A DNA stretch of 55,239 nt, taken from contig CADASK010000006.1 of NCBI GenBank assembly GCA_902790495.1, positions 1 through 55,239 of the forward strand, written 5' to 3'. Under the pieces are notes generated by a model. The model made no database searches. It saw nothing but the letters and a program-made list of their open reading frames with translations, and was not told the DNA's origin. Source of the DNA: an uncultured Eubacteriales bacterium. GTDB taxonomy: Bacteria; Bacillota; Clostridia; Christensenellales; Aristaeellaceae. This document shows positions 1-55,239 of the stretch, piece by piece. A program made the position numbers and the translations under genes. How positions within the stretch are numbered: the first letter of the stretch is position 1; each line of letters starts with the position of its first letter.

Positions 1-237
1 GCCCTCCTCCAGGTGGTTCAGCTTCTCGGTGGTCGCCCCCCCCCCCTGGAAGATGATGGTCACCGTGCCGCGCTCGCGGTCATAGTCCGCCACGGTCAGC
101 GGGATGCGCTCGCCCTCGGCGTCCACGCGCAGGATGATAAACTGTCCCGGCTCCGCCTTGCGGGCGATCAGGGGCGCGTCGACCTCCATCAGGGTGACGG
201 TGGGGTTGAGCACCTGCTTTTTGACGATCTTGTTCAT
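1..237 (-). CDS. Sulfide/dihydroorotate dehydrogenase-like FAD/NAD-binding subunit (partial)
   Basis: Only the first 79 residues are inside the window; the rest lies to the left. The start region (MNKIVKKQVLNPTVTLMEV) and the stretch AEPGQFIILRVD, ERIPLTVADYD match the N-terminal FAD-binding barrel of the ferredoxin:NADP oxidoreductase small subunit, the family also annotated as sulfide dehydrogenase or dihydroorotate dehydrogenase electron-transfer subunit. Members pass electrons between NAD(P)H and ferredoxin, usually beside a glutamate-synthase-like partner that I cannot see here. The ATG at 237 is preceded by AAAGGAG. A run of 11 C on the plus strand (36-46) encodes three glycines in frame, where relatives tend to have other residues. 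The family call is fairly safe; the exact partner and electron donor are unknown. Confidence 0.8.
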   Translation of the reverse strand, partial: MNKIVKKQVLNPTVTLMEVDAPLIARKAEPGQFIILRVDAEGERIPLTVADYDRERGTVTIIFQGGGATTEKLNHLEEG

Positions 238-294
238 GTGCGGTTTACTCTCCTTTGGGCAGCTTTTCTGCCCCGTGTCGATGGGGTTGCGCGG

Positions 295-1785
295 TCACAG
301 GCCGAGCCTCAGCCCGTCCTTGATGAGATAAAAGACCATCTCGCCGTCCACCTCCACCGCGTCGTGCATCGCGTCCCAGGCGTACAGGGCCACCGTGTGC
401 TCCACGCTGGTGCGGGTGCGGAAGACCATGCGCGTGTGGGGCGGCGTCTCCGGCTGCCAGTCCGCCGGCAGCGTGCCGGAGACCGTGACCAGCAGCATGC
501 GCTGGTAGGCGTTCTCGAAGGCCTCCCAGGAGAAGGGCTCGCCGCCGCGGGTGACGGAGGCGCTGAGCACCGGGCGGCCGTCCTCGTCGGTGACGAGGCT
601 GTTGTCCGGGTTGACCTGCTGCTCGTAGGTCACAGCGTAGGTCACGGCGCCGCTGTTGTCCGTCACGGTCAGCTCGCGCAGGTTGCTCAGCGAGGTCAGC
701 ACGGGATAGCGGCTGAGGGTGTTCAGCGGGTCGAGGTTCAGGAAGGCGCTGAGGGAGAAGCGGCTCGCGACGTAGATCTGGCCGTCCCACAGCACGTAGT
801 CGGTCAGCTCGGTGCGCTCGCCGCCGACAACCAGCTGAAAGGTGCTCTCCGGGTACTCCGTGATGGCGCTGTCCGCTCCGGTGGAGGTCAGGGAGCCCGC
901 CGCCATGTGGGCGGTCAGCGTCAGGCGCGGATGGTCGAAGCCGCACTGGGCCAGGGACGCCTCGTCCGCCTCCGCCTCCCACGCGCCGAGCACGAAGTTG
1001 GCCAGCGTTGTGCGCAGGTTGGCCACCGCCTCGCCGTCGGCGGGGTAGCGCAGGGGTTCTGTCAGCAGCCAGCGGTCGGCGGCGTCCGCGTCGGTGATGT
1101 CGCCCTCCAGCGTCCACCGGCAGGTGCGCTCCGGCGTGGACAGGGTGATGTCGTCCAGCCGCGCCTTGTGGATCACAGGCTGGGTGACAGCCCGCAGCAG
1201 GGGCCTGGAGACGTTGAGCTCCTCCTCGGTGCCCACGTCGAGGGTCATCAGCCTGCCGTCGCCATCCACGCTGAGGTAATAGTAGGTCCTGTCGCCGTCG
1301 CTCATGCGGTTGCCGACGCGCAGGGTGAGGCGCTCGCCGTCCACGTAGCGCACCTCCACCAGGGCGCGGGGGCTGTCCAGACCGAAGTCTGCGAGGCGGT
1401 CCTGCCAGTCCTCGGCCTTCTCCGCCAGGACGTGCTCCGTCTCCACCTGGGACACAGCCTGCAGGATGCCGTTCACCAGCGTGCGGTCGATGGGGAAGCT
1501 GTCTTCGCCCTGGACGATCAGCTCGTCGCCGTCGCGCAGGGCCACCCAGGATTCGCCCTCCCGCAGGGTCACGCCGACGGCGGCCACGTCCTCCGGCGCG
1601 CGGCTGACGATCACCTGGGCGGGTTCCGCCTCGTGGGCCGTCTCTTCCGTCTCCGCCGGTACCTCCCGCCGGGCCAGTGTCAGCGCGAGGACGAGGCCCG
1701 CCAGCAGCGCGAGCAGGACGATCAGGGCGATCAGCCTGGCCCGCGGGCGGCGGGGCTTCTTCTGCCTGCGCTCAACGCGCAGCAT
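295..1785 (-). CDS. DUF4340 domain-containing membrane-anchored protein
   Basis: A protein of 496 residues with one N-terminal membrane segment (about residues 17-37, ALIVLLALLAGLVLALTL) and a large extracytoplasmic part. The repeated pattern of short beta segments (DGDELIVQGEDSFPID, ADFGLDSPRALVEVRYVDG, LTLRVGNRMSDGDRTYYYL) is typical of DUF4340, a family often found near gliding-type ABC transporter genes; no such transporter is beside it here. The ATG at 1785 overlaps the last 14 bases of the threonine aldolase gene; an in-frame start nine codons upstream lies deeper in that gene and is less likely. The biochemical role is unknown. Confidence 0.75.
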   Translation of the reverse strand: MLRVERRQKKPRRPRARLIALIVLLALLAGLVLALTLARREVPAETEETAHEAEPAQVIVSRAPEDVAAVGVTLREGESWVALRDGDELIVQGEDSFPIDRTLVNGILQAVSQVETEHVLAEKAEDWQDRLADFGLDSPRALVEVRYVDGERLTLRVGNRMSDGDRTYYYLSVDGDGRLMTLDVGTEEELNVSRPLLRAVTQPVIHKARLDDITLSTPERTCRWTLEGDITDADAADRWLLTEPLRYPADGEAVANLRTTLANFVLGAWEAEADEASLAQCGFDHPRLTLTAHMAAGSLTSTGADSAITEYPESTFQLVVGGERTELTDYVLWDGQIYVASRFSLSAFLNLDPLNTLSRYPVLTSLSNLRELTVTDNSGAVTYAVTYEQQVNPDNSLVTDEDGRPVLSASVTRGGEPFSWEAFENAYQRMLLVTVSGTLPADWQPETPPHTRMVFRTRTSVEHTVALYAWDAMHDAVEVDGEMVFYLIKDGLRLGL

Positions 1786-2833
1786 GTTCGGTTTCGCGGC
1801 TGAGCAGCTCAATCAGCGCGTCGATCTCCTCGTCCGTGGTCAGGTGGCAGGTGGCCAGGCGCAGGGTGGTGGTGCCGTCGCTCTCCTGGGACCAGAAGCT
1901 CATCTCGGCCTTCTCGCTCAGGCGCTTGTAGGCCTCGTTCTCCAGGCGGATGAAGATCTGGTTGGTGGGCGAGGGGATGACCTCCCGGATGCCCAGCTTC
2001 CGCAGCCCGGCGCGCAGCCTGTCCGCAGCCCGCATGCCGGCCTGGCCGACCCGCAGGTATAGATCGTCGGTGAACAGGGCGTCGTACTGCATGCCCAGCA
2101 GGAAGCCCTTGGCCAGCAGCGCGCCGTGCTGCTTCACGATGGTGAAGAAGTGGGGCACGAGGTCGGGGTTGGGGAAAACCACGGCTTCGCCGAAGAGCGC
2201 GCCGCACTTGGTGCCGCCGATGTAGAAGGCGTCGCACAGCCGCGCAAGGTCGGGCAGGGTCACGTCGTTCTCGCGGCAGGCGAGGGCGTAGGCCAGGCGC
2301 GCGCCGTCCACGTACAGCGGCAGGTGATACGCCGCGCAGACCTCGTGCAGGGCTTCCAGCTCCGCCAGGGAGTAGAGCGTGCCGTACTCGGTGGGCTGGC
2401 TGATGTAGACCATGCCCGGCATCACCATGTGGTCGCGGTTGTCGTCGCCGTAGTAGGTCTCGCAGGCCTTGCGCACCTGGGCGGCGCTGATCTTGCCCCA
2501 GTCGTTCTTCAGCGGGAGCACCTTGTGGCCGCCGAACTCGATGGCGCCCGCCTCGTGCACCGCGATGTGGCCGGTCTCGGCGGCCAGCACGCCCTGGTAG
2601 CTCTTGAGCAGGGCATCGATCACGGTGGCGTTGGTCTGGGTGCCGCCCACCAAAAAGTACACGGCGCAGTCCGCGGGAGCCTGGCAGGCGGCGCGGATCT
2701 TGGCCTTGGCGGCCTCGCACACCTCGTCCGTGCCGTAGCCCGGGAAGGGCACGGTGCACTGGCTGGCCAGGCGCGCCATCACGTCGGGATGGGCTGCCTG
2801 CTGATAGTCGGATCCGAAATAAAGCTTGGCCAT
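1772..2833 (-). CDS. ltaE: Low-specificity threonine aldolase / beta-eliminating lyase
   Basis: PLP-dependent fold-type I enzyme of 353 residues that splits threonine or allo-threonine to glycine and acetaldehyde. Visible family features are the N-terminal YFGSDYQQAAHPDVM region, the glycine-rich LVGGTQTNATV, the cofactor-binding VDGARLAYAL and the PLP-lysine segment YIGGTKCGALFGEA. Length is normal for the family. The start ATG at 2833 follows AAAGGAATG. It lies downstream of the CapA-like gene and overlaps the DUF4340 gene, so the three may share a transcript. Substrate specificity cannot be read from sequence. Confidence 0.9.
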   Translation of the reverse strand: MAKLYFGSDYQQAAHPDVMARLASQCTVPFPGYGTDEVCEAAKAKIRAACQAPADCAVYFLVGGTQTNATVIDALLKSYQGVLAAETGHIAVHEAGAIEFGGHKVLPLKNDWGKISAAQVRKACETYYGDDNRDHMVMPGMVYISQPTEYGTLYSLAELEALHEVCAAYHLPLYVDGARLAYALACRENDVTLPDLARLCDAFYIGGTKCGALFGEAVVFPNPDLVPHFFTIVKQHGALLAKGFLLGMQYDALFTDDLYLRVGQAGMRAADRLRAGLRKLGIREVIPSPTNQIFIRLENEAYKRLSEKAEMSFWSQESDGTTTLRLATCHLTTDEEIDALIELLSRETEHAAR

Positions 2834-2856
2834 AAGGAATCATTCCTTTCTCTATG

Positions 2857-2875
2857 CAAAGGCGAAGCGCCTTTG
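2857..2875 (-). other. Short perfect hairpin between CapA-like gene and ltaE
   Basis: CAAAGGCG and CGCCTTTG form an 8-bp inverted repeat with a 3-nt loop, 20 bases beyond the CapA-like stop codon and just ahead of the ltaE ribosome site on the minus strand. There is no T-tract after it, so it is more likely a processing or stability hairpin than a terminator. Confidence 0.4.
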
Positions 2876-2895
2876 TCAGCTCTGCGGCCGGGGGG

Positions 2896-4215
2896 TCAGT
2901 TCCCCTGCACCAGCGCGCTGCCCTCGAGGGCCTTGCGCACGTTCTTGAGGGCGGTCTGCATGGCCTGGGCCTGCTTTTGCTCCATGCCGTCCGGCGCGGC
3001 CTGATCCGCGGGGATCAGGCGGTAGTTCGTGGCCCCGTCCTGCTTGTACTGCCACAGGTACATGGGCGTGTAGACCGGCTGGCTCATGGCGACGTTCCCC
3101 GCGGGGTCGAAGCTGACCCGGGTGCGCACCACGGCGCTGGCGACCGCGCCGCTCTCCCGGGCGTCGCTGAGCATGCAGCCGAGGCAGTAGCAGCAGAGGG
3201 TCTGCCGGGTGGCGCCGTCGGGCTTTGGCGAGAAGAGCCATTCCGCGGTCTGCACCCGCCGGGAGCCGTAGCCGATGATGATGTCCGCGCCTGCCTCCGC
3301 GAGCTTCTGCGCCAGCGTCCGCTGGGCCTTGGTGGGCGCGGTCTTGCCCTCGGAGCCCCAGTGCACGGTGACGACGACGAACTGGGCGCCGGCGTCCTTC
3401 GCGGCCCGGACGCGCTCCGGCAGGCTGTCGTCCGTGGGCACGAGGTCGGGACGGCCGTCCCTCCGCAGGGCCTTGGAGCTGGCGGTGGTGAGGCTGGCCG
3501 TGCCGTGGAGCAGGGCCACGCGCAGCCCGCCAATGGTCTGGACGCTGCTCTCCGGCGCAGCGTCCGCCTCGCTCGCGTACAGGCCGAAGGGCGTCAGGCC
3601 CTCCTCCCGCGCCGCGGCGAGGGTGGAGCTTACGCCCGCAGCGCCCTGCTCAAAGCAGCGGCCGAAGCCCAGGGCGATCTGCCGGACGCCCGCGCGCTGC
3701 AGCATCCGCATGACGGGTGCTGGGGCCACGAGCTTGGAGAGCTTCGCGCCGGGCACCACCAGGTTTTCCAGCGAGACCAGCGAGATGTCCCCCTGCAGGG
3801 TCTCCTGGGCGGGCAGGAGGATGTCGGAGAAATCGTACAGCCCGGTGTCCTGATAATAGCCGGACTGGCGCACGTTGGTCTCCAGCGCGACGGTGCCGCC
3901 GAAGGTCAGCGTCAGGGTGCCGCCCCGTGCGGTCGAGGGCACAGTGGTGACAGCAGGCGCTGGGCGGGCCGTGGGCGCGGCGGTGACGGTGGCGGCGCGG
4001 CGGGTGGCCTCAGGCCGGGCGGTCTGGCTGGCCCAGGCCTCCACGGTGTCCACCAGGGCGGCGCTGACGTCCTGCCGCTGGGTCAGCCGGGGCAGCACCG
4101 TGGCAATGGATGCGATCACGGCCAGGGTGATGAGCGCCATCAACCAGCTGCCGAGGGTCCAGCCGCGGCGCTTTTTCCTCTGTTTCCGGGACTCCGGACG
4201 GTGCCGGTCCTGCAC
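2896..4215 (-). CDS. CapA-family protein with degenerate metal site
   Basis: A 439-residue exported or membrane-anchored protein: basic N-terminus (residues about 1-20), one membrane segment (LGSWLMALITLAVIASIATV), a T/A/P-rich linker, then a domain related to CapA (PGA_cap), a calcineurin-like fold linked to poly-gamma-glutamate capsule genes. Retained motifs are LVSLENLVV and VTVHWGSEGK. The family's other metal motifs look lost: GD at the start is FGGTVAL, ANNHxxD is replaced by ALGFGRCFEQ, and GHHPHV is replaced by GYGSRRV. I chose the GTG at 4215, which follows GAAAGGGGG; the longer open frame upstream runs into an intergenic repeat. It may be a non-catalytic binding protein. Confidence 0.75.
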   Translation of the reverse strand: MQDRHRPESRKQRKKRRGWTLGSWLMALITLAVIASIATVLPRLTQRQDVSAALVDTVEAWASQTARPEATRRAATVTAAPTARPAPAVTTVPSTARGGTLTLTFGGTVALETNVRQSGYYQDTGLYDFSDILLPAQETLQGDISLVSLENLVVPGAKLSKLVAPAPVMRMLQRAGVRQIALGFGRCFEQGAAGVSSTLAAAREEGLTPFGLYASEADAAPESSVQTIGGLRVALLHGTASLTTASSKALRRDGRPDLVPTDDSLPERVRAAKDAGAQFVVVTVHWGSEGKTAPTKAQRTLAQKLAEAGADIIIGYGSRRVQTAEWLFSPKPDGATRQTLCCYCLGCMLSDARESGAVASAVVRTRVSFDPAGNVAMSQPVYTPMYLWQYKQDGATNYRLIPADQAAPDGMEQKQAQAMQTALKNVRKALEGSALVQGN

Positions 4216-4238
4216 ACGGCAAACCCCCTTTCGTGAAA

Positions 4239-4268
4239 ACAGCCTTCGCTTGTTTGAAGGAAGGCTGT
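4239..4268 (-). other. Stem-loop in the leader of the CapA-like gene
   Basis: ACAGCCTTC and GAAGGCTGT form a 9-bp inverted repeat with a 12-nt loop. On the minus strand it is followed by TTTTC and then the ribosome site of the CapA-like gene. It could be a weak attenuator or a 5' stability hairpin; neither is shown. Confidence 0.35.
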
Positions 4269-4302
4269 CAGATTCTCCCAAATACCCGTAATAAACTCGG
4301 CG

Positions 4303-4362
4303 GCGAAGGGTTGCAAGGGGCGATCGCAAAGCCCCTTGCCCGCGCCCGCAGGCGCGGAATCC
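4303..4362 (+). repeat. Intergenic double-hairpin element, copy 1 (short form)
   Basis: Begins GCGAAGGG and ends GCGCGGAATCC. Hairpin 1 is GCAAGGGGC / GCCCCTTGC around the loop GATCGCAAA; hairpin 2 is CCGCGCC / GGCGCGG around CGCA. It lies between minus-strand genes, so the element is antisense to the surrounding transcripts. The stem differs from other copies at both paired positions. Confidence 0.9.
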
Positions 4363-4392
4363 TATTCTAGCGATAAGCGAGATTAATACGCT

Positions 4393-4503
4393 TTAGCGCG
4401 CGAAGATCACAGCGCCGACGACCGAGAGCAGCATCAGCGCGGCCAGCGCCAGCGCCACCACGCGCGTGGCGGTCTTCTTGCGGTCCTGATGGGTCTGAGC
4501 CAT
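4393..4503 (-). CDS. 36-residue single-pass membrane protein
   Basis: Reading frame MAQTHQDRKKTATRVVALAL followed by AALMLLSVVGAVIFAR, 36 residues. It has a short charged N-terminus and one hydrophobic helix that runs almost to the C-terminus. The start has a near-perfect ribosome site (GGAGG, 9 bases before ATG), and the gene begins 5 bases after the CNNM-type gene ends, so the two are cotranscribed. The size and plan recall the small Prli42/DUF4044 membrane peptides of Bacillota, but I cannot claim homology from so short a sequence. Function unknown. Confidence 0.65.
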   Translation of the reverse strand: MAQTHQDRKKTATRVVALALAALMLLSVVGAVIFAR

Positions 4504-4508
4504 GGAAA

Positions 4509-5798
4509 TCAAGCCTCCTTGCTTTCATGCGCGGAGGGGATCTCCGCAGCTTCGTTGTCCTCGGGTTCGGCGCGGCTGACGCGCACCTTGGTCACTCGGC
4601 GGCGGTCCATGCCCACCACGGTCACCTGGTAGCCTTCCTCGGTGAAGGCGGCCCCCACGGTAGGGATGCGGCCCAGCATCTCGGAGGTCCAGCCGCCAAC
4701 GGTGTCCGCCTCGTAGTGGTCCTCCAGCTTCAGCCGCTCCAGCAGCTCCGCCAGGGGCAGGCTGCCGTCCACGACCATGGAGCCGTCCTCCAGGGCGACG
4801 ATGGCCTCGTTCACGTCGTCGTGTTCGTCGTAGATTTCGCCGACCAGCTCCTCCAGCACGTCCTCGATGGTGACGATGCCCTCCGTGCCGCCGAACTCGT
4901 CCAGCACGATCACCAGGTGGGTGCGCGTGGACTGGCACAGGTGCAGCAGCTTGGAGATCTTGAGGGTCGCCGGGGCGTAGACCGGGGGCACCATCACACG
5001 GCGCAGATCCCGCACGCCCTCGTGCAGGGCGGAGTAGAGATCCTTTTCGTGCAGCACGCCGACGATATGGTCGAGATCCTCATGGTAGACCGGCAGGCGG
5101 GAGTAGCCGCTCTCCCGGAAGAGGGTCTGGGCCTCCTCCATGGACAGGGTGTCCTCGATGGCGGTGACGTCCACCCGGGGCGTCATGATGTCCAGGGCGT
5201 CCTGGTCGATGAACTCGATGGCCGAGCGGATCAGGTCGCCCTCGCGGCTGTCCATGCCGCCCTCCTGCTGGGCCTCGTCCACCATCGTCATCAGCTCCGC
5301 CTCGATGGGCATCGCGTTCTCGCGAGGCTTGAAGATGCGCGCGAGCATCCGCCGCCATACCGAAAACAGGGCGTTGACGGGCGTGAGCACCGTGATCACG
5401 GCGTTCAGCGGGGCGGCGACGCCCATGGCCACCTGCTCGGCGAACTGCTTGGCAAGGGTCTTGGGGGAGATCTCGCCGAAGAGCAGGATCACCAGGGTCA
5501 TCACCACGGTGGAGACCGTGGGGCCCAGCGGGCCGACCCAGCCGGTGAAGAGCACGGTGGCGATGGAGGTGCCGGCGATGTTGACCAGGTTGTTGCCGAT
5601 CAGGATGCCGGTGATAAGCCGGTCATAATCGTCCGCCAGCGCCAGCGCGCGGGCAGCCTTGCGATCCCCGTCCTGGGCCAGGGTCTTCAGCCGCACCCGG
5701 TTGACGGCGGCGTAGGCCGTCTCCGAGGCGGAGAAGAAGGCGGACAGCGCCACACACAGCGCCAGTGAGATGACGAGGATCATAACAGAAGACCCCAT
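4509..5798 (-). CDS. CNNM/HlyC-CorC family membrane protein (hemolysin-type)
   Basis: 429 residues. The first about 190 form a DUF21/CNNM membrane domain (AFFSASETAYAAVNRVRL, ITGILIGNNLVNIAGT, LLFGEISPKTLAKQFA), followed by two CBS domains (MTPRVDVTAI and GVLHEKDLYSA; then THLVIVLDEFGGTEGIVT) and a C-terminal CorC/HlyC transporter-associated domain (VDGSLPLAELLERL). Relatives act in magnesium or cobalt efflux, with CBS domains sensing nucleotides; the old hemolysin name is not supported functionally. The ATG at 5798 gives the normal domain start and follows AAAGGAAAA; longer forms would overlap the upstream spacer. All expected domains are present and full length. Confidence 0.9.
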   Translation of the reverse strand: MGSSVMILVISLALCVALSAFFSASETAYAAVNRVRLKTLAQDGDRKAARALALADDYDRLITGILIGNNLVNIAGTSIATVLFTGWVGPLGPTVSTVVMTLVILLFGEISPKTLAKQFAEQVAMGVAAPLNAVITVLTPVNALFSVWRRMLARIFKPRENAMPIEAELMTMVDEAQQEGGMDSREGDLIRSAIEFIDQDALDIMTPRVDVTAIEDTLSMEEAQTLFRESGYSRLPVYHEDLDHIVGVLHEKDLYSALHEGVRDLRRVMVPPVYAPATLKISKLLHLCQSTRTHLVIVLDEFGGTEGIVTIEDVLEELVGEIYDEHDDVNEAIVALEDGSMVVDGSLPLAELLERLKLEDHYEADTVGGWTSEMLGRIPTVGAAFTEEGYQVTVVGMDRRRVTKVRVSRAEPEDNEAAEIPSAHESKEA

Positions 5799-5854
5799 GG
5801 TAAACCAGTTTTCCTTTCGTGATAACGCGCCGTGAAAGCGCGGGATATGGTCGG

Positions 5855-6316
5855 TCAGTCTGGACGGACGTGGGCTTTCTCCAGGGCCAGCAGCCGCGTC
5901 TTCACCTCGGGCCCCCAGGCGTAGCCGCTGACGAAGCCATGGGCCCCGATGACGCGGTGGCAGGGGATGAGGATGCACACGGGATTGCGGTGGATGGCCT
6001 GGCCCACGGCGCGGGCGGCCCCGGGCTTGCCGATGGCGCGGGCCACGTCGCCGTAGGTGACGGTGACGCCGTAGGGAATGGTGGCGATGGCTTGCCACAC
6101 GGCCTGCTGAAAGGGCGTCCCGCCGGGCCTGAGCGGCACGGTGAAGCGCCGAAGCGCGCCCGCAAAGTAGGCCTGCAGCTCCCGCTCACAGTCGCGGAGC
6201 ACGGGATCGTCCGGGGGCTGTGGCGGAGCGTCCGTCGGGTGCAGGGCGGTGACGGCCCCGTCCTCGGCGGTGACCAGCAGCTGGCCCACCGGCGAGGCAA
6301 AAACGGCGCGGCTCAG
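5855..6316 (-). CDS. ogt: Methylated-DNA--protein-cysteine methyltransferase
   Basis: Suicide DNA-repair enzyme that moves a methyl group from O6-methylguanine to its own cysteine. The acceptor motif ILIPCHRVIG is present, with the upstream helix-turn-helix segment TPFQQAVWQAIATIPYG and YGDVARAIGKP. The first ATG/GTG/TTG candidate is GTG at 6289, but family-like residues continue upstream of it (AVFASPVGQLLV). The only initiator-like codon that restores them is CTG at 6316, which overlaps the rsfS stop codon and has GGAG 11 bases before it. I therefore place the start at CTG, giving 153 residues; the conservative model is 5855-6289. Function is secure, the start is not. Confidence 0.85.
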   Translation of the reverse strand: MSRAVFASPVGQLLVTAEDGAVTALHPTDAPPQPPDDPVLRDCERELQAYFAGALRRFTVPLRPGGTPFQQAVWQAIATIPYGVTVTYGDVARAIGKPGAARAVGQAIHRNPVCILIPCHRVIGAHGFVSGYAWGPEVKTRLLALEKAHVRPD

Positions 6317-6675
6317 GCCGGATCACTCTCCAGATTCAGGGTGATGCGGTTCTTGCCGTCGTCCCAGAGGCGCTCCAGGTTGTAGTAGGCACGCTCATCC
6401 TGGTGGAAGATGTGCACCAGCACGGTGGCGTAGTCCAGCACGATCCAGCGGCCCTCGTTCAGGCCCTCGCTGCGGCGGAGGGTCAGGCCCTCCTTCGCCA
6501 TGAAGTCGTCCACCTCGTCCGCCATGGCCTTCACCTGGTTGGCGTTGCGGCCGGACGCGATGATCATGTAATCGCAGATGACGGTGAGGCCGCGCACGTC
6601 CAGCGCGACGATGTCCTGGGCTTTCTTATCGCTGAGCGCCGATGCCAGCTTCTGGATCAATTCCTGTTCCTGCAT
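6313..6675 (-). CDS. rsfS: Ribosome silencing factor RsfS
   Basis: 120 residues of the Iojap/RsfS family, which binds ribosomal protein uL14 and blocks joining of ribosomal subunits when nutrients are short. Family features are KAQDIVALDVRGLTVICDYM, IIASGRNANQVKAMADEV and the C-terminal GRWIVLDYATVLVHIFHQDE with YNLERLW. The start ATG at 6675 has GGAGG eight bases upstream. It lies just downstream of the nadD-yqeK fusion, which is the usual neighbourhood for this gene in Bacillota, and overlaps the ogt start. Confidence 0.95.
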   Translation of the reverse strand: MQEQELIQKLASALSDKKAQDIVALDVRGLTVICDYMIIASGRNANQVKAMADEVDDFMAKEGLTLRRSEGLNEGRWIVLDYATVLVHIFHQDERAYYNLERLWDDGKNRITLNLESDPA

Positions 6676-6740
6676 GGAACAACCTCCTTTGAGTGTAGGA
6701 TGGGAAAAAACGTATGCGTCAGCAGCCGGGGGAGGCTGCG

Positions 6741-7964
6741 TCATTCCTTGGCTTCGGCCTGGGAGCGGCCGCTGTTCTCGGGCAGGCTCCTGAGCCAGGC
6801 GACGGTGTCCAGCGTCTGGTGGTGGATGGGCTTGCCCTTGCCGCTGACATAGGCTATGGTGCCCTCCATGGAGGTCAGCACGGCGCGCTCCAGGGAGAGC
6901 GGGGCCATGATGCGCACCTTGTCCAGCAGCGGGTAGGAGGGCCTGCCCGGCTCGATCTTGTCGGCGAGGTAGACCACCAGATCCAGCCGGGACATGCCGA
7001 CCTTGCCGGTGGTGTGGCAGGCGATGGCGGCGAGGATCTCGGGATCCTCCACGCCGTAGACGTGCTCCGTCATCCACGCGCCGGCGACACTGTGCAGCAG
7101 CGCGCCGCTGGCCAGGGTTTCCTTGTCGCTGGTGAGGGCGTGGTCGAGGGCGATGCGCTGCATGTCCTTTAGGGGCAGGCACTTGGCGCAGTCGTGCAGC
7201 AAGCCCGCGATCTCCGCCTTGCGGTCGTCCACATGGTGGACACGGGCGAGGTTGCGGGCGATGAAGGCCACGCCAAGGGTGTGGGCGAAGCGCTTCACGG
7301 TCAGGTCCCGGAAGAGCTGCTCCATCCACTGCTCGGAGCGGGGATCCACCTCGGGCGTGCCGTAGAGGCCGCGGGCGTGGCAGTAGGCGCGGACAGCCGG
7401 GTTGATGAGGCCGGTGGGCGCGTCGCTCGCCAGGGCTTCCCGCAGCTCGGTGGAGGAGACGTCGACGGGCTCCATCGTCAGCGGACGGATCTTCGCGCCC
7501 AGCCCCTCCAGCAGCGCGCGCTCGGCGCGGACGGCGGCAGGCGCGTGGTCGGTGCGGCGCGGGCACACCAGGAAGGTGCACAGCCCCAGCACCTCGCGCC
7601 AGCGGTGCCAGTTCCGCAGCTCCATCAGCGTGTCGGTGCCGATGATATAGTACAGCTCCGCCTTGGGGTTTTCCCCGCGCAGGGCGGTCAGGGTGTCGAA
7701 GGTGTAGGTCGTTCCCTCGCGGTCCAGCTCCATACGGCAGGGCTCGAGGCCCTCGATGCCCTCGGCGGCGGCGCACACCATGCGCCAGCGATCCTCCTTC
7801 GGGGCGATGCCGGTCTTGTGCGGAGGGACGCTGTCCGGCAGCAGGAGCACCCGCGTCAGTGACGCGCTCGTGAGCGCGCACTGGGCCATGGCGATGTGTC
7901 CCTGGTGGATGGGGTTGAAGGTGCCTCCGAGGATACCGATGCGTTCCTTTGCCGCTTTTGCCAC
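6741..7964 (-). CDS. nadD: Fused nicotinate-nucleotide adenylyltransferase and YqeK-type HD hydrolase
   Basis: 407 residues with two enzymes in one chain. Residues about 8-200 are NadD, which makes deamido-NAD from nicotinate mononucleotide and ATP: nucleotidyltransferase motif GGTFNPIHQGHI and the closing VSSTELREAL. Residues about 215-390 are a YqeK-type HD domain, which cleaves diadenosine tetraphosphate: KRFAHTLGVAFIA, AGLLHDCAK, LLHSVAGAW and VYLADKIEPGRPS. In many Bacillota these are adjacent separate genes; here no stop or restart is visible between them. The start is GTG at 7964 after GAAAGGAAG. A promoter and a terminator of the preceding operon lie directly upstream. Confidence 0.92.
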   Translation of the reverse strand: MAKAAKERIGILGGTFNPIHQGHIAMAQCALTSASLTRVLLLPDSVPPHKTGIAPKEDRWRMVCAAAEGIEGLEPCRMELDREGTTYTFDTLTALRGENPKAELYYIIGTDTLMELRNWHRWREVLGLCTFLVCPRRTDHAPAAVRAERALLEGLGAKIRPLTMEPVDVSSTELREALASDAPTGLINPAVRAYCHARGLYGTPEVDPRSEQWMEQLFRDLTVKRFAHTLGVAFIARNLARVHHVDDRKAEIAGLLHDCAKCLPLKDMQRIALDHALTSDKETLASGALLHSVAGAWMTEHVYGVEDPEILAAIACHTTGKVGMSRLDLVVYLADKIEPGRPSYPLLDKVRIMAPLSLERAVLTSMEGTIAYVSGKGKPIHHQTLDTVAWLRSLPENSGRSQAEAKE

Positions 7965-7996
7965 AGGTTCGCTTCCTTTCTGGTCGTTACACCCTC

Positions 7997-8025
7997 ATTA
8001 TATACGATTTTTTCCCCGCGGAAAA
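7997..8025 (-). promoter_or_regulatory. Promoter of the nadD-yqeK operon
   Basis: A perfect TATAAT (-10, 7997-8002 read on the minus strand) lies about 33 bases before the GTG start. The -35 candidate 17 bases away is TTTTCC, which is weak. The position directly after the dnaX terminator supports a new transcription start. Confidence 0.6.
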
Positions 8026-8059
8026 GAGGAAAATTGGCGGGGAAGAGAAAAACGGCAGA

Positions 8060-8094
8060 AAAACAAGCGCCGGGACAGCGCATCCTGTCCCGGC
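8060..8094 (-). terminator. Rho-independent terminator after dnaX
   Basis: GCCGGGACAG and CTGTCCCGGC form a perfect 10-bp stem with a 6-nt loop, six bases past the dnaX stop, followed on the minus strand by GCTTGTTTTTC. Confidence 0.9.
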
Positions 8095-8099
8095 ACACG

Positions 8100-9671
8100 T
8101 TATTGTTCAATCACGTTCTCCGCGCCGAAGACGTCGCGGAACTGCTGCAGCTGGCTGCCGGCCTCCTTCCGGGGGGCCGCCTCGGCCCTCGCGTCGAAGG
8201 TGGCGGGCGCGCCGGAGATCTCCGTGAGCAGCTGCTCGACCTGGGCCTTACCCCTGTCGATGACGATCAGCGAGCCCTCCGCGCCGGGGTTGGGCCGCCA
8301 GCTGTAGACGCCGCCGGCGCACCCGGCAAACCGGCCCTGGCCTAAGAAGGCGAACAGGCCGGGGTTGGCCCGCTTGAGCCGATCCATCAGCTCCTTCCAC
8401 ACCGCGTCGGAGTCCTTGCCGGAGGCCGTGGCCTCCGGGGGCAGCTGGGCGGGCGCGGCGGGCTTCGGCGGCGGGGCCTTCCTGGCTTCGGGCTTCGGGG
8501 CATCGGAGGCTGCCTGGACTGCTGCTGTAGCGTACTGGCCGGCGTCCAGGGCCTCCTGGAGGGCGCGCAGCTTCTTCTCCAGCTCGGCGATGCGGTCCCG
8601 CAGGGCGGCGGTGTCCTCCTCGCCGGTGCGCAGGCAGGCCTTCAGCGCGGCGGTCTCCAGGCACAGGCGCGGGGAGGAAGCGTAGCGCAGGGCCGTCTCC
8701 GTGCCCATGAACAGGTCCATCACGCTCATCAGCCGCGTGGGGGAGAAATCCTCCGCCTGGCGCACATAGTCGCCCGCGGCCTCCTCCGTCAGATCCAGCA
8801 GCGTGGCCAGCTCGTCCGGGCAGGCCTTGGCCATCATCAGGGCGCGCATGTGCTGGGCGACCTCCCGCGCGAAGATGGCGGGGTCGCGGCCGTCGCGGAT
8901 CAGCTCGTCCACCGCGCCGAGCAGGGCGGCGGCGTCCTCGCGCTCGATGGCCTCGGCAAAGCGGAAGAGGAAGGAGCGGTCGTTGGTGCCCAGCACCTCC
9001 CGGGTGCGCGCCAGGTCGACGCGCCCGTCGTAGGACAGGCACATGTCGAGGATGGACAGGGCGTCGCGCATGCCGCCCTCCGCCGCCCGGGCAATGCGCT
9101 GCAGGGCCTCGTCGTCCGCCTCGCGGCCCGCGGCGTCGCACACCATCCGCAGGCGTCCCGCGATCTGCGGCACGGGGATGCGCGCGAAGTCGTAGCGCTG
9201 GCAGCGGGAGAGGATCGTGTTGGGCAGCTTCTGGGGGTCGGTGGTGGCGAGGATGAAGATGGCGTGCTCCGGCGGCTCCTCGAGGGTTTTCAGCAGGGCG
9301 TTGAAGGCCTTGTCCGAAAACTCGTGGATCTCGTCGATGATGTAGACCTTGTAGCGGCTCTCGTTGGGCACCTTGCTGTTGGAGGCGGCGTCCATCTCGA
9401 TGACGTCCAGGGCCTCCGCCGCCGCGAGCCGCTTGCAGCTGGCGCACTCGCCGCAGACGTCGCCGTCCTGCGGGTTCAGGCAGTTGACCGCCCGGGCGAA
9501 GATCTTCGCCGCGGAGGTCTTGCCGGTGCCCCGGCTGCCGCAGAAGAGATAGGCGTGGCCGATGCGGCCGCTCGCCACCTGGTTGCGGAGCGCCTGCACG
9601 ATGTGCTCCTGTCCCACCATGTCCGCAAAGCGGGCAGGGCGGTACTGGCGGTACAGCGCCTGATAGGCCAT
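8100..9671 (-). CDS. dnaX: DNA polymerase III subunit gamma/tau with a short internal deletion
   Basis: 523-residue clamp-loader ATPase of the replisome. Visible are the N-terminal YQALYRQYRPARFADMVGQE, Walker A GSRGTGKTSAAK, the zinc cysteines in VCGECASCK, Walker B VYIIDEIHEF, the AFNALLKTLEEPPEH segment and the arginine-finger ILSRCQRYDF, then a proline/alanine-rich linker and a C-terminal tau-like part. Between DAASN and YKVYIIDE there are only about 8 residues (SKVPNESR), where the family normally has about 20, so the helix that begins GVDD is missing in frame. The start at 9671 follows AAAGGAG. The deletion may be real or an assembly fault. Confidence 0.93.
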   Translation of the reverse strand: MAYQALYRQYRPARFADMVGQEHIVQALRNQVASGRIGHAYLFCGSRGTGKTSAAKIFARAVNCLNPQDGDVCGECASCKRLAAAEALDVIEMDAASNSKVPNESRYKVYIIDEIHEFSDKAFNALLKTLEEPPEHAIFILATTDPQKLPNTILSRCQRYDFARIPVPQIAGRLRMVCDAAGREADDEALQRIARAAEGGMRDALSILDMCLSYDGRVDLARTREVLGTNDRSFLFRFAEAIEREDAAALLGAVDELIRDGRDPAIFAREVAQHMRALMMAKACPDELATLLDLTEEAAGDYVRQAEDFSPTRLMSVMDLFMGTETALRYASSPRLCLETAALKACLRTGEEDTAALRDRIAELEKKLRALQEALDAGQYATAAVQAASDAPKPEARKAPPPKPAAPAQLPPEATASGKDSDAVWKELMDRLKRANPGLFAFLGQGRFAGCAGGVYSWRPNPGAEGSLIVIDRGKAQVEQLLTEISGAPATFDARAEAAPRKEAGSQLQQFRDVFGAENVIEQ

Positions 9672-9707
9672 GGGCAGTGCTCCTTTCTGGCTGATGATTG
9701 TATTGCT

Positions 9708-10094
9708 TCAGGGTTCAGCTTCTTCTTCCGGCGCGGACAGATCCAGCGTGTCGCGGAAGCCCGCGAGCTTCTTCACGCCGATGCCGCGCACGGCCAGCAG
9801 ATCCTCCGGATAGCGGAACGGGCCGTGGGCCTCCCGCTCGTCCAGGATCGCCTGGGCGAGGCTTTCGCCTATACCGTGAAGCTCCGTCAGCTCATACAGG
9901 TCGGCGCTGTTCACGTCCACGGTGCCGTCGGGCAGCCGGATTTCCGGCAGGGCCGCTGTCCGCCCGGAGGCGGCATAGACCGCCCGCTCGGTGCGGCGCT
10001 GAAGCCAGGCGTGCCTGGCGGCGGGCCACGCGGCCGCGAGGATGGCCAGGATCAGCAGGGCCAGGCCGATCCTCCGGCGCACAGCGGGGCTCAT
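9708..10094 (-). CDS. ComEA-like helix-hairpin-helix protein
   Basis: 128 residues: a membrane anchor near the N-terminus (IGLALLILAILAAAWPA), a short spacer and a C-terminal helix-hairpin-helix DNA-binding domain with VDVNSADLYELTELHGIGES, AQAILDEREAHGPF and LLAVRGIGVKKLAGFRD. This is the plan of ComEA, the surface DNA receptor for natural transformation, but the protein is short and no other competence gene is in the window. The ATG at 10094 overlaps the cysS stop (ATGA), so translation is probably coupled. The domain is certain; a role in DNA uptake is inference. Confidence 0.8.
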   Translation of the reverse strand: MSPAVRRRIGLALLILAILAAAWPAARHAWLQRRTERAVYAASGRTAALPEIRLPDGTVDVNSADLYELTELHGIGESLAQAILDEREAHGPFRYPEDLLAVRGIGVKKLAGFRDTLDLSAPEEEAEP

Positions 10095-11497
10095 ACGTTC
10101 TTGCGCACCTTCTGGCCCTGGGGCGTGTCCTCCAGGATGTAGCCGGCGGCCTTGATGGCGTCGCGCAGCTCGTCGGAGCGCTTCCAGTCCTTCGCCTTGC
10201 GGGCGGCGGCGCGGTCGTCCACCATCTGCTGGATGTCGGCGGGCAGGGCGTCTGCCTCGCGCTGCACCAGGCCCAGCACGTCGCACAGGCCGGAGAAGGA
10301 CTTCAGGGCAGCCTGCACAGCGCCCTTGGCGGAGGCGGCAGTGAGGCTGGTGTTCACGTCGCGCACCAGCTCGAAGATCGCGCCGATGGCGTCGGCGGTG
10401 TTCAGGTCGTCGTCCATGGCGGCGTCGAACTTCTTCTCATAGCCCTGCAGCCGCTCGAGCAGCGCGTTCTCCTCCTCGTTCAGCGGGCGATCCTCGGCCT
10501 TCTCCTGCAGGAAGCGCAGCTGGTCGCGGGCGGTGTAGAGGCGGGTCAGGCTCGCGTGGGCTGCGGCGATCTGGTCGCGGGAGAAGTTGATGGGGCTGCG
10601 GTAGTGGGCGGAGAGCATGAACATGCGCACGGCCTCCAGGTCGTACTCCTTGGCGATGTCGCGCACGGTGAAGAAGTTGCCCAGGGACTTGCTCATCTTC
10701 TGGTTGTCGATGTTGATGAAGCCGTTGTGCATCCAGTAGTGCACGTAGGGATGGCCCGTCGCGCCCTCGCTCTGGGCGATCTCGTTCTCGTGGTGAGGGA
10801 AGAGCAGATCCTTGCCGCCGCAGTGGATGTCGAAGGTTTCGCCGAGGTAGGTCATGGACATGGCGGAGCACTCCACGTGCCAGCCGGGACGGCCCATGCC
10901 CCAGGGACTCTCCCAGGCGGGCTCGCCGGGCTTCTGGGCCTTCCACAGCACGAAGTCGGCGGGGTTCTCCTTGTCGGTCTCCACGTCCAGGCGCTCGGAG
11001 GCACCCATCTCGCGGTCGTCCACGCTCTGTCCGGAGAGCTTGCCGTAGCCCGGGAAGGCGGAGACGCGGTAGTACACGTCGCCGGTCTTGCCCACGTAGG
11101 CGTGGCCGTTGTCGATCAGCTTCTGCACCAGGGCGATGATCTGGGGGATGTGCTCGGTGGCGCGGGGGTGCACGGTGGCCTTGTGGATGCCCAGGGCTTT
11201 CGCGTCGGTGTAATACTCGGCGATGAAGCGGTCGGCCAGCTCCTTGACGGTGATGCCCTCCTCGTTGGCGCGGCGGATCATCTTGTCGTCGATGTCGGTG
11301 AAGTTCTGCACGAAGGTGACCTCGTAGCCCTCGCGCTCAAACTGGCGGCGCAGCACGTCGAAGGTGATGAAGGGGCGCGCGTTGCCGATGTGGAAAAAGT
11401 CGTACACGGTGGGGCCGCAGGCGTAGATGCCCACCTTGCCCTCGTGCACAGGCTTGAACTCTTCCTTTTTGCGGGTGAGGCTGTTGTAGATAACCAT
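10091..11497 (-). CDS. cysS: Cysteinyl-tRNA synthetase
   Basis: 468-residue class I aminoacyl-tRNA synthetase that charges tRNA-Cys. The HIGH-type motif appears as YDFFHIGNARPF after the zinc cysteine in IYACGPTVYD, further zinc ligands are in GWHVECSAM and FPHHENEIAQSE, and KMSKSLGN is intact. Length matches the family. I chose the ATG at 11497 because GGAGGA sits 7 bases upstream; an in-frame TTG five codons earlier is inside that ribosome site. The gene overlaps the helix-hairpin-helix gene by four bases. Confidence 0.97.
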   Translation of the reverse strand: MVIYNSLTRKKEEFKPVHEGKVGIYACGPTVYDFFHIGNARPFITFDVLRRQFEREGYEVTFVQNFTDIDDKMIRRANEEGITVKELADRFIAEYYTDAKALGIHKATVHPRATEHIPQIIALVQKLIDNGHAYVGKTGDVYYRVSAFPGYGKLSGQSVDDREMGASERLDVETDKENPADFVLWKAQKPGEPAWESPWGMGRPGWHVECSAMSMTYLGETFDIHCGGKDLLFPHHENEIAQSEGATGHPYVHYWMHNGFINIDNQKMSKSLGNFFTVRDIAKEYDLEAVRMFMLSAHYRSPINFSRDQIAAAHASLTRLYTARDQLRFLQEKAEDRPLNEEENALLERLQGYEKKFDAAMDDDLNTADAIGAIFELVRDVNTSLTAASAKGAVQAALKSFSGLCDVLGLVQREADALPADIQQMVDDRAAARKAKDWKRSDELRDAIKAAGYILEDTPQGQKVRKNV

Positions 11498-11566
11498 AAA
11501 CTGTTCCTCCAAATGCTCAGATTGATGCGGTGTCTGTATGGCAGATGCGATGAGATGGACGGGGCG

Positions 11567-11992
11567 TCATTCGCCGCCGGCGAGGCGCTTCTCCAGGTAG
11601 GCGATGCGCTGCTCGTGGGCGCGGATGGCCTGGAGCATATCGTCCCGGATAACCTCGGTGTCGGCGCGCTCGCGGGCCGCCTTGATCTTCTCCAGGCGGG
11701 CCTTCGCGCCCTCCAGCTCCTGCTCCATGCTCTCGGGCTGGCCGAGGGCCTCGCCGTACACGGAGAAGAGCTCCTTCTCGATCTCGTGGTAAAACACGCT
11801 GTTGTTGGTGGCGAGGCTCAGGGCCTTGGCGCATTTGAGCAGCAGGCTCTGCACGCTTTCGCCGGCCTTGATGCCGCGCACGATCTCGCCCTGCAGCTGT
11901 TCGGTCAGGTGGGTTTTGCGCAGCCAGGCCTTGTACACGCCGAAGTCGTCCTGGACTTCGGGCGCGGTTTCCTTCTTCTCTTCTTCAGCCAT
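11567..11992 (-). CDS. Conserved-looking hypothetical protein with C-terminal coiled coil
   Basis: 141 residues, soluble and highly charged. The middle (VYKAWLRKTHLTEQLQGEIV, LLLKCAKALSLATNNSVFYH) is predicted helical; the C-terminal third (EQELEGAKARLEKIKAARER onward to AYLEKRLAGGE) has the heptad pattern of a coiled coil. I do not recognise the family. The start ATG at 11992 lies two bases after the tcdA stop, with AGGAG upstream, and cysS follows after 69 bases, so it belongs to the tcdA-cysS-dnaX transcript. No catalytic motif is visible. Confidence 0.75.
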   Translation of the reverse strand: MAEEEKKETAPEVQDDFGVYKAWLRKTHLTEQLQGEIVRGIKAGESVQSLLLKCAKALSLATNNSVFYHEIEKELFSVYGEALGQPESMEQELEGAKARLEKIKAARERADTEVIRDDMLQAIRAHEQRIAYLEKRLAGGE

Positions 11993-11994
11993 GC

Positions 11995-12816
11995 TCACAG
12001 GCTCCTTCCGGACAGATTGCAGGGGGGCGGACATCGCCCCTCCGCCACGAGGGGACAGTGCAGGCGGTTCAGGGCGATATCCTTCACGACCTCGCCGCCG
12101 AGGATCATCCCCATCACGGGCGGCACGAAGGCGACGCTGCCGGGGGTGGCCCGGCGGGAAGCGCCGCCGCGCTCAGGCTCGGCCTCAGGGCCGTCGGACA
12201 GGGGAGTGTCTTCCACTTCCTCCGGCACGGGGGTCAGGGCCTCCTCGCGTGAGTAGACCACTTTTAGGTGCCCGATGCCGCGCTTGCGCAGCTCGCGGCG
12301 CATGACCCGGGCGAGGGGACAGACGCTGGTGTCCGCGATGTCCGCCACCTCGAAGCGCGTCGGGTCGAGCTTGTTGCCCGCGCCCATGGCGCTGACGACC
12401 GGCACGCCCAGGGCCGTGGCCCGGGTGATGAGCGTCAGCTTGGCGGTGACGGTGTCGATGGCGTCGATCACGTAGTCGAAGAGGCTCAGGTCGATCTGAT
12501 CGGCGGTCTCCGGCGTGTAGAACAGCGGATGACAGGTAACGCGCAGCTCGGGATGGATGGCCAGCAGCCGGTCGCGGCAGGCCTCCACCTTGGGCTGTCC
12601 CAGGGTGTCATGGGTCGCGATGACCTGGCGGTTCAGGTTGGTCAGGCAGACCTTGTCGTCGTCCACGAGGTCGATGGCGCCCAGACCGCTGCGGGCCAGC
12701 ACCTCCGCCGCCGAGCCGCCCACGCCGCCGAGGCCGAACACGGCGACCCGTGCCTGACGCAGCCGCTGCAGCGCCGGTCTGCCCAGCAGCAGGGCTGTGC
12801 GGGAAAACTGATCCAC
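11995..12816 (-). CDS. tcdA: tRNA threonylcarbamoyladenosine dehydratase
   Basis: 273-residue E1-like ThiF/MoeB-fold enzyme (also called CsdL or YgdL) that uses ATP to cyclise t6A at tRNA position 37. The nucleotide-binding loop VAVFGLGGVGGSAAEVLARSG, here the first residues of the Rossmann fold, is followed by IDLVDDDKV, LNRQVIA, DYVIDAIDTVTAK and VVSAMGAGNKLDPT, all in family order. The GTG at 12816 is preferred because GGAGG lies seven bases before it; an upstream in-frame GTG abuts the ribosome site. It is the first gene after a good promoter and leads the operon to dnaX. Confidence 0.92.
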   Translation of the reverse strand: MDQFSRTALLLGRPALQRLRQARVAVFGLGGVGGSAAEVLARSGLGAIDLVDDDKVCLTNLNRQVIATHDTLGQPKVEACRDRLLAIHPELRVTCHPLFYTPETADQIDLSLFDYVIDAIDTVTAKLTLITRATALGVPVVSAMGAGNKLDPTRFEVADIADTSVCPLARVMRRELRKRGIGHLKVVYSREEALTPVPEEVEDTPLSDGPEAEPERGGASRRATPGSVAFVPPVMGMILGGEVVKDIALNRLHCPLVAEGRCPPPCNLSGRSL

Positions 12817-12852
12817 CGCGTTCACCTCCTCGTCTTCGTGTTGCTGTGAAAT

Positions 12853-12880
12853 ATCATACCTTTTTCAGCGCAAATGTCAA
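12853..12880 (-). promoter_or_regulatory. Promoter of the tcdA-cysS-dnaX operon
   Basis: On the minus strand TTGACA (12875-12880), a 16-bp spacer and TATGAT (12853-12858) lie about 37 bases before the tcdA start. This is a close match to the vegetative consensus. Confidence 0.8.
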
Positions 12881-12914
12881 CTGCCCAAATCAAATGAGAA
12901 AGGAAAAGCGGGCG

Positions 12915-12975
12915 GCGAAGGTTTGCAAAGGGCGATCGCAAAGCCCTTTGCCCGCGCCCGCAGGCGCGGAACCCC
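12915..12975 (+). repeat. Intergenic double-hairpin element, copy 2 (short form)
   Basis: Hairpin 1 is GCAAAGGGC / GCCCTTTGC with loop GATCGCAAA; hairpin 2 is CCGCGCC / GGCGCGG with loop CGCA; ends GGAACCCC. It sits upstream of the tcdA promoter and is antisense to the flanking genes. Confidence 0.9.
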
Positions 12976-13033
12976 TGCAGCGATACGACGGTCGGAAGCC
13001 CAGAATCGATTGCTGAGGAAAGAATCATCCAGC

Positions 13034-13064
13034 AAAAAGGACGCCGCCCAGAAGGACGGCGTCC
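13034..13064 (-). terminator. Terminator of the nucleoside ABC importer operon
   Basis: GGACGCCG and CGGCGTCC form an 8-bp stem with a 10-nt loop, followed on the minus strand by TTTTTGCTGG, 20 bases past the last permease stop codon. Confidence 0.85.
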
Positions 13065-13084
13065 GAAACGCTGAACCAATGGAA

Positions 13085-14023
13085 TCAGCGGGTGCCCTTG
13101 TCGTAGGGGATACCCTCGGCCTTGGGCGCGTGGGAGGTCTTGGAGGTGAAGGCCAGCACAATCAGACACACGATGTAGGGCATCATGTTGTAGATGTTGC
13201 TGGGCAGCTTCAGGGCCGCCAGGAAGGGGAAGCCCATGTAGGTGTTGCTCAGTGCGCGGAAGAGGCCGAACAGCAGCGCCGCGATGGCGATGCGCCCCGG
13301 CTTCCACTGGCCGAAGATCATGACGGCCAGGGCCAGGAAGCCAAAGCCGGCCACGCCGTTTTCAAACTTCCACAGGGACACGCCCGCGAGGATGTAGCAC
13401 AGTCCGCCCAGACCGGCCAGCGCGCCGGAGATCAGCACGCCCATCCAGCGCATCTTGAACACGTTGATGCCGACGGAGGCGGCGGCCTGCGGATGCTCGC
13501 CGCAAGCCATCAGGCGAAGGCCCAGCTTGTTCTTGTACAGGAAGAGGTAGACCAGCACCACGGCGATGATCGCCAGGGGCATGAACCAGTTGAACTCGAA
13601 GCCGTCAATGTTCACGATGAACATCTTGCGCCCAGTCACGTACTCAATCTCGGAGGAGTGGTTGTCGGGGTTGGCGGCGGTGTTCATGGCCTTCACAAAC
13701 ACGGTGGCGGCGGCTGTGGCCAGCAGGTTCATGGCTGTACCGATCAGGGTCTGGTCTGCCTTGAAGTGAATGGCCGCAACGCCCAGCAGGCAGGAGTAGA
13801 GCATGCCCAGGGCGATGGCCGCCAATAGCGACAGGAGCACCATGACCGCCGGGGGGAGGTAGGACAGGCGGCTCATGACCAGCGCGCCGCCCAGGGCGCC
13901 CACCACCATGATGCCCTCCAGGCCCAGGTTAATGATGCCGGAGTGCTCGGAAATGCAGCCGCCCAGGGCCACCAGGAGAAGAACCGATGCGAAGATGAGG
14001 GTGTATTGAATCAGAAGCAGCAT
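13085..14023 (-). CDS. BMP-type nucleoside ABC importer, second permease
   Basis: 312-residue integral membrane protein with about eight to nine helices. It belongs to the BPD_transp_2 permease family, as shown by LGGCISEHSGIINLGLEGIM, ACGEHPQAAASVGINVFKMR and SGALAGLGGLCYILAG. In this family two permeases, a double-domain ATPase and a BMP lipoprotein import nucleosides such as guanosine or uridine. Its ATG follows the stop of the first permease with no gap (TAAATG), and GGGGAG is the ribosome site. It ends the operon before a terminator. The exact substrate cannot be read. Confidence 0.92.
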   Translation of the reverse strand: MLLLIQYTLIFASVLLLVALGGCISEHSGIINLGLEGIMVVGALGGALVMSRLSYLPPAVMVLLSLLAAIALGMLYSCLLGVAAIHFKADQTLIGTAMNLLATAAATVFVKAMNTAANPDNHSSEIEYVTGRKMFIVNIDGFEFNWFMPLAIIAVVLVYLFLYKNKLGLRLMACGEHPQAAASVGINVFKMRWMGVLISGALAGLGGLCYILAGVSLWKFENGVAGFGFLALAVMIFGQWKPGRIAIAALLFGLFRALSNTYMGFPFLAALKLPSNIYNMMPYIVCLIVLAFTSKTSHAPKAEGIPYDKGTR

Positions 14024-15121
14024 TTAGTTTTTCTCCCCTTTCTTTTCCTCGCTCCGGCTGATCATCCGGTTCATGGTCAGCTTGATAAAGAGCACGAAGC
14101 CGCACAGGTAGATGATCACGGAGGAGATCACGTCCGAGATCTGAGAGGAGTAGAAGTTGGTGTTGACGTTGGATCCGCCGTCAGTGATGTGCTGGATGAA
14201 GAAGGAGGAGAAGATGCTGCCGATGGGGTTCAGGCCGCCCAGGAAGGCGGCGGCGATGCCGTTGAAGCCCATGGCCGGCACGGAGGACTGGGTGCACTCC
14301 CAGCGCATGTAGCCGGTCTGGTAGAGCATCGAAGCGCCGAGGCCGGCCAGCGCGCCGGAGATCATCAGGGTCATGATGATGTTGCGATTTTCAGCCATGC
14401 CGGCGTAGCGGGCAGCGTTCTTGTTCAGGCCCGTGGCCCGCAGCTCATAGCCCAGGCGCGTCTTGTTCAGGAGGATCTCCACCGCCACGGCGATGATGAG
14501 GGCCAGCGGCACGGCGATGGTCACGGTGGCGTTGTTGAAGAGCTTGTCCAGCCCGATGTTGGGCAGCAGCGCCGCGGGATTCTCCTTGTCAAGGTACAGC
14601 GTATAGGGGCTGGCGGTCTCCTTGACATTGGAGAGGATCGTGTTGGCCGTATACAGGCCGATCCAGTTGAGCATGATGCCGGAGATGACCTCGTTGACGT
14701 TGCAGTACGCCTTCAGCAGGCCGACGATGCCGCCGTAGATGGCCGCGACGACCACCGCGAGGAGCATGCAGGGCAGCCAGCTCCAGCCCCAGCCCAGGGC
14801 GGCGTAGAGGCAGGCGCAGGCGCCGGCCACATACTGTCCGGCGGCGCCGATGTTGAACAGGCCGACCTTGTAGGCGAAGAGGATGCTCAGGGAGCACATG
14901 ATCAGCGGGATGGTCTTGGTCAGGGTGTTGCCGAAGTTCTTCAGGCGCAGGTTCGCCCGCTTGGAGGAGAAGAAGTTCTGGATGACCTTGAAGATCGATT
15001 CGGTCGCGCCCTGCGGGTTGATGATCAGCAGAACGATGTAGCCGATGAGCAGGCCCAGCAGGATGCAGATGATGGAGGCGACAAAAGCTTGCACTCCGGG
15101 GCGCTTCAGCAGTTTTTTCAT
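14024..15121 (-). CDS. BMP-type nucleoside ABC importer, first permease
   Basis: 365-residue membrane permease, longer than its partner. It has a hydrophobic N-terminus (VASIICILLGLLIGYIVLLI), then LFAYKVGLFNIGAAGQYVAG, NEVISGIMLNWIGLY, the cytoplasmic coupling segment LRATGLNKNAARYAGMAENR and SGALAGLGASMLYQTG. These are the features of the larger permease of the nupOPQ/yufOPQ type. The start overlaps the ATPase stop by four bases (ATGA), indicating coupled translation and equal supply of the membrane parts. Confidence 0.92.
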   Translation of the reverse strand: MKKLLKRPGVQAFVASIICILLGLLIGYIVLLIINPQGATESIFKVIQNFFSSKRANLRLKNFGNTLTKTIPLIMCSLSILFAYKVGLFNIGAAGQYVAGACACLYAALGWGWSWLPCMLLAVVVAAIYGGIVGLLKAYCNVNEVISGIMLNWIGLYTANTILSNVKETASPYTLYLDKENPAALLPNIGLDKLFNNATVTIAVPLALIIAVAVEILLNKTRLGYELRATGLNKNAARYAGMAENRNIIMTLMISGALAGLGASMLYQTGYMRWECTQSSVPAMGFNGIAAAFLGGLNPIGSIFSSFFIQHITDGGSNVNTNFYSSQISDVISSVIIYLCGFVLFIKLTMNRMISRSEEKKGEKN

Positions 15122-16659
15122 ACGTTCACCTCATCTCTCTTGGCGCCGGCCATATACAGGCCCAGCTCCTCTTGCGTGGTCTTCTTCGGATCCAGCTCGC
15201 CGACGATCTCGCCCTCGTACATCACGAGAATGCGGTCCGGCACGTCCATCACCTCATCCAGCTCCAGGGAAATCAGCAGCACCGCCTTGCCGGCGTCGCG
15301 CTGGGCCACCAGCTGCTTGTGGATGTACTCGATGGCGCCCACGTCCAGGCCGCGGGTGGGCTGCACGGCGACCAGCACCTCGGGCTGCTTGTCCAGCTCG
15401 CGGGCGATGATGGCCTTCTGCTGGTTGCCGCCGGACATGGCGCGGGCGGTGGTTATGGAGCCCTGGCCCGAGCGCACGTCGAACTTCTCGATCAGCTCAT
15501 CGGAATGCTCGCGGATGTTCTTGCGGCGCAGGAAGCCGATGCCGCTGGTGAACTTGGAGTCAAAGTAGGTCTGCAGGATGATGTTGTATTCCAGAGAGTA
15601 ATCCAGCACCAGGCCGTGCTTGTGGCGGTCCTCCGGGATGTGGCTCATGCCGGAGGTGGAGCGCTTGCGGATGGAGGCCTTGGTGATGTCCTTGCCGTCC
15701 AGGATGATCTTGCCGGAGGTGAGGGGCTCAAGGCCGGTCAGGCCGTACACCAGCTCGGACTGGCCGTTGCCATCGATGCCGGCGATGCACACGATCTCGC
15801 CCCGGCGCACCTTGAAGGAGACGTCCTTCACGGCGTTGTTGTTGTGCCGCTTGGAGGCGATGGTCATGTGGCTGACCTCCAGCACGGTCTCGCCGGGCGT
15901 GGCGGGCTTCTTGTCCACGTGGAAGTTGACGTTGCGGCCCACCATCATCGCGGAGAGCTCCTCCATGGTGGTGTCCTTGGTGTTGACGGTGCCGATATAC
16001 TTGCCCTTGCGCAGCACGGTGCAGCGGTCGGCCACGGCCATGATCTCCGCCAGCTTGTGGGAGATGAAGAGGATGGACTTGCCCTCGGCGGCGAGGTTGC
16101 GCATGATCTGCATCAGCTCGTCGATCTCCTGGGGCGTCAGCACAGCGGTGGGCTCGTCGAAGATCAGGATCTCGTTGTCGCGGTAGAGCATCTTGAGGAT
16201 CTCAGTGCGCTGCTGCATGCCCACCGTGATGTCCTCGATCTTCGCGTCGGGATCCACGTCCAGGCCGTATTTCTTGGACAGGGCGAGCACCTTCTCGCGG
16301 GCTTCCTTCTTGCGCAGGAAGCCGAGGGGACCGACGGGCTCCACGCCCATGATGATGTTGTCCAGCACGGTGAAGCATTCCACCAGCTTGAAGTGCTGAT
16401 GCACCATGCCGATGCCCAGGGCGTTGGCGTCGTTCGGGTCGTTGATCTTGACGACTTTTCCGTCCTTCTTGATGGTACCTTCCTCAGCCTGGTACAGACC
16501 GAAGAGAACACTCATCAGCGTGCTCTTCCCGGCGCCGTTTTCACCCAGCAGCGCGTGGATCTCACCCTTGCGCAGCTGCAGCGTGATGTTGTCGTTGGCG
16601 ATGATGCCGGGAAAGCGCTTGGTGATGTTCAGCATCTCAATGGCATATGGACTTTCCAA
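15118..16659 (-). CDS. BMP-type nucleoside ABC importer, double-domain ATPase
   Basis: 513 residues with two ABC domains. The first has Walker A LLGENGAGKSTL, the unusual signature ITVGMQQRTEIL and Walker B ILIFDEPTAVLTP; the second has the relaxed Walker A GIDGNGQSELV, signature MSGGNQQKAIIARE and VAVQPTRGLDVGA. This split between a good first site and a degenerate second site is normal for sugar and nucleoside importers of this class. The start is TTG at 16659, seven bases after GGAGGA. It follows the BMP gene after a 141-bp gap that contains two hairpins. Confidence 0.95.
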   Translation of the reverse strand: MESPYAIEMLNITKRFPGIIANDNITLQLRKGEIHALLGENGAGKSTLMSVLFGLYQAEEGTIKKDGKVVKINDPNDANALGIGMVHQHFKLVECFTVLDNIIMGVEPVGPLGFLRKKEAREKVLALSKKYGLDVDPDAKIEDITVGMQQRTEILKMLYRDNEILIFDEPTAVLTPQEIDELMQIMRNLAAEGKSILFISHKLAEIMAVADRCTVLRKGKYIGTVNTKDTTMEELSAMMVGRNVNFHVDKKPATPGETVLEVSHMTIASKRHNNNAVKDVSFKVRRGEIVCIAGIDGNGQSELVYGLTGLEPLTSGKIILDGKDITKASIRKRSTSGMSHIPEDRHKHGLVLDYSLEYNIILQTYFDSKFTSGIGFLRRKNIREHSDELIEKFDVRSGQGSITTARAMSGGNQQKAIIARELDKQPEVLVAVQPTRGLDVGAIEYIHKQLVAQRDAGKAVLLISLELDEVMDVPDRILVMYEGEIVGELDPKKTTQEELGLYMAGAKRDEVNV

Positions 16660-16693
16660 AGCGATCTCCTCCTGACTTCAGAATCCTATTTTC

Positions 16694-16757
16694 TGACAAA
16701 AACCCCGTTTCACCGTCCTGCTCTGAACGGAACCGGCGGGAAAAGGGGCTTTTGTCA
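16694..16757 (-). other. 13-bp RNA hairpin between the BMP gene and the ABC ATPase gene
   Basis: In the minus-strand transcript UGACAAAAGCCCC pairs with GGGGUUUUUGUCA over 13 positions, one of them a G-U pair, with a 38-nt loop. It lies after the terminator-like hairpin of the BMP gene and shortly before the TTG start of the ATPase. It could protect the BMP mRNA 3' end or act as an alternative fold to the terminator, since its 5' arm includes that terminator's T-tract region. Confidence 0.6.
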
Positions 16758-16785
16758 AAAATCCGGGGATGGAAATCATCCCCGG
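16756..16785 (-). terminator. Probable leaky terminator after the BMP gene
   Basis: CCGGGGATG and CATCCCCGG form a 9-bp stem with a 5-nt loop 16 bases past the BMP stop, followed on the minus strand by ATTTTTGAC. As the ATPase and permease genes lie beyond it with no clear promoter, partial read-through would give more binding protein than transporter. Confidence 0.75.
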
Positions 16786-16800
16786 AAGGGTAGCGGTATC

Positions 16801-17892
16801 TTACTTGATATTGCCCTGATAGTCCACGGTCACAGCGGTGACGGCGGGTTCAGCGGTGATGTCGTTGGAGACGGTGATTTCGCCCTTGAACATCTTGGCC
16901 ACCAGAGCCTTGTAGTCGTCGGTGGTGAAGCTGTCAGCGAACTGGGTGGAGGGAGCGATCTGCACGAAGTTGGCATCGGGATCCTCGCCGATCAGGCCCA
17001 GGTTCTCAACCTTGCCGCCCGCGAAGGTGCCGTTCTTCAGAGCTTCCAGCTGGGTGTTGACGGTGGCGGCCAGGCCCTTCATGGCGGAGGTCACAGTGAT
17101 GCCCTCGCCGTAGAGGCCGTCGATGGTGGCAGCCTGGTCTACGTCCACGCCGATGACCTTCTGGCCAACCTTGGAAGCGGCCTCACCGGCAGAGGTGAAG
17201 ATGCCGCCGCCGCAGGCGAAGACGACCTCGGTGCCGTTGGCATACCAGGTGTCCATGTAAGCGGTGATGTCGGCGTCGCCATAGAACTGGTTGCCGTACA
17301 CATACTTGATCTCGACGTCGGTCAGGCCCAGGTCGGCAGCGGCAGCGTCAGCGCCCTGCACGAAGCCATAGCCGTAACGGACCACGGCGGGAACCGCCAT
17401 GCCGCCCAGGAAGCCCAGCTTCTTGTAGCCCAGCTTCACGGCAGCGTAGCCGGCCATGTAGCCGCACAGCTCTTCCTGATACACAGCGCAGTACAGGTTG
17501 GCGGGAACAGCAGCGGCCAGATCGCCGATGTCGCCCTCGCTCACGTCCAGCGCGATGAAGGTGATGTCGTCATACTCGGGAGCGACGGCCTGGATGGCGG
17601 GGCCGAAGGCGTAGCCGGGCATGATGATGGCGTTGTAGCCCTCGTCGATGGCCTTCTCGATGGAGGAGATGCGGTCCTGATCGGAGTCGGAAGCGGGCTT
17701 GTAGTACAGGAAATCGACGCCGTTGGCTTCGGACCAGGCCTTGGCAGCCTCATAGGTGGTCTGGTTAAAGGACTGGTCGGTGATGTCACCATAGTCGGTG
17801 ATCATGGCCACGCGCAGATCGTCAGCGGACGCGAAGGCGCACACGCTCAGCAGCATCACGGCAGCCAGCAGCAGAGAGACAAACTTTTTCAT
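16801..17892 (-). CDS. BMP-family nucleoside-binding protein of an ABC importer
   Basis: 363-residue exported solute-binding protein. It has a signal peptide (KKFVSLLLAAVMLLSVCAFA) with a likely signal peptidase I site after ASA. The mature part is a type I periplasmic-binding fold of the BMP/PnrA family: LRVAMITDYGDITDQSFNQ, ISSIEKAIDEGYNAIIMPG, IGVDVDQAATIDG. Most relatives in single-membrane bacteria are lipoproteins; here the only cysteine in the signal peptide is preceded by LSV, a poor lipobox. The ATG at 17892 has GGAGGA nine bases before it; an earlier in-frame TTG is inside that region. It is the first gene of the importer operon. Confidence 0.93.
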   Translation of the reverse strand: MKKFVSLLLAAVMLLSVCAFASADDLRVAMITDYGDITDQSFNQTTYEAAKAWSEANGVDFLYYKPASDSDQDRISSIEKAIDEGYNAIIMPGYAFGPAIQAVAPEYDDITFIALDVSEGDIGDLAAAVPANLYCAVYQEELCGYMAGYAAVKLGYKKLGFLGGMAVPAVVRYGYGFVQGADAAAADLGLTDVEIKYVYGNQFYGDADITAYMDTWYANGTEVVFACGGGIFTSAGEAASKVGQKVIGVDVDQAATIDGLYGEGITVTSAMKGLAATVNTQLEALKNGTFAGGKVENLGLIGEDPDANFVQIAPSTQFADSFTTDDYKALVAKMFKGEITVSNDITAEPAVTAVTVDYQGNIK

Positions 17893-17940
17893 GGTACATT
17901 CCTCCTTCAAAAGTAGGGAAACAAACCAGATACCGTTGAT

Positions 17941-17969
17941 ATTATATCAAATCCTTTTTGGTTTGAAAA
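17941..17969 (-). promoter_or_regulatory. Promoter of the nucleoside importer operon
   Basis: On the minus strand TTTTCA (17964-17969), a 17-bp spacer and a perfect TATAAT (17941-17946), about 49 bases before the BMP start. Confidence 0.7.
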
Positions 17970-18005
17970 GGGGGCGCGGAAAAAGACACAGAAACTTAAC
18001 ATCCG

Positions 18006-18051
18006 ACAAAAAAGGAAGCCGAACATTCGGTTTTCCGAATCTTCGGCTTCC
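18006..18051 (-). terminator. Terminator of the Bax-inhibitor-like gene
   Basis: A long stem: GGAAGCCGAA / TTCGGCTTCC outside and ATTCGG / CCGAAT inside a TTTT loop, separated by one mismatch, followed on the minus strand by a run of T. It begins 10 bases past the stop codon. Confidence 0.9.
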
Positions 18052-18060
18052 AAAGTTTGG

Positions 18061-18906
18061 TTAATCCTTGTCCTTGGCGGCAAACTGCATCAGCAGATCA
18101 AGAATCTTCAGATAGATCCAGATGACGGTGAACACCAGCCCGAAGGCCGCGGCCCACTCGTACTTCCTGGGGTAGCCCTCCTTCACGCACTCGTCGATGA
18201 CCGCGAAGTCGCTGATGAGGAACAGGGCGGCGATGACGAGGCCGATCACGTCCAGGGCGATGGAGAGCCCGGCGTTCTGGGCCATGGCCTGCACATAGGG
18301 CCGGGCTGCGGGGATCAGGGAGCCCACGAAGCCCAGCAGCCCCACGCCGATGGAGCCCAGCACCAGGGTGAGCAGCACCGCGCGGAACTTCCCGTCCACC
18401 TTGACGATGCCGGAGGTGTACAGCCAGCTTATGGCCAGCACCACCGCCACGGTCAGCAGCAGGGCCTCCAGGCCCAGGTACTCGTAGCCGGTCAGCACCT
18501 TGAAGACCAGGAAGGAGATCACATAGCCCTGGCTGACGGAGTAAAGGGTGCCGGTCACCGGGATGGTGCTCCGGACGAAGATGCCCAGCAGCTCGCAGAC
18601 GAAGCCGCCCACCAGCACGGCGCCGAGGATCACGGTCTCCTTTTTGGACAGGGCAAGGGTGAATTTCTCGTAGATGGTCAGGGTCTGCCACACGGGCTCG
18701 CCGGACAGGGCGGACATCACCAGCAGCTGCGCGATCATGCCCAGCAGGGTCATGGCGAGGAAGAAGGTGGTCTTCGACGCGATGCCGGCGTAGGTGGCCG
18801 CGTTCACGTCCGAGCGCTCGTCGAGCTTGCTCAGGCGGCTGAGGACGGGGTTGGAGTGGAAGAGGGTGCGTTTGGGCTTCTGCTCTCTGGGCAAAGCCTG
18901 GTTCAT
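18061..18906 (-). CDS. Bax inhibitor-1/YccA-like membrane protein
   Basis: 281 residues with a polar N-terminus of about 40 and then seven predicted membrane helices. The order of segments (ATYAGIASKTTFFLAMTLLG, LYSVSQGYVISFLVFKVL, ISDFAVIDECVKEGYPRKYE, WIYLKILDLL) matches the YccA/Bax inhibitor-1-like family, including the paired acidic residues near the C-terminus that in YetJ-type members sense pH and gate calcium leak. The ATG at 18906 has AGGAGG upstream. A single-gene unit with its own terminator, 53 bases beyond the ABC exporter pair. Confidence 0.88.
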   Translation of the reverse strand: MNQALPREQKPKRTLFHSNPVLSRLSKLDERSDVNAATYAGIASKTTFFLAMTLLGMIAQLLVMSALSGEPVWQTLTIYEKFTLALSKKETVILGAVLVGGFVCELLGIFVRSTIPVTGTLYSVSQGYVISFLVFKVLTGYEYLGLEALLLTVAVVLAISWLYTSGIVKVDGKFRAVLLTLVLGSIGVGLLGFVGSLIPAARPYVQAMAQNAGLSIALDVIGLVIAALFLISDFAVIDECVKEGYPRKYEWAAAFGLVFTVIWIYLKILDLLMQFAAKDKD

Positions 18907-18959
18907 AAAGCATGCCTCCTAACAATGATAGATAGAAGTTTGGGTATAAACCGGACAAA

Positions 18960-20102
18960 TCAGCGCTTGTCCTTGTCGATGAATTCGAGGGTGATCATGG
19001 CCAGCAGCGCGAAGAGGAAGACGAAGGTGATCAGATGCGCCCAGTAGCCGACCACGTGGGGCGCGGTGCGCGCGTAGTCCGCGTTGTAGTTGGCGAGGGC
19101 CGCCTTCTCCTCGAGGAAGGCCTTGACCCTGTCCTCGCCCAGCAGGTCGAGCACCTGGCCCACCGTGGCCTTCACGGTGATCTCGTGGTCGCGCTCCTCC
19201 AGCACCGCGGGGGAGACGGCCGCCGCGTCGATCAGCTCGCCGAGCTTCATGCCCTCGGTCACCTCCGTCTCGCGCAGCTCGCTGACGGTGGGGTTGCTGG
19301 TGTCCTCCAGCAGGTCGATCACCTGACCTACCGTCACCGTGCCGCCGATCTCGTTGTCCCGCATGCGGTTGACCATGCTGGCGATGGTGGCGTAGGGGCG
19401 GTGATTGGTGTCCGCCTGGGCGGCGATCACCTTCAGGCCCGGGTTGGAGACGGTGAATTGGGTGAGGGGCTTGGTCCAGTCCGGCAGGGTCAGCATGCCG
19501 CCGGAGAACACCAGCTGGAAGATCAGCACGAAGGGCATGATGGTCATGGCCGCCGTGGTGCTGTGGGCCAGGGCGGAAATCCACAGGGACAGCATGTCCG
19601 AGGCGTAGGTGATCAGAAAGAGGGAGATGGCGAAATCCAGCGAGAAGGTGGAGAAAACGATGCCTTCCTTCGGATACTGCACGCCGACGATGGAGGTGAC
19701 GTACAGGGTGACCAGGGTCTGGCCCAGGCACAGCAGTGCCTGGTAGATCATGTGCGCGCAGATGTAGGAGCTGATGTGCATGCCGGAGCGGTGCTCGCGC
19801 TTGATGACGTCGCGCTCACGGCAGATGACCTGGATCGAGTTGAAGCAGCCGTTCCAGATGCACACGCAGACGATGGCGAAGGAGCCCATCAGCGTGCCTT
19901 CCATATTGATGAAGAAACGCCTGTGCACCACCATGCCCACTAATGCCGCGATCAGCGCCGCCATGGGCAGCACCTTCCAGTCGTTCTGATAGATGAACAT
20001 CCGCAGCAGCTTGCCGAGGTAGATGCCCACCTGGGCGCCGCGTCCGCGGTGGCGGATCCTGAACTTGCCGCGGGCTGCCTGTTTGGTCGTTACTTCAGCC
20101 AT
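18960..20102 (-). CDS. ABCG-like ABC-2 permease with a duplicated extracytoplasmic motif
   Basis: 380 residues: cytoplasmic N-terminus, five clustered membrane helices, an extracytoplasmic region of about 110 residues and a last helix near the C-terminus. This order is that of ABCG/White-type half transporters. The GCFNSIQVICRERDVIKREH segment, with the conserved acidic-basic E-R-x-V pattern, and YICAHMIYQALLCLG support the call. The extracytoplasmic part holds two related copies of VTVGQVIDLLED and KATVGQVLDLLGED about 70 residues apart. Its start overlaps the ATPase gene by eight bases. Substrate unknown. Confidence 0.82.
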   Translation of the reverse strand: MAEVTTKQAARGKFRIRHRGRGAQVGIYLGKLLRMFIYQNDWKVLPMAALIAALVGMVVHRRFFINMEGTLMGSFAIVCVCIWNGCFNSIQVICRERDVIKREHRSGMHISSYICAHMIYQALLCLGQTLVTLYVTSIVGVQYPKEGIVFSTFSLDFAISLFLITYASDMLSLWISALAHSTTAAMTIMPFVLIFQLVFSGGMLTLPDWTKPLTQFTVSNPGLKVIAAQADTNHRPYATIASMVNRMRDNEIGGTVTVGQVIDLLEDTSNPTVSELRETEVTEGMKLGELIDAAAVSPAVLEERDHEITVKATVGQVLDLLGEDRVKAFLEEKAALANYNADYARTAPHVVGYWAHLITFVFLFALLAMITLEFIDKDKR

Positions 20103-21459
20103 GCTGCACCTCCGCGTATTTCATCACAAACTCGTCGGCCAGGCCGTCGCCGCCCTCGCCCTTGCTGTTGACGCACTTGACGATCTCTTCCATCTTTTCG
20201 CGGCCGAAGAAGCGCCGGGCGTCCTCGACGCTGCCGTACCAGGCCAGGCGGCCCGTGCGGGCGCTGTCCTTGGCCAGCACGATCACGTCGTCAAACAGGT
20301 CGATGACGCGGTCGGGCGTGTGGGTGATGACGATGACGATCTTGCCGGTGTCGGCGATCTTGCGCAGCTGCACGAACAGCTCCCGTGCCATCACGCCGTC
20401 CAGACCGGAGTCGGGTTCGTCGAGGATGAAGAGGGAAGGATTGCTGATGAATTCGATGGAGATGGACAGGCGCTTCTTCTGGCCGCCGGAGAGCTTTTCC
20501 ACCAGGGTGTTCTTCGCCGGCTTCAGGCCGAAGATGTCCATCACCTCGTCCACCCGCTCGCGGCGCTGCTTGGCGGAGACGTCCTTGGGCAGGCGCAGCC
20601 GAGCCGCGTCCAGCAGGGTGTTGAGCACGGTGTCCTTGCCGCGCATCATCTCCGTCTGGGGCACGAAGCCGACCTCGTACTGCATCTTTTTATACTGGGT
20701 GTAGACGTTGGCGCCGTTGAGGATGACCTCGGCGTCGGCCTTCTCGTAGCCGTTGATGGCGTTGAGGTAGGTGGTCTTGCCCGCGCCGGAGCCGCCCAGG
20801 AGCAGCACCATGTGGCCCTGGGGGATGCTCATGTGGATATCCCGCAGGAGGGTCTTCTTCTGGAAGAAATCGGTGACGGTGCGCTCCTTGAGGTTGACGG
20901 TCAGGCCCTCGTCCATCACCTCGGCGCTGCCGCTGGTGGCCAGGCGCGCCATCTCGGCGCGGATGTCCTCCACCTGCCACTGGGGCTGGTACTTCGGGCT
21001 GTAGCCCCACAGCAGGGCGGGAATCCACTGGGTCTCGGGCAAGGCGACGAGGAATAGCCAGCGCTTGCGCCTGCCGTAGACCTCACACATGCCGTTCCAC
21101 ACGCGGATGTTGTAGATGAACCGCACGAAGCTGAGCACCAGAATGACCAGCAGCATGATGATCTCGCTCTCGTCGACGTATTCGTTGGTGAGCACATCCG
21201 CCGACAGAAGCCCCAGCACCAGGTTGGCGATCGCCGAGGCGGCGCCGGTGAGGCTGAAGATGCGGCCCTCCGGCTCGCGGCCCGCGCAGCGCGCCAGCTG
21301 ATAATCCCTGGCGCCGGGGATCAGCGCCCACCAGCTCTTCACGCCCGACTTCCTGAACAGCCCCCACAGGCCCGCGATGTACAGCGCGGAGAGGACCATA
21401 TCGAAGAGGCTGTCCGAGTTGAGGAAAAACCGGCACAGGGCATTGAAGAATTCTTCCAC
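20095..21459 (-). CDS. ABCG-like ABC ATPase fused to an N-terminal membrane domain
   Basis: 454 residues. The first about 150 carry three or four hydrophobic segments and a motif (KSWWALIPGARDYQLARCAG) like that of DUF5684-type membrane proteins. The rest is an ABC ATPase of the ABCG type: Walker A LLLGGSGAGKTTYLNAINGY, Q-loop VPQTEMM, signature LSGGQKKRLSISIEFISNP, Walker B SLFILDEPDSGLDG and switch histidine VIVITHTPD. The fused arrangement is unusual, since ABCG ATPases more often carry the transport helices themselves. The start is GTG at 21459. It forms a two-gene exporter with the downstream permease. Confidence 0.85.
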   Translation of the reverse strand: MEEFFNALCRFFLNSDSLFDMVLSALYIAGLWGLFRKSGVKSWWALIPGARDYQLARCAGREPEGRIFSLTGAASAIANLVLGLLSADVLTNEYVDESEIIMLLVILVLSFVRFIYNIRVWNGMCEVYGRRKRWLFLVALPETQWIPALLWGYSPKYQPQWQVEDIRAEMARLATSGSAEVMDEGLTVNLKERTVTDFFQKKTLLRDIHMSIPQGHMVLLLGGSGAGKTTYLNAINGYEKADAEVILNGANVYTQYKKMQYEVGFVPQTEMMRGKDTVLNTLLDAARLRLPKDVSAKQRRERVDEVMDIFGLKPAKNTLVEKLSGGQKKRLSISIEFISNPSLFILDEPDSGLDGVMARELFVQLRKIADTGKIVIVITHTPDRVIDLFDDVIVLAKDSARTGRLAWYGSVEDARRFFGREKMEEIVKCVNSKGEGGDGLADEFVMKYAEVQHG

Positions 21460-21523
21460 TTCCGATCATCCTTTACAGAGAGTCTCGCTGAGACGGCGGA
21501 GGGCAGTCTCCGCCATGGTTGCC

Positions 21524-21529
21524 ATTATA
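21524..21529 (-). promoter_or_regulatory. Candidate -10 element of the ABCG-like operon
   Basis: A perfect TATAAT on the minus strand 65 bases before the GTG start of the ATPase gene. I see no good -35 partner, so the call rests on the -10 alone. Confidence 0.45.
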
Positions 21530-21620
21530 ACCCAAAGGCGCGGGCTTGAACAGTCCCTGTTTGCCCCGAACGCGGGACCCTGCCTTCTTTTTACATGGAT
21601 GAATACGGGCCGGAGGCGGC

Positions 21621-21660
21621 AAAAACCCCGGCCGGGCGGCGAACCGCGCTGACCGGGGGT
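21621..21660 (-). terminator. Probable terminator of the flavin reductase gene
   Basis: ACCCCGG and CCGGGGT arms 21 bases apart, with further internal pairing, followed on the minus strand by TTTTTGCC. It lies about 80 bases past the stop codon. Confidence 0.6.
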
Positions 21661-21738
21661 GCATCGTCTCGCGACGGGGATTGTGAACGCTTCCCGCAGA
21701 TGAGCCGGGTCAGGCCCGGAACTGCGGAAGGCGGGTGG

Positions 21739-22311
21739 TCACTTCTTCATCAGACCCGCGCCGGCGTTCCAGGCCTTGCCGACCTGCTCGCCGGTGACAT
21801 AGTAGCCGTGCTGGAACTGATCGAAGATCAGCGCGTTCAGCTTCAGGGGATCGACCTTGCCGTTCTCGGACAGCACGCTCTCCTCGGCGGCCACGTTGAC
21901 GATCTTGCCGACGATGGCGTAGAAGCTGTCGGTGCTGGCCACCTCGGCCAGCTCGCACTCCATCACCAGCGGGAACTCCTCAACGACCGGGGCGTTGACA
22001 AAGCTGCTCTTCACCGCGTGGTAGCCCGTCCGCTCGAACTTGTCCTCCATCTTGTTGCCCGTGGCGATGCCGAAGAAATCGGCCACGTCCATGTGATCCT
22101 TGTCGGCGATGGCGACGGTGAAGGCCTTGGTCTTCAGCAGGTTCTGTGTGGTTTTATGATCCTCGTCGATGAACAGCGCGATGCGGTCCATGCCGCAGAT
22201 CATGCCCCAGGCCGCGTTCATGACGTTCGGCTTGCCGTTTTCATCGTAGGCGGCCACCATCAGCACCGGCATCGGGTAGACCGCCGGCACCACACCCAGA
22301 TTCTTCTTCAT
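21739..22311 (-). CDS. Flavin reductase family protein (FMN-binding split barrel)
   Basis: 190-residue flavoprotein of the flavin-reductase-like split-barrel family, which binds FMN and reduces flavins or small substrates. Family features are the N-terminal VYPMPVLMVAAYDENGKPNV followed by MNAAWGMICG, ALFIDEDHKTTQNLLKTKAF and DFFGIATGNKMEDKFERTGY. The ATG at 22311 is preceded by GAGGAG; the open frame upstream is unlikely to be coding. It stands alone between two ABC exporter units. The natural substrate is unknown. Confidence 0.88.
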   Translation of the reverse strand: MKKNLGVVPAVYPMPVLMVAAYDENGKPNVMNAAWGMICGMDRIALFIDEDHKTTQNLLKTKAFTVAIADKDHMDVADFFGIATGNKMEDKFERTGYHAVKSSFVNAPVVEEFPLVMECELAEVASTDSFYAIVGKIVNVAAEESVLSENGKVDPLKLNALIFDQFQHGYYVTGEQVGKAWNAGAGLMKK

Positions 22312-22434
22312 GGCAGATATTGCTCCTCTCGGATGGTATTGCCCTTCGGGCATAGGTATGGTAGCACAACCGAGGGGAAATGGCAAGGCGATCCGGCCGC
22401 TTTCCGCCCTGTTTCGCCCGCTCGAAAGGCATGG

Positions 22435-22460
22435 AAAAAGCCCTGCGCGAACAGGGCTTT
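22435..22460 (-). terminator. Terminator of the second ABC exporter operon
   Basis: AAAGCCCTG and CAGGGCTTT form a 9-bp stem with a 6-nt loop; the minus-strand transcript then reads TTTTTCC. It begins 27 bases past the permease stop codon. Confidence 0.85.
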
Positions 22461-22486
22461 GGTGATAGAAGGATCATTCTGGAAGC

Positions 22487-24052
22487 TCAGCCATTCATCT
22501 CCACATTGTCCAGCACGTGGCGGCCGAAGACCAGGCACAGGGGGATGGTCACCAGCATGGGCGCGGCCAGCATGACCATCAGCGTGAAGTTGACGGAGAC
22601 GAACACCCAGCTGCGCATCAGGGCCAGCACCAGCAGGGTGATGGAGGGGATCATCAGCACGACCATCACCAGGGCGTAGAGCGCCAGGGCGACGGCGCGG
22701 GAGCGGATCTGGCCGTAGAGGCGGTCGCCCGCGATGTTGCCCACCATGAACAGCACCGCGAACAAGAAGTGGCAGATCACCGCCATGGCGATGGTCAGGG
22801 GCTTCTCTTCGGTCATCAGGCCGCTGGCCACCATCATGATGAGAGACTGCGGGAACAGCTTCTGCACGGACTCGCGCATGCACCACAGCAGCTTGACGAA
22901 GGAGCCCTCGGGGATGCGGTAGACCCAGGGCATCGTCAGCTCGCGCACCCAGCGGCCCGAGTTCGCGGAGAAGAACAGGATGTAGATGCCGAAGGCAAAG
23001 GCGGGCATGAAGCCGCTTTTGCGCATCAGATAGCTGAACACGAGGTGGATCACCATCAAGATGAGGGTCTGGGTGTCGAACAGCAGCCTTCCGGCCCGGC
23101 GGGATTCCAGGCGGTGCTTGTAGTACAGCGCCGACGCGCCCTGTCCCTTGCCCAGGCCTTCCGCACCGCGGCGGACGTGGTCGGGCAGGGACTCGGTGAC
23201 GCGGCCCTCCTTCCGGGCGGTGATGGCCTGGTGGTTGCGGGTGGTGGCGTCCAGCACGTCCTCGTAGAAGCCGGAGCCCACGCTGCGCAGCAGGAACACC
23301 AGCGCGCCCGTGTAGGCGAGGGTCACGGCGGCGAAGGGCAGGGCAGCCTTTGGGCTGCCGCTCATCACAGCCTGGAAGACCGCGCCGAACCAGCCGCCCA
23401 CGGGGAACCACTTGAGCACGGGCTTGTTGACCTGGGTGGTCAGGGCCATGAGGCCCGGCCTGTGGCTCTGCAGCGCCATGACGAACACGACCGCCGCGAA
23501 GACGCCGATCAGGCCGAAGAAGACGATGGTCGCAATCCTGCGCCTGCGCCGGTCGCCGTTGATCCAGGCGTAGATCACCATGGCGGTGAGCTGGCCCAGG
23601 AAGCAGGTGAGGGCGTAGAGCAGCAGCACGAAGAGCAGGTGGTGAAATTCCACGCCGTATTCCGTGTGCATCCAGCCGTACTGCGCGAAGAGCATCAGGC
23701 TCATCAGCATGTAGCGGCCGAGGGTCTGCACGCAGCCGTAGAAGAGGATGCGCCGCGGGCTCAGGGGCGAGGGGAAGAGCAGGCTCACGTCGCTCATGGA
23801 GAAGAGGCTCACGCCGTGGCCCAGGCCGTTGTAGGCCATGAGGCAGAACATGAGGATGAACAGGCCGTAGCCCATGGCGTAGAGGTTGCGCATGGGCAGC
23901 TGCCCTGCGATCCCCTCCCGGTTGGGGAAGACCACCGCGGCCGTCATGCTGGCCACAACGATCAGCAGCAGGATGGCGTGCAGGGGCTTTTTGAAGAAAT
24001 CGAGCACCTGGTTCTTGACGCGGTGCGCCAGCAGGTAGGTCAGCGCCTTCAT
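22487..24052 (-). CDS. Putative ABC exporter permease (ABC_export family)
   Basis: 521-residue membrane protein with roughly twelve hydrophobic segments in two halves separated by a soluble region of about 60 residues (from DATTRNHQAITARKEGRV to YYKHRLESRRAGRL). The segment FSMSDVSLLFPSPLSPRRIL is characteristic of the putative ABC exporter family PF16962, together with FSANSGRWVRELTMPWVYRI in the second half. Its ATG overlaps the ATPase stop by four bases (ATGA). With the next gene it makes a two-component exporter of unknown substrate. Confidence 0.85.
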   Translation of the reverse strand: MKALTYLLAHRVKNQVLDFFKKPLHAILLLIVVASMTAAVVFPNREGIAGQLPMRNLYAMGYGLFILMFCLMAYNGLGHGVSLFSMSDVSLLFPSPLSPRRILFYGCVQTLGRYMLMSLMLFAQYGWMHTEYGVEFHHLLFVLLLYALTCFLGQLTAMVIYAWINGDRRRRRIATIVFFGLIGVFAAVVFVMALQSHRPGLMALTTQVNKPVLKWFPVGGWFGAVFQAVMSGSPKAALPFAAVTLAYTGALVFLLRSVGSGFYEDVLDATTRNHQAITARKEGRVTESLPDHVRRGAEGLGKGQGASALYYKHRLESRRAGRLLFDTQTLILMVIHLVFSYLMRKSGFMPAFAFGIYILFFSANSGRWVRELTMPWVYRIPEGSFVKLLWCMRESVQKLFPQSLIMMVASGLMTEEKPLTIAMAVICHFLFAVLFMVGNIAGDRLYGQIRSRAVALALYALVMVVLMIPSITLLVLALMRSWVFVSVNFTLMVMLAAPMLVTIPLCLVFGRHVLDNVEMNG

Positions 24053-24756
24053 GCCTCAGCCACCTCGCCCTCGGTGATGCGGAAGAACAGCTTCTCCAGG
24101 GTGTCGCTTTCGGTCTCCTCCTCGCGGCGCATCACGGCCTTGAGCTGGCCCAGCATCATGATGTAGGCGCAGTCCCAGTCCTGCTCCACGCTGTCGATCA
24201 TGTGGGTGGAGAGCAGCAGGGTGTGGCCGGCGTCGCGCCACTCGCGCAGCATGGCCTTCAGCTCCTTGATGGCGTGGGGGTCGAGGCCCACCAGCGGCTC
24301 GTCCAGCACGAGCACCTGGGGCTTGGGCAGCATGGCGCAGGCGATGGAGAGCTTCTGCTGCATGCCCTTGCTCAGCTCCTTGCCGAGCTTGTGGGCCTTG
24401 GTGTCCATCTCCAGCCGCTCCAGCAGCTGCGCCGCGTCGGCCTCCCAGTTCTCCAGCCTGTAGGCCCGGGCGATGAACTCCATGTGCTCCTGCACGGTCA
24501 GCAGGTCGTACACGGCGGGCATCTCCGGCACGTAGCCGAGGTCGCGCCGGGCCTTGGCGGTCTTGTTCTTCTCGCCGTTGATGAGAACCTCGCCCTTGTA
24601 GCGCAGCAGGCCGGCCATGGATTTGATGAGGGTGGATTTGCCCGCGCCGTTGGGCCCGAGCAGCACGGCAATCTCGCCGTTGGGCACCGTGAAGCTGACG
24701 TCGTTGACCGCCAGCTGTTTCCCGTAGGCCTTGACGATGTGCTGTACCTCCAGCAT
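24049..24756 (-). CDS. ABC exporter ATP-binding protein
   Basis: 235-residue single-domain ATPase. Walker A LLGPNGAGKSTLIKSMAGLL, Q-loop YVPEMP, signature ELSKGMQQKLSIACAM (LSKGM rather than LSGGQ, as is common in this group), Walker B VLVLDEPLVGLDP and switch LLLSTHMIDSVEQ are all present. The ATG at 24756 lies after a GGAGG site; the longer open frame is not supported. It is translationally coupled to the membrane partner and driven by a clear promoter. Confidence 0.93.
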   Translation of the reverse strand: MLEVQHIVKAYGKQLAVNDVSFTVPNGEIAVLLGPNGAGKSTLIKSMAGLLRYKGEVLINGEKNKTAKARRDLGYVPEMPAVYDLLTVQEHMEFIARAYRLENWEADAAQLLERLEMDTKAHKLGKELSKGMQQKLSIACAMLPKPQVLVLDEPLVGLDPHAIKELKAMLREWRDAGHTLLLSTHMIDSVEQDWDCAYIMMLGQLKAVMRREEETESDTLEKLFFRITEGEVAEA

Positions 24757-24797
24757 ATACAAAAACCTCCTTGCATGTCCTCCATTGGACAAGTCAG

Positions 24798-24826
24798 AGG
24801 ATACTCAGCGGCGCGGCGCGTGTCAA
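24798..24826 (-). promoter_or_regulatory. Promoter of the second ABC exporter operon
   Basis: On the minus strand a perfect TTGACA (24821-24826), a 17-bp spacer and TATCCT (24798-24803), about 42 bases before the ATPase start. Confidence 0.75.
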
Positions 24827-25002
24827 GGCAAAGCTGTCCAGCGGCGCTAAATGCGCGCTGAGATGTCGCGAATCTTGCTCTTGGGTTTTTGTGTTCCCCG
24901 CTGTAAATCTTTCGCGATTCCCCTTCCATCCCCGCGCGCGATGTGATAGAATACACAGGCGCGGGGGCAATGCCGCGCCGCAGACACGAACAGAAAGGAT
25001 GG

Positions 25003-26496
25003 ATGCGCGTGCGCTCTGCAGGTATCCTTCTCCATATTTCCTCGCTTCCCGGGCCGAACGGTATCGGCTCCCTTGGCCGCGAGGCCTATGCATTTGCCGA
25101 CTTTCTGCATGAAGCCGGCTTTTCGCTGTGGCAGGTGCTACCCATGGGCCCCACGGGCTACGGCGAGTCGCCCTACCAGTCCTCCAGCGTCTTCGCGGGC
25201 AATCCGCTCCTCATCTCCCTGAAGAAGATGGTGGAGGACGGCCTGCTGGGCCAGGCGGACGAGGCGCGGGACGTCTACGTCCCCGAGGACGAGGGCCGGG
25301 TGGACTACGCCGCCGTGCGCGCCCACAAGATGAAACTGCTCCGGCTGGCCTTCTACCGCTCGGAGGAGAGCCACCGCAGTGAGATCCACCGCTGGATGGA
25401 CGAGAACAAGTGGGTGCGGGACTACGCCCTGTTCACCGCCGTGAAGGAGCACTTCGGCGGCGTGATGTGGACCAAGTGGCCCGACGACGGCATCCGCCTG
25501 AACAAGAAGGCCGCGCGGGAAAAGTACCGCATCGAGCTGCTGGAGGAGTACCGCTTCCACATCTTCTGCCAGTGGGTCTTCTTCCGCCAGTGGTACGCGC
25601 TGAAGCAGTACTGCAACGAGCGCGGCATCCAGCTCTTCGGCGACATGCCGATCTATGTGGCGGAGGACAGCGCGGACACCTGGACGCACCCGGAGGTCTT
25701 TCAGCTGGACCGCGACCGCCTGCCCAAGCGGGTGGCGGGCGTGCCGCCGGACTACTTCTCCGCGGACGGCCAGCTCTGGGGCAATCCGCTCTACCGCTGG
25801 CACCGCCTGCGCTTCAGCCGCTATGGCTGGTGGGTGGAGCGGATGCGCGCCATGGCGAAGATGTACGACGTAATCCGCGTCGACCACTTCATCGGCTTCG
25901 CGAACTACTACTCGATCCCCTACGGCGCGAAGACGGCCCGGGAGGGCAAGTGGATCGTGGGCCCGGGCAAGAGCCTGTTCAAGACCTTCAGCCGCGAGCT
26001 GCCGGGGCTGAACATCGTGGCGGAGGATCTGGGCTGCGTGAACGACCGCGTGCGCGACCTGATCAGCTTCACCGGCTATCCGGGCATGAAGGTGCTGGTC
26101 TTCGGCTTTGACGATGCGGACGAGAAAAACCAGCACCTGCCCGCCAACTACCCGGAGAACATCGTGGCCTACACCGGCACCCACGACAACAACACGGTGC
26201 GCGGCTGGATCGACGCGGCGGACCCGAAGGCGCTGGCCTTCGCCCAGAAGACCCTGGGCTTCCAGCGGCCGGAGGACGGTCCGGCGGCCTTCGTGAAGGC
26301 TGTGCTGGCAAGCCGCGCGAACACCGCGGTCATCGCCATGCAGGACATCCTGGGGCTGGACGCCTCCGCCTGCATGAACCATCCGGGGACCACCTCGGGC
26401 AACTGGCTGTGGCGCATGAAGCCCGGCGCCGTGTCCCACGAGGACGCCCAGCGCCTGCGCGCCCTGCTGACGGAGACCAAGCGAATTCACAATTGA
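25003..26496 (+). CDS. malQ: 4-alpha-glucanotransferase
   Basis: 497-residue GH77 enzyme that disproportionates maltodextrins. Family landmarks are the N-terminal AGILLHISSLPGPNGIGSLG, FGDMPIYVAEDSADTWTHP, the nucleophile region VIRVDHFIGFANYYSIPYG, the acid/base segment NIVAEDLGCV and TGTHDNNTVRGWID. All are intact and the length is normal. I give the ATG at 25003, but the GTG two codons later (25009) has the better spacing from AAAGGA. It leads directly into glgP, so the pair probably serves glycogen or maltodextrin breakdown. A TAGAAT at about 24946 is a possible -10 without a clear -35. Confidence 0.95.
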   Translation: MRVRSAGILLHISSLPGPNGIGSLGREAYAFADFLHEAGFSLWQVLPMGPTGYGESPYQSSSVFAGNPLLISLKKMVEDGLLGQADEARDVYVPEDEGRVDYAAVRAHKMKLLRLAFYRSEESHRSEIHRWMDENKWVRDYALFTAVKEHFGGVMWTKWPDDGIRLNKKAAREKYRIELLEEYRFHIFCQWVFFRQWYALKQYCNERGIQLFGDMPIYVAEDSADTWTHPEVFQLDRDRLPKRVAGVPPDYFSADGQLWGNPLYRWHRLRFSRYGWWVERMRAMAKMYDVIRVDHFIGFANYYSIPYGAKTAREGKWIVGPGKSLFKTFSRELPGLNIVAEDLGCVNDRVRDLISFTGYPGMKVLVFGFDDADEKNQHLPANYPENIVAYTGTHDNNTVRGWIDAADPKALAFAQKTLGFQRPEDGPAAFVKAVLASRANTAVIAMQDILGLDASACMNHPGTTSGNWLWRMKPGAVSHEDAQRLRALLTETKRIHN

Positions 26497-26530
26497 TCCC
26501 TTCTAAAACAGATTGGGTTAGAAAGATGTG

Positions 26531-26590
26531 GCGAAGGTTTGCAAAGGGCGATCGCAAAGCCCTTTGCCCGCGCCCGCAGGCGCGGAACCC
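26531..26590 (+). repeat. Intergenic double-hairpin element, copy 3 (short form)
   Basis: Identical arms to copy 2 (GCAAAGGGC / GCCCTTTGC, loop GATCGCAAA; then CCGCGCC / GGCGCGG). It lies between malQ and glgP, probably inside one transcript and in the sense direction. Confidence 0.9.
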
Positions 26591-26645
26591 TGCCGCTGAG
26601 GAGTTCGCTCAAAGAGTTAAAACAATCAAGGAAAGCGTGATACCC

Positions 26646-28988
26646 ATGTACAACGCCCAAACCCTCATCGAGAGCGCGGAGCGCATCCTCTTCACCCGCG
26701 ACCACATCTCTCTGCGCGAGGCCAGCGCGGTTCAGCTCCACGACGCCATCTCCAGCGCGGCCATGGAGGCCATCGCCGCGAACTGGACGCGCAGCGAGAC
26801 TGCCCGCCGCCAGGGGAGACAGGCCTGCTACCTCTCCATGGAGTACCTGGTGGGCCGGCTGGTCTACAACAACCTCTTCGCCATGGGCCTGCTGGAGGAA
26901 ACCCGCAGGCTCCTCGGGGAGCGCGGCGTCGACCTCGCGGCGCTGGAGGACATCGAGGACGACGCCTTTGGCAACGGCGGCCTCGGCCGTCTCGCCGCCT
27001 GCTTCCTGGACAGCGCCGCCACCCACGGCGTACCGCTGACCGGCTACGGTTTGCGCTTCCGCTACGGCCTGTTCAAGCAGGATTTCGCCGATGGCCGCCA
27101 GGTGGAGGAGCCCGACGACTGGGCCAAGTACGGCGATCCCTGGAGCATCCGCCGGCTGAGCGAGGCCGTGGTGGTGCCCATGGCCACCGGTGACGTGCTG
27201 GCCGTGCCCTACGACATGCCCGTCATCGGCTACGGCACGGACAACATCGGCACCCTGCGCCTGTGGCAGTGCGAGAGCCTGCACGAGACGGACTTCGCCC
27301 TCTTCAACGAGCAGAAGTACGCCCAGGCCGCCGCGGACAAGAACCGCGCGGAGGACATCACCAAATACCTCTATCCCAACGACACGCGCCGCGCGGGCAA
27401 GCAGCTGCGCGTCAAGCAGCAGTATGTGCTGGTCTCCGCCTCCGTGCAGGATATGCTGCGGGATTACCGCAGCCGCCACGGCCGGGATTACAGCCGCTTC
27501 GCCGCCGAGTACGCGGTGCAGCTCAACGACACCCATCCGGTGATGGCCATCCCGGAATTCATCCGCCTGATGGAGGCGGAGGGCATGGACTTCGATACGG
27601 CGCTGGGCATGGCGCGGGAGATCTTCTCCTACACCAACCACACGGTGATGCAGGAAGCGCTGGAGAAGTGGGATCTCGCCCTGCTCCGCTCGGTGTGCCC
27701 GGAGATCGTGCGCATCATCCGCAGGATCGACGAATGCTTCAAGGCGGAGATGCAGGCCAGGAATGTGCCCGTGCTGCCCAACCGCTGCATCATCGAGGGC
27801 GGCCGCGTGCACATGGCTCAGCTGGCCGTCTACGCCACCCACGCGACCAACGGCGTGGCCGAGCTGCACAGCGAGCTGCTGAAGACCACGCTGTTCAAGG
27901 ACTGGTACGCCCTGTACCCCGAGCGCTTCCAGAACAAGACCAACGGCATCACCCAGCGCCGCTGGCTGGGGCTGTGCAACCCGGAGCTGACCGGGCTGAT
28001 CGAAAAGCGCATCGGCGGCGGCTTCCTGACTGACCTCAGCCGGATCGCTCAGCTGAAGGAGCACATCGACGGGGAGACCGTGCAGGCCTTCCTGAAGGTG
28101 AAGCAGCAAAAGAAGGAGCAGCTCTGCGCGGAGATTGAGAAGCGCGAGGGCATCACCCTCTCCACGGAGATGATGTTCGACGTGCAGATCAAGCGCCTGC
28201 ACGAGTACAAGCGCCAGCTGCTCAACGCCCTGTCCATCTACGCGATCTACACCGAGCTGAAGGCGGGGAGGCTGAAGGACTTTGCACCGACGGTCTACCT
28301 CTTCGGCGCGAAGGCGGCCCCGGGCTACGTGCGGGCCAAGAGCGTGATCTACTACATCAACCAGCTTGCGGAGCTGGTCAACAGCGATCCGAAGACCAGG
28401 GATCGGCTGAAGATTGTGTTCGTGCGCAACTACAACTGCTCCTGGGCGGAGAAGATCATCCCGGCCGCCGACGTCAGCGAGCAGATCTCGCCCGCGGGCA
28501 CGGAGGCCAGCGGCACCGGCAACATGAAGCTGATGCTCAACGGCGCGGTGACCCTGGGCACCTGGGACGGCGCGAACATCGAGATCGTGGAGGAGGCCGG
28601 GCGCGAGAACAACTATGTCTTCGGCGCGACGGTGGAGGAGCTGGACGCGATCCGGGACACCTACGATCCCAAGGCGCTGATGAAGAAGAACAGGCTGCTC
28701 AAGAAGGCGGTCAGCTCCCTGGCGGACGGCACCTTCAAAGACCCGGACGGCGGACTGAAGGAGCTGCATGACGCCCTGCTCAAGGGTGCGAGCTGGCACA
28801 AGCCTGATCACTACTTTGTGCTGAAGGACTTTGACAGCTACCTGGAGGCCAAGCTGCGGGTGAACCGCGACTGGGCCTACGACCCGGAGGCCTTCGCGCG
28901 CAAGTGCCTGATGAACACGGCCTCCGCCGGCAAGTTTTCCTCCGACCGCACGATTGCGGAATATGCGGCAGAGATCTGGCGCGTTTGA
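26646..28988 (+). CDS. glgP: Glycogen/starch/alpha-glucan phosphorylase
   Basis: 780-residue PLP enzyme that releases glucose 1-phosphate from alpha-1,4-glucans. Seen in order: ACYLSMEYLVGRLVYNNLF, GNGGLGRLAACFLDSAA, YGLRFRYGLFKQ, AVQLNDTHPVMAI, HEYKRQLLNAL and the PLP-lysine segment ISPAGTEASGTGNMKLMLNG with LGTWDGANIEI. Length is slightly below the usual 800-840, as in many bacterial forms without the long regulatory N-terminus. The ATG at 26646 starts the family homology (MYNAQTLIESAERILFTRD). It sits between malQ and a beta-mannosidase gene. Confidence 0.96.
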   Translation: MYNAQTLIESAERILFTRDHISLREASAVQLHDAISSAAMEAIAANWTRSETARRQGRQACYLSMEYLVGRLVYNNLFAMGLLEETRRLLGERGVDLAALEDIEDDAFGNGGLGRLAACFLDSAATHGVPLTGYGLRFRYGLFKQDFADGRQVEEPDDWAKYGDPWSIRRLSEAVVVPMATGDVLAVPYDMPVIGYGTDNIGTLRLWQCESLHETDFALFNEQKYAQAAADKNRAEDITKYLYPNDTRRAGKQLRVKQQYVLVSASVQDMLRDYRSRHGRDYSRFAAEYAVQLNDTHPVMAIPEFIRLMEAEGMDFDTALGMAREIFSYTNHTVMQEALEKWDLALLRSVCPEIVRIIRRIDECFKAEMQARNVPVLPNRCIIEGGRVHMAQLAVYATHATNGVAELHSELLKTTLFKDWYALYPERFQNKTNGITQRRWLGLCNPELTGLIEKRIGGGFLTDLSRIAQLKEHIDGETVQAFLKVKQQKKEQLCAEIEKREGITLSTEMMFDVQIKRLHEYKRQLLNALSIYAIYTELKAGRLKDFAPTVYLFGAKAAPGYVRAKSVIYYINQLAELVNSDPKTRDRLKIVFVRNYNCSWAEKIIPAADVSEQISPAGTEASGTGNMKLMLNGAVTLGTWDGANIEIVEEAGRENNYVFGATVEELDAIRDTYDPKALMKKNRLLKKAVSSLADGTFKDPDGGLKELHDALLKGASWHKPDHYFVLKDFDSYLEAKLRVNRDWAYDPEAFARKCLMNTASAGKFSSDRTIAEYAAEIWRV

Positions 28989-29038
28989 TATCCGGTTTCA
29001 GCAAATCCCCAAAAGGTTCAGAGAAAGGTGGTATCTCC

Positions 29039-31510
29039 ATGCAAATCCAATCCTTATCGGGCGCCTGGCGCATGCGTCAGGCGGGCACGGACTCCTGGCA
29101 TGACGCGGTCGTCCCCGGCTCCGTCTACGCCGACCTGCTCCGGGACGGCTCCATGCCGGATCCCTACTGGCGCGAGAACGAGCGCGAGTGCTTCGAGCTG
29201 ATGCGCGAGGACTGGGAGTACACCCGCACCTTCGACGCGGACAAGGCCCTGCTGGGCAGCAACCGCGTGGTGCTGCGCTGCTTCGGCCTGGACACCCTGG
29301 CCACCCTGACCCTCAACGGCGTGGAGATCGGCAAGGCCGACAACATGCACATCACCTGGGGCTTCGATGTCAAGGCGGCGCTGAAGGAGAAGGACAACGT
29401 GTTGACCGTGCGCTTCGCCTCTCCCGTGGCCTACTGCCTGGCGGCCTACGAGAAGAGCCCGATCTGGGGCTCCACCGACGCGATCCCCGGCTTCGGCCAC
29501 CTGCGCAAGGCCCACTGCATGTTCGGCTGGGACTGGGGTCCCCGTCTGCCCGACGCGGGCATCTGGCGGGAGATCCGCCTGGAGGGCATCGACCAGGCGC
29601 GGCTGGAGAGCGTCTATGTGGAGCAGGATCACCACGACGGCAAGGTGACGCTGCGCCTGCGCCCGGATATCGACGGGGACGCCGCCGGCTGCGCGCTGGA
29701 GGCGACCCTGACCGCGCCCGACGGCACGGTGACGCCCTTTGTGGACAATGAGCTGACCGTGGAGAACCCGCAGCTCTGGTGGCCCAACGGCCTGGGCGAG
29801 CATCCGCTGTACACCGTCACTGCGAAGCTGACGGCGAACGGCCGCGAGCAGGACACCTGGACAGGCCGCATCGGCCTGCGCACCCTCACCGTCTCTCGCG
29901 AGAAGGATCAGTGGGGCGAGGAGTTCTGCCAGATGGTCAATGGCGTGAAGGTCTTCGCCATGGGCGCGGACTACATCCCGGAGGACAACCTGCTCTCCCG
30001 CGTGACGCCCGAGCGCACCCGCCGTCTGCTGGAGGACGCGGCCCTGGCCAACCACAACAGCATCCGCGTGTGGGGTGGCGGCTACTATCCCAACGACGAT
30101 TTCTACGACAGCTGCGACGAGCTAGGCCTCATGGTGTGGCAGGACCTGATGTATGCCTGCTCTCTGTATGACCTGACGCCCGAGTTCGACGCGTCCATCC
30201 GCGTGGAGACGCGCCAGAATCTGCGCCGCCTGCGCCATCACCCGAGCCTGGCCATCCTCAGCGGCAACAACGAGGACGAGCAGTTTGTCTCCGTCATCAA
30301 CGATATCCTGACCGGCAAGCAGGGCGACCCCGGCCGCTTCTCCCCGGCCAGGCGCAGCCACGTGAAGGATTACCTCACCATGTATGAGTACATCCTGGTG
30401 GGCATCGCGAAGGAGGAGGCGCCCCAGACCTTCTGGTGGCCGTCCAGCCCGTCCTCCGGCGGCTGCTTCGACGATCCGCAGGACCCCAACCGCGGCGACG
30501 TGCACTACTGGGACGTGTGGCACGGCGAGAAGCCCTTCACCGAGTACCGCAAGTTCCACTTCCGCTACGCCAGCGAGTTCGGCTTCCAGTCCTTCCCGAT
30601 GCTGCCGACGGTGGAGAGCTTCACCGAGCCCGAGGACCGGAACATCTTCAGCCGTGTGATGGAGCGCCATCAGCGCAACAAGGACGCCAACGGCAAGATC
30701 CTGTCCTACCTGAGCCAGACCTTCCGCTATCCCAACAGCTTCGACAACCTGCTCTACGCCAGCCAGCTGCTGCAGGCGGAGGCCATCCGCTACGGCGTGG
30801 AGCACTGGCGGCGCAACCGCGGCCGCTGCATGGGCGCCATCGTGTGGCAGCTCAACGACATCTGGCCGGTGGCCTCCTGGGCCTCCATCGACTACTATGG
30901 CCGCTGGAAGGCGCTGCACTACAGCGAGAAGCGCTTCTTCGCGCCGGTGCTGCTCTCCATCGAGGAGGACGGCGAACTGAACCAGAACCCGAAGATCAAC
31001 GAGTGGCACCCCGACGTGATCCACCGCGCCGCGCGGATGAACGTCTCCAACGAGACCCGCGAGGACGTGGACGTGACCGTGCACTGGGCGCTGCGCCGTC
31101 CCGACGCCTCTATCATCCGCGAGGGTGAGGAGCAGGTGCACGTGCCCGCCATGAGCGCGGTGTGGCTGGACAAGCTCTGCTTCGACGACCAGTCCATCAC
31201 CGGCAGCTACTTCTCCTGCGAGATGTACCGCGACGGCAAGTGGGTGTCCTCCGCGACGGCCCTGTTCTGCGCGCCGAAGCACTTCGAGTTCGTCAACCCG
31301 CACATCACCTGCTCCACCGACGGCAAGACGGTAACCGTGAAGGCCGACGCCTACGCGCGCCAGGTCTGGCTGGAGAGCGACGATCCCGACCTGCTGCTGA
31401 GCGACAACGCCTTCGACGTCAACGGCGGCGAGGTGCGGGTGAAGGTGCTCCGCGGCGACCCGACCGGCATCCGCGCCCGCTCGGTGTGGAACCTGGATCA
31501 CGCGGAATAA
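29039..31510 (+). CDS. Beta-mannosidase (glycoside hydrolase family 2)
   Basis: 823-residue intracellular GH2 enzyme without a signal peptide, removing beta-mannose from mannooligosaccharides. The sugar-binding N-terminal domain includes WHDAVVPGSVYADLLRDG and FGWDWGPRLPDAGIWREI, which are typical of mannosidases. The catalytic TIM barrel holds the acid/base glutamate in LSGNNEDEQF and the probable nucleophile in YASEFGFQSFP. The active-site WGGGYYPNDDFYDSCDELG is present. The ATG at 29039 follows AAAGGTGG, 50 bases after glgP. Its place next to phosphorylase and near a ROK fructokinase suggests plant mannan use, which is inference. Confidence 0.93.
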   Translation: MQIQSLSGAWRMRQAGTDSWHDAVVPGSVYADLLRDGSMPDPYWRENERECFELMREDWEYTRTFDADKALLGSNRVVLRCFGLDTLATLTLNGVEIGKADNMHITWGFDVKAALKEKDNVLTVRFASPVAYCLAAYEKSPIWGSTDAIPGFGHLRKAHCMFGWDWGPRLPDAGIWREIRLEGIDQARLESVYVEQDHHDGKVTLRLRPDIDGDAAGCALEATLTAPDGTVTPFVDNELTVENPQLWWPNGLGEHPLYTVTAKLTANGREQDTWTGRIGLRTLTVSREKDQWGEEFCQMVNGVKVFAMGADYIPEDNLLSRVTPERTRRLLEDAALANHNSIRVWGGGYYPNDDFYDSCDELGLMVWQDLMYACSLYDLTPEFDASIRVETRQNLRRLRHHPSLAILSGNNEDEQFVSVINDILTGKQGDPGRFSPARRSHVKDYLTMYEYILVGIAKEEAPQTFWWPSSPSSGGCFDDPQDPNRGDVHYWDVWHGEKPFTEYRKFHFRYASEFGFQSFPMLPTVESFTEPEDRNIFSRVMERHQRNKDANGKILSYLSQTFRYPNSFDNLLYASQLLQAEAIRYGVEHWRRNRGRCMGAIVWQLNDIWPVASWASIDYYGRWKALHYSEKRFFAPVLLSIEEDGELNQNPKINEWHPDVIHRAARMNVSNETREDVDVTVHWALRRPDASIIREGEEQVHVPAMSAVWLDKLCFDDQSITGSYFSCEMYRDGKWVSSATALFCAPKHFEFVNPHITCSTDGKTVTVKADAYARQVWLESDDPDLLLSDNAFDVNGGEVRVKVLRGDPTGIRARSVWNLDHAE

Positions 31511-31547
31511 GGCTGCCATCTATGGATTATATGGATTAAGGGCGAGA

Positions 31548-31608
31548 GCGAAGGGGTGCAGGGGGCGATCGCAAAGCCCCCTGCCCGCGCCCGCAGGCGC
31601 GGAACCCC
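31548..31608 (+). repeat. Intergenic double-hairpin element, copy 4 (short form)
   Basis: Hairpin 1 is GCAGGGGGC / GCCCCCTGC with loop GATCGCAAA, a paired change relative to copies 2 and 3; hairpin 2 is unchanged. It begins 38 bases after the mannosidase stop. Confidence 0.9.
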
Positions 31609-31661
31609 TGCCGCCACAAAGAACCCTTCATCTGAAATGAGCATGAGCAACTAAGCACTCT

Positions 31662-31698
31662 AGGGATGGATGGCATGTCTGTCCATCCCTTCTTTATT
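31662..31698 (+). terminator. Probable terminator after the glgP-mannosidase unit
   Basis: AGGGATGGA and TCCATCCCT form a 9-bp stem with an 11-nt loop followed by TCTTTATT. The T-tract is imperfect. Confidence 0.6.
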
Positions 31699-31714
31699 GA
31701 CGCAGGAGACCCAC

Positions 31715-32230
31715 ATGCAACCCAAAACCCGCCAGCCCCTGCGCACCGTCACCCGCAGAAACGCAGGCGCCATCCGCCTGACCGCCGACCCGCGGGGACG
31801 GCGCACCCTGACCCTGCCCCTCGGCGCGCCGGAGGACGCGGCAGCGCAGTTCCTCGCCGGCTGGCGTGAGGGCGCTGCCTGGCAAGAGCCGCCGGCTTCC
31901 TCCACCGAGGACGAGGCCAGCACCTTAGCGCGGCTTTGGGCTGGCCGGCTGGGCATCGGGACACCGTCGGTCGGCTTCTTCCGGGACCCGTGGCGCTGGG
32001 GTCTCTGCCGCTGGCAGGAGGGCGCGGTGCTGCTGAACGAGTCGCTGCTGAGGCTGCCGCCGCAGGTGCTGGAGGAAGCCCTCCTGCACGAGCTGGAGCA
32101 CTTCCGCGTGCACGACCACAGCCCGCAGTTCTGGCGGGAGATGACCGTCTGGCTGCCGGACTGGCCGCTTCGCGAGGGCCAGCTGCGGGGCTGGGCCAGC
32201 GCCCACAGAGGGAGGAAGACGCCCGGATGA
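31715..32230 (+). CDS. Short, diverged YgjP-like metallopeptidase-domain protein
   Basis: 171 residues. The C-terminal half resembles the next gene product: GFFRDPWRWGLCRWQEGAV corresponds to the SRWGSC segment, and ALLHELEHFRVHDHSPQFWR carries a HELEH zinc-type motif with a further histidine, as in the YgjP/WrpA (DUF45, M48-related) family. The N-terminal beta-rich half is reduced. The ATG at 31715 follows AGGAGA at normal spacing, and the stop overlaps the next gene's ATG. It appears to be a diverged tandem paralogue; activity is unknown. Confidence 0.78.
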   Translation: MQPKTRQPLRTVTRRNAGAIRLTADPRGRRTLTLPLGAPEDAAAQFLAGWREGAAWQEPPASSTEDEASTLARLWAGRLGIGTPSVGFFRDPWRWGLCRWQEGAVLLNESLLRLPPQVLEEALLHELEHFRVHDHSPQFWREMTVWLPDWPLREGQLRGWASAHRGRKTPG

Positions 32231-32871
32231 AGCAGGTGATCGAGCACGAAGGCTTTCGGATCGAGGTGACCGTCCGCGCCAACTGCAGGCGGATGGTGCT
32301 GCGCGGCCGGAACGGGGAGAGCGGCTTCAGCCTCTCCGTGCCCAAGGGCAGCACGCGCCGGGAGATCGAGCGCTTCCTCAGCGAGCATGACGACTGGATC
32401 CGCAAGGTCGGCAGCAGGATGCAGGTCTGGCAGCCGCGCTGCGCCCCGGGTGAGCGCCACATGGCGCTGGGGCAGCGGGTGGAGCTGGGCCGGGATGGCG
32501 TGCCCGCGGGCGCGGACTTCCTGCGCTGGCGGAACGACCGCCTGCTGGAGGTGGTGAAGCGCCTTCTCCCGATATGGGAGGTGCGCATGGGCGTGCGGGC
32601 GCAGAAGCTGCGCTTCCGGGAGATGAAGAGCCGCTGGGGCTCATGCAACACCAAGACGGGCTGCGTCACCCTCAACACGAACCTCGCCAAATACCCGGAG
32701 GAGTGCATCGAGTGCGTGCTGGTGCACGAGCTGTGCCACTTCCACTGCCCGGATCACTCGGCGCGGTTTCACAGCCTGATGACGCTGTTCCTGCCCTCCT
32801 GGCGGGAGCGGGAAAAGAGAATGAACACCCTGGACGCGCGCGCCCTTCCGCCGGAGGAGCCGGAAGCCTAA
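32227..32871 (+). CDS. YgjP-like (DUF45) putative zinc metallopeptidase
   Basis: 214 residues of the YgjP family, sometimes called SprT-like or WrpA. The motifs are SRWGSCNTKTGCVTLNT, then VLVHELCHFHCPDHSARFHS, with HELCH and a downstream H as probable zinc ligands. The N-terminal part starts with GFRIEVTVRANCRRMVLRGR, as expected for the full-length form. Its ATG overlaps the stop of the shorter paralogue (ATGA), so the two are made together. Proteolysis has not been shown for most members. Confidence 0.88.
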   Translation: MKQVIEHEGFRIEVTVRANCRRMVLRGRNGESGFSLSVPKGSTRREIERFLSEHDDWIRKVGSRMQVWQPRCAPGERHMALGQRVELGRDGVPAGADFLRWRNDRLLEVVKRLLPIWEVRMGVRAQKLRFREMKSRWGSCNTKTGCVTLNTNLAKYPEECIECVLVHELCHFHCPDHSARFHSLMTLFLPSWREREKRMNTLDARALPPEEPEA

Positions 32872-32915
32872 CAGGCGCGTCCGCGATGGCAACCATGGAA
32901 CGATAGGAGACACCC

Positions 32916-33785
32916 ATGACCGACCTTGGACAGAAGATCCGCAGCGACAAGCGCGTCGCCGCGTGGCTGCAAATCCTGCTGGGCTGCCTGGTGGGCGGCG
33001 CGGCCTACCCCCTGTTTCTCACGCCGAACCACATCGCCCCGGGCGGACTGACCGGCGTCGCAATGATCCTCAACCACACCCTGGGCCTGCCCGTGGGTAT
33101 CGCCAGCCTGGCGATGAACGTGCCGCTGTTCCTGCTCAGCTTCAAGGCCATCGGCGGCATCTTTTTCCTGCGCTCGCTGGCGGCGACGGTGCTGTTCTCC
33201 CTGGCCATCGACTTTCTGCCCCTCGCGCCGATGACGGTGGACCCGCTGCTGGGCAGCGTCTACGGCGGCGTGGTGCTGGGCATCGGCCTGGGCATGATCG
33301 TGCGCGGCGGCGCGACGACCGGCGGCACGGACATGATCGCCAAGCTGATCCACCGGCATCTGCCCTTCGTCTCGATGGGCATGATCCTGTTCATGCTGGA
33401 CGCCCTGGTGGTGGCCGCGGCGGGCGTGGCCTTCGGCACCACCGAGGCCCTCTACGCGATGATCTGCATCTTCGTCTCCTCGAAGGTGATCGACACGGTG
33501 ATGGTGGGCTTTGTGTCCAACAAGACCTGCTTCATCGTGTCGGACAGGTGGGAGGCCATCAGCCGGCGCATCCTCCACGAGATGAACCGCGGGGCGACCC
33601 ACCTGCAGGCCCGGGGCGCGTACTCCGGCGCGGAACGGCCCGTGCTGATGTGCGTCATCGCCCGGCAGGAGCTGCCGATGATCAAGGAGATCGTGCGGCA
33701 GGAGGACGAGAACGCCTTCGTCTTCATGACCGAGGCCTTCGAGGTGCTGGGCGAGGGCTTCTCCGCGCTGACGTCCCAGGACTGA
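32916..33785 (+). CDS. YitT family membrane protein (DUF161/DUF2179)
   Basis: 289 residues with five to six membrane helices (first part, FLTPNHIAPGGLTGVAMILN and VRGGATTGGTDMIAKLIHRH are the hallmark segments) and a soluble C-terminal DUF2179 domain from about residue 205 (KTCFIVSDRWEAISRRILHE). This is a common Bacillota membrane family; its substrate is unproven. The start has AGGAG seven to eight bases upstream. It is spaced 44 bases from the YgjP gene. Confidence 0.92.
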   Translation: MTDLGQKIRSDKRVAAWLQILLGCLVGGAAYPLFLTPNHIAPGGLTGVAMILNHTLGLPVGIASLAMNVPLFLLSFKAIGGIFFLRSLAATVLFSLAIDFLPLAPMTVDPLLGSVYGGVVLGIGLGMIVRGGATTGGTDMIAKLIHRHLPFVSMGMILFMLDALVVAAAGVAFGTTEALYAMICIFVSSKVIDTVMVGFVSNKTCFIVSDRWEAISRRILHEMNRGATHLQARGAYSGAERPVLMCVIARQELPMIKEIVRQEDENAFVFMTEAFEVLGEGFSALTSQD

Positions 33786-33882
33786 GCGGACAGGCAGGAA
33801 TCCGGCGGAAAACGTCGAAAAAATGCGACAGAAGCAGGCGGACAGGCGCTGGGAGAGCGCTGCCCGCGGGAGGCAAACCGAC

Positions 33883-34797
33883 ATGATTGATCTGTGCACC
33901 CTCGGAACAGGCGGAAGCATACCGCTCCATACGCGCGCGCTGGCGAGCCTTTATGTGCGCGTGCAGGGACGGGCTTTTCTGCTGGACTGCGGCGAGGGCA
34001 CGCAGATGGAGATCGGCCGCCTCGGCTGGGGCTTCCTGCGCATCGAGGCGCTGGTCCTCACGCACTACCACGCGGATCACTGCAGCGGCGTGCCGGGCTT
34101 CCTGCTGGCGCTGGCAAAGGCGGGCAAGACGGAGCCCTTCGCCATTTATGGCCCGCCGGGACTCAGGCGCGTGATCGAGGGCCTGCGCGTCATCGCGCCC
34201 CAGCTGCCCTACGCGCTGGAGCTGCACGAGTTGCCCTTCGGCGAGGCGGCCTTCGAGGTCTGCGGACTGCAGGCGTCCTCCTTCGCGCTGGATCACGGCA
34301 TGCCCTGCCTTGGCTACCGCTTTGACCTGGCCAGACCGCCCAAGTTTGACCCGGAGAAGGCGCAGGGGCTCGGCATCCCGATGGCCCTGTGGGGAAAGCT
34401 GCAGCAGGGCGAGACCGTCGAGCTGCCGGACGGCCGGGCGGTGGCCCCGGAGGCGGTGATGGGGCCGCCGAGAAAGGGCCTTAGCTTCCTCTACGCGACG
34501 GACACAAGGCCCGTGCCGGCTATCGCGCGGATGGGCGAGGGCACGGATCTGATGTTCTTAGAAGGTATGTACGGCGAGGAGGAGAAGCTGCCCCTGGCTG
34601 TGCACAACCACCACATGATCTTCCGGGAGAGCGCTGCGCTGGCCGCCCAGGCGGGCACGAAGCGCCTGATCCTGACCCATTTCTCGACCTCCCTGGAGGA
34701 GCCGGAGGCCTTTGTGGACAACGCGAGAGCGGTCTTCCCGGAAACGGTCTGCGCCACGGATGGTATGGTGACGCAGATTCACTATGAGGGAAGATAA
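33883..34797 (+). CDS. rnz: Ribonuclease Z-like metallo-beta-lactamase-fold hydrolase
   Basis: 304 residues of the RNase Z/ElaC family, which trims tRNA 3' ends. Seen are the N-terminal LCTLGTGGSIPLHTR, the metal motif LTHYHADHCSG, the FALDHGMPCLGYRF histidine segment, LYATDTRPV with the aspartate ligand, and the final THFSTSLEEPE histidine. The ATG at 33883 follows GGGAGG and gives the correct domain start; a longer open frame from 33823 is unsupported. It could also be a relative acting on another phosphodiester, because motif regions outside the metal site are loose. Confidence 0.85.
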   Translation: MIDLCTLGTGGSIPLHTRALASLYVRVQGRAFLLDCGEGTQMEIGRLGWGFLRIEALVLTHYHADHCSGVPGFLLALAKAGKTEPFAIYGPPGLRRVIEGLRVIAPQLPYALELHELPFGEAAFEVCGLQASSFALDHGMPCLGYRFDLARPPKFDPEKAQGLGIPMALWGKLQQGETVELPDGRAVAPEAVMGPPRKGLSFLYATDTRPVPAIARMGEGTDLMFLEGMYGEEEKLPLAVHNHHMIFRESAALAAQAGTKRLILTHFSTSLEEPEAFVDNARAVFPETVCATDGMVTQIHYEGR

Positions 34798-34834
34798 ACA
34801 AACCTTTATATGTTGAACCTATAGAGACGGGCGC

Positions 34835-34895
34835 GCGAAGGGGTGCAGGGGGCGACCGCAAAGCCCCCTGTCCGCGCCCGCAGGCGCGGAACCCC
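34835..34895 (+). repeat. Intergenic double-hairpin element, copy 5 (short form)
   Basis: Hairpin 1 is GCAGGGGGC / GCCCCCTGT region with loop GACCGCAAA, the only copy in which the loop differs (GACC for GATC). Hairpin 2 is standard. It is the first of two elements in the 321-bp gap between rnz and the ROK gene. Confidence 0.88.
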
Positions 34896-34910
34896 TGCTG
34901 CAGAGCATTT

Positions 34911-34954
34911 CGCCGCCTGCGGGCGGCGACCAGAGGCTTTCCGATCGCCTCTGG
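34911..34954 (+). other. Second type of double hairpin in the rnz-ROK gap
   Basis: CGCCGCC / GGCGGCG around TGCG (34911-34928), then CCAGAGGC / GCCTCTGG around TTTCCGATC (34930-34954). The plan, one stem with a 4-nt loop and one with a 9-nt loop containing CGATC, mirrors the repeat family in reverse order with other stem sequences. The rest of this 321-bp gap has no gene I can support. Confidence 0.6.
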
Positions 34955-35012
34955 ACTCTTCGGCCGCATGCGTTTAAGATGAACTGCCTACAGCCCATGC
35001 GAAATACGGCGC

Positions 35013-35072
35013 GCGAAGGGGTGCAGGGGGCGATCGCAAAGCCCCCTGCCCGCGCCCGCAGGCGCGGAACCC
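35013..35072 (+). repeat. Intergenic double-hairpin element, copy 6 (short form)
   Basis: Hairpin 1 is GCAGGGGGC / GCCCCCTGC with loop GATCGCAAA; hairpin 2 standard; ends GGAACCC. It lies 46 bases before the ROK kinase start. Confidence 0.9.
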
Positions 35073-35118
35073 TCTGCTGATACAGCACAATGACTATGAA
35101 GAATAAGGAGGAATCCCC

Positions 35119-35991
35119 ATGCTCTACGGCGCATTGGAAGCCGGTGGCACCAAAATGGTGCTGGGCTGCTTCGACGAGAACGGAACCCTGCTCGACCGCA
35201 CCGTGATGCCCACCGAGGCCCCGGACATCACCTTCCCGAAGATGGCGGCCTTCTTCGCGGAGAAGAAGATCGACGCCCTGGGCATCGGCAGCTTCGGGCC
35301 GCTGTGCCTGAATCCCAAGGACCCGCGCTATGGCGCCGTCGGCGCGTCGCCCAAGCTCTCCTGGCGGGGCTTCAACATCGTCAAGGCCTTCAGCGAGGCC
35401 CTGCACGTGCCGGTGGCGCTTGACACCGACGTCAACGCGGCGGCGCTGGCGGAGGCAAAGCTCGGCGCGGCGAAGGGCCTGGCCAGCTGCGTCTATGTCA
35501 CCATCGGCACGGGCGTCGGCGGCGGCGTGGTGGTGGACGGCAAGCCGATCCACGGCCTGATGCACCCGGAGCTGGGCCATATGCTGCTGACCCCCGATCC
35601 CCGCGACCCGAAGCCTGAGGGCTTCTGCCCCTACCACAAGAGCTGCCTGGAGGGCCTGGCCGCCGGCCCGAGCATGGAGAAGCGCTGGGGCCTCTCGGCG
35701 AAGGAGCTGCCGGACGATCACGTCGCCTGGGAGATCGAGGCCAACTACCTGGCCCAGATGTGCTACAACGTGATCCTCACCCTGTCCCCGGAGAAAATCA
35801 TCCTGGGCGGCGGCGTGCTGCAGCGCAAGCACATCTTCCCGCTGATCCGCCGCAGGACGCTGGAGCTGCTCAACGGCTACATCGAGGAGCTGGACGGATC
35901 GGATCTGTCGGACTACATCGTGGAGCCCGGCCTGGACACCGCCAGCGGACTGACGGGCTCCTACCTGCTGGCGCTGCAGGCCGGAGCGTGA
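35119..35991 (+). CDS. ROK-family fructokinase
   Basis: 290-residue sugar kinase. The ATP-binding EAGGTKMVLGCFDENG, the catalytic region VALDTDVNAAALAEAKLGAA, VYVTIGTGVGGGVVVDGK and the ROK zinc motif (ELGHM, then GFCPYHKSCLEGLAAGPS) are present. The H-x-C-x-H-x-C zinc pattern and overall sequence fit fructokinases or the mannoside-operon kinase GmuE rather than glucokinase. The start has AGGAGG eight bases upstream. It is followed 22 bases later by the DUF3842 gene. The sugar is not certain; fructose or mannose is most likely. Confidence 0.9.
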   Translation: MLYGALEAGGTKMVLGCFDENGTLLDRTVMPTEAPDITFPKMAAFFAEKKIDALGIGSFGPLCLNPKDPRYGAVGASPKLSWRGFNIVKAFSEALHVPVALDTDVNAAALAEAKLGAAKGLASCVYVTIGTGVGGGVVVDGKPIHGLMHPELGHMLLTPDPRDPKPEGFCPYHKSCLEGLAAGPSMEKRWGLSAKELPDDHVAWEIEANYLAQMCYNVILTLSPEKIILGGGVLQRKHIFPLIRRRTLELLNGYIEELDGSDLSDYIVEPGLDTASGLTGSYLLALQAGA

Positions 35992-36013
35992 CGAAGTGCC
36001 GGAGGTGAAGAGC

Positions 36014-36448
36014 ATGCGGATTGTCATCATGGACGCCCAGGGCGGCGGCCTGGGCAAGCTGCTTGTGGCGGGGCTGAAGAAGGCCTTTCCCGAGCAGGAG
36101 CTGATCTGCGTCGGCACCAACGCCATGGCGACGGCCGCCATGCTGCGCGCTGGGGCTGAGCGGGGCGCGACGGGGGAGAACGCGGTGCTCCTGTGCGCCC
36201 GGGAGGCGGATATCATCGCCGCGCCGCTGGGCATGGTGCTGGCCGACGCGATGCTGGGCGAGGTGACGGCGGAGATGGCCCGGGCCGTGGGCCAGTCGCG
36301 GGCGCAGCGCGTGCTGGTGCCCGTGGGCCGCTGCGACACGGTGATCGCTGGGACGCCGCGCCTGTCCATGCAGGAGGCCGCCGACGCCGCCGTGCGGGAG
36401 ATCGCGAAGCTGATAGGGGACGAAATACAAAAAAAATACACCCCGTAA
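36014..36448 (+). CDS. DUF3842 family protein
   Basis: 144 residues. The N-terminal MRIVIMDAQGGGLGKLLVAG resembles a nucleotide-binding Rossmann start; ICVGTNAMATAAMLRAGAER, GATGENAVLLCAREADII, PLGMVLADAMLGEVTAEMA and RVLVPVGRCDTVIAG follow in the order of DUF3842, a family of unknown role found mainly in Clostridia. The ATG at 36014 has GGAGGTG upstream. It lies between the ROK kinase and lysA on the same strand. Confidence 0.88.
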   Translation: MRIVIMDAQGGGLGKLLVAGLKKAFPEQELICVGTNAMATAAMLRAGAERGATGENAVLLCAREADIIAAPLGMVLADAMLGEVTAEMARAVGQSRAQRVLVPVGRCDTVIAGTPRLSMQEAADAAVREIAKLIGDEIQKKYTP

Positions 36449-36510
36449 CGGTCTTTTCGTGCTATGATTATCTTGCCGATCTTTTAAAAAGCGCAAAGGG
36501 GGAGATGCCA

Positions 36511-37770
36511 ATGCCTAATTTCGTGTTACCTGATGGAGCGTTCGAGGAGGCCGCAAGGCGGTTTCCGACGCCTTTTCATCTCTACGACGAGCAGGGCATC
36601 CGCTCCAACGCGCGAGCGCTGAACGCCGCCTTCTCCTGGTGCGAGGACTTTGAGGAGTATTTCGCCGTCAAGGCCCTGCCCAATCCCGCCATCCTCCGCA
36701 TCCTGAAGGAGGAAAAGTGCGGCGTGGACTGCTCCAGCGAGACCGAGCTGATGCTGGCGAAGGCCTGCGGCTTTTCCGGCCGGGACGTCATGTTCTCCGC
36801 CAACGCGATGCCGGACGACGAGTTCCGCATGGCGCGGGAGCTGGGGGCCTACGTCAACCTGGACGACATCAGCCACATCGACATCCTGCGCGCCCACGGC
36901 GGTATCCCGGAGACCGTGTGCTGCCGCTACAATCCCGGCGGAGATTTCAAGATCGGCACCTTCGTGATGGGCAACCCGGGAGAGGCCAAGTACGGCTTCA
37001 CCTATCCCCAGCTGCAGGAGGGGCTGGCGCAGCTGCGGGAGCTGGGCGCCAAGCGCTTCGGCCTGCACGCCTTCCTCTCCAGCAACACCATCGACAACGA
37101 CTATTATCCGACCCTCGCGCGCATCCTCTTCGAGACCGGCAAGGTGCTGGCGGAGGAAACCGGCCTGGCGCTGGCCTTCATCAACCTCTCCGGCGGCGTG
37201 GGCATTCCCTACCGCCCGGAGGACAACAAGCCCGACATCGCGGCCATCGGCGCGGCGGTGCGAAGGGTCTACGAGGAGGTTTTTCCCCAGGGCGGCGTCG
37301 CCATCAAGACGGAGCTGGGCCGCTGGATGACGGGCCCCAACGGCTGGCTGGTCACCCATGCCACCCACCATAAGGATACCTACAAGCACTACATCGGCCT
37401 GGACGCCTGCGCCGCCAACCTGATGCGGCCCGCCATGTACGGCGCTTATCACCACATCACCGTGTGCGGCAAGCGCGAGGCACCCTGCGATCACGTGTAC
37501 GACGTGACGGGCTGCCTGTGCGAGAACAACGACAAGTTTGCGATCGACCGGCCTCTGCCGGAGATCAACGAGGGCGATCTGGTCGTGATCCACGACACGG
37601 GCGCCCACGGCTATGCGATGGGTTATAACTACAATGGCCGCCTCCGCTCGGCAGAGGTGCTACTGACGGCCGCGGGAGACTACCGGCTCATTCGCCGGGC
37701 GGAAACTCCGCGCGATTACTTTGCAACCCTGGATATCGACGAGTCGGCGGAGGCCCTGGGCCTCAGATAA
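36511..37770 (+). CDS. lysA: Diaminopimelate decarboxylase-type PLP enzyme
   Basis: 419 residues of the fold-type III (alanine-racemase-like) decarboxylases, making lysine from meso-diaminopimelate. PLP-lysine segment is EEYFAVKALPNPAILR; GVDCSSETELMLAKA, LSGGVGIPYRP, IKTELGRWMTGPNGWL and the C-terminal CENNDKFA with VIHDTGAHGYAMGYNYNG are seen. Two in-frame ATGs occur; the second (36511) has the proper six-base gap from GGGGGAG. There is no lysine riboswitch upstream that I can see. A related decarboxylase of different substrate is possible but less likely. Confidence 0.88.
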   Translation: MPNFVLPDGAFEEAARRFPTPFHLYDEQGIRSNARALNAAFSWCEDFEEYFAVKALPNPAILRILKEEKCGVDCSSETELMLAKACGFSGRDVMFSANAMPDDEFRMARELGAYVNLDDISHIDILRAHGGIPETVCCRYNPGGDFKIGTFVMGNPGEAKYGFTYPQLQEGLAQLRELGAKRFGLHAFLSSNTIDNDYYPTLARILFETGKVLAEETGLALAFINLSGGVGIPYRPEDNKPDIAAIGAAVRRVYEEVFPQGGVAIKTELGRWMTGPNGWLVTHATHHKDTYKHYIGLDACAANLMRPAMYGAYHHITVCGKREAPCDHVYDVTGCLCENNDKFAIDRPLPEINEGDLVVIHDTGAHGYAMGYNYNGRLRSAEVLLTAAGDYRLIRRAETPRDYFATLDIDESAEALGLR

Positions 37771-37815
37771 ACACCGAGCCGCTTTCCGGGGCTGAGAGTT
37801 GTTCCGGAGGTGCCT

Positions 37816-38421
37816 ATGTTTCTGACTCATATGGCGCTGGACATCAACCGGCGCGAAACGATTGAATTGCTGAAGAATCAGGCGCTGCTGTGCCTCACGG
37901 TGCGGGCGGCCTTCGCGGGCGGCAACATGGTGCCGCTGTTCCGCGTGGATCAGATCGGCAGCCGGCAGTGGCTGGTGATCCTGTCCCGCCTGCGCCCGAG
38001 CCTGTACATGGCCCACGAGCGCTACGGCTACCTCGGCGTGTTTCCCTCCTGGGAGACCTTTGACTACGACGATGTGATCGAGGACGCCACCAACGGGAGC
38101 CTCTGGCGCTTTGAACTGAACGCCAGCCCCATGGGCCTGTGCCCCGCGGCGGACGAGCGCCTGCTGGACGAGACTTGGCTGAACCACTGGCTGCGCGAGA
38201 GCTCTGCGCACAACGGCTTCGAGGTGCGCTCCCTGCACCTGATGGATCGCGGATGGCTGGATGTGGAGGAGAAGCACCTCCACTACGCGAGGTGGCGTGG
38301 CAGCCTGTGCGTGACCGAGGCGGAACTGTTTGAGGCCGTGTCGATGCGCGGCCTGGGCGTGGGCCAGCCCTGGGGCGAAGGCCTGATGACCCTCACCCGC
38401 ACCTATGGGGTAGGAGAATAG
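37816..38421 (+). CDS. cas6e: Solitary Cas6e/Cse3-like protein lacking the usual catalytic residues
   Basis: 201 residues, the size of Cas6e. It begins MFLTHMALDI with RR at 12-13 and has SLWRFELNASP near residue 95, corresponding to the FRLRANP segment of the family. Its end is the glycine-rich RNA-binding loop GLGVGQPWGEGLMTLTR (Cas6e: GIGxGKAxGxGLLxL), with GSLCVTEAELF before it. Against the Thermus enzyme as I remember it, an ungapped N-terminal alignment puts Ala at the catalytic Tyr23 and Cys at His26. The ATG at 37816 has GGAGGTG five bases upstream. No other cas gene or array is in the window. The fold call is good; RNA cleavage is doubtful. Confidence 0.8.
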   Translation: MFLTHMALDINRRETIELLKNQALLCLTVRAAFAGGNMVPLFRVDQIGSRQWLVILSRLRPSLYMAHERYGYLGVFPSWETFDYDDVIEDATNGSLWRFELNASPMGLCPAADERLLDETWLNHWLRESSAHNGFEVRSLHLMDRGWLDVEEKHLHYARWRGSLCVTEAELFEAVSMRGLGVGQPWGEGLMTLTRTYGVGE

Positions 38422-38439
38422 AAAGACTAAAGAGGATAG

Positions 38440-38563
38440 GCGAAGGTTTGCAAAGGGCTCTGAGCGCCCGGAAAACAGTCCGGTGGACTGTTTTCAGCGA
38501 AGAGCGGGCGGCAGCCCCGGAACGATCGCAAAGCCCTTTGCCCGCGCCCGCAGGCGCGGAACC
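38440..38563 (+). repeat. Intergenic double-hairpin element, copy 7 (long form)
   Basis: Standard ends (GCGAAGGTTTGCAAAGGGC and CGATCGCAAAGCCCTTTGC, then CCGCGCCCGCAGGCGCGG), with an insert of about 65 bases between GGG and CGATCGC. The insert holds the 11-bp hairpin GAAAACAGTCC / GGACTGTTTTC (loop GGT) and outer arms CGCCCG / CGGGCG. It starts 18 bases after the Cas6e-like stop codon. Confidence 0.9.
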
Positions 38564-38598
38564 TTGGCTGCCGCGTAGGATTCGGAGGAAGAATCAAC

Positions 38599-39243
38599 GT
38601 GCTTTTGATGCTGGATGATCTGTATACCACGGCGCCCTGGGATCAGCTGGACGCCGTTGTTTTCGACGTGGGAAACGTGCTGGTGCGCTTTTCCCCCGAG
38701 CAGGTGCTGACCGAGCTTTTCCACGGACAGGACGCGCTGCAGGCGCGCCTGATGGGCCGCGTGTTCAAAACGCCCTACTGGATCATGCTGGATCACGGCA
38801 TCATCACCTATGACGAGGCGCTGGAGGCCATGACGGGCCGCGAGAGCGACCTGCGGTCGAGCATCCGCCTGATCCTGCAGAACTGGCAGGATCTCAAGCA
38901 TACGATCCCGGAGGGCGTCGAGACCCTCCGCGCGGTGAAGGCCCACGGCAAGAAGGCCTTTGTGCTGAGCAACTACCACACCGACGCCTTCGCCTATATC
39001 GAGAAGAAATACGACTTCTTCTCCCTGTTCGACGGCAAGGTGATCTCCGCCCGGGTGGGCCTGCTGAAGCCCGATCCGGCCATTTTCCGCCGGCTGACGG
39101 AGTGCTACGGCTTGCAGCCGACGCGGTCGCTGTTCATCGACGACACGCCGGTGAATGTGGAGGCCGCGATGACCTTGGGGTGGCAGGGGATCTGCTACAA
39201 TGAGCCTGGGAAGCTCAGCCGCTTCTTTGGCATGAATGCGTGA
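38599..39243 (+). CDS. HAD-family hydrolase (subfamily IA)
   Basis: 214-residue haloacid-dehalogenase-fold phosphatase. Motif I is AVVFDVGNVLVRF; here the second aspartate of DxD is replaced by GN in the manner of the YihX-like group (DVGNVL). Motif II lies in AFVLSNYH, motif III lysine in VGLLKPDPAIFRRL and motif IV in LFIDDTPVNVEAA. The start is GTG at 38599, nine bases after GGAGGA. Its likely substrates are small sugar phosphates or nucleotides. A strong bidirectional terminator follows. Confidence 0.92.
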   Translation: MLLMLDDLYTTAPWDQLDAVVFDVGNVLVRFSPEQVLTELFHGQDALQARLMGRVFKTPYWIMLDHGIITYDEALEAMTGRESDLRSSIRLILQNWQDLKHTIPEGVETLRAVKAHGKKAFVLSNYHTDAFAYIEKKYDFFSLFDGKVISARVGLLKPDPAIFRRLTECYGLQPTRSLFIDDTPVNVEAAMTLGWQGICYNEPGKLSRFFGMNA

Positions 39244-39256
39244 TTGTTCTTATGAT

Positions 39257-39294
39257 AAAAGACACGGCGCTGAGGTATTCAGGCCGTGTCTTTT
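39257..39294. terminator. Bidirectional terminator between HAD and ATP-grasp genes
   Basis: AAAAGACACGGC and GCCGTGTCTTTT form a 12-bp stem with inner CTGA/TCAG pairing. T-tracts on both strands suit the two convergent genes. Confidence 0.92.
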
Positions 39295-39313
39295 ATGATC
39301 TATGAAGGATAGA

Positions 39314-40501
39314 TTATTCTTTCAATGCGTCGGCGTAGAAGGCGTTCATGGCTTCCTCGGTGGGGAAGAGGCCCACGAACATCCGGTTGCCCATGGCGCC
39401 GGAGAGGGCGTCCGGGATGCGGCCGGTCATGCGCAGCTGCGCGCCGTACTTCGCCATGAGCATGTCGTCGCTCAGCTGGAAGTTCTTTCCGTCGCGGCGG
39501 CCGGCGAAGGCGCAGTAATTGTGCTCGCCGCTGGGCTTCAGCGTCGTGTTGTAGGCGATCATGTCCGCCCAGATCTTGTACACGTCGGTGCTGTTGGCGA
39601 AGTTCATCATGTCGGGGGAGAAGCCGCCGCAGGGACGCATGTTGACTTCCAGGGCCACCACGTCGCCCGCCTTGCCCATGGGCTGATCCTTGGTCAGGCG
39701 GAAGAACTCAAAGTGCACGAAGCGGCTTTTCACGCCGAAGGCCTTCACGGTGGCGCGGCCGGCGGCGCGCACGTCGTCCGCCAGGTCCTTGACGATGTAG
39801 TAGATGGAGTTGTCGTTGTTGTTGACGATGTCCATGATGGAGTCCGGGGTCACGTTGCCGGTCTCAAAGATGGGATCGCCGTTGCTGTCGATGATGGCGT
39901 CGTAGCTGTTGACCTCGGCGGTGACGAACTCCTCCATGATGTAGGGCACGGCGGGATCCTTCTCCGCCAGGAAGGCCTGCAGCTCGCCGTCGTCGTCCAG
40001 CTTGTAGGTGTGGGACGCGCCGACGCCGTTGTCGGGCTTGACGATGACGGGATAGCCGACCTCGCCGATGAAAGCCTTGCAGCCCTCGATATCGTCCACC
40101 ATGTGGTAGCGGGCGGTGCGGATGCCGGCCTGCTGGTAGTAGGGCTTCATGCCGCTCTTGTACTTGATGCGCGCCAGGTCGCTGACCTGCCAGCCGCTGG
40201 TGATGTGGAAGTCGGTGCGCAGCATGGCGTCCCGCTCCAGCCAGTACTCGTTGTTGCTCTCCAGCCAGTCGATGCGGCCGTACTTGCTGATGAAGAAGGC
40301 CACCGCGCGGTAGACCTCGTCGTAGTTCTCCAGGGTGGAGACCTTGTAGTACTCGTGCAGGGCGTCCTTCAGGGCCGGGTTCAGCTCGTCATAGGGCTGG
40401 TCGCCGATGCCGAGCACGCGCAGGCCGTTGTGGCTCAGCTCGCGGCAGAACTGCCAGTAGTTGGTGGGGAAGTTCGGGGAGATAAACACAAAATTCTTCA
40501 T
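39314..40501 (-). CDS. ATP-grasp domain protein (carboxylate-amine/thiol ligase type)
   Basis: 395 residues. The N-terminal part is a Rossmann-like pre-ATP domain (FVFISPNFPTNYWQFCREL); the ATP-grasp core contains KYKSGMKPYYQQAGIRTARY, YPVIVKPDNGVGASHTYKL, YIMEEFVTAEVNSYDAI and the metal-binding VVALEVNMRPCGGFSPDMMN. Such enzymes join a carboxylate to an amine or other nucleophile using ATP. It lies downstream of two esterase-fold genes on the same strand, with an intergenic element between. The substrate is not predictable. The start has AAAGGA upstream. Confidence 0.88.
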   Translation of the reverse strand: MKNFVFISPNFPTNYWQFCRELSHNGLRVLGIGDQPYDELNPALKDALHEYYKVSTLENYDEVYRAVAFFISKYGRIDWLESNNEYWLERDAMLRTDFHITSGWQVSDLARIKYKSGMKPYYQQAGIRTARYHMVDDIEGCKAFIGEVGYPVIVKPDNGVGASHTYKLDDDGELQAFLAEKDPAVPYIMEEFVTAEVNSYDAIIDSNGDPIFETGNVTPDSIMDIVNNNDNSIYYIVKDLADDVRAAGRATVKAFGVKSRFVHFEFFRLTKDQPMGKAGDVVALEVNMRPCGGFSPDMMNFANSTDVYKIWADMIAYNTTLKPSGEHNYCAFAGRRDGKNFQLSDDMLMAKYGAQLRMTGRIPDALSGAMGNRMFVGLFPTEEAMNAFYADALKE

Positions 40502-40596
40502 GGCGTTGTCCTTTCGCTAATCAGCAAGAGTTAAAGATTTGTTCAACAGCCTCGCATCAGCGCAAGCGTTCCGATAGTTCCCACTAAAAAGATGGG

Positions 40597-40655
40597 GCGA
40601 AGGGGTGGAGGGGGCGATCGCAAAGCCCCCTCCCCGCGCCCGCAGGCGCGGGATC
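40597..40655 (+). repeat. Intergenic double-hairpin element, copy 8 (short form)
   Basis: Hairpin 1 is GGAGGGGGC / GCCCCCTCC with loop GATCGCAAA; hairpin 2 standard; ends GCGGGATC. It lies between the ATP-grasp and esterase genes and is antisense to them. Confidence 0.9.
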
Positions 40656-40657
40656 TC

Positions 40658-41413
40658 TCAGTCCCCTAACAAATGAGGAAGGTGATACTGACACTGCTTG
40701 AACCACCAGTCCCAGTCATGGGCGCTGTCACTGCCCCAGATATCAAACCACACGTTGATGCCCTTGGACGCGCAGATATCCCGCAGCTGGAAGGTGGTCT
40801 CCGGAATCTCCCAGGGGCCTGTGCCCACCACGATGATCCCCCGGTGCCGGTTGTACTCCTGGATGAAGGGGTGATCCGCGGGCATGCCGCCCAGGGAATC
40901 CACCGGGCTGTTCATGTAGACGAGATCGTCCATGTAGCCGTCGAAGCCGTAGGAGGCGGTGTAGATGCCGCTGAGGGCCAGCAGGCCGTCGAAGAGATCG
41001 GGACGGCGGAAGAAGAGGTTGGCCGCGTGGATCGCACCCAGGGAGGCCCCGTAAACCGCCACCCCGGGATAGCCCGTCCAGCCGTTGCGCTGGTTCACCA
41101 TATCCCGCGCGAAGGGCACAATCTCGTCGGTGATGAAGCGGATCCACTGCTCGTAGCGCTCGATGCGCCAGCGCGGATCGCCGCCCTTGTTGCTCCAGGT
41201 CTCCTGGTCGATGGTGTCGATGGAGAAGACCATGCACTGGCCGCTCTCGATCCACGGCGCCCAGCAGTCCGCCATGCCGAAGTTCTCAAAGTCATAAAAG
41301 TGCCCGTCCTGGCAGGGGATAAAGAGGATGGGCTTGCCCGCGTGGCCGTAGACCTTCAGCTCCATGTCGCGGCCCAGCGCCGGGCTGTACTCCTTGAAAT
41401 ACTGGGTTTCCAT
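40658..41413 (-). CDS. Esterase-fold alpha/beta hydrolase (first of two)
   Basis: 251 residues, cytoplasmic. It starts ETQYFKEYSPALGRDMELKV, has an oxyanion region KPILFIPCQDGHFYDFENFG and the nucleophile elbow VAVYGASLGAIHAANLFF; the histidine is probably in SAHDWDWWFKQ. This matches the putative esterase (esterase D-like) family. ATG at 41413 is the second of two in-frame starts and has AAGGAG eight bases before it; the first is too close. It lies 13 bases after the other esterase gene, so the pair is one transcript. Confidence 0.87.
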   Translation of the reverse strand: METQYFKEYSPALGRDMELKVYGHAGKPILFIPCQDGHFYDFENFGMADCWAPWIESGQCMVFSIDTIDQETWSNKGGDPRWRIERYEQWIRFITDEIVPFARDMVNQRNGWTGYPGVAVYGASLGAIHAANLFFRRPDLFDGLLALSGIYTASYGFDGYMDDLVYMNSPVDSLGGMPADHPFIQEYNRHRGIIVVGTGPWEIPETTFQLRDICASKGINVWFDIWGSDSAHDWDWWFKQCQYHLPHLLGD

Positions 41414-41426
41414 ACACATTGCTCCT

Positions 41427-42194
41427 TCATTCGCGCTCGTAGAGCAGGGTTTGCATCAGGAAGGGAATCTGTTCCTCCCAGCAGGCCTCGCAGTGGTCGC
41501 CGTTGGGCACGATGCGGCTGTTGAGCCACACGCCCCTGCGCATCAGCGCGTTGGCGATGCGCATGTAGTGGCGCAGCATCTCGCCGTGGTTCTGCATCTC
41601 CCGCGAGCCGTAATCCATGTACAGCACGGTGCCGGGGTGGAAATCCGTCCGCTCGATCAGGCTGTCCAGGCGGTCGGGGCTGACCCACACGCTGGGGGAG
41701 AGGGCCGCGCCGCGTCCGAATACGTCGTTGTAGGCGGTCACGGCGTAGATCGTCATCAGCCCGCCCATGGAGCTGCCCGCGATGAAGGTGGCCTCCCGGT
41801 CCGGGATGGTGGGATAGTGCTCGTCGATCATCGGCTTGAGGCTGTAGGCGAGCCAGTTCATGAACAGCCTGCCCCGGCCCCGCACGTCGCCGAAAAAGTC
41901 GTCGTGGAAGGAGAAGGGCGAGTACTCGCTGAGCCTGCCGTTGTTGCGGCGGTGGTTGCAGTCGACGGCGACGATGATCAGGGGCGTCTGCGTCGCGTCC
42001 ATGTATTCCTTCATGCCCCAGCTCTTGCCGTAGGTCGCGTCCTCGTCGAAGAAGACGTTGTGGCCGTCGAACATGTACAGCACGGGGAAGCGCGCCTCGG
42101 GGTCCTCCATGCAGGCGTCGGGGAGGTAGACATACACCTTGCGGCCCTTGCGGCCGGTCAGCCGGGGAATGGGTGTGTACCAGGTTTCAACCAT
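41427..42194 (-). CDS. Esterase-fold alpha/beta hydrolase (second of two)
   Basis: 255 residues, cytoplasmic, of the putative esterase family that includes enterobactin-type esterases and esterase D. RKVYVYLPDACMEDPEARFP, VLYMFDGHNVFFDEDATYG, the nucleophile elbow FIAGSSMGGLMTIYA and the histidine segment PNGDHCEACWEEQIPF are seen. The ATG at 42194 is preceded by AAAGG, and the upstream open frame overlaps the promoter. As the first gene of an esterase-esterase-ATP-grasp unit, it may act on an ester or amide made or recycled by the ligase; this is inference. Confidence 0.88.
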   Translation of the reverse strand: MVETWYTPIPRLTGRKGRKVYVYLPDACMEDPEARFPVLYMFDGHNVFFDEDATYGKSWGMKEYMDATQTPLIIVAVDCNHRRNNGRLSEYSPFSFHDDFFGDVRGRGRLFMNWLAYSLKPMIDEHYPTIPDREATFIAGSSMGGLMTIYAVTAYNDVFGRGAALSPSVWVSPDRLDSLIERTDFHPGTVLYMDYGSREMQNHGEMLRHYMRIANALMRRGVWLNSRIVPNGDHCEACWEEQIPFLMQTLLYERE

Positions 42195-42237
42195 AGGTCG
42201 GCCTTTCTGAACAGTGCGAATTGGGTAAGCCTTGACC

Positions 42238-42266
42238 AGTGTATCACATCGCCATGCCCCCCGCAA
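42238..42266 (-). promoter_or_regulatory. Candidate promoter of the esterase operon
   Basis: On the minus strand TTGCGG (42261-42266), a 17-bp spacer and TACACT (42238-42243), 44 bases before the first esterase start. Both boxes are partial matches. Confidence 0.5.
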
Positions 42267-42347
42267 CCCTTCGGCTGTATCTCCTCGGTTTTTTTCGCGA
42301 TGTCACTAAAAATGAATCCTATCACGAATGATAAACAAAAGCGCGGC

Positions 42348-42406
42348 GCGAAGGGGTGGAGGGGGCGATCGCAAAGCCCCCTCCCCGCGCCCGCAGGCGC
42401 GGAATC
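42348..42406 (+). repeat. Intergenic double-hairpin element, copy 9 (short form)
   Basis: Same arms as copy 8 (GGAGGGGGC / GCCCCCTCC, loop GATCGCAAA) and a standard second hairpin, ending GGAATC. It lies in the 301-bp gap between two minus-strand operons; apart from this element, the promoter and the terminator I see nothing else there. Confidence 0.9.
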
Positions 42407-42449
42407 TTCTCTTAGAAGAAAAAAGAATATACATACAAAGGTCAGGCAT

Positions 42450-42478
42450 CAAAAAACCACGCCTCATACATGGCGTGG
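42450..42478 (-). terminator. Terminator of the Lgt-like operon
   Basis: CCACGCC and GGCGTGG form a 7-bp stem with an 8-nt loop, followed on the minus strand by TTTTTTG, 18 bases past the stop codon. Confidence 0.85.
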
Positions 42479-42495
42479 CTTAAATCACATTATCA

Positions 42496-43491
42496 TCAGC
42501 GGCTGCGCTTCCCGCTCTTGGCCGCCAGCGTATGTGCTGCCCTGATCATCAGCATGAGCATCAGCACAATGCACACCACCATGATGCAGTAGAAGATGAT
42601 AGCGGAGTGCTCCATCATCCAGGCGTTCGCGTTCTCGCTCAGCGGCAGGGGATCGATGAAGAGATAGGGCTTGTCCAGGGCAAACTGCAGAGCGATGTTG
42701 AGGCCGGCCAACACCCAGATCCAGATCAGCGGGCGGTAGGCGCCCTTCTTGCCGCGGGCGTGCAGCTTCGCGCAGACGAACCACAGCAGGCCCAAGGCTG
42801 TCAGCGCGCACACCACCTGCTCCGTGCGCACGAAGCTGAAGATGATGGTCACGGCGCGCAGCATCTCCGGGAAAATCTGGCAGATGCACAGGCTGTAGGC
42901 CGTGTGGGCGAACAGGAGGCCGCGGTGCGCCTGGTAGCGCTCCTCGCGGACGAGGGCCAGGGCGCAGATGATGAGGGCAATCAGCGCCTCGAAGGTGAAC
43001 ACCGCCAGGAACCATTCGCCGTAGCGGTTCTGCGCCGCGAAGGGGAAGCGGCAGAGCCATTCGATCTCGAGGTAATCGCCCCAGCCCACACTGCCCAGGA
43101 AGTACTCGCCGGCCCGGGCGAAAGCCACCAGCAGGCAGCCCGCGGGGGCGAAGATGTCCAGGGCCTCGGCGGGGGAGCGCTTCCTCAGCCGGGCGCACAT
43201 GGCCACCGCCAGGATCACGCCGATGGCGCCGCCCGCGAAGGAAAACTCCTCGGGCCGCAGCCGGATAAAGGCGGCTAAGCCGTAGTTCAGGATCGACGCG
43301 CGGAAGCGGCAGATGATGTAGACCAGCTTGGCGAAGAGATAGCCGAAGGGGATGGAGAAGAACAGCGTCGTGAGCGCCAGGCCCGCGGGCAGCCCCCGCC
43401 TGTGCAGGCGGGCGGCGTACAGCGCGAAACTCAGGATCAGGCCCGCGCCGAGGGTCATCAGATAGAAACCGGCTTGCACCGTCATGGTCAT
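42496..43491 (-). CDS. Lgt-like polytopic membrane protein (divergent)
   Basis: 331 residues with about nine membrane helices. The core FAGGAIGVILAVAMCARLRK, then ALDIFAPAGCLLVAFARAGE and YFLGSVGWGDYLEIEW, follows the arrangement of prolipoprotein diacylglyceryl transferase (GGxxG, ApalxlgqaiGRxGNFxNGE). However the signature R-x-G-N is R-A-G-E here and the surrounding charged residues differ. It overlaps the phosphodiester glycosidase gene by four bases (ATGA). It is probably a specialised paralogue rather than the housekeeping Lgt; lipid transfer is not established. Confidence 0.65.
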   Translation of the reverse strand: MTMTVQAGFYLMTLGAGLILSFALYAARLHRRGLPAGLALTTLFFSIPFGYLFAKLVYIICRFRASILNYGLAAFIRLRPEEFSFAGGAIGVILAVAMCARLRKRSPAEALDIFAPAGCLLVAFARAGEYFLGSVGWGDYLEIEWLCRFPFAAQNRYGEWFLAVFTFEALIALIICALALVREERYQAHRGLLFAHTAYSLCICQIFPEMLRAVTIIFSFVRTEQVVCALTALGLLWFVCAKLHARGKKGAYRPLIWIWVLAGLNIALQFALDKPYLFIDPLPLSENANAWMMEHSAIIFYCIMVVCIVLMLMLMIRAAHTLAAKSGKRSR

Positions 43492-44360
43492 TCCGCCTTC
43501 CAGGCCGAAGCGAAGTAAATGATGTCGCAGATGTCGCGGGTGGAGTTGTTCTTGACGTCGTTGATCTTCTTGTTCTGGAAAATCATCATGGTGGAGTCGC
43601 CGCCGTCCAGGTTGTAGGCGATGAGCACGTCCTGGCGCGCGACGAAGGCGGCGAACTGCTCCAGCGTCATGCCGGCGGAGCCGCGGGCCGGGGCGGCGCA
43701 GCAGATGGCTTTGTAGTGCAGTTCACCCACCTGGGCGATGCACATGCGCTGCCGCTTCTCGCGGGCGGCCATGTCCTGGCCGGTCACGTCGGGGCAGACC
43801 TCACCGTTCTCGACCAGGATCGGTCCGAAATAGAAGGCGTTCATGATCTTGCGGCCGCGCACGCTGCCGGTGATGCTGCCGTCCTCCGCCAGATGACGGC
43901 CGTGGAAATTGCCCAGCTCGTCCACCAGCAGCACGTCACGGTCGCCGTTGAGCTTGTTGAGGTAGAGCTGACCCTGGCGCAGGATGTAGCCGGAGCCGGT
44001 GTAGCAGAAATAGTCGCCGTCGATGGCGAGCACGGCGTTCACGCGGCGGGCCAGCTTCTGGCCGTCCATGGCCATGGTGGAGCTGAAGCCGTCGGCGGCG
44101 GCGGTGCGCAGCTGCGCGGGATCGGTGATCTGGATGTCCGCGATCCAATAGTCACAGTTCTCCTCGCGGCCCAGCTCGATGCTGACCTTGATGGTGGGAT
44201 CCTCATAGGCGAGATCCCCGCTGTAGCCGGAGGCCAGGGGCGGCATGCCGCCGGTTTCGTCGATGGGCAGCTGGACGACTTCAGCCTGGGCGGACAGAAG
44301 GCCCGTCAGGCTGAACAGGGTCACAAGGGCGAGGAGACAGAGAAAGAACCTTTTCTTCAT
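43488..44360 (-). CDS. Exported phosphodiester glycosidase-family (NAGPA domain) protein
   Basis: 290 residues with a signal peptide (KKRFFLCLLALVTLFSLTGL, site after AQA) and one NAGPA domain, related to the enzyme that uncovers mannose 6-phosphate by removing GlcNAc. Motifs are VSIELGREENCDYWIADIQI, VLAIDGDYFCYTGSGYILRQ, VRGRKIMNAFYFGPILVENG, RMCIAQVGELHYKAI and the catalytic-type AYNLDGGDSTMMIFQNKKIN. In bacteria related domains act on cell-envelope glycans or surface phosphoglycans. It is coupled to the Lgt-like gene, suggesting a joint envelope role. Good promoter upstream. Confidence 0.88.
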   Translation of the reverse strand: MKKRFFLCLLALVTLFSLTGLLSAQAEVVQLPIDETGGMPPLASGYSGDLAYEDPTIKVSIELGREENCDYWIADIQITDPAQLRTAAADGFSSTMAMDGQKLARRVNAVLAIDGDYFCYTGSGYILRQGQLYLNKLNGDRDVLLVDELGNFHGRHLAEDGSITGSVRGRKIMNAFYFGPILVENGEVCPDVTGQDMAAREKRQRMCIAQVGELHYKAICCAAPARGSAGMTLEQFAAFVARQDVLIAYNLDGGDSTMMIFQNKKINDVKNNSTRDICDIIYFASAWKAE

Positions 44361-44410
44361 AGACTAAGACACCTCACGTGGTTCTCGTATGCGCGGCGGC
44401 ATACATAATC

Positions 44411-44440
44411 ATTTTACATGATACGCTTGAGGGCTGTCAA
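44411..44440 (-). promoter_or_regulatory. Promoter of the NAGPA/Lgt-like operon
   Basis: On the minus strand a perfect TTGACA (44435-44440), an 18-bp spacer and TAAAAT (44411-44416), 51 bases before the start. In the rest of this 344-bp divergent gap, 44441-44583 shows nothing I can name. Confidence 0.75.
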
Positions 44441-44583
44441 TGTACGGCCCAAGGAATTTACAGAATAGTCATATATCTGACGCTTTTTGGCTTTTCATCC
44501 TGCTGTGCCTCCTTTCTTGCCGCGCTGCAGGGCTTCCGAAGCCTGCCGAGCGGGCGGCTCTCCAGCCTTGCATGGCCTAAGTG

Positions 44584-44602
44584 TTTCGTATATATTACGA
44601 AA
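44584..44602. promoter_or_regulatory. Perfect dyad, candidate operator upstream of the peptidoglycan-binding gene
   Basis: TTTCGTA and TACGAAA are perfect 7-bp inverted arms around TATAT. The site ends 15 bases before the -35 box of the plus-strand promoter, the usual place for a dimeric activator or regulator. No regulator gene is nearby. Confidence 0.5.
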
Positions 44603-44617
44603 GAAAGTCAATTTCTG

Positions 44618-44646
44618 TTGACAGCTTTACGAGAATGTTTTACAAT
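44618..44646 (+). promoter_or_regulatory. Promoter of the peptidoglycan-binding protein gene
   Basis: A perfect TTGACA (44618-44623), a 17-bp spacer and TACAAT (44641-44646), 58 bases before the ATG. This is the strongest promoter match in the window. Confidence 0.85.
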
Positions 44647-44704
44647 GTATGCGGATGCGTCTGAGTATCCGCTTTATCCTTTGATCGCATAGGAGGGCAC
44701 AACG

Positions 44705-47362
44705 ATGAAAAAGCTGTGTGCCGCACTGGCCTGCCTGGCCCTTCTCGTCAGTCTTGCGCTCACCGGGGCGCAGGCGGCGCTGAGCTATCCCTTCACCACC
44801 GTCACCACGGACTCGGTGCGCATGCGCAGGAGCGCGTCCAGCACCGCCATCGTCCTCGAGACGCTCCCCCAGGGGGAGACCGTGACCGTGACCGGCGAGC
44901 GGGGCAGCTATTTTGCCGTGGAATACGCAGGCCGCAAGGGCTATATCCTCAAGCAATACCTCTCTGTCGAGAGCGATGTGATGGTGACCATCGCGCCGGC
45001 GGCCACCCCCACGGCCGGCGGCTATCCCTACAGCACCACCACCAACACCAAGGCGAGCCTGCTGGCGAAGGCCGACCGGAAATCCACCCGGCTGGCCACC
45101 ATCCCCAAGGGCGCGACGGTGGAGATGCTGAGCCTGGGCCGCACCTTCGCCCACCTGACCTACAAGGGCCAGGAGGGCTATGTCATCAAGGAGTACGTCA
45201 ACCTGCTGCCCATCGTGAAGGTCAAGGCCACGGAGGCCCCGGCGGTCGAGGTGGCCCCGGTGGATGACGCGAGCACCTACCAGGTGCTGCAGACCGGCAG
45301 CGCGGGCTCGGCGGTCATCGCCCTGCAGAACGCGCTGAAGGAGCTGGGCTTCCTCTCCGGCGCGGTGGACGGCCAGTTTGGCCGCGCGACCGAGCAGGCC
45401 GTCATCGCCTTCCAGAACCGCAACGAGTATCCGGCCACCGGCGTGGTGGACGCGAACCTCCAGGCCTTCCTCTACAGCGGATCGCCGAAGAACGCCGCGG
45501 GCTCCAAGACCAATGTCAAGACGCTCGCGCCCGTGGAGGGCGTGACCATCCGCCAGGGCAACACGGGCGAGCAGGTGGGCACCGTGCAGATCCGCCTGCG
45601 GGAGCTGGGCTACTATGCCGGCGAGATCACCATGGTGCACGACAGCGAGACGGTGAAGGCGGTCAAGGCCTTCCAGAAGGCCAACGGACTCACGGCGGAC
45701 GGCAAGGTCGGCGGCACCACCTGGTCGCTGCTGTTCAGCGGCAGCGCCTTCGCGGCGGGCGTCACGGCCACGCCTGTGCCCACGGCGGTGCCCACACCCG
45801 CTCCGACCATGGCCCGTCCAGGTACCACCGTGCGCCAGGGCGCCAAGGGCGCGGACGCGAAGATGGTGCAGAACCGCCTGAAGGCCCTCGGCTACTTCAC
45901 CAACCGGGTGGACGGCCTCTTCGGGGATCGCAGCGTGAAGGCCCTCAAGGCCTTCCAGGAGAACAACGGCCTGACGCCGGACGGCATCGCGGGCCCCGAC
46001 ACCTACGACGTGCTCTTCAGCGCGAACGCGCTGAAGGCCAACCAGAAGCCCACGCCGACGCCCGTGCCCACCGAGGTGCCCACGCCCACGCCCGAGCCCA
46101 CGCCGCTGACGGCGGAGAACGCCCTGGTCATCAAGCTGGGCGTGACGGGCGAAGAGGTGAGATCCCTGCAGCAGCGCCTGACCGCCCTGGGCTACTACCA
46201 GGCGACGGCGGACGGCACCTGCAAGGCGGACGACGTGGCGGCCATCCGGGCCTTCCAGAAGAAGAACGGCCTGCGGGTGGACGGCGCGGCGGGCTATGAA
46301 ACCCAGGTGCGCCTCTACTCCTCCTCCGCGGTGATGTATTCCGGCGCGGTGGCGGGCGGCACGGTGGACGACTTCAGCACCCTGAAGCTGGGCATGACCG
46401 GCGAGGCCGTGCGCGCCCTGCAGGAGCGGCTGATCGAGCTGAAATACCTTTTCGGCAAGGCGGACGGCGTCTACGGCACCGACACGGCCAACGCGGTCAT
46501 CGCCTTCCAGCGGGCCAACAACCTGAGCCGGGACGGCATCGCGGGCAGCACGACCCTCGCCAAGCTCTACGCGGGCAGCGCGAAGGCTGCCTCCTCCACG
46601 CCGACGGCGGCCCCGGCTACCGCCAGCGCCTCCGCGAGCCTCAAGCAGGGCGACAAGGGCTCGGACGTCACCAGCCTGCAGAAGCGGCTGATCGAGCTGG
46701 GCTATCTCTCCGGCAAGGCGGACGGCACCTTCGGCTCCCTCACGGCCAAGGCCCTCGTGGCCTTCCAGAAGGCGAACAAGCTCTCCAGCGACGGCATCGC
46801 CGGGGCCGCGACCCTGGCCGCCCTCAACAGCTCCTCCGCCGTGAACGCCAGCGGCAAGACCCAGGCCGCTTCGACCACGGCGTTGGCCTCGACCGCCACG
46901 GCCACGGCGACGGCTACCAAGCCCTCGGCCTCCTCCGTGCGCTACGCCAACTGGTACACCGAGGTGAAGGCCGCGGCGCGCAAGTACCAGTACGCCACGG
47001 TGTATGACTATGCCACGGGCATCAGCTGGCAGGTGCACATGTTCTCCTTCGGCGCGCACGCGGACGCGGAGCCGTTGACCGCCAACGACACGGCGAAGAT
47101 GATCCGCGCCTTCGGGGGCAAGACGACCTGGAATCCCAAGGGCGTGTGGGTGACGCTCTCCAACGGCGTGACCTACATGGCGACCATCCACGATATGCCC
47201 CATGAGACCTCCCACATCATGGACAACAACTTTGACGGACACCTGTGCATCCACTTCCCGCGCACGGCGGCGGAGGTGGCCTCCATCGGCCCCTACGCCA
47301 CCAGCCATCAGGCGGCTGTCGACGCCGGCTGGAGCTACACCCAGAAGCTGGCGGGAAACTAA
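44705..47362 (+). CDS. Secreted protein with two SH3b, six peptidoglycan-binding repeats and a C-terminal domain
   Basis: 885 residues. Signal peptide (KKLCAALACLALLVSLALTG, site after AQA); two SH3b domains (about 28-90, 105-170); then six PG_binding_1 repeats of about 65 residues, separated in places by P/T or A/T/S-rich linkers (TPVPTAVPTPAP, TPTPVPTEVPTPTPEPTP). Each repeat has the ALQxRLxxLGYxxGxxDGxFG...AFQxxNGLxxDGIAG form. The last about 150 residues (from SVRYANWYTEVKAAARKYQY) form a domain with MATIHDMPHETSHIMDNNFD and GHLCIHF; it recalls a clostridial cell-wall domain of the GHFCIHF type, but I know no enzyme name. It is likely a wall-bound hydrolase or scaffold. Confidence 0.88.
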   Translation: MKKLCAALACLALLVSLALTGAQAALSYPFTTVTTDSVRMRRSASSTAIVLETLPQGETVTVTGERGSYFAVEYAGRKGYILKQYLSVESDVMVTIAPAATPTAGGYPYSTTTNTKASLLAKADRKSTRLATIPKGATVEMLSLGRTFAHLTYKGQEGYVIKEYVNLLPIVKVKATEAPAVEVAPVDDASTYQVLQTGSAGSAVIALQNALKELGFLSGAVDGQFGRATEQAVIAFQNRNEYPATGVVDANLQAFLYSGSPKNAAGSKTNVKTLAPVEGVTIRQGNTGEQVGTVQIRLRELGYYAGEITMVHDSETVKAVKAFQKANGLTADGKVGGTTWSLLFSGSAFAAGVTATPVPTAVPTPAPTMARPGTTVRQGAKGADAKMVQNRLKALGYFTNRVDGLFGDRSVKALKAFQENNGLTPDGIAGPDTYDVLFSANALKANQKPTPTPVPTEVPTPTPEPTPLTAENALVIKLGVTGEEVRSLQQRLTALGYYQATADGTCKADDVAAIRAFQKKNGLRVDGAAGYETQVRLYSSSAVMYSGAVAGGTVDDFSTLKLGMTGEAVRALQERLIELKYLFGKADGVYGTDTANAVIAFQRANNLSRDGIAGSTTLAKLYAGSAKAASSTPTAAPATASASASLKQGDKGSDVTSLQKRLIELGYLSGKADGTFGSLTAKALVAFQKANKLSSDGIAGAATLAALNSSSAVNASGKTQAASTTALASTATATATATKPSASSVRYANWYTEVKAAARKYQYATVYDYATGISWQVHMFSFGAHADAEPLTANDTAKMIRAFGGKTTWNPKGVWVTLSNGVTYMATIHDMPHETSHIMDNNFDGHLCIHFPRTAAEVASIGPYATSHQAAVDAGWSYTQKLAGN

Positions 47363-47375
47363 TCGAACATGGCAT

Positions 47376-47410
47376 CGGCAGCCGCTCCATCGCGCAGCGG
47401 CTGCCGTTTT
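47376..47410 (+). terminator. Terminator of the peptidoglycan-binding protein gene
   Basis: CGGCAGCCGCT and AGCGGCTGCCG form an 11-bp stem with a 9-nt loop, followed by TTTTG, 14 bases past the stop. Confidence 0.9.
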
Positions 47411-47448
47411 GATTGCCTGATATAGCGCGTTCCGCCGGCGCAAAAGCC

Positions 47449-47478
47449 TTGCGGGAAAGCGCCTGCTTATGGTATAAT
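47449..47478 (+). promoter_or_regulatory. Promoter of the NlpC/P60-like gene
   Basis: TTGCGG (47449-47454), an 18-bp spacer and a perfect TATAAT (47473-47478), 22 bases before the GTG start. Confidence 0.7.
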
Positions 47479-47500
47479 TCCACCGAGGGAGTGATGAAAC

Positions 47501-48379
47501 GTGAAGCGTATCTTCTGCACACTGTTTGCGCTGCTCATGCTGATGAGCTGCTGCGCCGCCGGCGCTGAGCTGCAGCGCAGCGAATACCTGGACAAGGCCC
47601 TGTCCATGCTGGAGGAGGGCAACCCCTTCGTGAAGCGCTACAACGAGATCACCGAATCTAACGTGCAGCCGCTGTTCCCCCAGGGCATTCCTTATTTTTT
47701 CGGCGGACAGAACCAGGTGCCAATCTTCGCCAAGTACCCGGAGTACACCACCCGCAAGGCCTGGTTGGGCGACGGCTGGCAGATCAAGGATCAGAACTAT
47801 ATCTACGGCTTTGACTGCTACGGCTTCATCAACTGGATCTGGGGCGAGGCCAACGGCGACGATCTGGACAACATCGAGAGCCTGATGAAGGAGGCCATGC
47901 ATCACGGCGAGCACCTGTGGTGCAGCGAGATTGACCCCTTCGTGCCCTACTGGGATACCCTGGCCCAGCACCTGCAGCCCGGCGACCTCTTCGCCATGAA
48001 CCACGGGGCCAAGCATGTGGCGATGTTCATCGGCACCCTGCGGGACTTCGGCTACACGGCGGAGGATCACCCGAACCTTGCGCCCTGGCTGGACTATCCG
48101 CTGATGATCCACAGCCAGTATTTCCACCCGGCCTTTGAGGATCGCTTCAAGGAGCTGATCCGCTACGGCCTGCCGAAGTACCGCGGCTGCAAGCCCACCC
48201 AGGGCGGCGTCACCGTGTCGCTGATCGGCGTGCCGTTGGAGGAGGTTCAGCACCACGTGACCAAGCGCGTGAACGACACGGACCTGGACGCCTGGTATTT
48301 CGACATCGGCTATGAGGAGATTCTCACGGTCATCAACACCGAGGACATGCGCCAGTGGTGCTGGTACAGGGAGCCCTGA
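47501..48379 (+). CDS. Exported NlpC/P60-like protein
   Basis: 292 residues. The signal peptide (KRIFCTLFALLMLMSC) ends in LMSC, which could serve as a lipobox, or be cleaved after AAGA. The mature part has a cysteine in YGFDCYGFINWIWGEA and a histidine in LQPGDLFAMNHGAKHVAMFIG, the Cys-His arrangement of NlpC/P60 and amidase-type cysteine peptidases that cut peptidoglycan stem peptides. The order and spacing fit, although similarity outside these motifs is not obvious to me. Start GTG at 47501 after GGGAG. The Nudix gene begins three bases after its stop. Confidence 0.75.
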   Translation: MKRIFCTLFALLMLMSCCAAGAELQRSEYLDKALSMLEEGNPFVKRYNEITESNVQPLFPQGIPYFFGGQNQVPIFAKYPEYTTRKAWLGDGWQIKDQNYIYGFDCYGFINWIWGEANGDDLDNIESLMKEAMHHGEHLWCSEIDPFVPYWDTLAQHLQPGDLFAMNHGAKHVAMFIGTLRDFGYTAEDHPNLAPWLDYPLMIHSQYFHPAFEDRFKELIRYGLPKYRGCKPTQGGVTVSLIGVPLEEVQHHVTKRVNDTDLDAWYFDIGYEEILTVINTEDMRQWCWYREP

Positions 48380-48381
48380 CG

Positions 48382-48927
48382 ATGGTAGAGAGAGTGGATC
48401 TGTATACCTATGACCGACAGCCCACGGGCGAAACCGCGCTGCGCGGGGAGAAGCTGCCGCCGGACCGCTACCGCATGGTGGTGCACGTGTGCCTCTTCGG
48501 GAGCGACGGGCGGATGCTGATCCAGCAGCGCTCGGCGTCCCACGCGCGCTGGACGGGCCTGTGGGACGTGACCATGGGCGGCGGCGCGCAGACGGGCGAC
48601 GACAGCCGCACCGCTGCCGCGCGGGAGCTGCTGGAGGAGATCGGCCTCCGGGCCGATCTCACGGGCCTGCCGCCGGCGCTGACCCTGCGTCCCGGCCAGG
48701 TAATCGACGACTTTTATATCCTGCGCGGGGATCCCGCGCCCGAGACCCTTCGGCTGCAGGCCGAGGAGGTGCAGGCGGTGCGCTGGGCGGACGCGGGGGA
48801 CATCCACCGGATGATCGACGCGGGGACGTTCATTCCCTACAAACATGAGCTGATCGACCTGCTCTTCGCCCTCCGGGACAGCCGGGGCTGCTGGACGCGC
48901 CCGGACAGGCGCGGGGCTTCTGGTTGA
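48382..48927 (+). CDS. Nudix hydrolase
   Basis: 181 residues, cytoplasmic. The Nudix box is GGGAQTGDDSRTAAARELLE followed by EIGL, close to GX5EX7REUXEEXGU but with Asp in place of the first Glu. The N-terminal DLYTYDRQPTGETALRGEKL and VCLFGSDGRMLIQQRSASHA resemble the YfcD/isopentenyl-diphosphate-isomerase-like branch. Substrates of that branch vary. The ATG at 48382 follows AGGGAG. It lies upstream of the replication genes and three bases after the NlpC-like gene, so it may be transcribed with both. Confidence 0.9.
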   Translation: MVERVDLYTYDRQPTGETALRGEKLPPDRYRMVVHVCLFGSDGRMLIQQRSASHARWTGLWDVTMGGGAQTGDDSRTAAARELLEEIGLRADLTGLPPALTLRPGQVIDDFYILRGDPAPETLRLQAEEVQAVRWADAGDIHRMIDAGTFIPYKHELIDLLFALRDSRGCWTRPDRRGASG

Positions 48928-48953
48928 GAACAAGGCATGAAAGGAAGTACGGC

Positions 48954-50450
48954 ATGAGCCTTTTCGGCTTTCAGAGCGGATCTGACCGGTGGGAGAGCAC
49001 ACCGGTCAGCAATCTTTTCATAGAGGAATACCTGCCGACCGCCAAGGGCGATCACGTCCGGGTCTACCTCTACGGGCTGATGCGGAGCCACTTTCCGGAT
49101 GAAAGCCTGAGCGTGGAGGACGTGGCGCTGGCCCTGGGTATGGAGAAGCAGGACGTGTTGGGCGCCTTCCGGCACTGGGAGTTCGTGGGACTGGTGGAGC
49201 GCGTGAGCGACAACCCGCCGGCTTACCGTTATCTGCATCCCGCCCAGCGGGAGCTGGAGGGTGGCCAGCGGGTTGACCCGAGGTGGCTGTCCTTTGTGGA
49301 GTCCCTGCACAGCCAGTTCGGCAACGAGCGCACCCTGCACTCCGGCGAGATCAGCACCGCGTGCGAGTGGGTGGAGGTCTACCACCTGCCCCAGGAGGTC
49401 GTGCTGCTGTTCATCCGCCACATGATCGACACCAAGGGCAAAAACTTCAGCTTCACGGCGGGCGACACCAACGAGCTGATCGGCGAGATGATCGACGCGC
49501 GGGTGAGCACCATCGACGAGGCGGCCCAGATCCTCGAGCGCGACAAGGCCGTGCGGGACGGGGCGAAGGCCCTGCTGCGCCGCCTGGGCGTCAGCCGCCG
49601 CCTGCCATCCCGCGATGAGCTGGAGCTGTACAGGAAGTGGCTGCGGGACTGGGGCTACACGTCCCAGGCCATCGAGGCCGCCTGCGCTGAGACGACCAAG
49701 ACGAACAGCCCGTCCTTCGGCTATATCGACACGATCCTGCGCCGCATGCTGGAGCAGAGCGGCCAGGCCACGGCGACGGAGCGGGAGACTCTGGAGCTGC
49801 AGGAGACCCGCGCGAGCCTCCGCAAACTGCTGGAGGTGCTGGGGCTGGACGTGGACACCTTCACCGAGCCCGGCACGCTGGCCTGGTACCGCTCGATGCT
49901 GGAGCTGTTCGACGACAGGGTGATCGAGCTGGCGGGCCGGTGGTGCGCGGAGGAGAACAAGCGCACCCTCGACCAGGTGCAGCTGGTACTGGAGCGCTGG
50001 CATGAGCGCGGCGCGCGCACCGCGGAGGACGTGGAGGCGCTGCTGAAGCCCGTGCGCGACCAGCAGCGGCTGCTCAAGACGCTGTGGCACCTCTGGGGCC
50101 GCAGGGAGCGGCTCGCGAAGCAGGACTACGAGCTGACCGCGAAGTGGCAGCAGACCTGGGGCTTCTCCGCCGATATGATCCTGGCCGTGGCCCCCTGGGC
50201 GACGGAGGCGGACAAGCCCATGCCCTATCTGGACGGCGTGCTGCAGAACCTGCACGACAAGGGCATCACGACCTATGAGGCCGCGAAGGCGGAGCACGAG
50301 AAGCGCCGGCAGGAGGGCGTCCGGCCCGCCGGGAAGGCGCGGGAGAATCCGGCCCTGCAGTACGACCAGCGGAGCTATGAGACCGATACGCGGGAAATGC
50401 CGGAATGGCTGAAGCAGAATCTGGCGGGGGAGGCGCACCATGCGCAGTGA
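48954..50450 (+). CDS. DnaD-domain replication initiation protein with several DnaD-like modules
   Basis: 498 residues. An N-terminal winged-helix part (about 1-110, FIEEYLPTAKGDHVRVYLYG, LALGMEKQDVLGAFRHWEFV) is followed by about three DnaD/DnaB C-terminal-type helical modules: ELELYRKWLRDWGYTSQAIE with FGYIDTILRRM; TLAWYRSMLELFDDRVIELA; and DYELTAKWQQTWGFSADMIL with MPYLDGVLQNLHDKGI. In Bacillota such proteins help load the replicative helicase. The gene overlaps the DnaC-like gene by 11 bases. The ATG at 48954 has AAAGGAAG. It is longer than typical DnaD, through the repeated modules. Confidence 0.87.
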   Translation: MSLFGFQSGSDRWESTPVSNLFIEEYLPTAKGDHVRVYLYGLMRSHFPDESLSVEDVALALGMEKQDVLGAFRHWEFVGLVERVSDNPPAYRYLHPAQRELEGGQRVDPRWLSFVESLHSQFGNERTLHSGEISTACEWVEVYHLPQEVVLLFIRHMIDTKGKNFSFTAGDTNELIGEMIDARVSTIDEAAQILERDKAVRDGAKALLRRLGVSRRLPSRDELELYRKWLRDWGYTSQAIEAACAETTKTNSPSFGYIDTILRRMLEQSGQATATERETLELQETRASLRKLLEVLGLDVDTFTEPGTLAWYRSMLELFDDRVIELAGRWCAEENKRTLDQVQLVLERWHERGARTAEDVEALLKPVRDQQRLLKTLWHLWGRRERLAKQDYELTAKWQQTWGFSADMILAVAPWATEADKPMPYLDGVLQNLHDKGITTYEAAKAEHEKRRQEGVRPAGKARENPALQYDQRSYETDTREMPEWLKQNLAGEAHHAQ

Positions 50451-51423
50451 GATCATGCAGCTGCTGCGGGACACTTATGCGGAGCAGCGTGAGAAGAATA
50501 CCCGGGAGGAATACCGCCGCCGCGCCGAGGCGGAGGAGAGGATTCACGGCCTCGGCGAGCTGCTGCAGGAGCGGCAGGAGCTGATCTACAGCGGCGTCCG
50601 CGGCATCCTGACGGGGGCGAAGGCCGAAAACCTGCCGGAACGGATGGAGAAGCTGAACGGCCGCATCGCCGCGATGCTGACGGCGGGCGGCTATCCGGCG
50701 ACCTGGCTCGACCCGGTCTATCGCTGCCCCATCTGCCGGGACACGGGCTACACCGGCGATACCGTGCGGGAGATGTGCGCCTGCATGCGCGCAGCCTACC
50801 ACAGCGAGGTGATGCGGCGGCTGGGCCTGGGCGATGACGCGGGCGTCTCCTTCGAGCGCTTCGATGAGAGTATCATCCCGGAGACGAAGCTGGAGGACTG
50901 GGGCATCACCCAGCGCGCGCTGTCCGTGCGCATCCGGGATCAGGCGCGGCAGTGGACGCAGGCCTGGCCGGACGCTCCGCGCATTGTGCTGATGTATGGC
51001 GAGAGCGGCCTGGGCAAGACCTACCTGATGCGCTGCATGGCGCGGGCGCTGACGGAGGGCGGCCACGAGGTGCTGCTGATCTCGGCCTATCAGCTGATGG
51101 ACGCGGCGCGCAAGGCGGTCTTCGGCGGGGAGACGGACGAGCTGACGGCCTGCATGGAGACGGAGTGCCTGCTCCTGGACGACCTCGGCAGCGAGCCGAT
51201 GATCCCCAACATCACCGTGGAACAGCTCTACAGCCTGATCAACGAACGCGGCCGCGCCGGGCGGGCCACCGTGGTGAGCACCAACCTGAACCCGGAGCAG
51301 CTGCGCAGCCGCTACGGCGAGCGCATCGTGTCCCGCCTGACGGACCGGTCGAACGCGCTGATCCTTGCCTTCCGGGGCGACGACCTGCGGCGGGTGGACG
51401 GAGCAAGGAGGGCGACGGTATGA
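50440..51423 (+). CDS. DnaC/DnaI-type helicase loader ATPase
   Basis: 327 residues. The N-terminal helicase-binding part has a zinc cluster with YRCPICRDTGYTGD and MCACMR, as in DnaI; the AAA+ part has Walker A IVLMYGESGLGKTYLMRCMA, Walker B TECLLLDDLGSEP and sensor 1 ATVVSTNLNPEQL with RYGERIVSRLTD. It loads the replicative helicase together with DnaD-type proteins. The ATG at 50440 has GGGGGAGG upstream and overlaps the DnaD gene. Its last codons overlap the ADP-ribosylglycohydrolase start. Confidence 0.93.
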   Translation: MRSEIMQLLRDTYAEQREKNTREEYRRRAEAEERIHGLGELLQERQELIYSGVRGILTGAKAENLPERMEKLNGRIAAMLTAGGYPATWLDPVYRCPICRDTGYTGDTVREMCACMRAAYHSEVMRRLGLGDDAGVSFERFDESIIPETKLEDWGITQRALSVRIRDQARQWTQAWPDAPRIVLMYGESGLGKTYLMRCMARALTEGGHEVLLISAYQLMDAARKAVFGGETDELTACMETECLLLDDLGSEPMIPNITVEQLYSLINERGRAGRATVVSTNLNPEQLRSRYGERIVSRLTDRSNALILAFRGDDLRRVDGARRATV

Positions 51424-52238
51424 TCGGGGCCATCATCGGCGACATGATCGGCGCGCCCTATGAGTTCGACCAGGGCGATAAGACCAAGGACTTTCCGCTG
51501 TGGGGCCGCCGGAGCCAGTTCACCGACGATTCGGTGATGAGCCTGGCCGTGGCGGAAGCGCTGCTGGAGGCCGGCGACTGCGAGGAGAGCGAGTTCAAGC
51601 GGGTGCTGATCTATTCCATGCGGCACTGGGGGCGGAATTATCCCTACGCGGGGTACGGCGCCATGTTCATTCACTGGCTGGCCGATCGAGATCCCCAGCC
51701 CTACTGGAGCTACGGCAACGGCTCTGCCATGCGGGTTTCGCCGGCGGGCTGGTTCTACCCGACCATCGAGCGGACCCGTGAGGCGGCGCGCTGGACGGCC
51801 GAGGTGACGCACAACCACCCCGAGGGCGTCAAGGGCGCGGAGGCGGTGGCGAGCGCGATCTTCCTCTCCCGCAAGGGCGAAACCAAAGAGGATGTGAAGG
51901 CCTATATCGAGCGCGAGTTTGGCTACAGCCTCAGCCGTACATGCGATGAAATCCGCCCGGCCTACCGCCATGTGGAGAGCTGCCAGGAGACGGTGCCGGA
52001 GGCGGTCACGGCCTGGCTGGAGGGCGCGGACTTTGAGGACGTGATCCGCACGGCGGTCTCCCTGGGCGGCGACTGCGACACCCTCACCTGCATCGCCGGC
52101 GGCATGGCTGAGGCGTCCTACGGCGTGCCGGAGGCGATCCGCACTGAGGCGGAAAAACGGCTCACGCACGAGCTGCGCGACGTGCTCCTCCGCTTCGAGA
52201 GGAAGGCGGCGGAACGGATCGAAGGGGGATTGGCATGA
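51420..52238 (+). CDS. ADP-ribosylglycohydrolase (DraG/ARH family)
   Basis: 272 residues. The magnesium-binding pattern of the family is complete: IIGDMIGAPYEF at the start, QFTDDSVMSLAVAEALLE, and SLGGDCDTLTCIAGGMAEA near the end. Such enzymes remove ADP-ribose from proteins, nucleic acids or small molecules. The ATG at 51420 overlaps the helicase loader stop (ATGA) and has AGGAGG eight bases before it, so it is made with the replication genes. No ADP-ribosyltransferase is in the window. The target is unknown. Confidence 0.93.
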   Translation: MIGAIIGDMIGAPYEFDQGDKTKDFPLWGRRSQFTDDSVMSLAVAEALLEAGDCEESEFKRVLIYSMRHWGRNYPYAGYGAMFIHWLADRDPQPYWSYGNGSAMRVSPAGWFYPTIERTREAARWTAEVTHNHPEGVKGAEAVASAIFLSRKGETKEDVKAYIEREFGYSLSRTCDEIRPAYRHVESCQETVPEAVTAWLEGADFEDVIRTAVSLGGDCDTLTCIAGGMAEASYGVPEAIRTEAEKRLTHELRDVLLRFERKAAERIEGGLA

Positions 52239-52576
52239 CCATCCTGATGTACGCAAGCAAAAAGAACTTCGACACCCAGAAGGCGGAGCGCTTCTTCAAG
52301 GAGCGCCGTGTGCCCCTGCAGGTGGTGGACATGAAGAAGCACAAGCTGGGGGAGCGCGAACTGCAGAACATCGCCAAGGGGAAGCTCTCGGAGCTGATCG
52401 ACCGGGAGGACAAGAAGGTGAAGGAACACCCGGCCTGCTATTACGACCGGGAGAGCATGCTGCTGCCCGCTGTGCTGGAAAACCCCTGGCTGCTGCGAAG
52501 CCCGATCCTGCGCTGCGGCGCCAGGGTCACGGTGGGCTACTGCCCCGAAATCTGGGAGGCCTGGCTGAAGGAGTGA
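52235..52576 (+). CDS. ArsC/YffB-like thioredoxin-fold protein without the active cysteine
   Basis: 113 residues, coupled to the previous gene (ATGA). ASKKNFDTQKAERFFKER, VDMKKHKLGERELQNIA and LENPWLLRSPILR are the conserved regions of the ArsC/Spx/YffB family. Position 8, which carries the arsenate-reducing cysteine in ArsC, is within YASKKN and is not Cys, as in many clostridial relatives. It is therefore unlikely to reduce arsenate; a binding or regulatory role is possible. It is the last gene of the Nudix-DnaD-DnaC-DraG unit. Confidence 0.88.
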   Translation: MTILMYASKKNFDTQKAERFFKERRVPLQVVDMKKHKLGERELQNIAKGKLSELIDREDKKVKEHPACYYDRESMLLPAVLENPWLLRSPILRCGARVTVGYCPEIWEAWLKE

Positions 52577-52610
52577 CCGGGGCCGCCGCGCGTTTTTCCC
52601 TTTCGGAACC

Positions 52611-52639
52611 TTGCATGAACCGCGCGCATGTGGTATAAT
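52611..52639 (+). promoter_or_regulatory. Promoter of the iron-type ABC importer operon
   Basis: TTGCAT (52611-52616), a 17-bp spacer and a perfect TATAAT (52634-52639), 51 bases before the ATG. I see no Fur-type palindrome. Confidence 0.8.
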
Positions 52640-52690
52640 CGATGTGTTCAATGGGTAGCGATTCAACCGAAAAAACGGAGGTAGGAACGT

Positions 52691-53770
52691 ATGAAAAAGC
52701 TGTTGGCCGCTGTGCTGGCGCTGACCATGGCCCTTTCGATGGCGACGGGCGCCCTCGCCGTGAACGAGGACGTGGAGGGCGAGCTGGTGATTTATTCCTC
52801 GATGTACCAGAATGTGCTCGCCATGATGGACGAGGCCATCAAGGCGGAGTTCCCCAACCTGGTGCCCGGCAATGACGGAAGCTTCTTCTTCTACGGCGGC
52901 ACCAGCTCGCTGATCACCAAGATCTACGGCGAGATGGAGACGGGCACCCTGGGCTGCGACATGATGCTGGTGGCTGAGCCCGCCTTCTCCCTGGAGCTGA
53001 AGGATGCCGGCTATCTGGAGCCCGTGGAGATCGAGAATCCTGACCAGCTGCTGCGCTTCCCCTATGACGAGGAGGGCTACTGGTACCCCGTGCGCGTGTG
53101 CAACATGGTGCTGGCCTACAACCCCGAGAAGACCGAGGAGTGGGCCGCCAAGGGCGTGACCATCCCCAAGACCTTCAAGGACTTCGCCACCGATCCGGCT
53201 CTCAAGGGCGTCATCTCCATGGGCAACCCGCTGACCAGCGGCACCACCTACGCCGCCGTGGCCTCCCTGACCCAGGACAATCATTACGGCAAGGAGTTCC
53301 TGAACGGCCTGGCCGCCAACGAGGTCATGATCGAGTCCGGCTCCACCGCCCTGACCAAGCTGCAGACCGGCGAGTGCGCCGCCATCATGATCCTGGAGGA
53401 GTCCGTGCTGAGCCGGCTGGAGGAAGCCGAGCTGGCGGGCACGCCCATCACCAACATCGCCTGCATCTACCCGGAGGACGGCGTGGTGCTGATCCCCTCC
53501 ACGGTGATGACGGTGGCCGAGAACCACAGCAAGAACGTGAACCTCGAGGCCTGCGAGGCGGTGGAAAAGTGGCTGCTGAGCGAGGAAGGCCAGAAAATGA
53601 TCCTGAAGGGCTACATGCACAGCACCTTCGCCGGCATGAAGGACATCCCCTACGGCTCCATCGATACCGACACGCTGATCGAGAAGGATCTGGGCGTGGA
53701 CTGGGAGAACGCGTATCACAATCGCGAGGCGATCAACACCGCCTGGACCGAGATTGTGACCACCAAGTAA
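52691..53770 (+). CDS. ABC importer solute-binding protein, ferric iron (Fbp/AfuA) type
   Basis: 359 residues with a signal peptide (KKLLAAVLALTMALSMATGA, cut after ALA). The mature part starts EGELVIYSSMYQNVLAMMDE and contains FFFYGGTSSLITKIYGEMET, VRVCNMVLAYNPEKTEEW, PKTFKDFATDPALKGVISMG and EAVEKWLLSEEGQKMIL, which fit the class of binding proteins for Fe3+, putrescine-like or phosphonate ligands, closest to the iron group. There is no lipobox cysteine. GGAGG lies upstream of the ATG. The permease gene follows after 264 bases that contain a terminator and a long-form element. Confidence 0.88.
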   Translation: MKKLLAAVLALTMALSMATGALAVNEDVEGELVIYSSMYQNVLAMMDEAIKAEFPNLVPGNDGSFFFYGGTSSLITKIYGEMETGTLGCDMMLVAEPAFSLELKDAGYLEPVEIENPDQLLRFPYDEEGYWYPVRVCNMVLAYNPEKTEEWAAKGVTIPKTFKDFATDPALKGVISMGNPLTSGTTYAAVASLTQDNHYGKEFLNGLAANEVMIESGSTALTKLQTGECAAIMILEESVLSRLEEAELAGTPITNIACIYPEDGVVLIPSTVMTVAENHSKNVNLEACEAVEKWLLSEEGQKMILKGYMHSTFAGMKDIPYGSIDTDTLIEKDLGVDWENAYHNREAINTAWTEIVTTK

Positions 53771-53788
53771 ACCCTTCCGTGAAGAAAC

Positions 53789-53817
53789 GGGGGAAGCTGT
53801 CACAGGCTTCCCCCTTT
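53789..53817 (+). terminator. Probable leaky terminator after the binding-protein gene
   Basis: GGGGGAAGC and GCTTCCCCC form a 9-bp stem with an 8-nt loop followed by TTTCC. The short T-tract would allow read-through to the permease. Confidence 0.65.
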
Positions 53818-53848
53818 CCGTACCCAACCAAGCCTTAAAAAGAGGCGG

Positions 53849-53974
53849 GCGAAGGGGTGGAGGGGGCTCGGAGCGCCCGGAAAACGCCATGTTATGGCGT
53901 TTTCAGCGGAGAGCGGGCGGCAGCCCCGGACCGATCGCAAAGCCCCCCCCCGCGCCCGCAGGCGCGGAACCCCC
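53849..53974 (+). repeat. Intergenic double-hairpin element, copy 10 (long form)
   Basis: Standard ends with the same kind of insert as copy 7. The inner hairpin is GAAAACGCCAT / ATGGCGTTTTC (11 bp, loop GTT), different in sequence from copy 7 but fully paired. The outer stem has a run of nine C on one side, with one unpaired position. Hairpin 2 is standard. Confidence 0.9.
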
Positions 53975-54034
53975 GCAGATGAAAAGAACACGAGATTGGG
54001 CAGGAGTATTGCCTTTGAATAACGAGGTGCGCGG

Positions 54035-55239
54035 ATGAACAACACAGTCAAGCAGCGTGCGCTCGGCGAGCGCAGCCGGGCGCCGATGATCACCAAGCTG
54101 ACCCTGGTCCTCCTCTTCCTGCTGGGTTTGGCCGTGATCCTCATGGGTCTGTCCGGCATGCGGGATTACGAGGCGTCGGGCTTCAGCGCCGAATCCTCCT
54201 ACGGGGCGATTTACGCGCTGCAGAGGCACACGGCGGACGCCTGGCGGAAGCTGGAGACGCAGCTCAGCGCCCTGCCCGAGAGCCAGCGCGCGGCGGTGGA
54301 CGAGGCTGCCCGGACGCTGCTGAAAAGCGAATGGAGCGATCAGAAGGCCGGCGGCGACACCGAGGCGGAGGCCCTGCTGGCCGCCGCGGACGAGAAGGAG
54401 CGCACGGCCCTGGGTTACCGCCTGCTCTACGCGACCTACCTGGTCAGCGGCCCGAAGGTGAGCACGGCCATCAAGAAGGACATCGCGGCGCTGACGGAGG
54501 CCGAGCAGGAAGCCCTCCGCGGAGAGCTGCTGGCCTGTGTGGCTGACGCGGACAGACCGCTGCCCGATGCAGCCTCCGCCGCGGCCGGGAAGCTGACGGG
54601 CGAGGAGCGCCAAGGGATGCTCCTGCAGCTGCTGTTCACGTGCAACGGCGCGGGGGAGGCCGGTGACCAGGTGAACGCCCTCAAAAAGAGCGTCCGCGAC
54701 AAGGAGGCCCAGCTCTCCGCCTTCCGCATGATCGCCCGCGGCGAGGTCTCCTGGCTGGGACAGCTGGTGATCTCCAACAGCCGCACCGCCATCCTGATCG
54801 GCATCCTGCTGGCGCTGGACATCGTGCTGCTCGCGCTGCTGATGGCGGGCGACCGCACCTGGATCATGGACGTGAAGTGGATCATCATCCTGCTGATCGT
54901 GGACTTCCTGCTCCTGTTCCAGCTGATGCCGCTGATCTACATGGTGATCAAGGCCTTCTTCCCGGAGAGCAAATTCTCGCTGGAAACCTTTAAGCGCCTC
55001 TACACCTATTCACTCAACCTGGACGCCCTCAAAAACACGCTGATCGCCGCCTTTGCCACCATGATCCTGGGCACCCTGCTGGCCTTCCCCCTGGCCTGGC
55101 TGGTGGGCAGAACGAACCTGTACGGCAAAAAGTTTTTCCGCTCCCTGTTTGTGCTCACCTACATGGTGCCGCCCTATGTGGGCGCCATGGCCTGGCTGCG
55201 GCTGCTGAACCCCAACGTGGGCACCATCAACCAGTGGCT
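54035..55239 (+). CDS. ABC importer permease, ferric iron (FbpB) type, with large N-terminal insertion (partial)
   Basis: The first 401 residues are in the window. After a first membrane helix (KLTLVLLFLLGLAVILMGLS) comes an extracytoplasmic part of about 205 residues, rich in Ala, Glu and Lys (AESSYGAIYALQRHTADAWR), with no family I know. Helices then resume (TAILIGILLALDIVLLALLM) and the normal FbpB-type permease begins: LIYMVIKAFFPESKFSLETF, LKNTLIAAFATMILGTLLAF and VLTYMVPPYVGAMAWLRLLN. The ATG at 54035 has GAGGTG upstream. The ATPase gene is presumably beyond the window. The insertion is unusual for iron permeases. Confidence 0.87.
   Translation, partial: MNNTVKQRALGERSRAPMITKLTLVLLFLLGLAVILMGLSGMRDYEASGFSAESSYGAIYALQRHTADAWRKLETQLSALPESQRAAVDEAARTLLKSEWSDQKAGGDTEAEALLAAADEKERTALGYRLLYATYLVSGPKVSTAIKKDIAALTEAEQEALRGELLACVADADRPLPDAASAAAGKLTGEERQGMLLQLLFTCNGAGEAGDQVNALKKSVRDKEAQLSAFRMIARGEVSWLGQLVISNSRTAILIGILLALDIVLLALLMAGDRTWIMDVKWIIILLIVDFLLLFQLMPLIYMVIKAFFPESKFSLETFKRLYTYSLNLDALKNTLIAAFATMILGTLLAFPLAWLVGRTNLYGKKFFRSLFVLTYMVPPYVGAMAWLRLLNPNVGTINQW

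Follow-up and report, generated by a model that had tools for sequence, protein, structure and literature searches.

The hairpin repeats of the window, by which we mean the whole stretch of 55,239 nucleotides that was analysed, are part of a family of several hundred intergenic elements that are dispersed in this Clostridia genome of rumen type and behave like miniature mobile DNA. As judged from covariation between copies, the core of the element is an H-type pseudoknot formed by two interleaved helices.

Copies in the window

Eleven copies of the family were found in the window (Table 1): eight short ones of about 58 bp, two long ones with an insert of about 66 nt, and one inverted copy. The earlier note had described ten elements of about 60 bp with two hairpins each; all ten were recovered on the plus strand, but two of them proved to be long forms and the inverted copy is an eleventh. 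It had also given every first stem a matching complement. The arms of stem 1 adjoin the 9-nt loop in 8 of the 10 plus-strand copies, 7 of them being perfect, and in the copy at 34835 the stem terminates in one G-T pair. In the long forms the 5' arm lies about 70 nt further upstream, about 66 nt being inserted before the loop; the arms match at 9 of 9 positions in the 38.4-kb copy and over 6 bp in the degraded 53.9-kb copy. As described, the loop is constant in nine of the ten plus-strand copies (GATCGCAAA), the exception being the copy at 34835. Hairpin 2, said to be invariant, is so in these ten copies but exists in several versions genome-wide. The intergenic location was confirmed, the plus-strand copies lying between called genes apart from the copy at 40597, which overlaps a gene end by one base.

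Table 1. Copies of the element in the window
Form	Position	Strand	Features	Orthologous gap in relative G010
short	4303..4364	+	stem GCAAGGGGC, linker AGGGTT	
short	12915..12976	+	stem GCAAAGGGC, linker AGGTTT	
short	26531..26592	+	stem GCAAAGGGC	no copy found
short	31548..31609	+	stem GCAGGGGGC	no copy
short	34835..34896	+	loop GACCGCAAA; left half of inverted pair, an arrangement that recurs elsewhere in the genome	no copy
inverted	34904..34963	-	5' CCGA, loop GATCGGAAA; CCGA/GATCGG subtype; right half of inverted pair	
short	35013..35074	+	stem GCAGGGGGC	no copy
long	38440..38566	+	hairpin insert of ~66 nt between 5' arm and loop; matching arms GCAAAGGGC/GCCCTTTGC	no copy
short	40597..40658	+	stem GGAGGGGGC	no copy
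short	42348..42409	+	stem GGAGGGGGC	no copy
long	53849..53971	+	degraded 3' arm	

Abundance and distribution of the family

A covariance-model search recovered 301 copies in the 1,533,086 bp searched of the 2.47-Mb genome (G000). The pattern CGATCGCAAAGCC was counted 163 + 169 times across the genome, whereas the same pattern read backwards never occurs (0 + 0), so that its count is far above chance. Within the genus, the family was detected in 11 of 12 genomes with 1 to at least 150 copies: at least 150 in G000, G001 and G002, and 78, 65, 27, 7, 4, 3, 2, 1 and 0 in the others. At the level of the bacterial family, 22 of 120 genomes and 11 of 50 genera carry the element. The earlier note had proposed a genome-wide covariance-model search and had named unpaired drift in the stems and absence from related genomes as grounds for refutation; relatives carry the family, and these tests did not refute the claim.

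Tandem copies are present at six loci (L185, L133, L110, L140, L111 and L159); type III toxin-antitoxin RNAs, for comparison, would be pseudoknot repeats in tandem next to a ToxN-like gene. Among the 38 pairs of adjacent copies within 150 bp, 18 are inverted doublets in the order plus then minus. The element also occurs in some contigs of a viral collection. Their PHROGs matches to terminase, portal, head, tape-measure and baseplate proteins identify genes of tailed phages, and a microvirus origin, first suggested by small contigs, was dropped. No match to the element was found in a plasmid collection. Among the papers listed by our literature searches we found no description of it, and the four core words are absent from the papers searched.

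Covariation within the element

In the short copies, stem 1 shows 20 non-Watson-Crick cells over 327 parsed copies and 7 pairs; any copy with two or more mismatches had been excluded by the parser itself, which left 128 of 455 rows unparsed. Wobble is rare, with 3 G-T/G-U cells against 9 A-C cells. On set A7, both sides changed at 5 of 9 pairs, no cell changed on one side and 13 of 369 cells were unpaired.

The second helix joins the 5' tetranucleotide to the loop, a pairing that the earlier note had suggested for GCGA and TCGC and that has strong covariation support. Among 475 parsed copies (L152, L174 and L188 contribute about six rows that occur in two sets), the two strands match in 411 (GCGA/TCGC in 168, CCGA/TCGG in 243); the rest comprise 52 one-base C variants, 2 swapped combinations and 10 others. 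In the 89 long copies, in which the pairing strands are about 110 nt apart, 64 are matched, 13 are C variants, none is swapped, and in 12 the 5' strand is unclear or different. The arms of long copies are often mosaic, 41 of the 89 having at least 7 gapless Watson-Crick pairs, and the case for a stem that is strictly selected over its full length is weaker for these copies. The predicted pseudoknot is thus laid out as 5' GCGA or CCGA, a linker of mostly 4-7 nt, a stem of mostly 7-10 bp, the loop TCGC or TCGG, and AAA.

The linker covaries with the stem following a non-Watson-Crick code, G with G and T or A with A. The first set agrees with the code at 73 of 86 mirror pairs, where 5000 shuffles gave a mean of 54.5 and a maximum of 65; a second set, made up of 31 new sequences, does so at 82 of 107 (mean 54.7 and maximum 73 over 3000 shuffles). 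In its sequence, this code matches purine-motif triplex pairing with an antiparallel third strand (G*G-C and T/A*A-T), from which we infer a putative triple helix. On the strand whose geometry suits the triplex, the most frequent change in the loop, T to C (40 cells), produces an A.C mismatch, but on the other one it gives a G.T/G.U wobble; this counts against the reading that we favour below.

Two further pairings were rejected: an outer stem between the flanks (within-copy covariation of 10.62, 10.53 when shuffled) and a linker:3'-tail pairing predicted by minimum-energy folding (3.31 and 3.37, respectively). The right end reads AA-Y-C-Y-Y in 252 parsed copies and lacks the T-tract of intrinsic terminators, in agreement with the view that these are not ordinary terminators.

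Turnover and orientation

Most of the gaps compared between G000 and G010, its nearest relative, differ: of 34 gap pairs, 17 held a copy in G000 only, 1 in G010 only, 2 in both and 14 in neither, and the G000-only gaps were longer by a median of 113 bp. As only gaps between separate alignments were taken, copies shared within one alignment, which occur in at least two places (L043/L082 and L089/L083), were uncounted and turnover is overstated. A flank-based search for empty sites was noisy and usable for single examples only. Neither an exact insertion boundary nor a target duplication was observed.

The G-rich strand, which we assumed to be the leading one, carries 199 of 290 copies in G000 (25 contigs, Spearman 0.77). 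In G002, 78 of 125 copies follow the GC skew (Spearman 0.67, p 0.012, 13 segments), compared with 146 of 361 genes. The copies of G000 further tend to lie in the sense orientation of genes, as 149 of 223 tandem copies do (odds ratio within contigs 2.46, z 2.7), so that replication alone is insufficient as an explanation; in G002, with 39 sense and 42 antisense copies, this bias is absent.

Taken together, the strong differences among species in copy number and position, the orientation along the GC skew and the few G-T/G-U cells are explained by a DNA-level process at least as well as by selection on RNA. The earlier note had argued for selection on structure and loop sequence. Stem 1 is indeed maintained in short copies and the loop is constrained, but selection at the RNA level is not favoured over a DNA-level process.

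Search for a mobilising gene

In the genus, the five genomes with the most copies (G000, G001, G002, G004 and G010; completeness 94.5% for G000 and only 66% for G002) gave no match to the Y1 transposase (PF01797), and no reverse transcriptase was found in these five either; both were therefore rejected as mobiliser within the genus. PF01797 is present in G007, G008 and G009, which hold 3, 27 and 0 copies, respectively. In other genera of the family some carriers have Y1 proteins; G068, G074 and G081 (39, 15 and 17 copies), for example, gave one match each. The gene most often flanked by copies was rejected as well, its sequence resembling that of an Obg-type GTPase. A domain search on ten other copy-flanked genes returned eight with ordinary domains, two without any and no mobiliser.

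Competing explanations

A somewhat improbable alternative is an RNA element of mRNA 3' ends, in which the reverse-strand transcript would fold, just past the stop codon, into a hairpin that forms an H-type pseudoknot with a downstream UCGC or UCGG and ends or protects the mRNA. The frequent loop variant is a wobble on that strand, and divergent gaps are avoided (9% occupied in G000, against 36% of tandem and 40% of convergent gaps). In contigs of the viral collection, the element is found close to stop codons and mostly in reverse orientation (of 66 cases, 20 are reverse-only, 4 forward-only, 26 both and 16 neither), at a median of 9 nt past the stop codon on the reverse side. T-tract terminators are also fewer in tandem gaps bearing an element (28 of 178 versus 87 of 324, p 0.005), but they are not replaced in convergent gaps (22 of 37 with an element, 28 of 57 without). 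The gene-sense bias of G000 runs forward and G002 shows no preference, most copies compared are absent from G010 in a comparison biased towards turnover, and we know of no counterpart of the linker-stem relation for the reverse strand. A scan of the window with 4227 Rfam families gave no match at or above the gathering score, and the matches seen in further scans all stayed below it. The CPEB3 HDV-like ribozyme (RF00622) resembles the element in having a GC-rich stem followed by a hairpin; it was rejected, as its two hits, which fall on GCAGGGGGC copies, reached 23.0 and 22.2 bits where the gathering score is 35, and none of four other loci, among them L221 and L168 with other stem subtypes, matched it.

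The family shares with GTAG REPs and REPINs, which are associated with RAYT (TnpA_REP), short palindromes, hundreds of copies, intergenic location, frequent inverted pairs and a patchy distribution among species. It is nevertheless unlikely that we are dealing with an ordinary REP/RAYT system and that its transposase gene has been lost, has diverged too far or is absent from the assembly. The hairpin foot carries GCGA or CCGA, which covaries with the loop, instead of GTAG or GTGG, the linker-stem code comes in addition, and PF01797 is absent from the high-copy genomes of the genus, although some carriers in other genera encode Y1 proteins. A lagging-strand link is reported for HuH elements in the available text of two sources (PMC6006769, PMC5371812). 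The former describes a rare HuH class 3 with 5' CnGA feet, atypical structures and up to about 600 copies; CCGA copies fit this foot and GCGA copies do not, the class is reported there mainly from Planctomycetes, Acidobacteria and Proteobacteria, and the part available mentions no pseudoknot. Our negative search of G000 used PF01797. CGTC-tagged REPs, which according to the available part of their description (PMC3733652) occur in Proteobacteria, Chlorobi, Bacteroidetes, Spirochaetes and Thermotogae, are likewise tetranucleotide-tagged palindromes without a dedicated transposase, but their tag differs from GCGA and CCGA and is described as unpaired. The element is REP-like, its predicted pseudoknot and linker-stem code setting it apart from known tagged REPs. 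Palindromes kept by templated hairpin repair and recombination between copies, with no selection on the fold, would agree with the lack of one-sided changes in stem 1, the mosaic arms and one orthologous pair of copies differing in stem subtype. This already strained explanation leaves the tetranucleotide-loop and linker-stem covariation unaccounted for, and we regard it as very unlikely.

Proposed origin and significance

We give about even chances to the elements being non-autonomous REP-like miniature repeats, short (about 58 bp) or long (about 125 bp), whose folded form in single-stranded DNA is recognised at replication forks. Single-stranded DNA would take up this fold, probably on the template of the lagging strand, provided that the leading strand is the G-rich one, and the linker may occupy the stem's major groove, where it would serve as the third strand of a purine-motif triplex. 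Some enzyme would recognise the folded element and copy it to new places, insertions surviving mainly at sites that spare promoters. In a more specific and decidedly speculative version, the conserved and selected form of this mobile DNA would be a pseudoknot of single-stranded DNA that contains an intramolecular purine-motif triplex. The family would be shared with tailed phages, and the enzyme that copies it at forks would belong neither to the known Y1 transposases nor to the reverse transcriptases.

Should a real triplex underlie the linker code, the family would provide a natural system, replicated many times over, in which a DNA triple helix can be read from the sequence covariation itself. 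Its hundreds of copies, its several subtypes and its clear presence or absence among species make it a test case for the question of what mobilises REP-like repeats in the absence of a RAYT.

Copies in the window and in the host genome

The ten intergenic copies announced by the earlier note were all recovered by sequence search. Their description as ten alike elements of about 60 bp holds for eight short copies (~58 bp), in which stem 1 with its loop is followed by hairpin 2, and fails for two long forms, whose stem-1 5' arm and loop are parted by ~66 nt holding a strong hairpin. An inverted eleventh copy was added (see table), and the stretch formed by the resulting inverted pair has ~140-nt matches elsewhere in the genome. 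A covariance model (R1), built from 43 short copies, was run on two parts of the host genome. In 813 kb, with E values up to 1 allowed, it yielded 150 matches, of which the top 140 (E ≤ 0.012) were retained; a further 720 kb contributed 161 at the same E ≤ 0.012. The total is 301 copies in 1.53 Mb, or one per 5.1 kb. Such numbers may be underestimates because the repeats may break assemblies, some contigs of the same-genus relative G001 beginning in copies.

Other repeats were seen near some copies: a second hairpin type with a long stem and a core like GGGGGACGCTTTCC...GGAAAGCGTCCCC or CTGGGGGACACG..., which at one locus is the same in two species despite divergence of the sequence around it, and an intergenic repeat with core AGCTCTCCCAGAGGGAGAGCC.

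Coordinates of copies, variants and neighbouring repeats (L numbers denote DNA stretches from the host genome, its relatives or other collections)
Feature	Stretch	Position	Remark
Long forms	window	38440; 53849	
Eleventh copy	window	34904-34963	inverted relative to the adjoining 34835 copy; covariance-model search
ORF with several internal repeats	window	44705-47362	repeats at 45545-46828, spacing about 250-300 bp
Second hairpin repeat	L010, L016	near 1501	
Second hairpin repeat	L089	1050-1500	
Second hairpin repeat	L083	5880-6330	
Repeat with core AGCTCTCCCAGAGGGAGAGCC	L041	8440-8500	next to a copy
Repeat with core AGCTCTCCCAGAGGGAGAGCC	L103	4150-4600	next to a copy
Short hairpin insert	L156	3539-3614	within stem-1 3' arm, not in loop
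Listed alongside L156	L351	16292-16369	
G001 contigs starting at or inside copies	L072; L085; L086	1-57; 13-73; 1-25	
Direct tandem cores without hairpin 2	L185; L133; L110; L140	4091-4329; 7399-7510; 3310-3447; 1714-1788	other Clostridia

Covariation of the pseudoknot core

The earlier note's aside that the 5' GCGA could pair with TCGC in the loop is borne out, since the two differ together between subfamilies, GCGA occurring with TCGC and CCGA with TCGG. Among 475 parsed copies (132 parsed of 205 rows, the other 73 being mostly long or degraded, 77 distinct parsed from 100 rows, and 266 more; about 6 rows, from L152, L174 and L188, contigs assigned to the relatives G010 and G002, appear in more than one set), 411 were matched, 52 carried a single T-to-C loop change, 2 were swapped and 10 were other. 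In 89 long copies, where the strands lie ~110 nt apart, 64 were matched, 13 had the C variant and none was swapped; in the remaining 12 the 5' strand was unclear or different. The patterns used to select the sequences already dictate a large part of the core, and evidence of covariation therefore comes from the free positions alone. In 41 distinct aligned rows the first pseudoknot pair was G-C in 20, C-G in 19, U-G in 1 and other in 1, the fourth was A-U in 30 and unpaired in 11, and the covariation score was reached by 0 of 500 shuffles.

A linker code facing stem 1

The first seven pairs of stem 1 were Watson-Crick in 2269 of 2289 cells for 327 parsed short copies, the parser having required at least 6 of 7 pairs and so excluded 128 of 455 rows, long copies among them. 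Read antiparallel to the purine arm, the linker between 5' tetranucleotide and stem 1 places G facing G, and T or A facing A. In a first set, comprising those 31 among 50 unique sequences whose linker has length n-3, and retaining pattern matches from Alphaproteobacteria and other records, 73 of 86 mirror pairs fitted (34/36 at arm A, 39/44 at arm G), against a mean of 54.5 and a maximum of 65 in 5000 shuffles. A second set of 31 previously unseen sequences, mainly from viral contigs, gave 82 of 107 (39/43 at A, 43/47 at G) against a mean of 54.7 and a maximum of 73 in 3000 shuffles; kinship among sequences can inflate both statistics. In several stem types a lone A of the arm shifts in step with the lone T or A of the linker. 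We take this to be the code of an antiparallel purine-motif triplex, and from it we infer that linker and stem 1 may form one. Two alternatives, Watson-Crick pairing of the linker or of the flanks, showed no covariation and were rejected. The many 73-78-nt matches in G002 may correspond to the variant with an insert in the 3' arm seen in L156.

Strand and orientation

In an H-type pseudoknot folded from the forward strand (reading 5' GCGA or CCGA first), the first loop occupies the major groove and runs antiparallel to the purine arm. The evidence on which strand folds is split: the linker code and this geometry of the first loop speak for the forward strand; the common loop variant leaves A.C on the forward strand and G.T or G.U on the reverse (40 cells), and in contigs from viral collections, parsed with the Alphaproteobacteria and other matches again retained, copies lie behind stop codons mainly in reverse orientation.

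Position and orientation statistics rest on 290 of the 301 host copies (150 of 161 from the 720-kb search) and on genes called with a home-made dicodon method. The forward sequence was commoner on the gene-sense strand in the host (149/223), a preference absent from G002 (39/81). With GC skew taken at third codon positions and averaged over both gene strands, it lay on the G-rich strand in 199 of 290 host copies (genes, 707/1293), and among the 25 contigs carrying four or more copies the per-contig fraction tracked the skew (Spearman 0.77). The corresponding values in G002 were 78/125 and 0.67 (p 0.012, 13 segments), and its genes lean opposite to the element (146/361). Within host contigs a residual gene-orientation effect was found (odds ratio 2.46, z 2.7).

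Gaps, terminators and turnover

For gaps of at least 60 bp, occupancy was 190/522 in tandem, 41/102 in convergent and 11/121 in divergent arrangement; in 6 of 290 copies the overlap with a called gene was at least 30 bp. T-tract terminators were rarer in tandem gaps with the element (28/178 vs 87/324 without) and not rarer in convergent ones (22/37 vs 28/57).

The relative G010 is about 75-90% identical to the host in the window region. For 34 gap pairs the element was host-only in 17, G010-only in 1, in both in 2 and in neither in 14, a figure of 17 out of 20 that leans to difference because only gaps between separate alignments are visible to the method. Two further places (L043/L082 and L089/L083) hold shared copies within one alignment. 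Host-only gaps exceeded their G010 counterparts by a median length of 113 bp. Intergenic divergence was too large for exact insertion points to be read. All six window gaps with the element that were compared had no copy in their G010 counterparts. At one locus a long copy present in G010 and absent from the host adjoins a short copy common to both; at another, the same place carries a different stem subtype in each species and an unusual CACA loop common to both.

Distribution and candidate mobiliser

Matches were found in 11 of 12 same-genus genomes (1 to at least 150 per genome) and in 22 of 120 genomes at the family level, where 44 candidates were scored per genome under filters stricter than those of the genus count. 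A pattern scan of named genomes returned at least 109 stretches, mainly from uncultured Clostridia and Ruminococcus MAGs; among those listed, many MAGs were of rumen or gut origin, and some Alphaproteobacteria and other records also matched. Beyond the host family many copies comprise just the pseudoknot core, hairpin 2 being absent, and some stand in direct tandem, an arrangement reminiscent of type III antitoxin repeats. The plasmid collection searched gave zero matches. Viral collections gave 6 unannotated 'Bacteriophage sp.' records and 48 IMG/VR stretches; 7 of 10 proteins tested from six of these viral contigs matched PHROGs families. The functions of all seven concern the head or tail and include terminase, portal, major head, tape measure and baseplate.

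The element behaves in many respects like a RAYT system, in which palindromic REP repeats accompany a Y1 transposase (PF01797). Profile searches detected neither PF01797 nor PF00078 in the five highest-copy genomes of the genus. PF01797 was found in three relatives, G007 (3 copies of the element), G008 (27) and G009 (0), and PF00078 in two, G007 (3) and G011 (1); in other genera PF01797 is present in some carriers and missing from others. Given this pattern across carriers, the element falls outside the definition of a RAYT system. The closest lead for the mobiliser is a HuH class, reported as rare, whose repeats have CnGA feet (PMC6006769).

The element is of an already-known kind, high-copy REP-like miniature DNA. 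What is new, within what could be tested, is the pseudoknot core with its linker code, the lack of the expected transposase in high-copy genomes and the presence in tailed-phage contigs. Our best-supported guess is a mechanism acting on single-stranded DNA.
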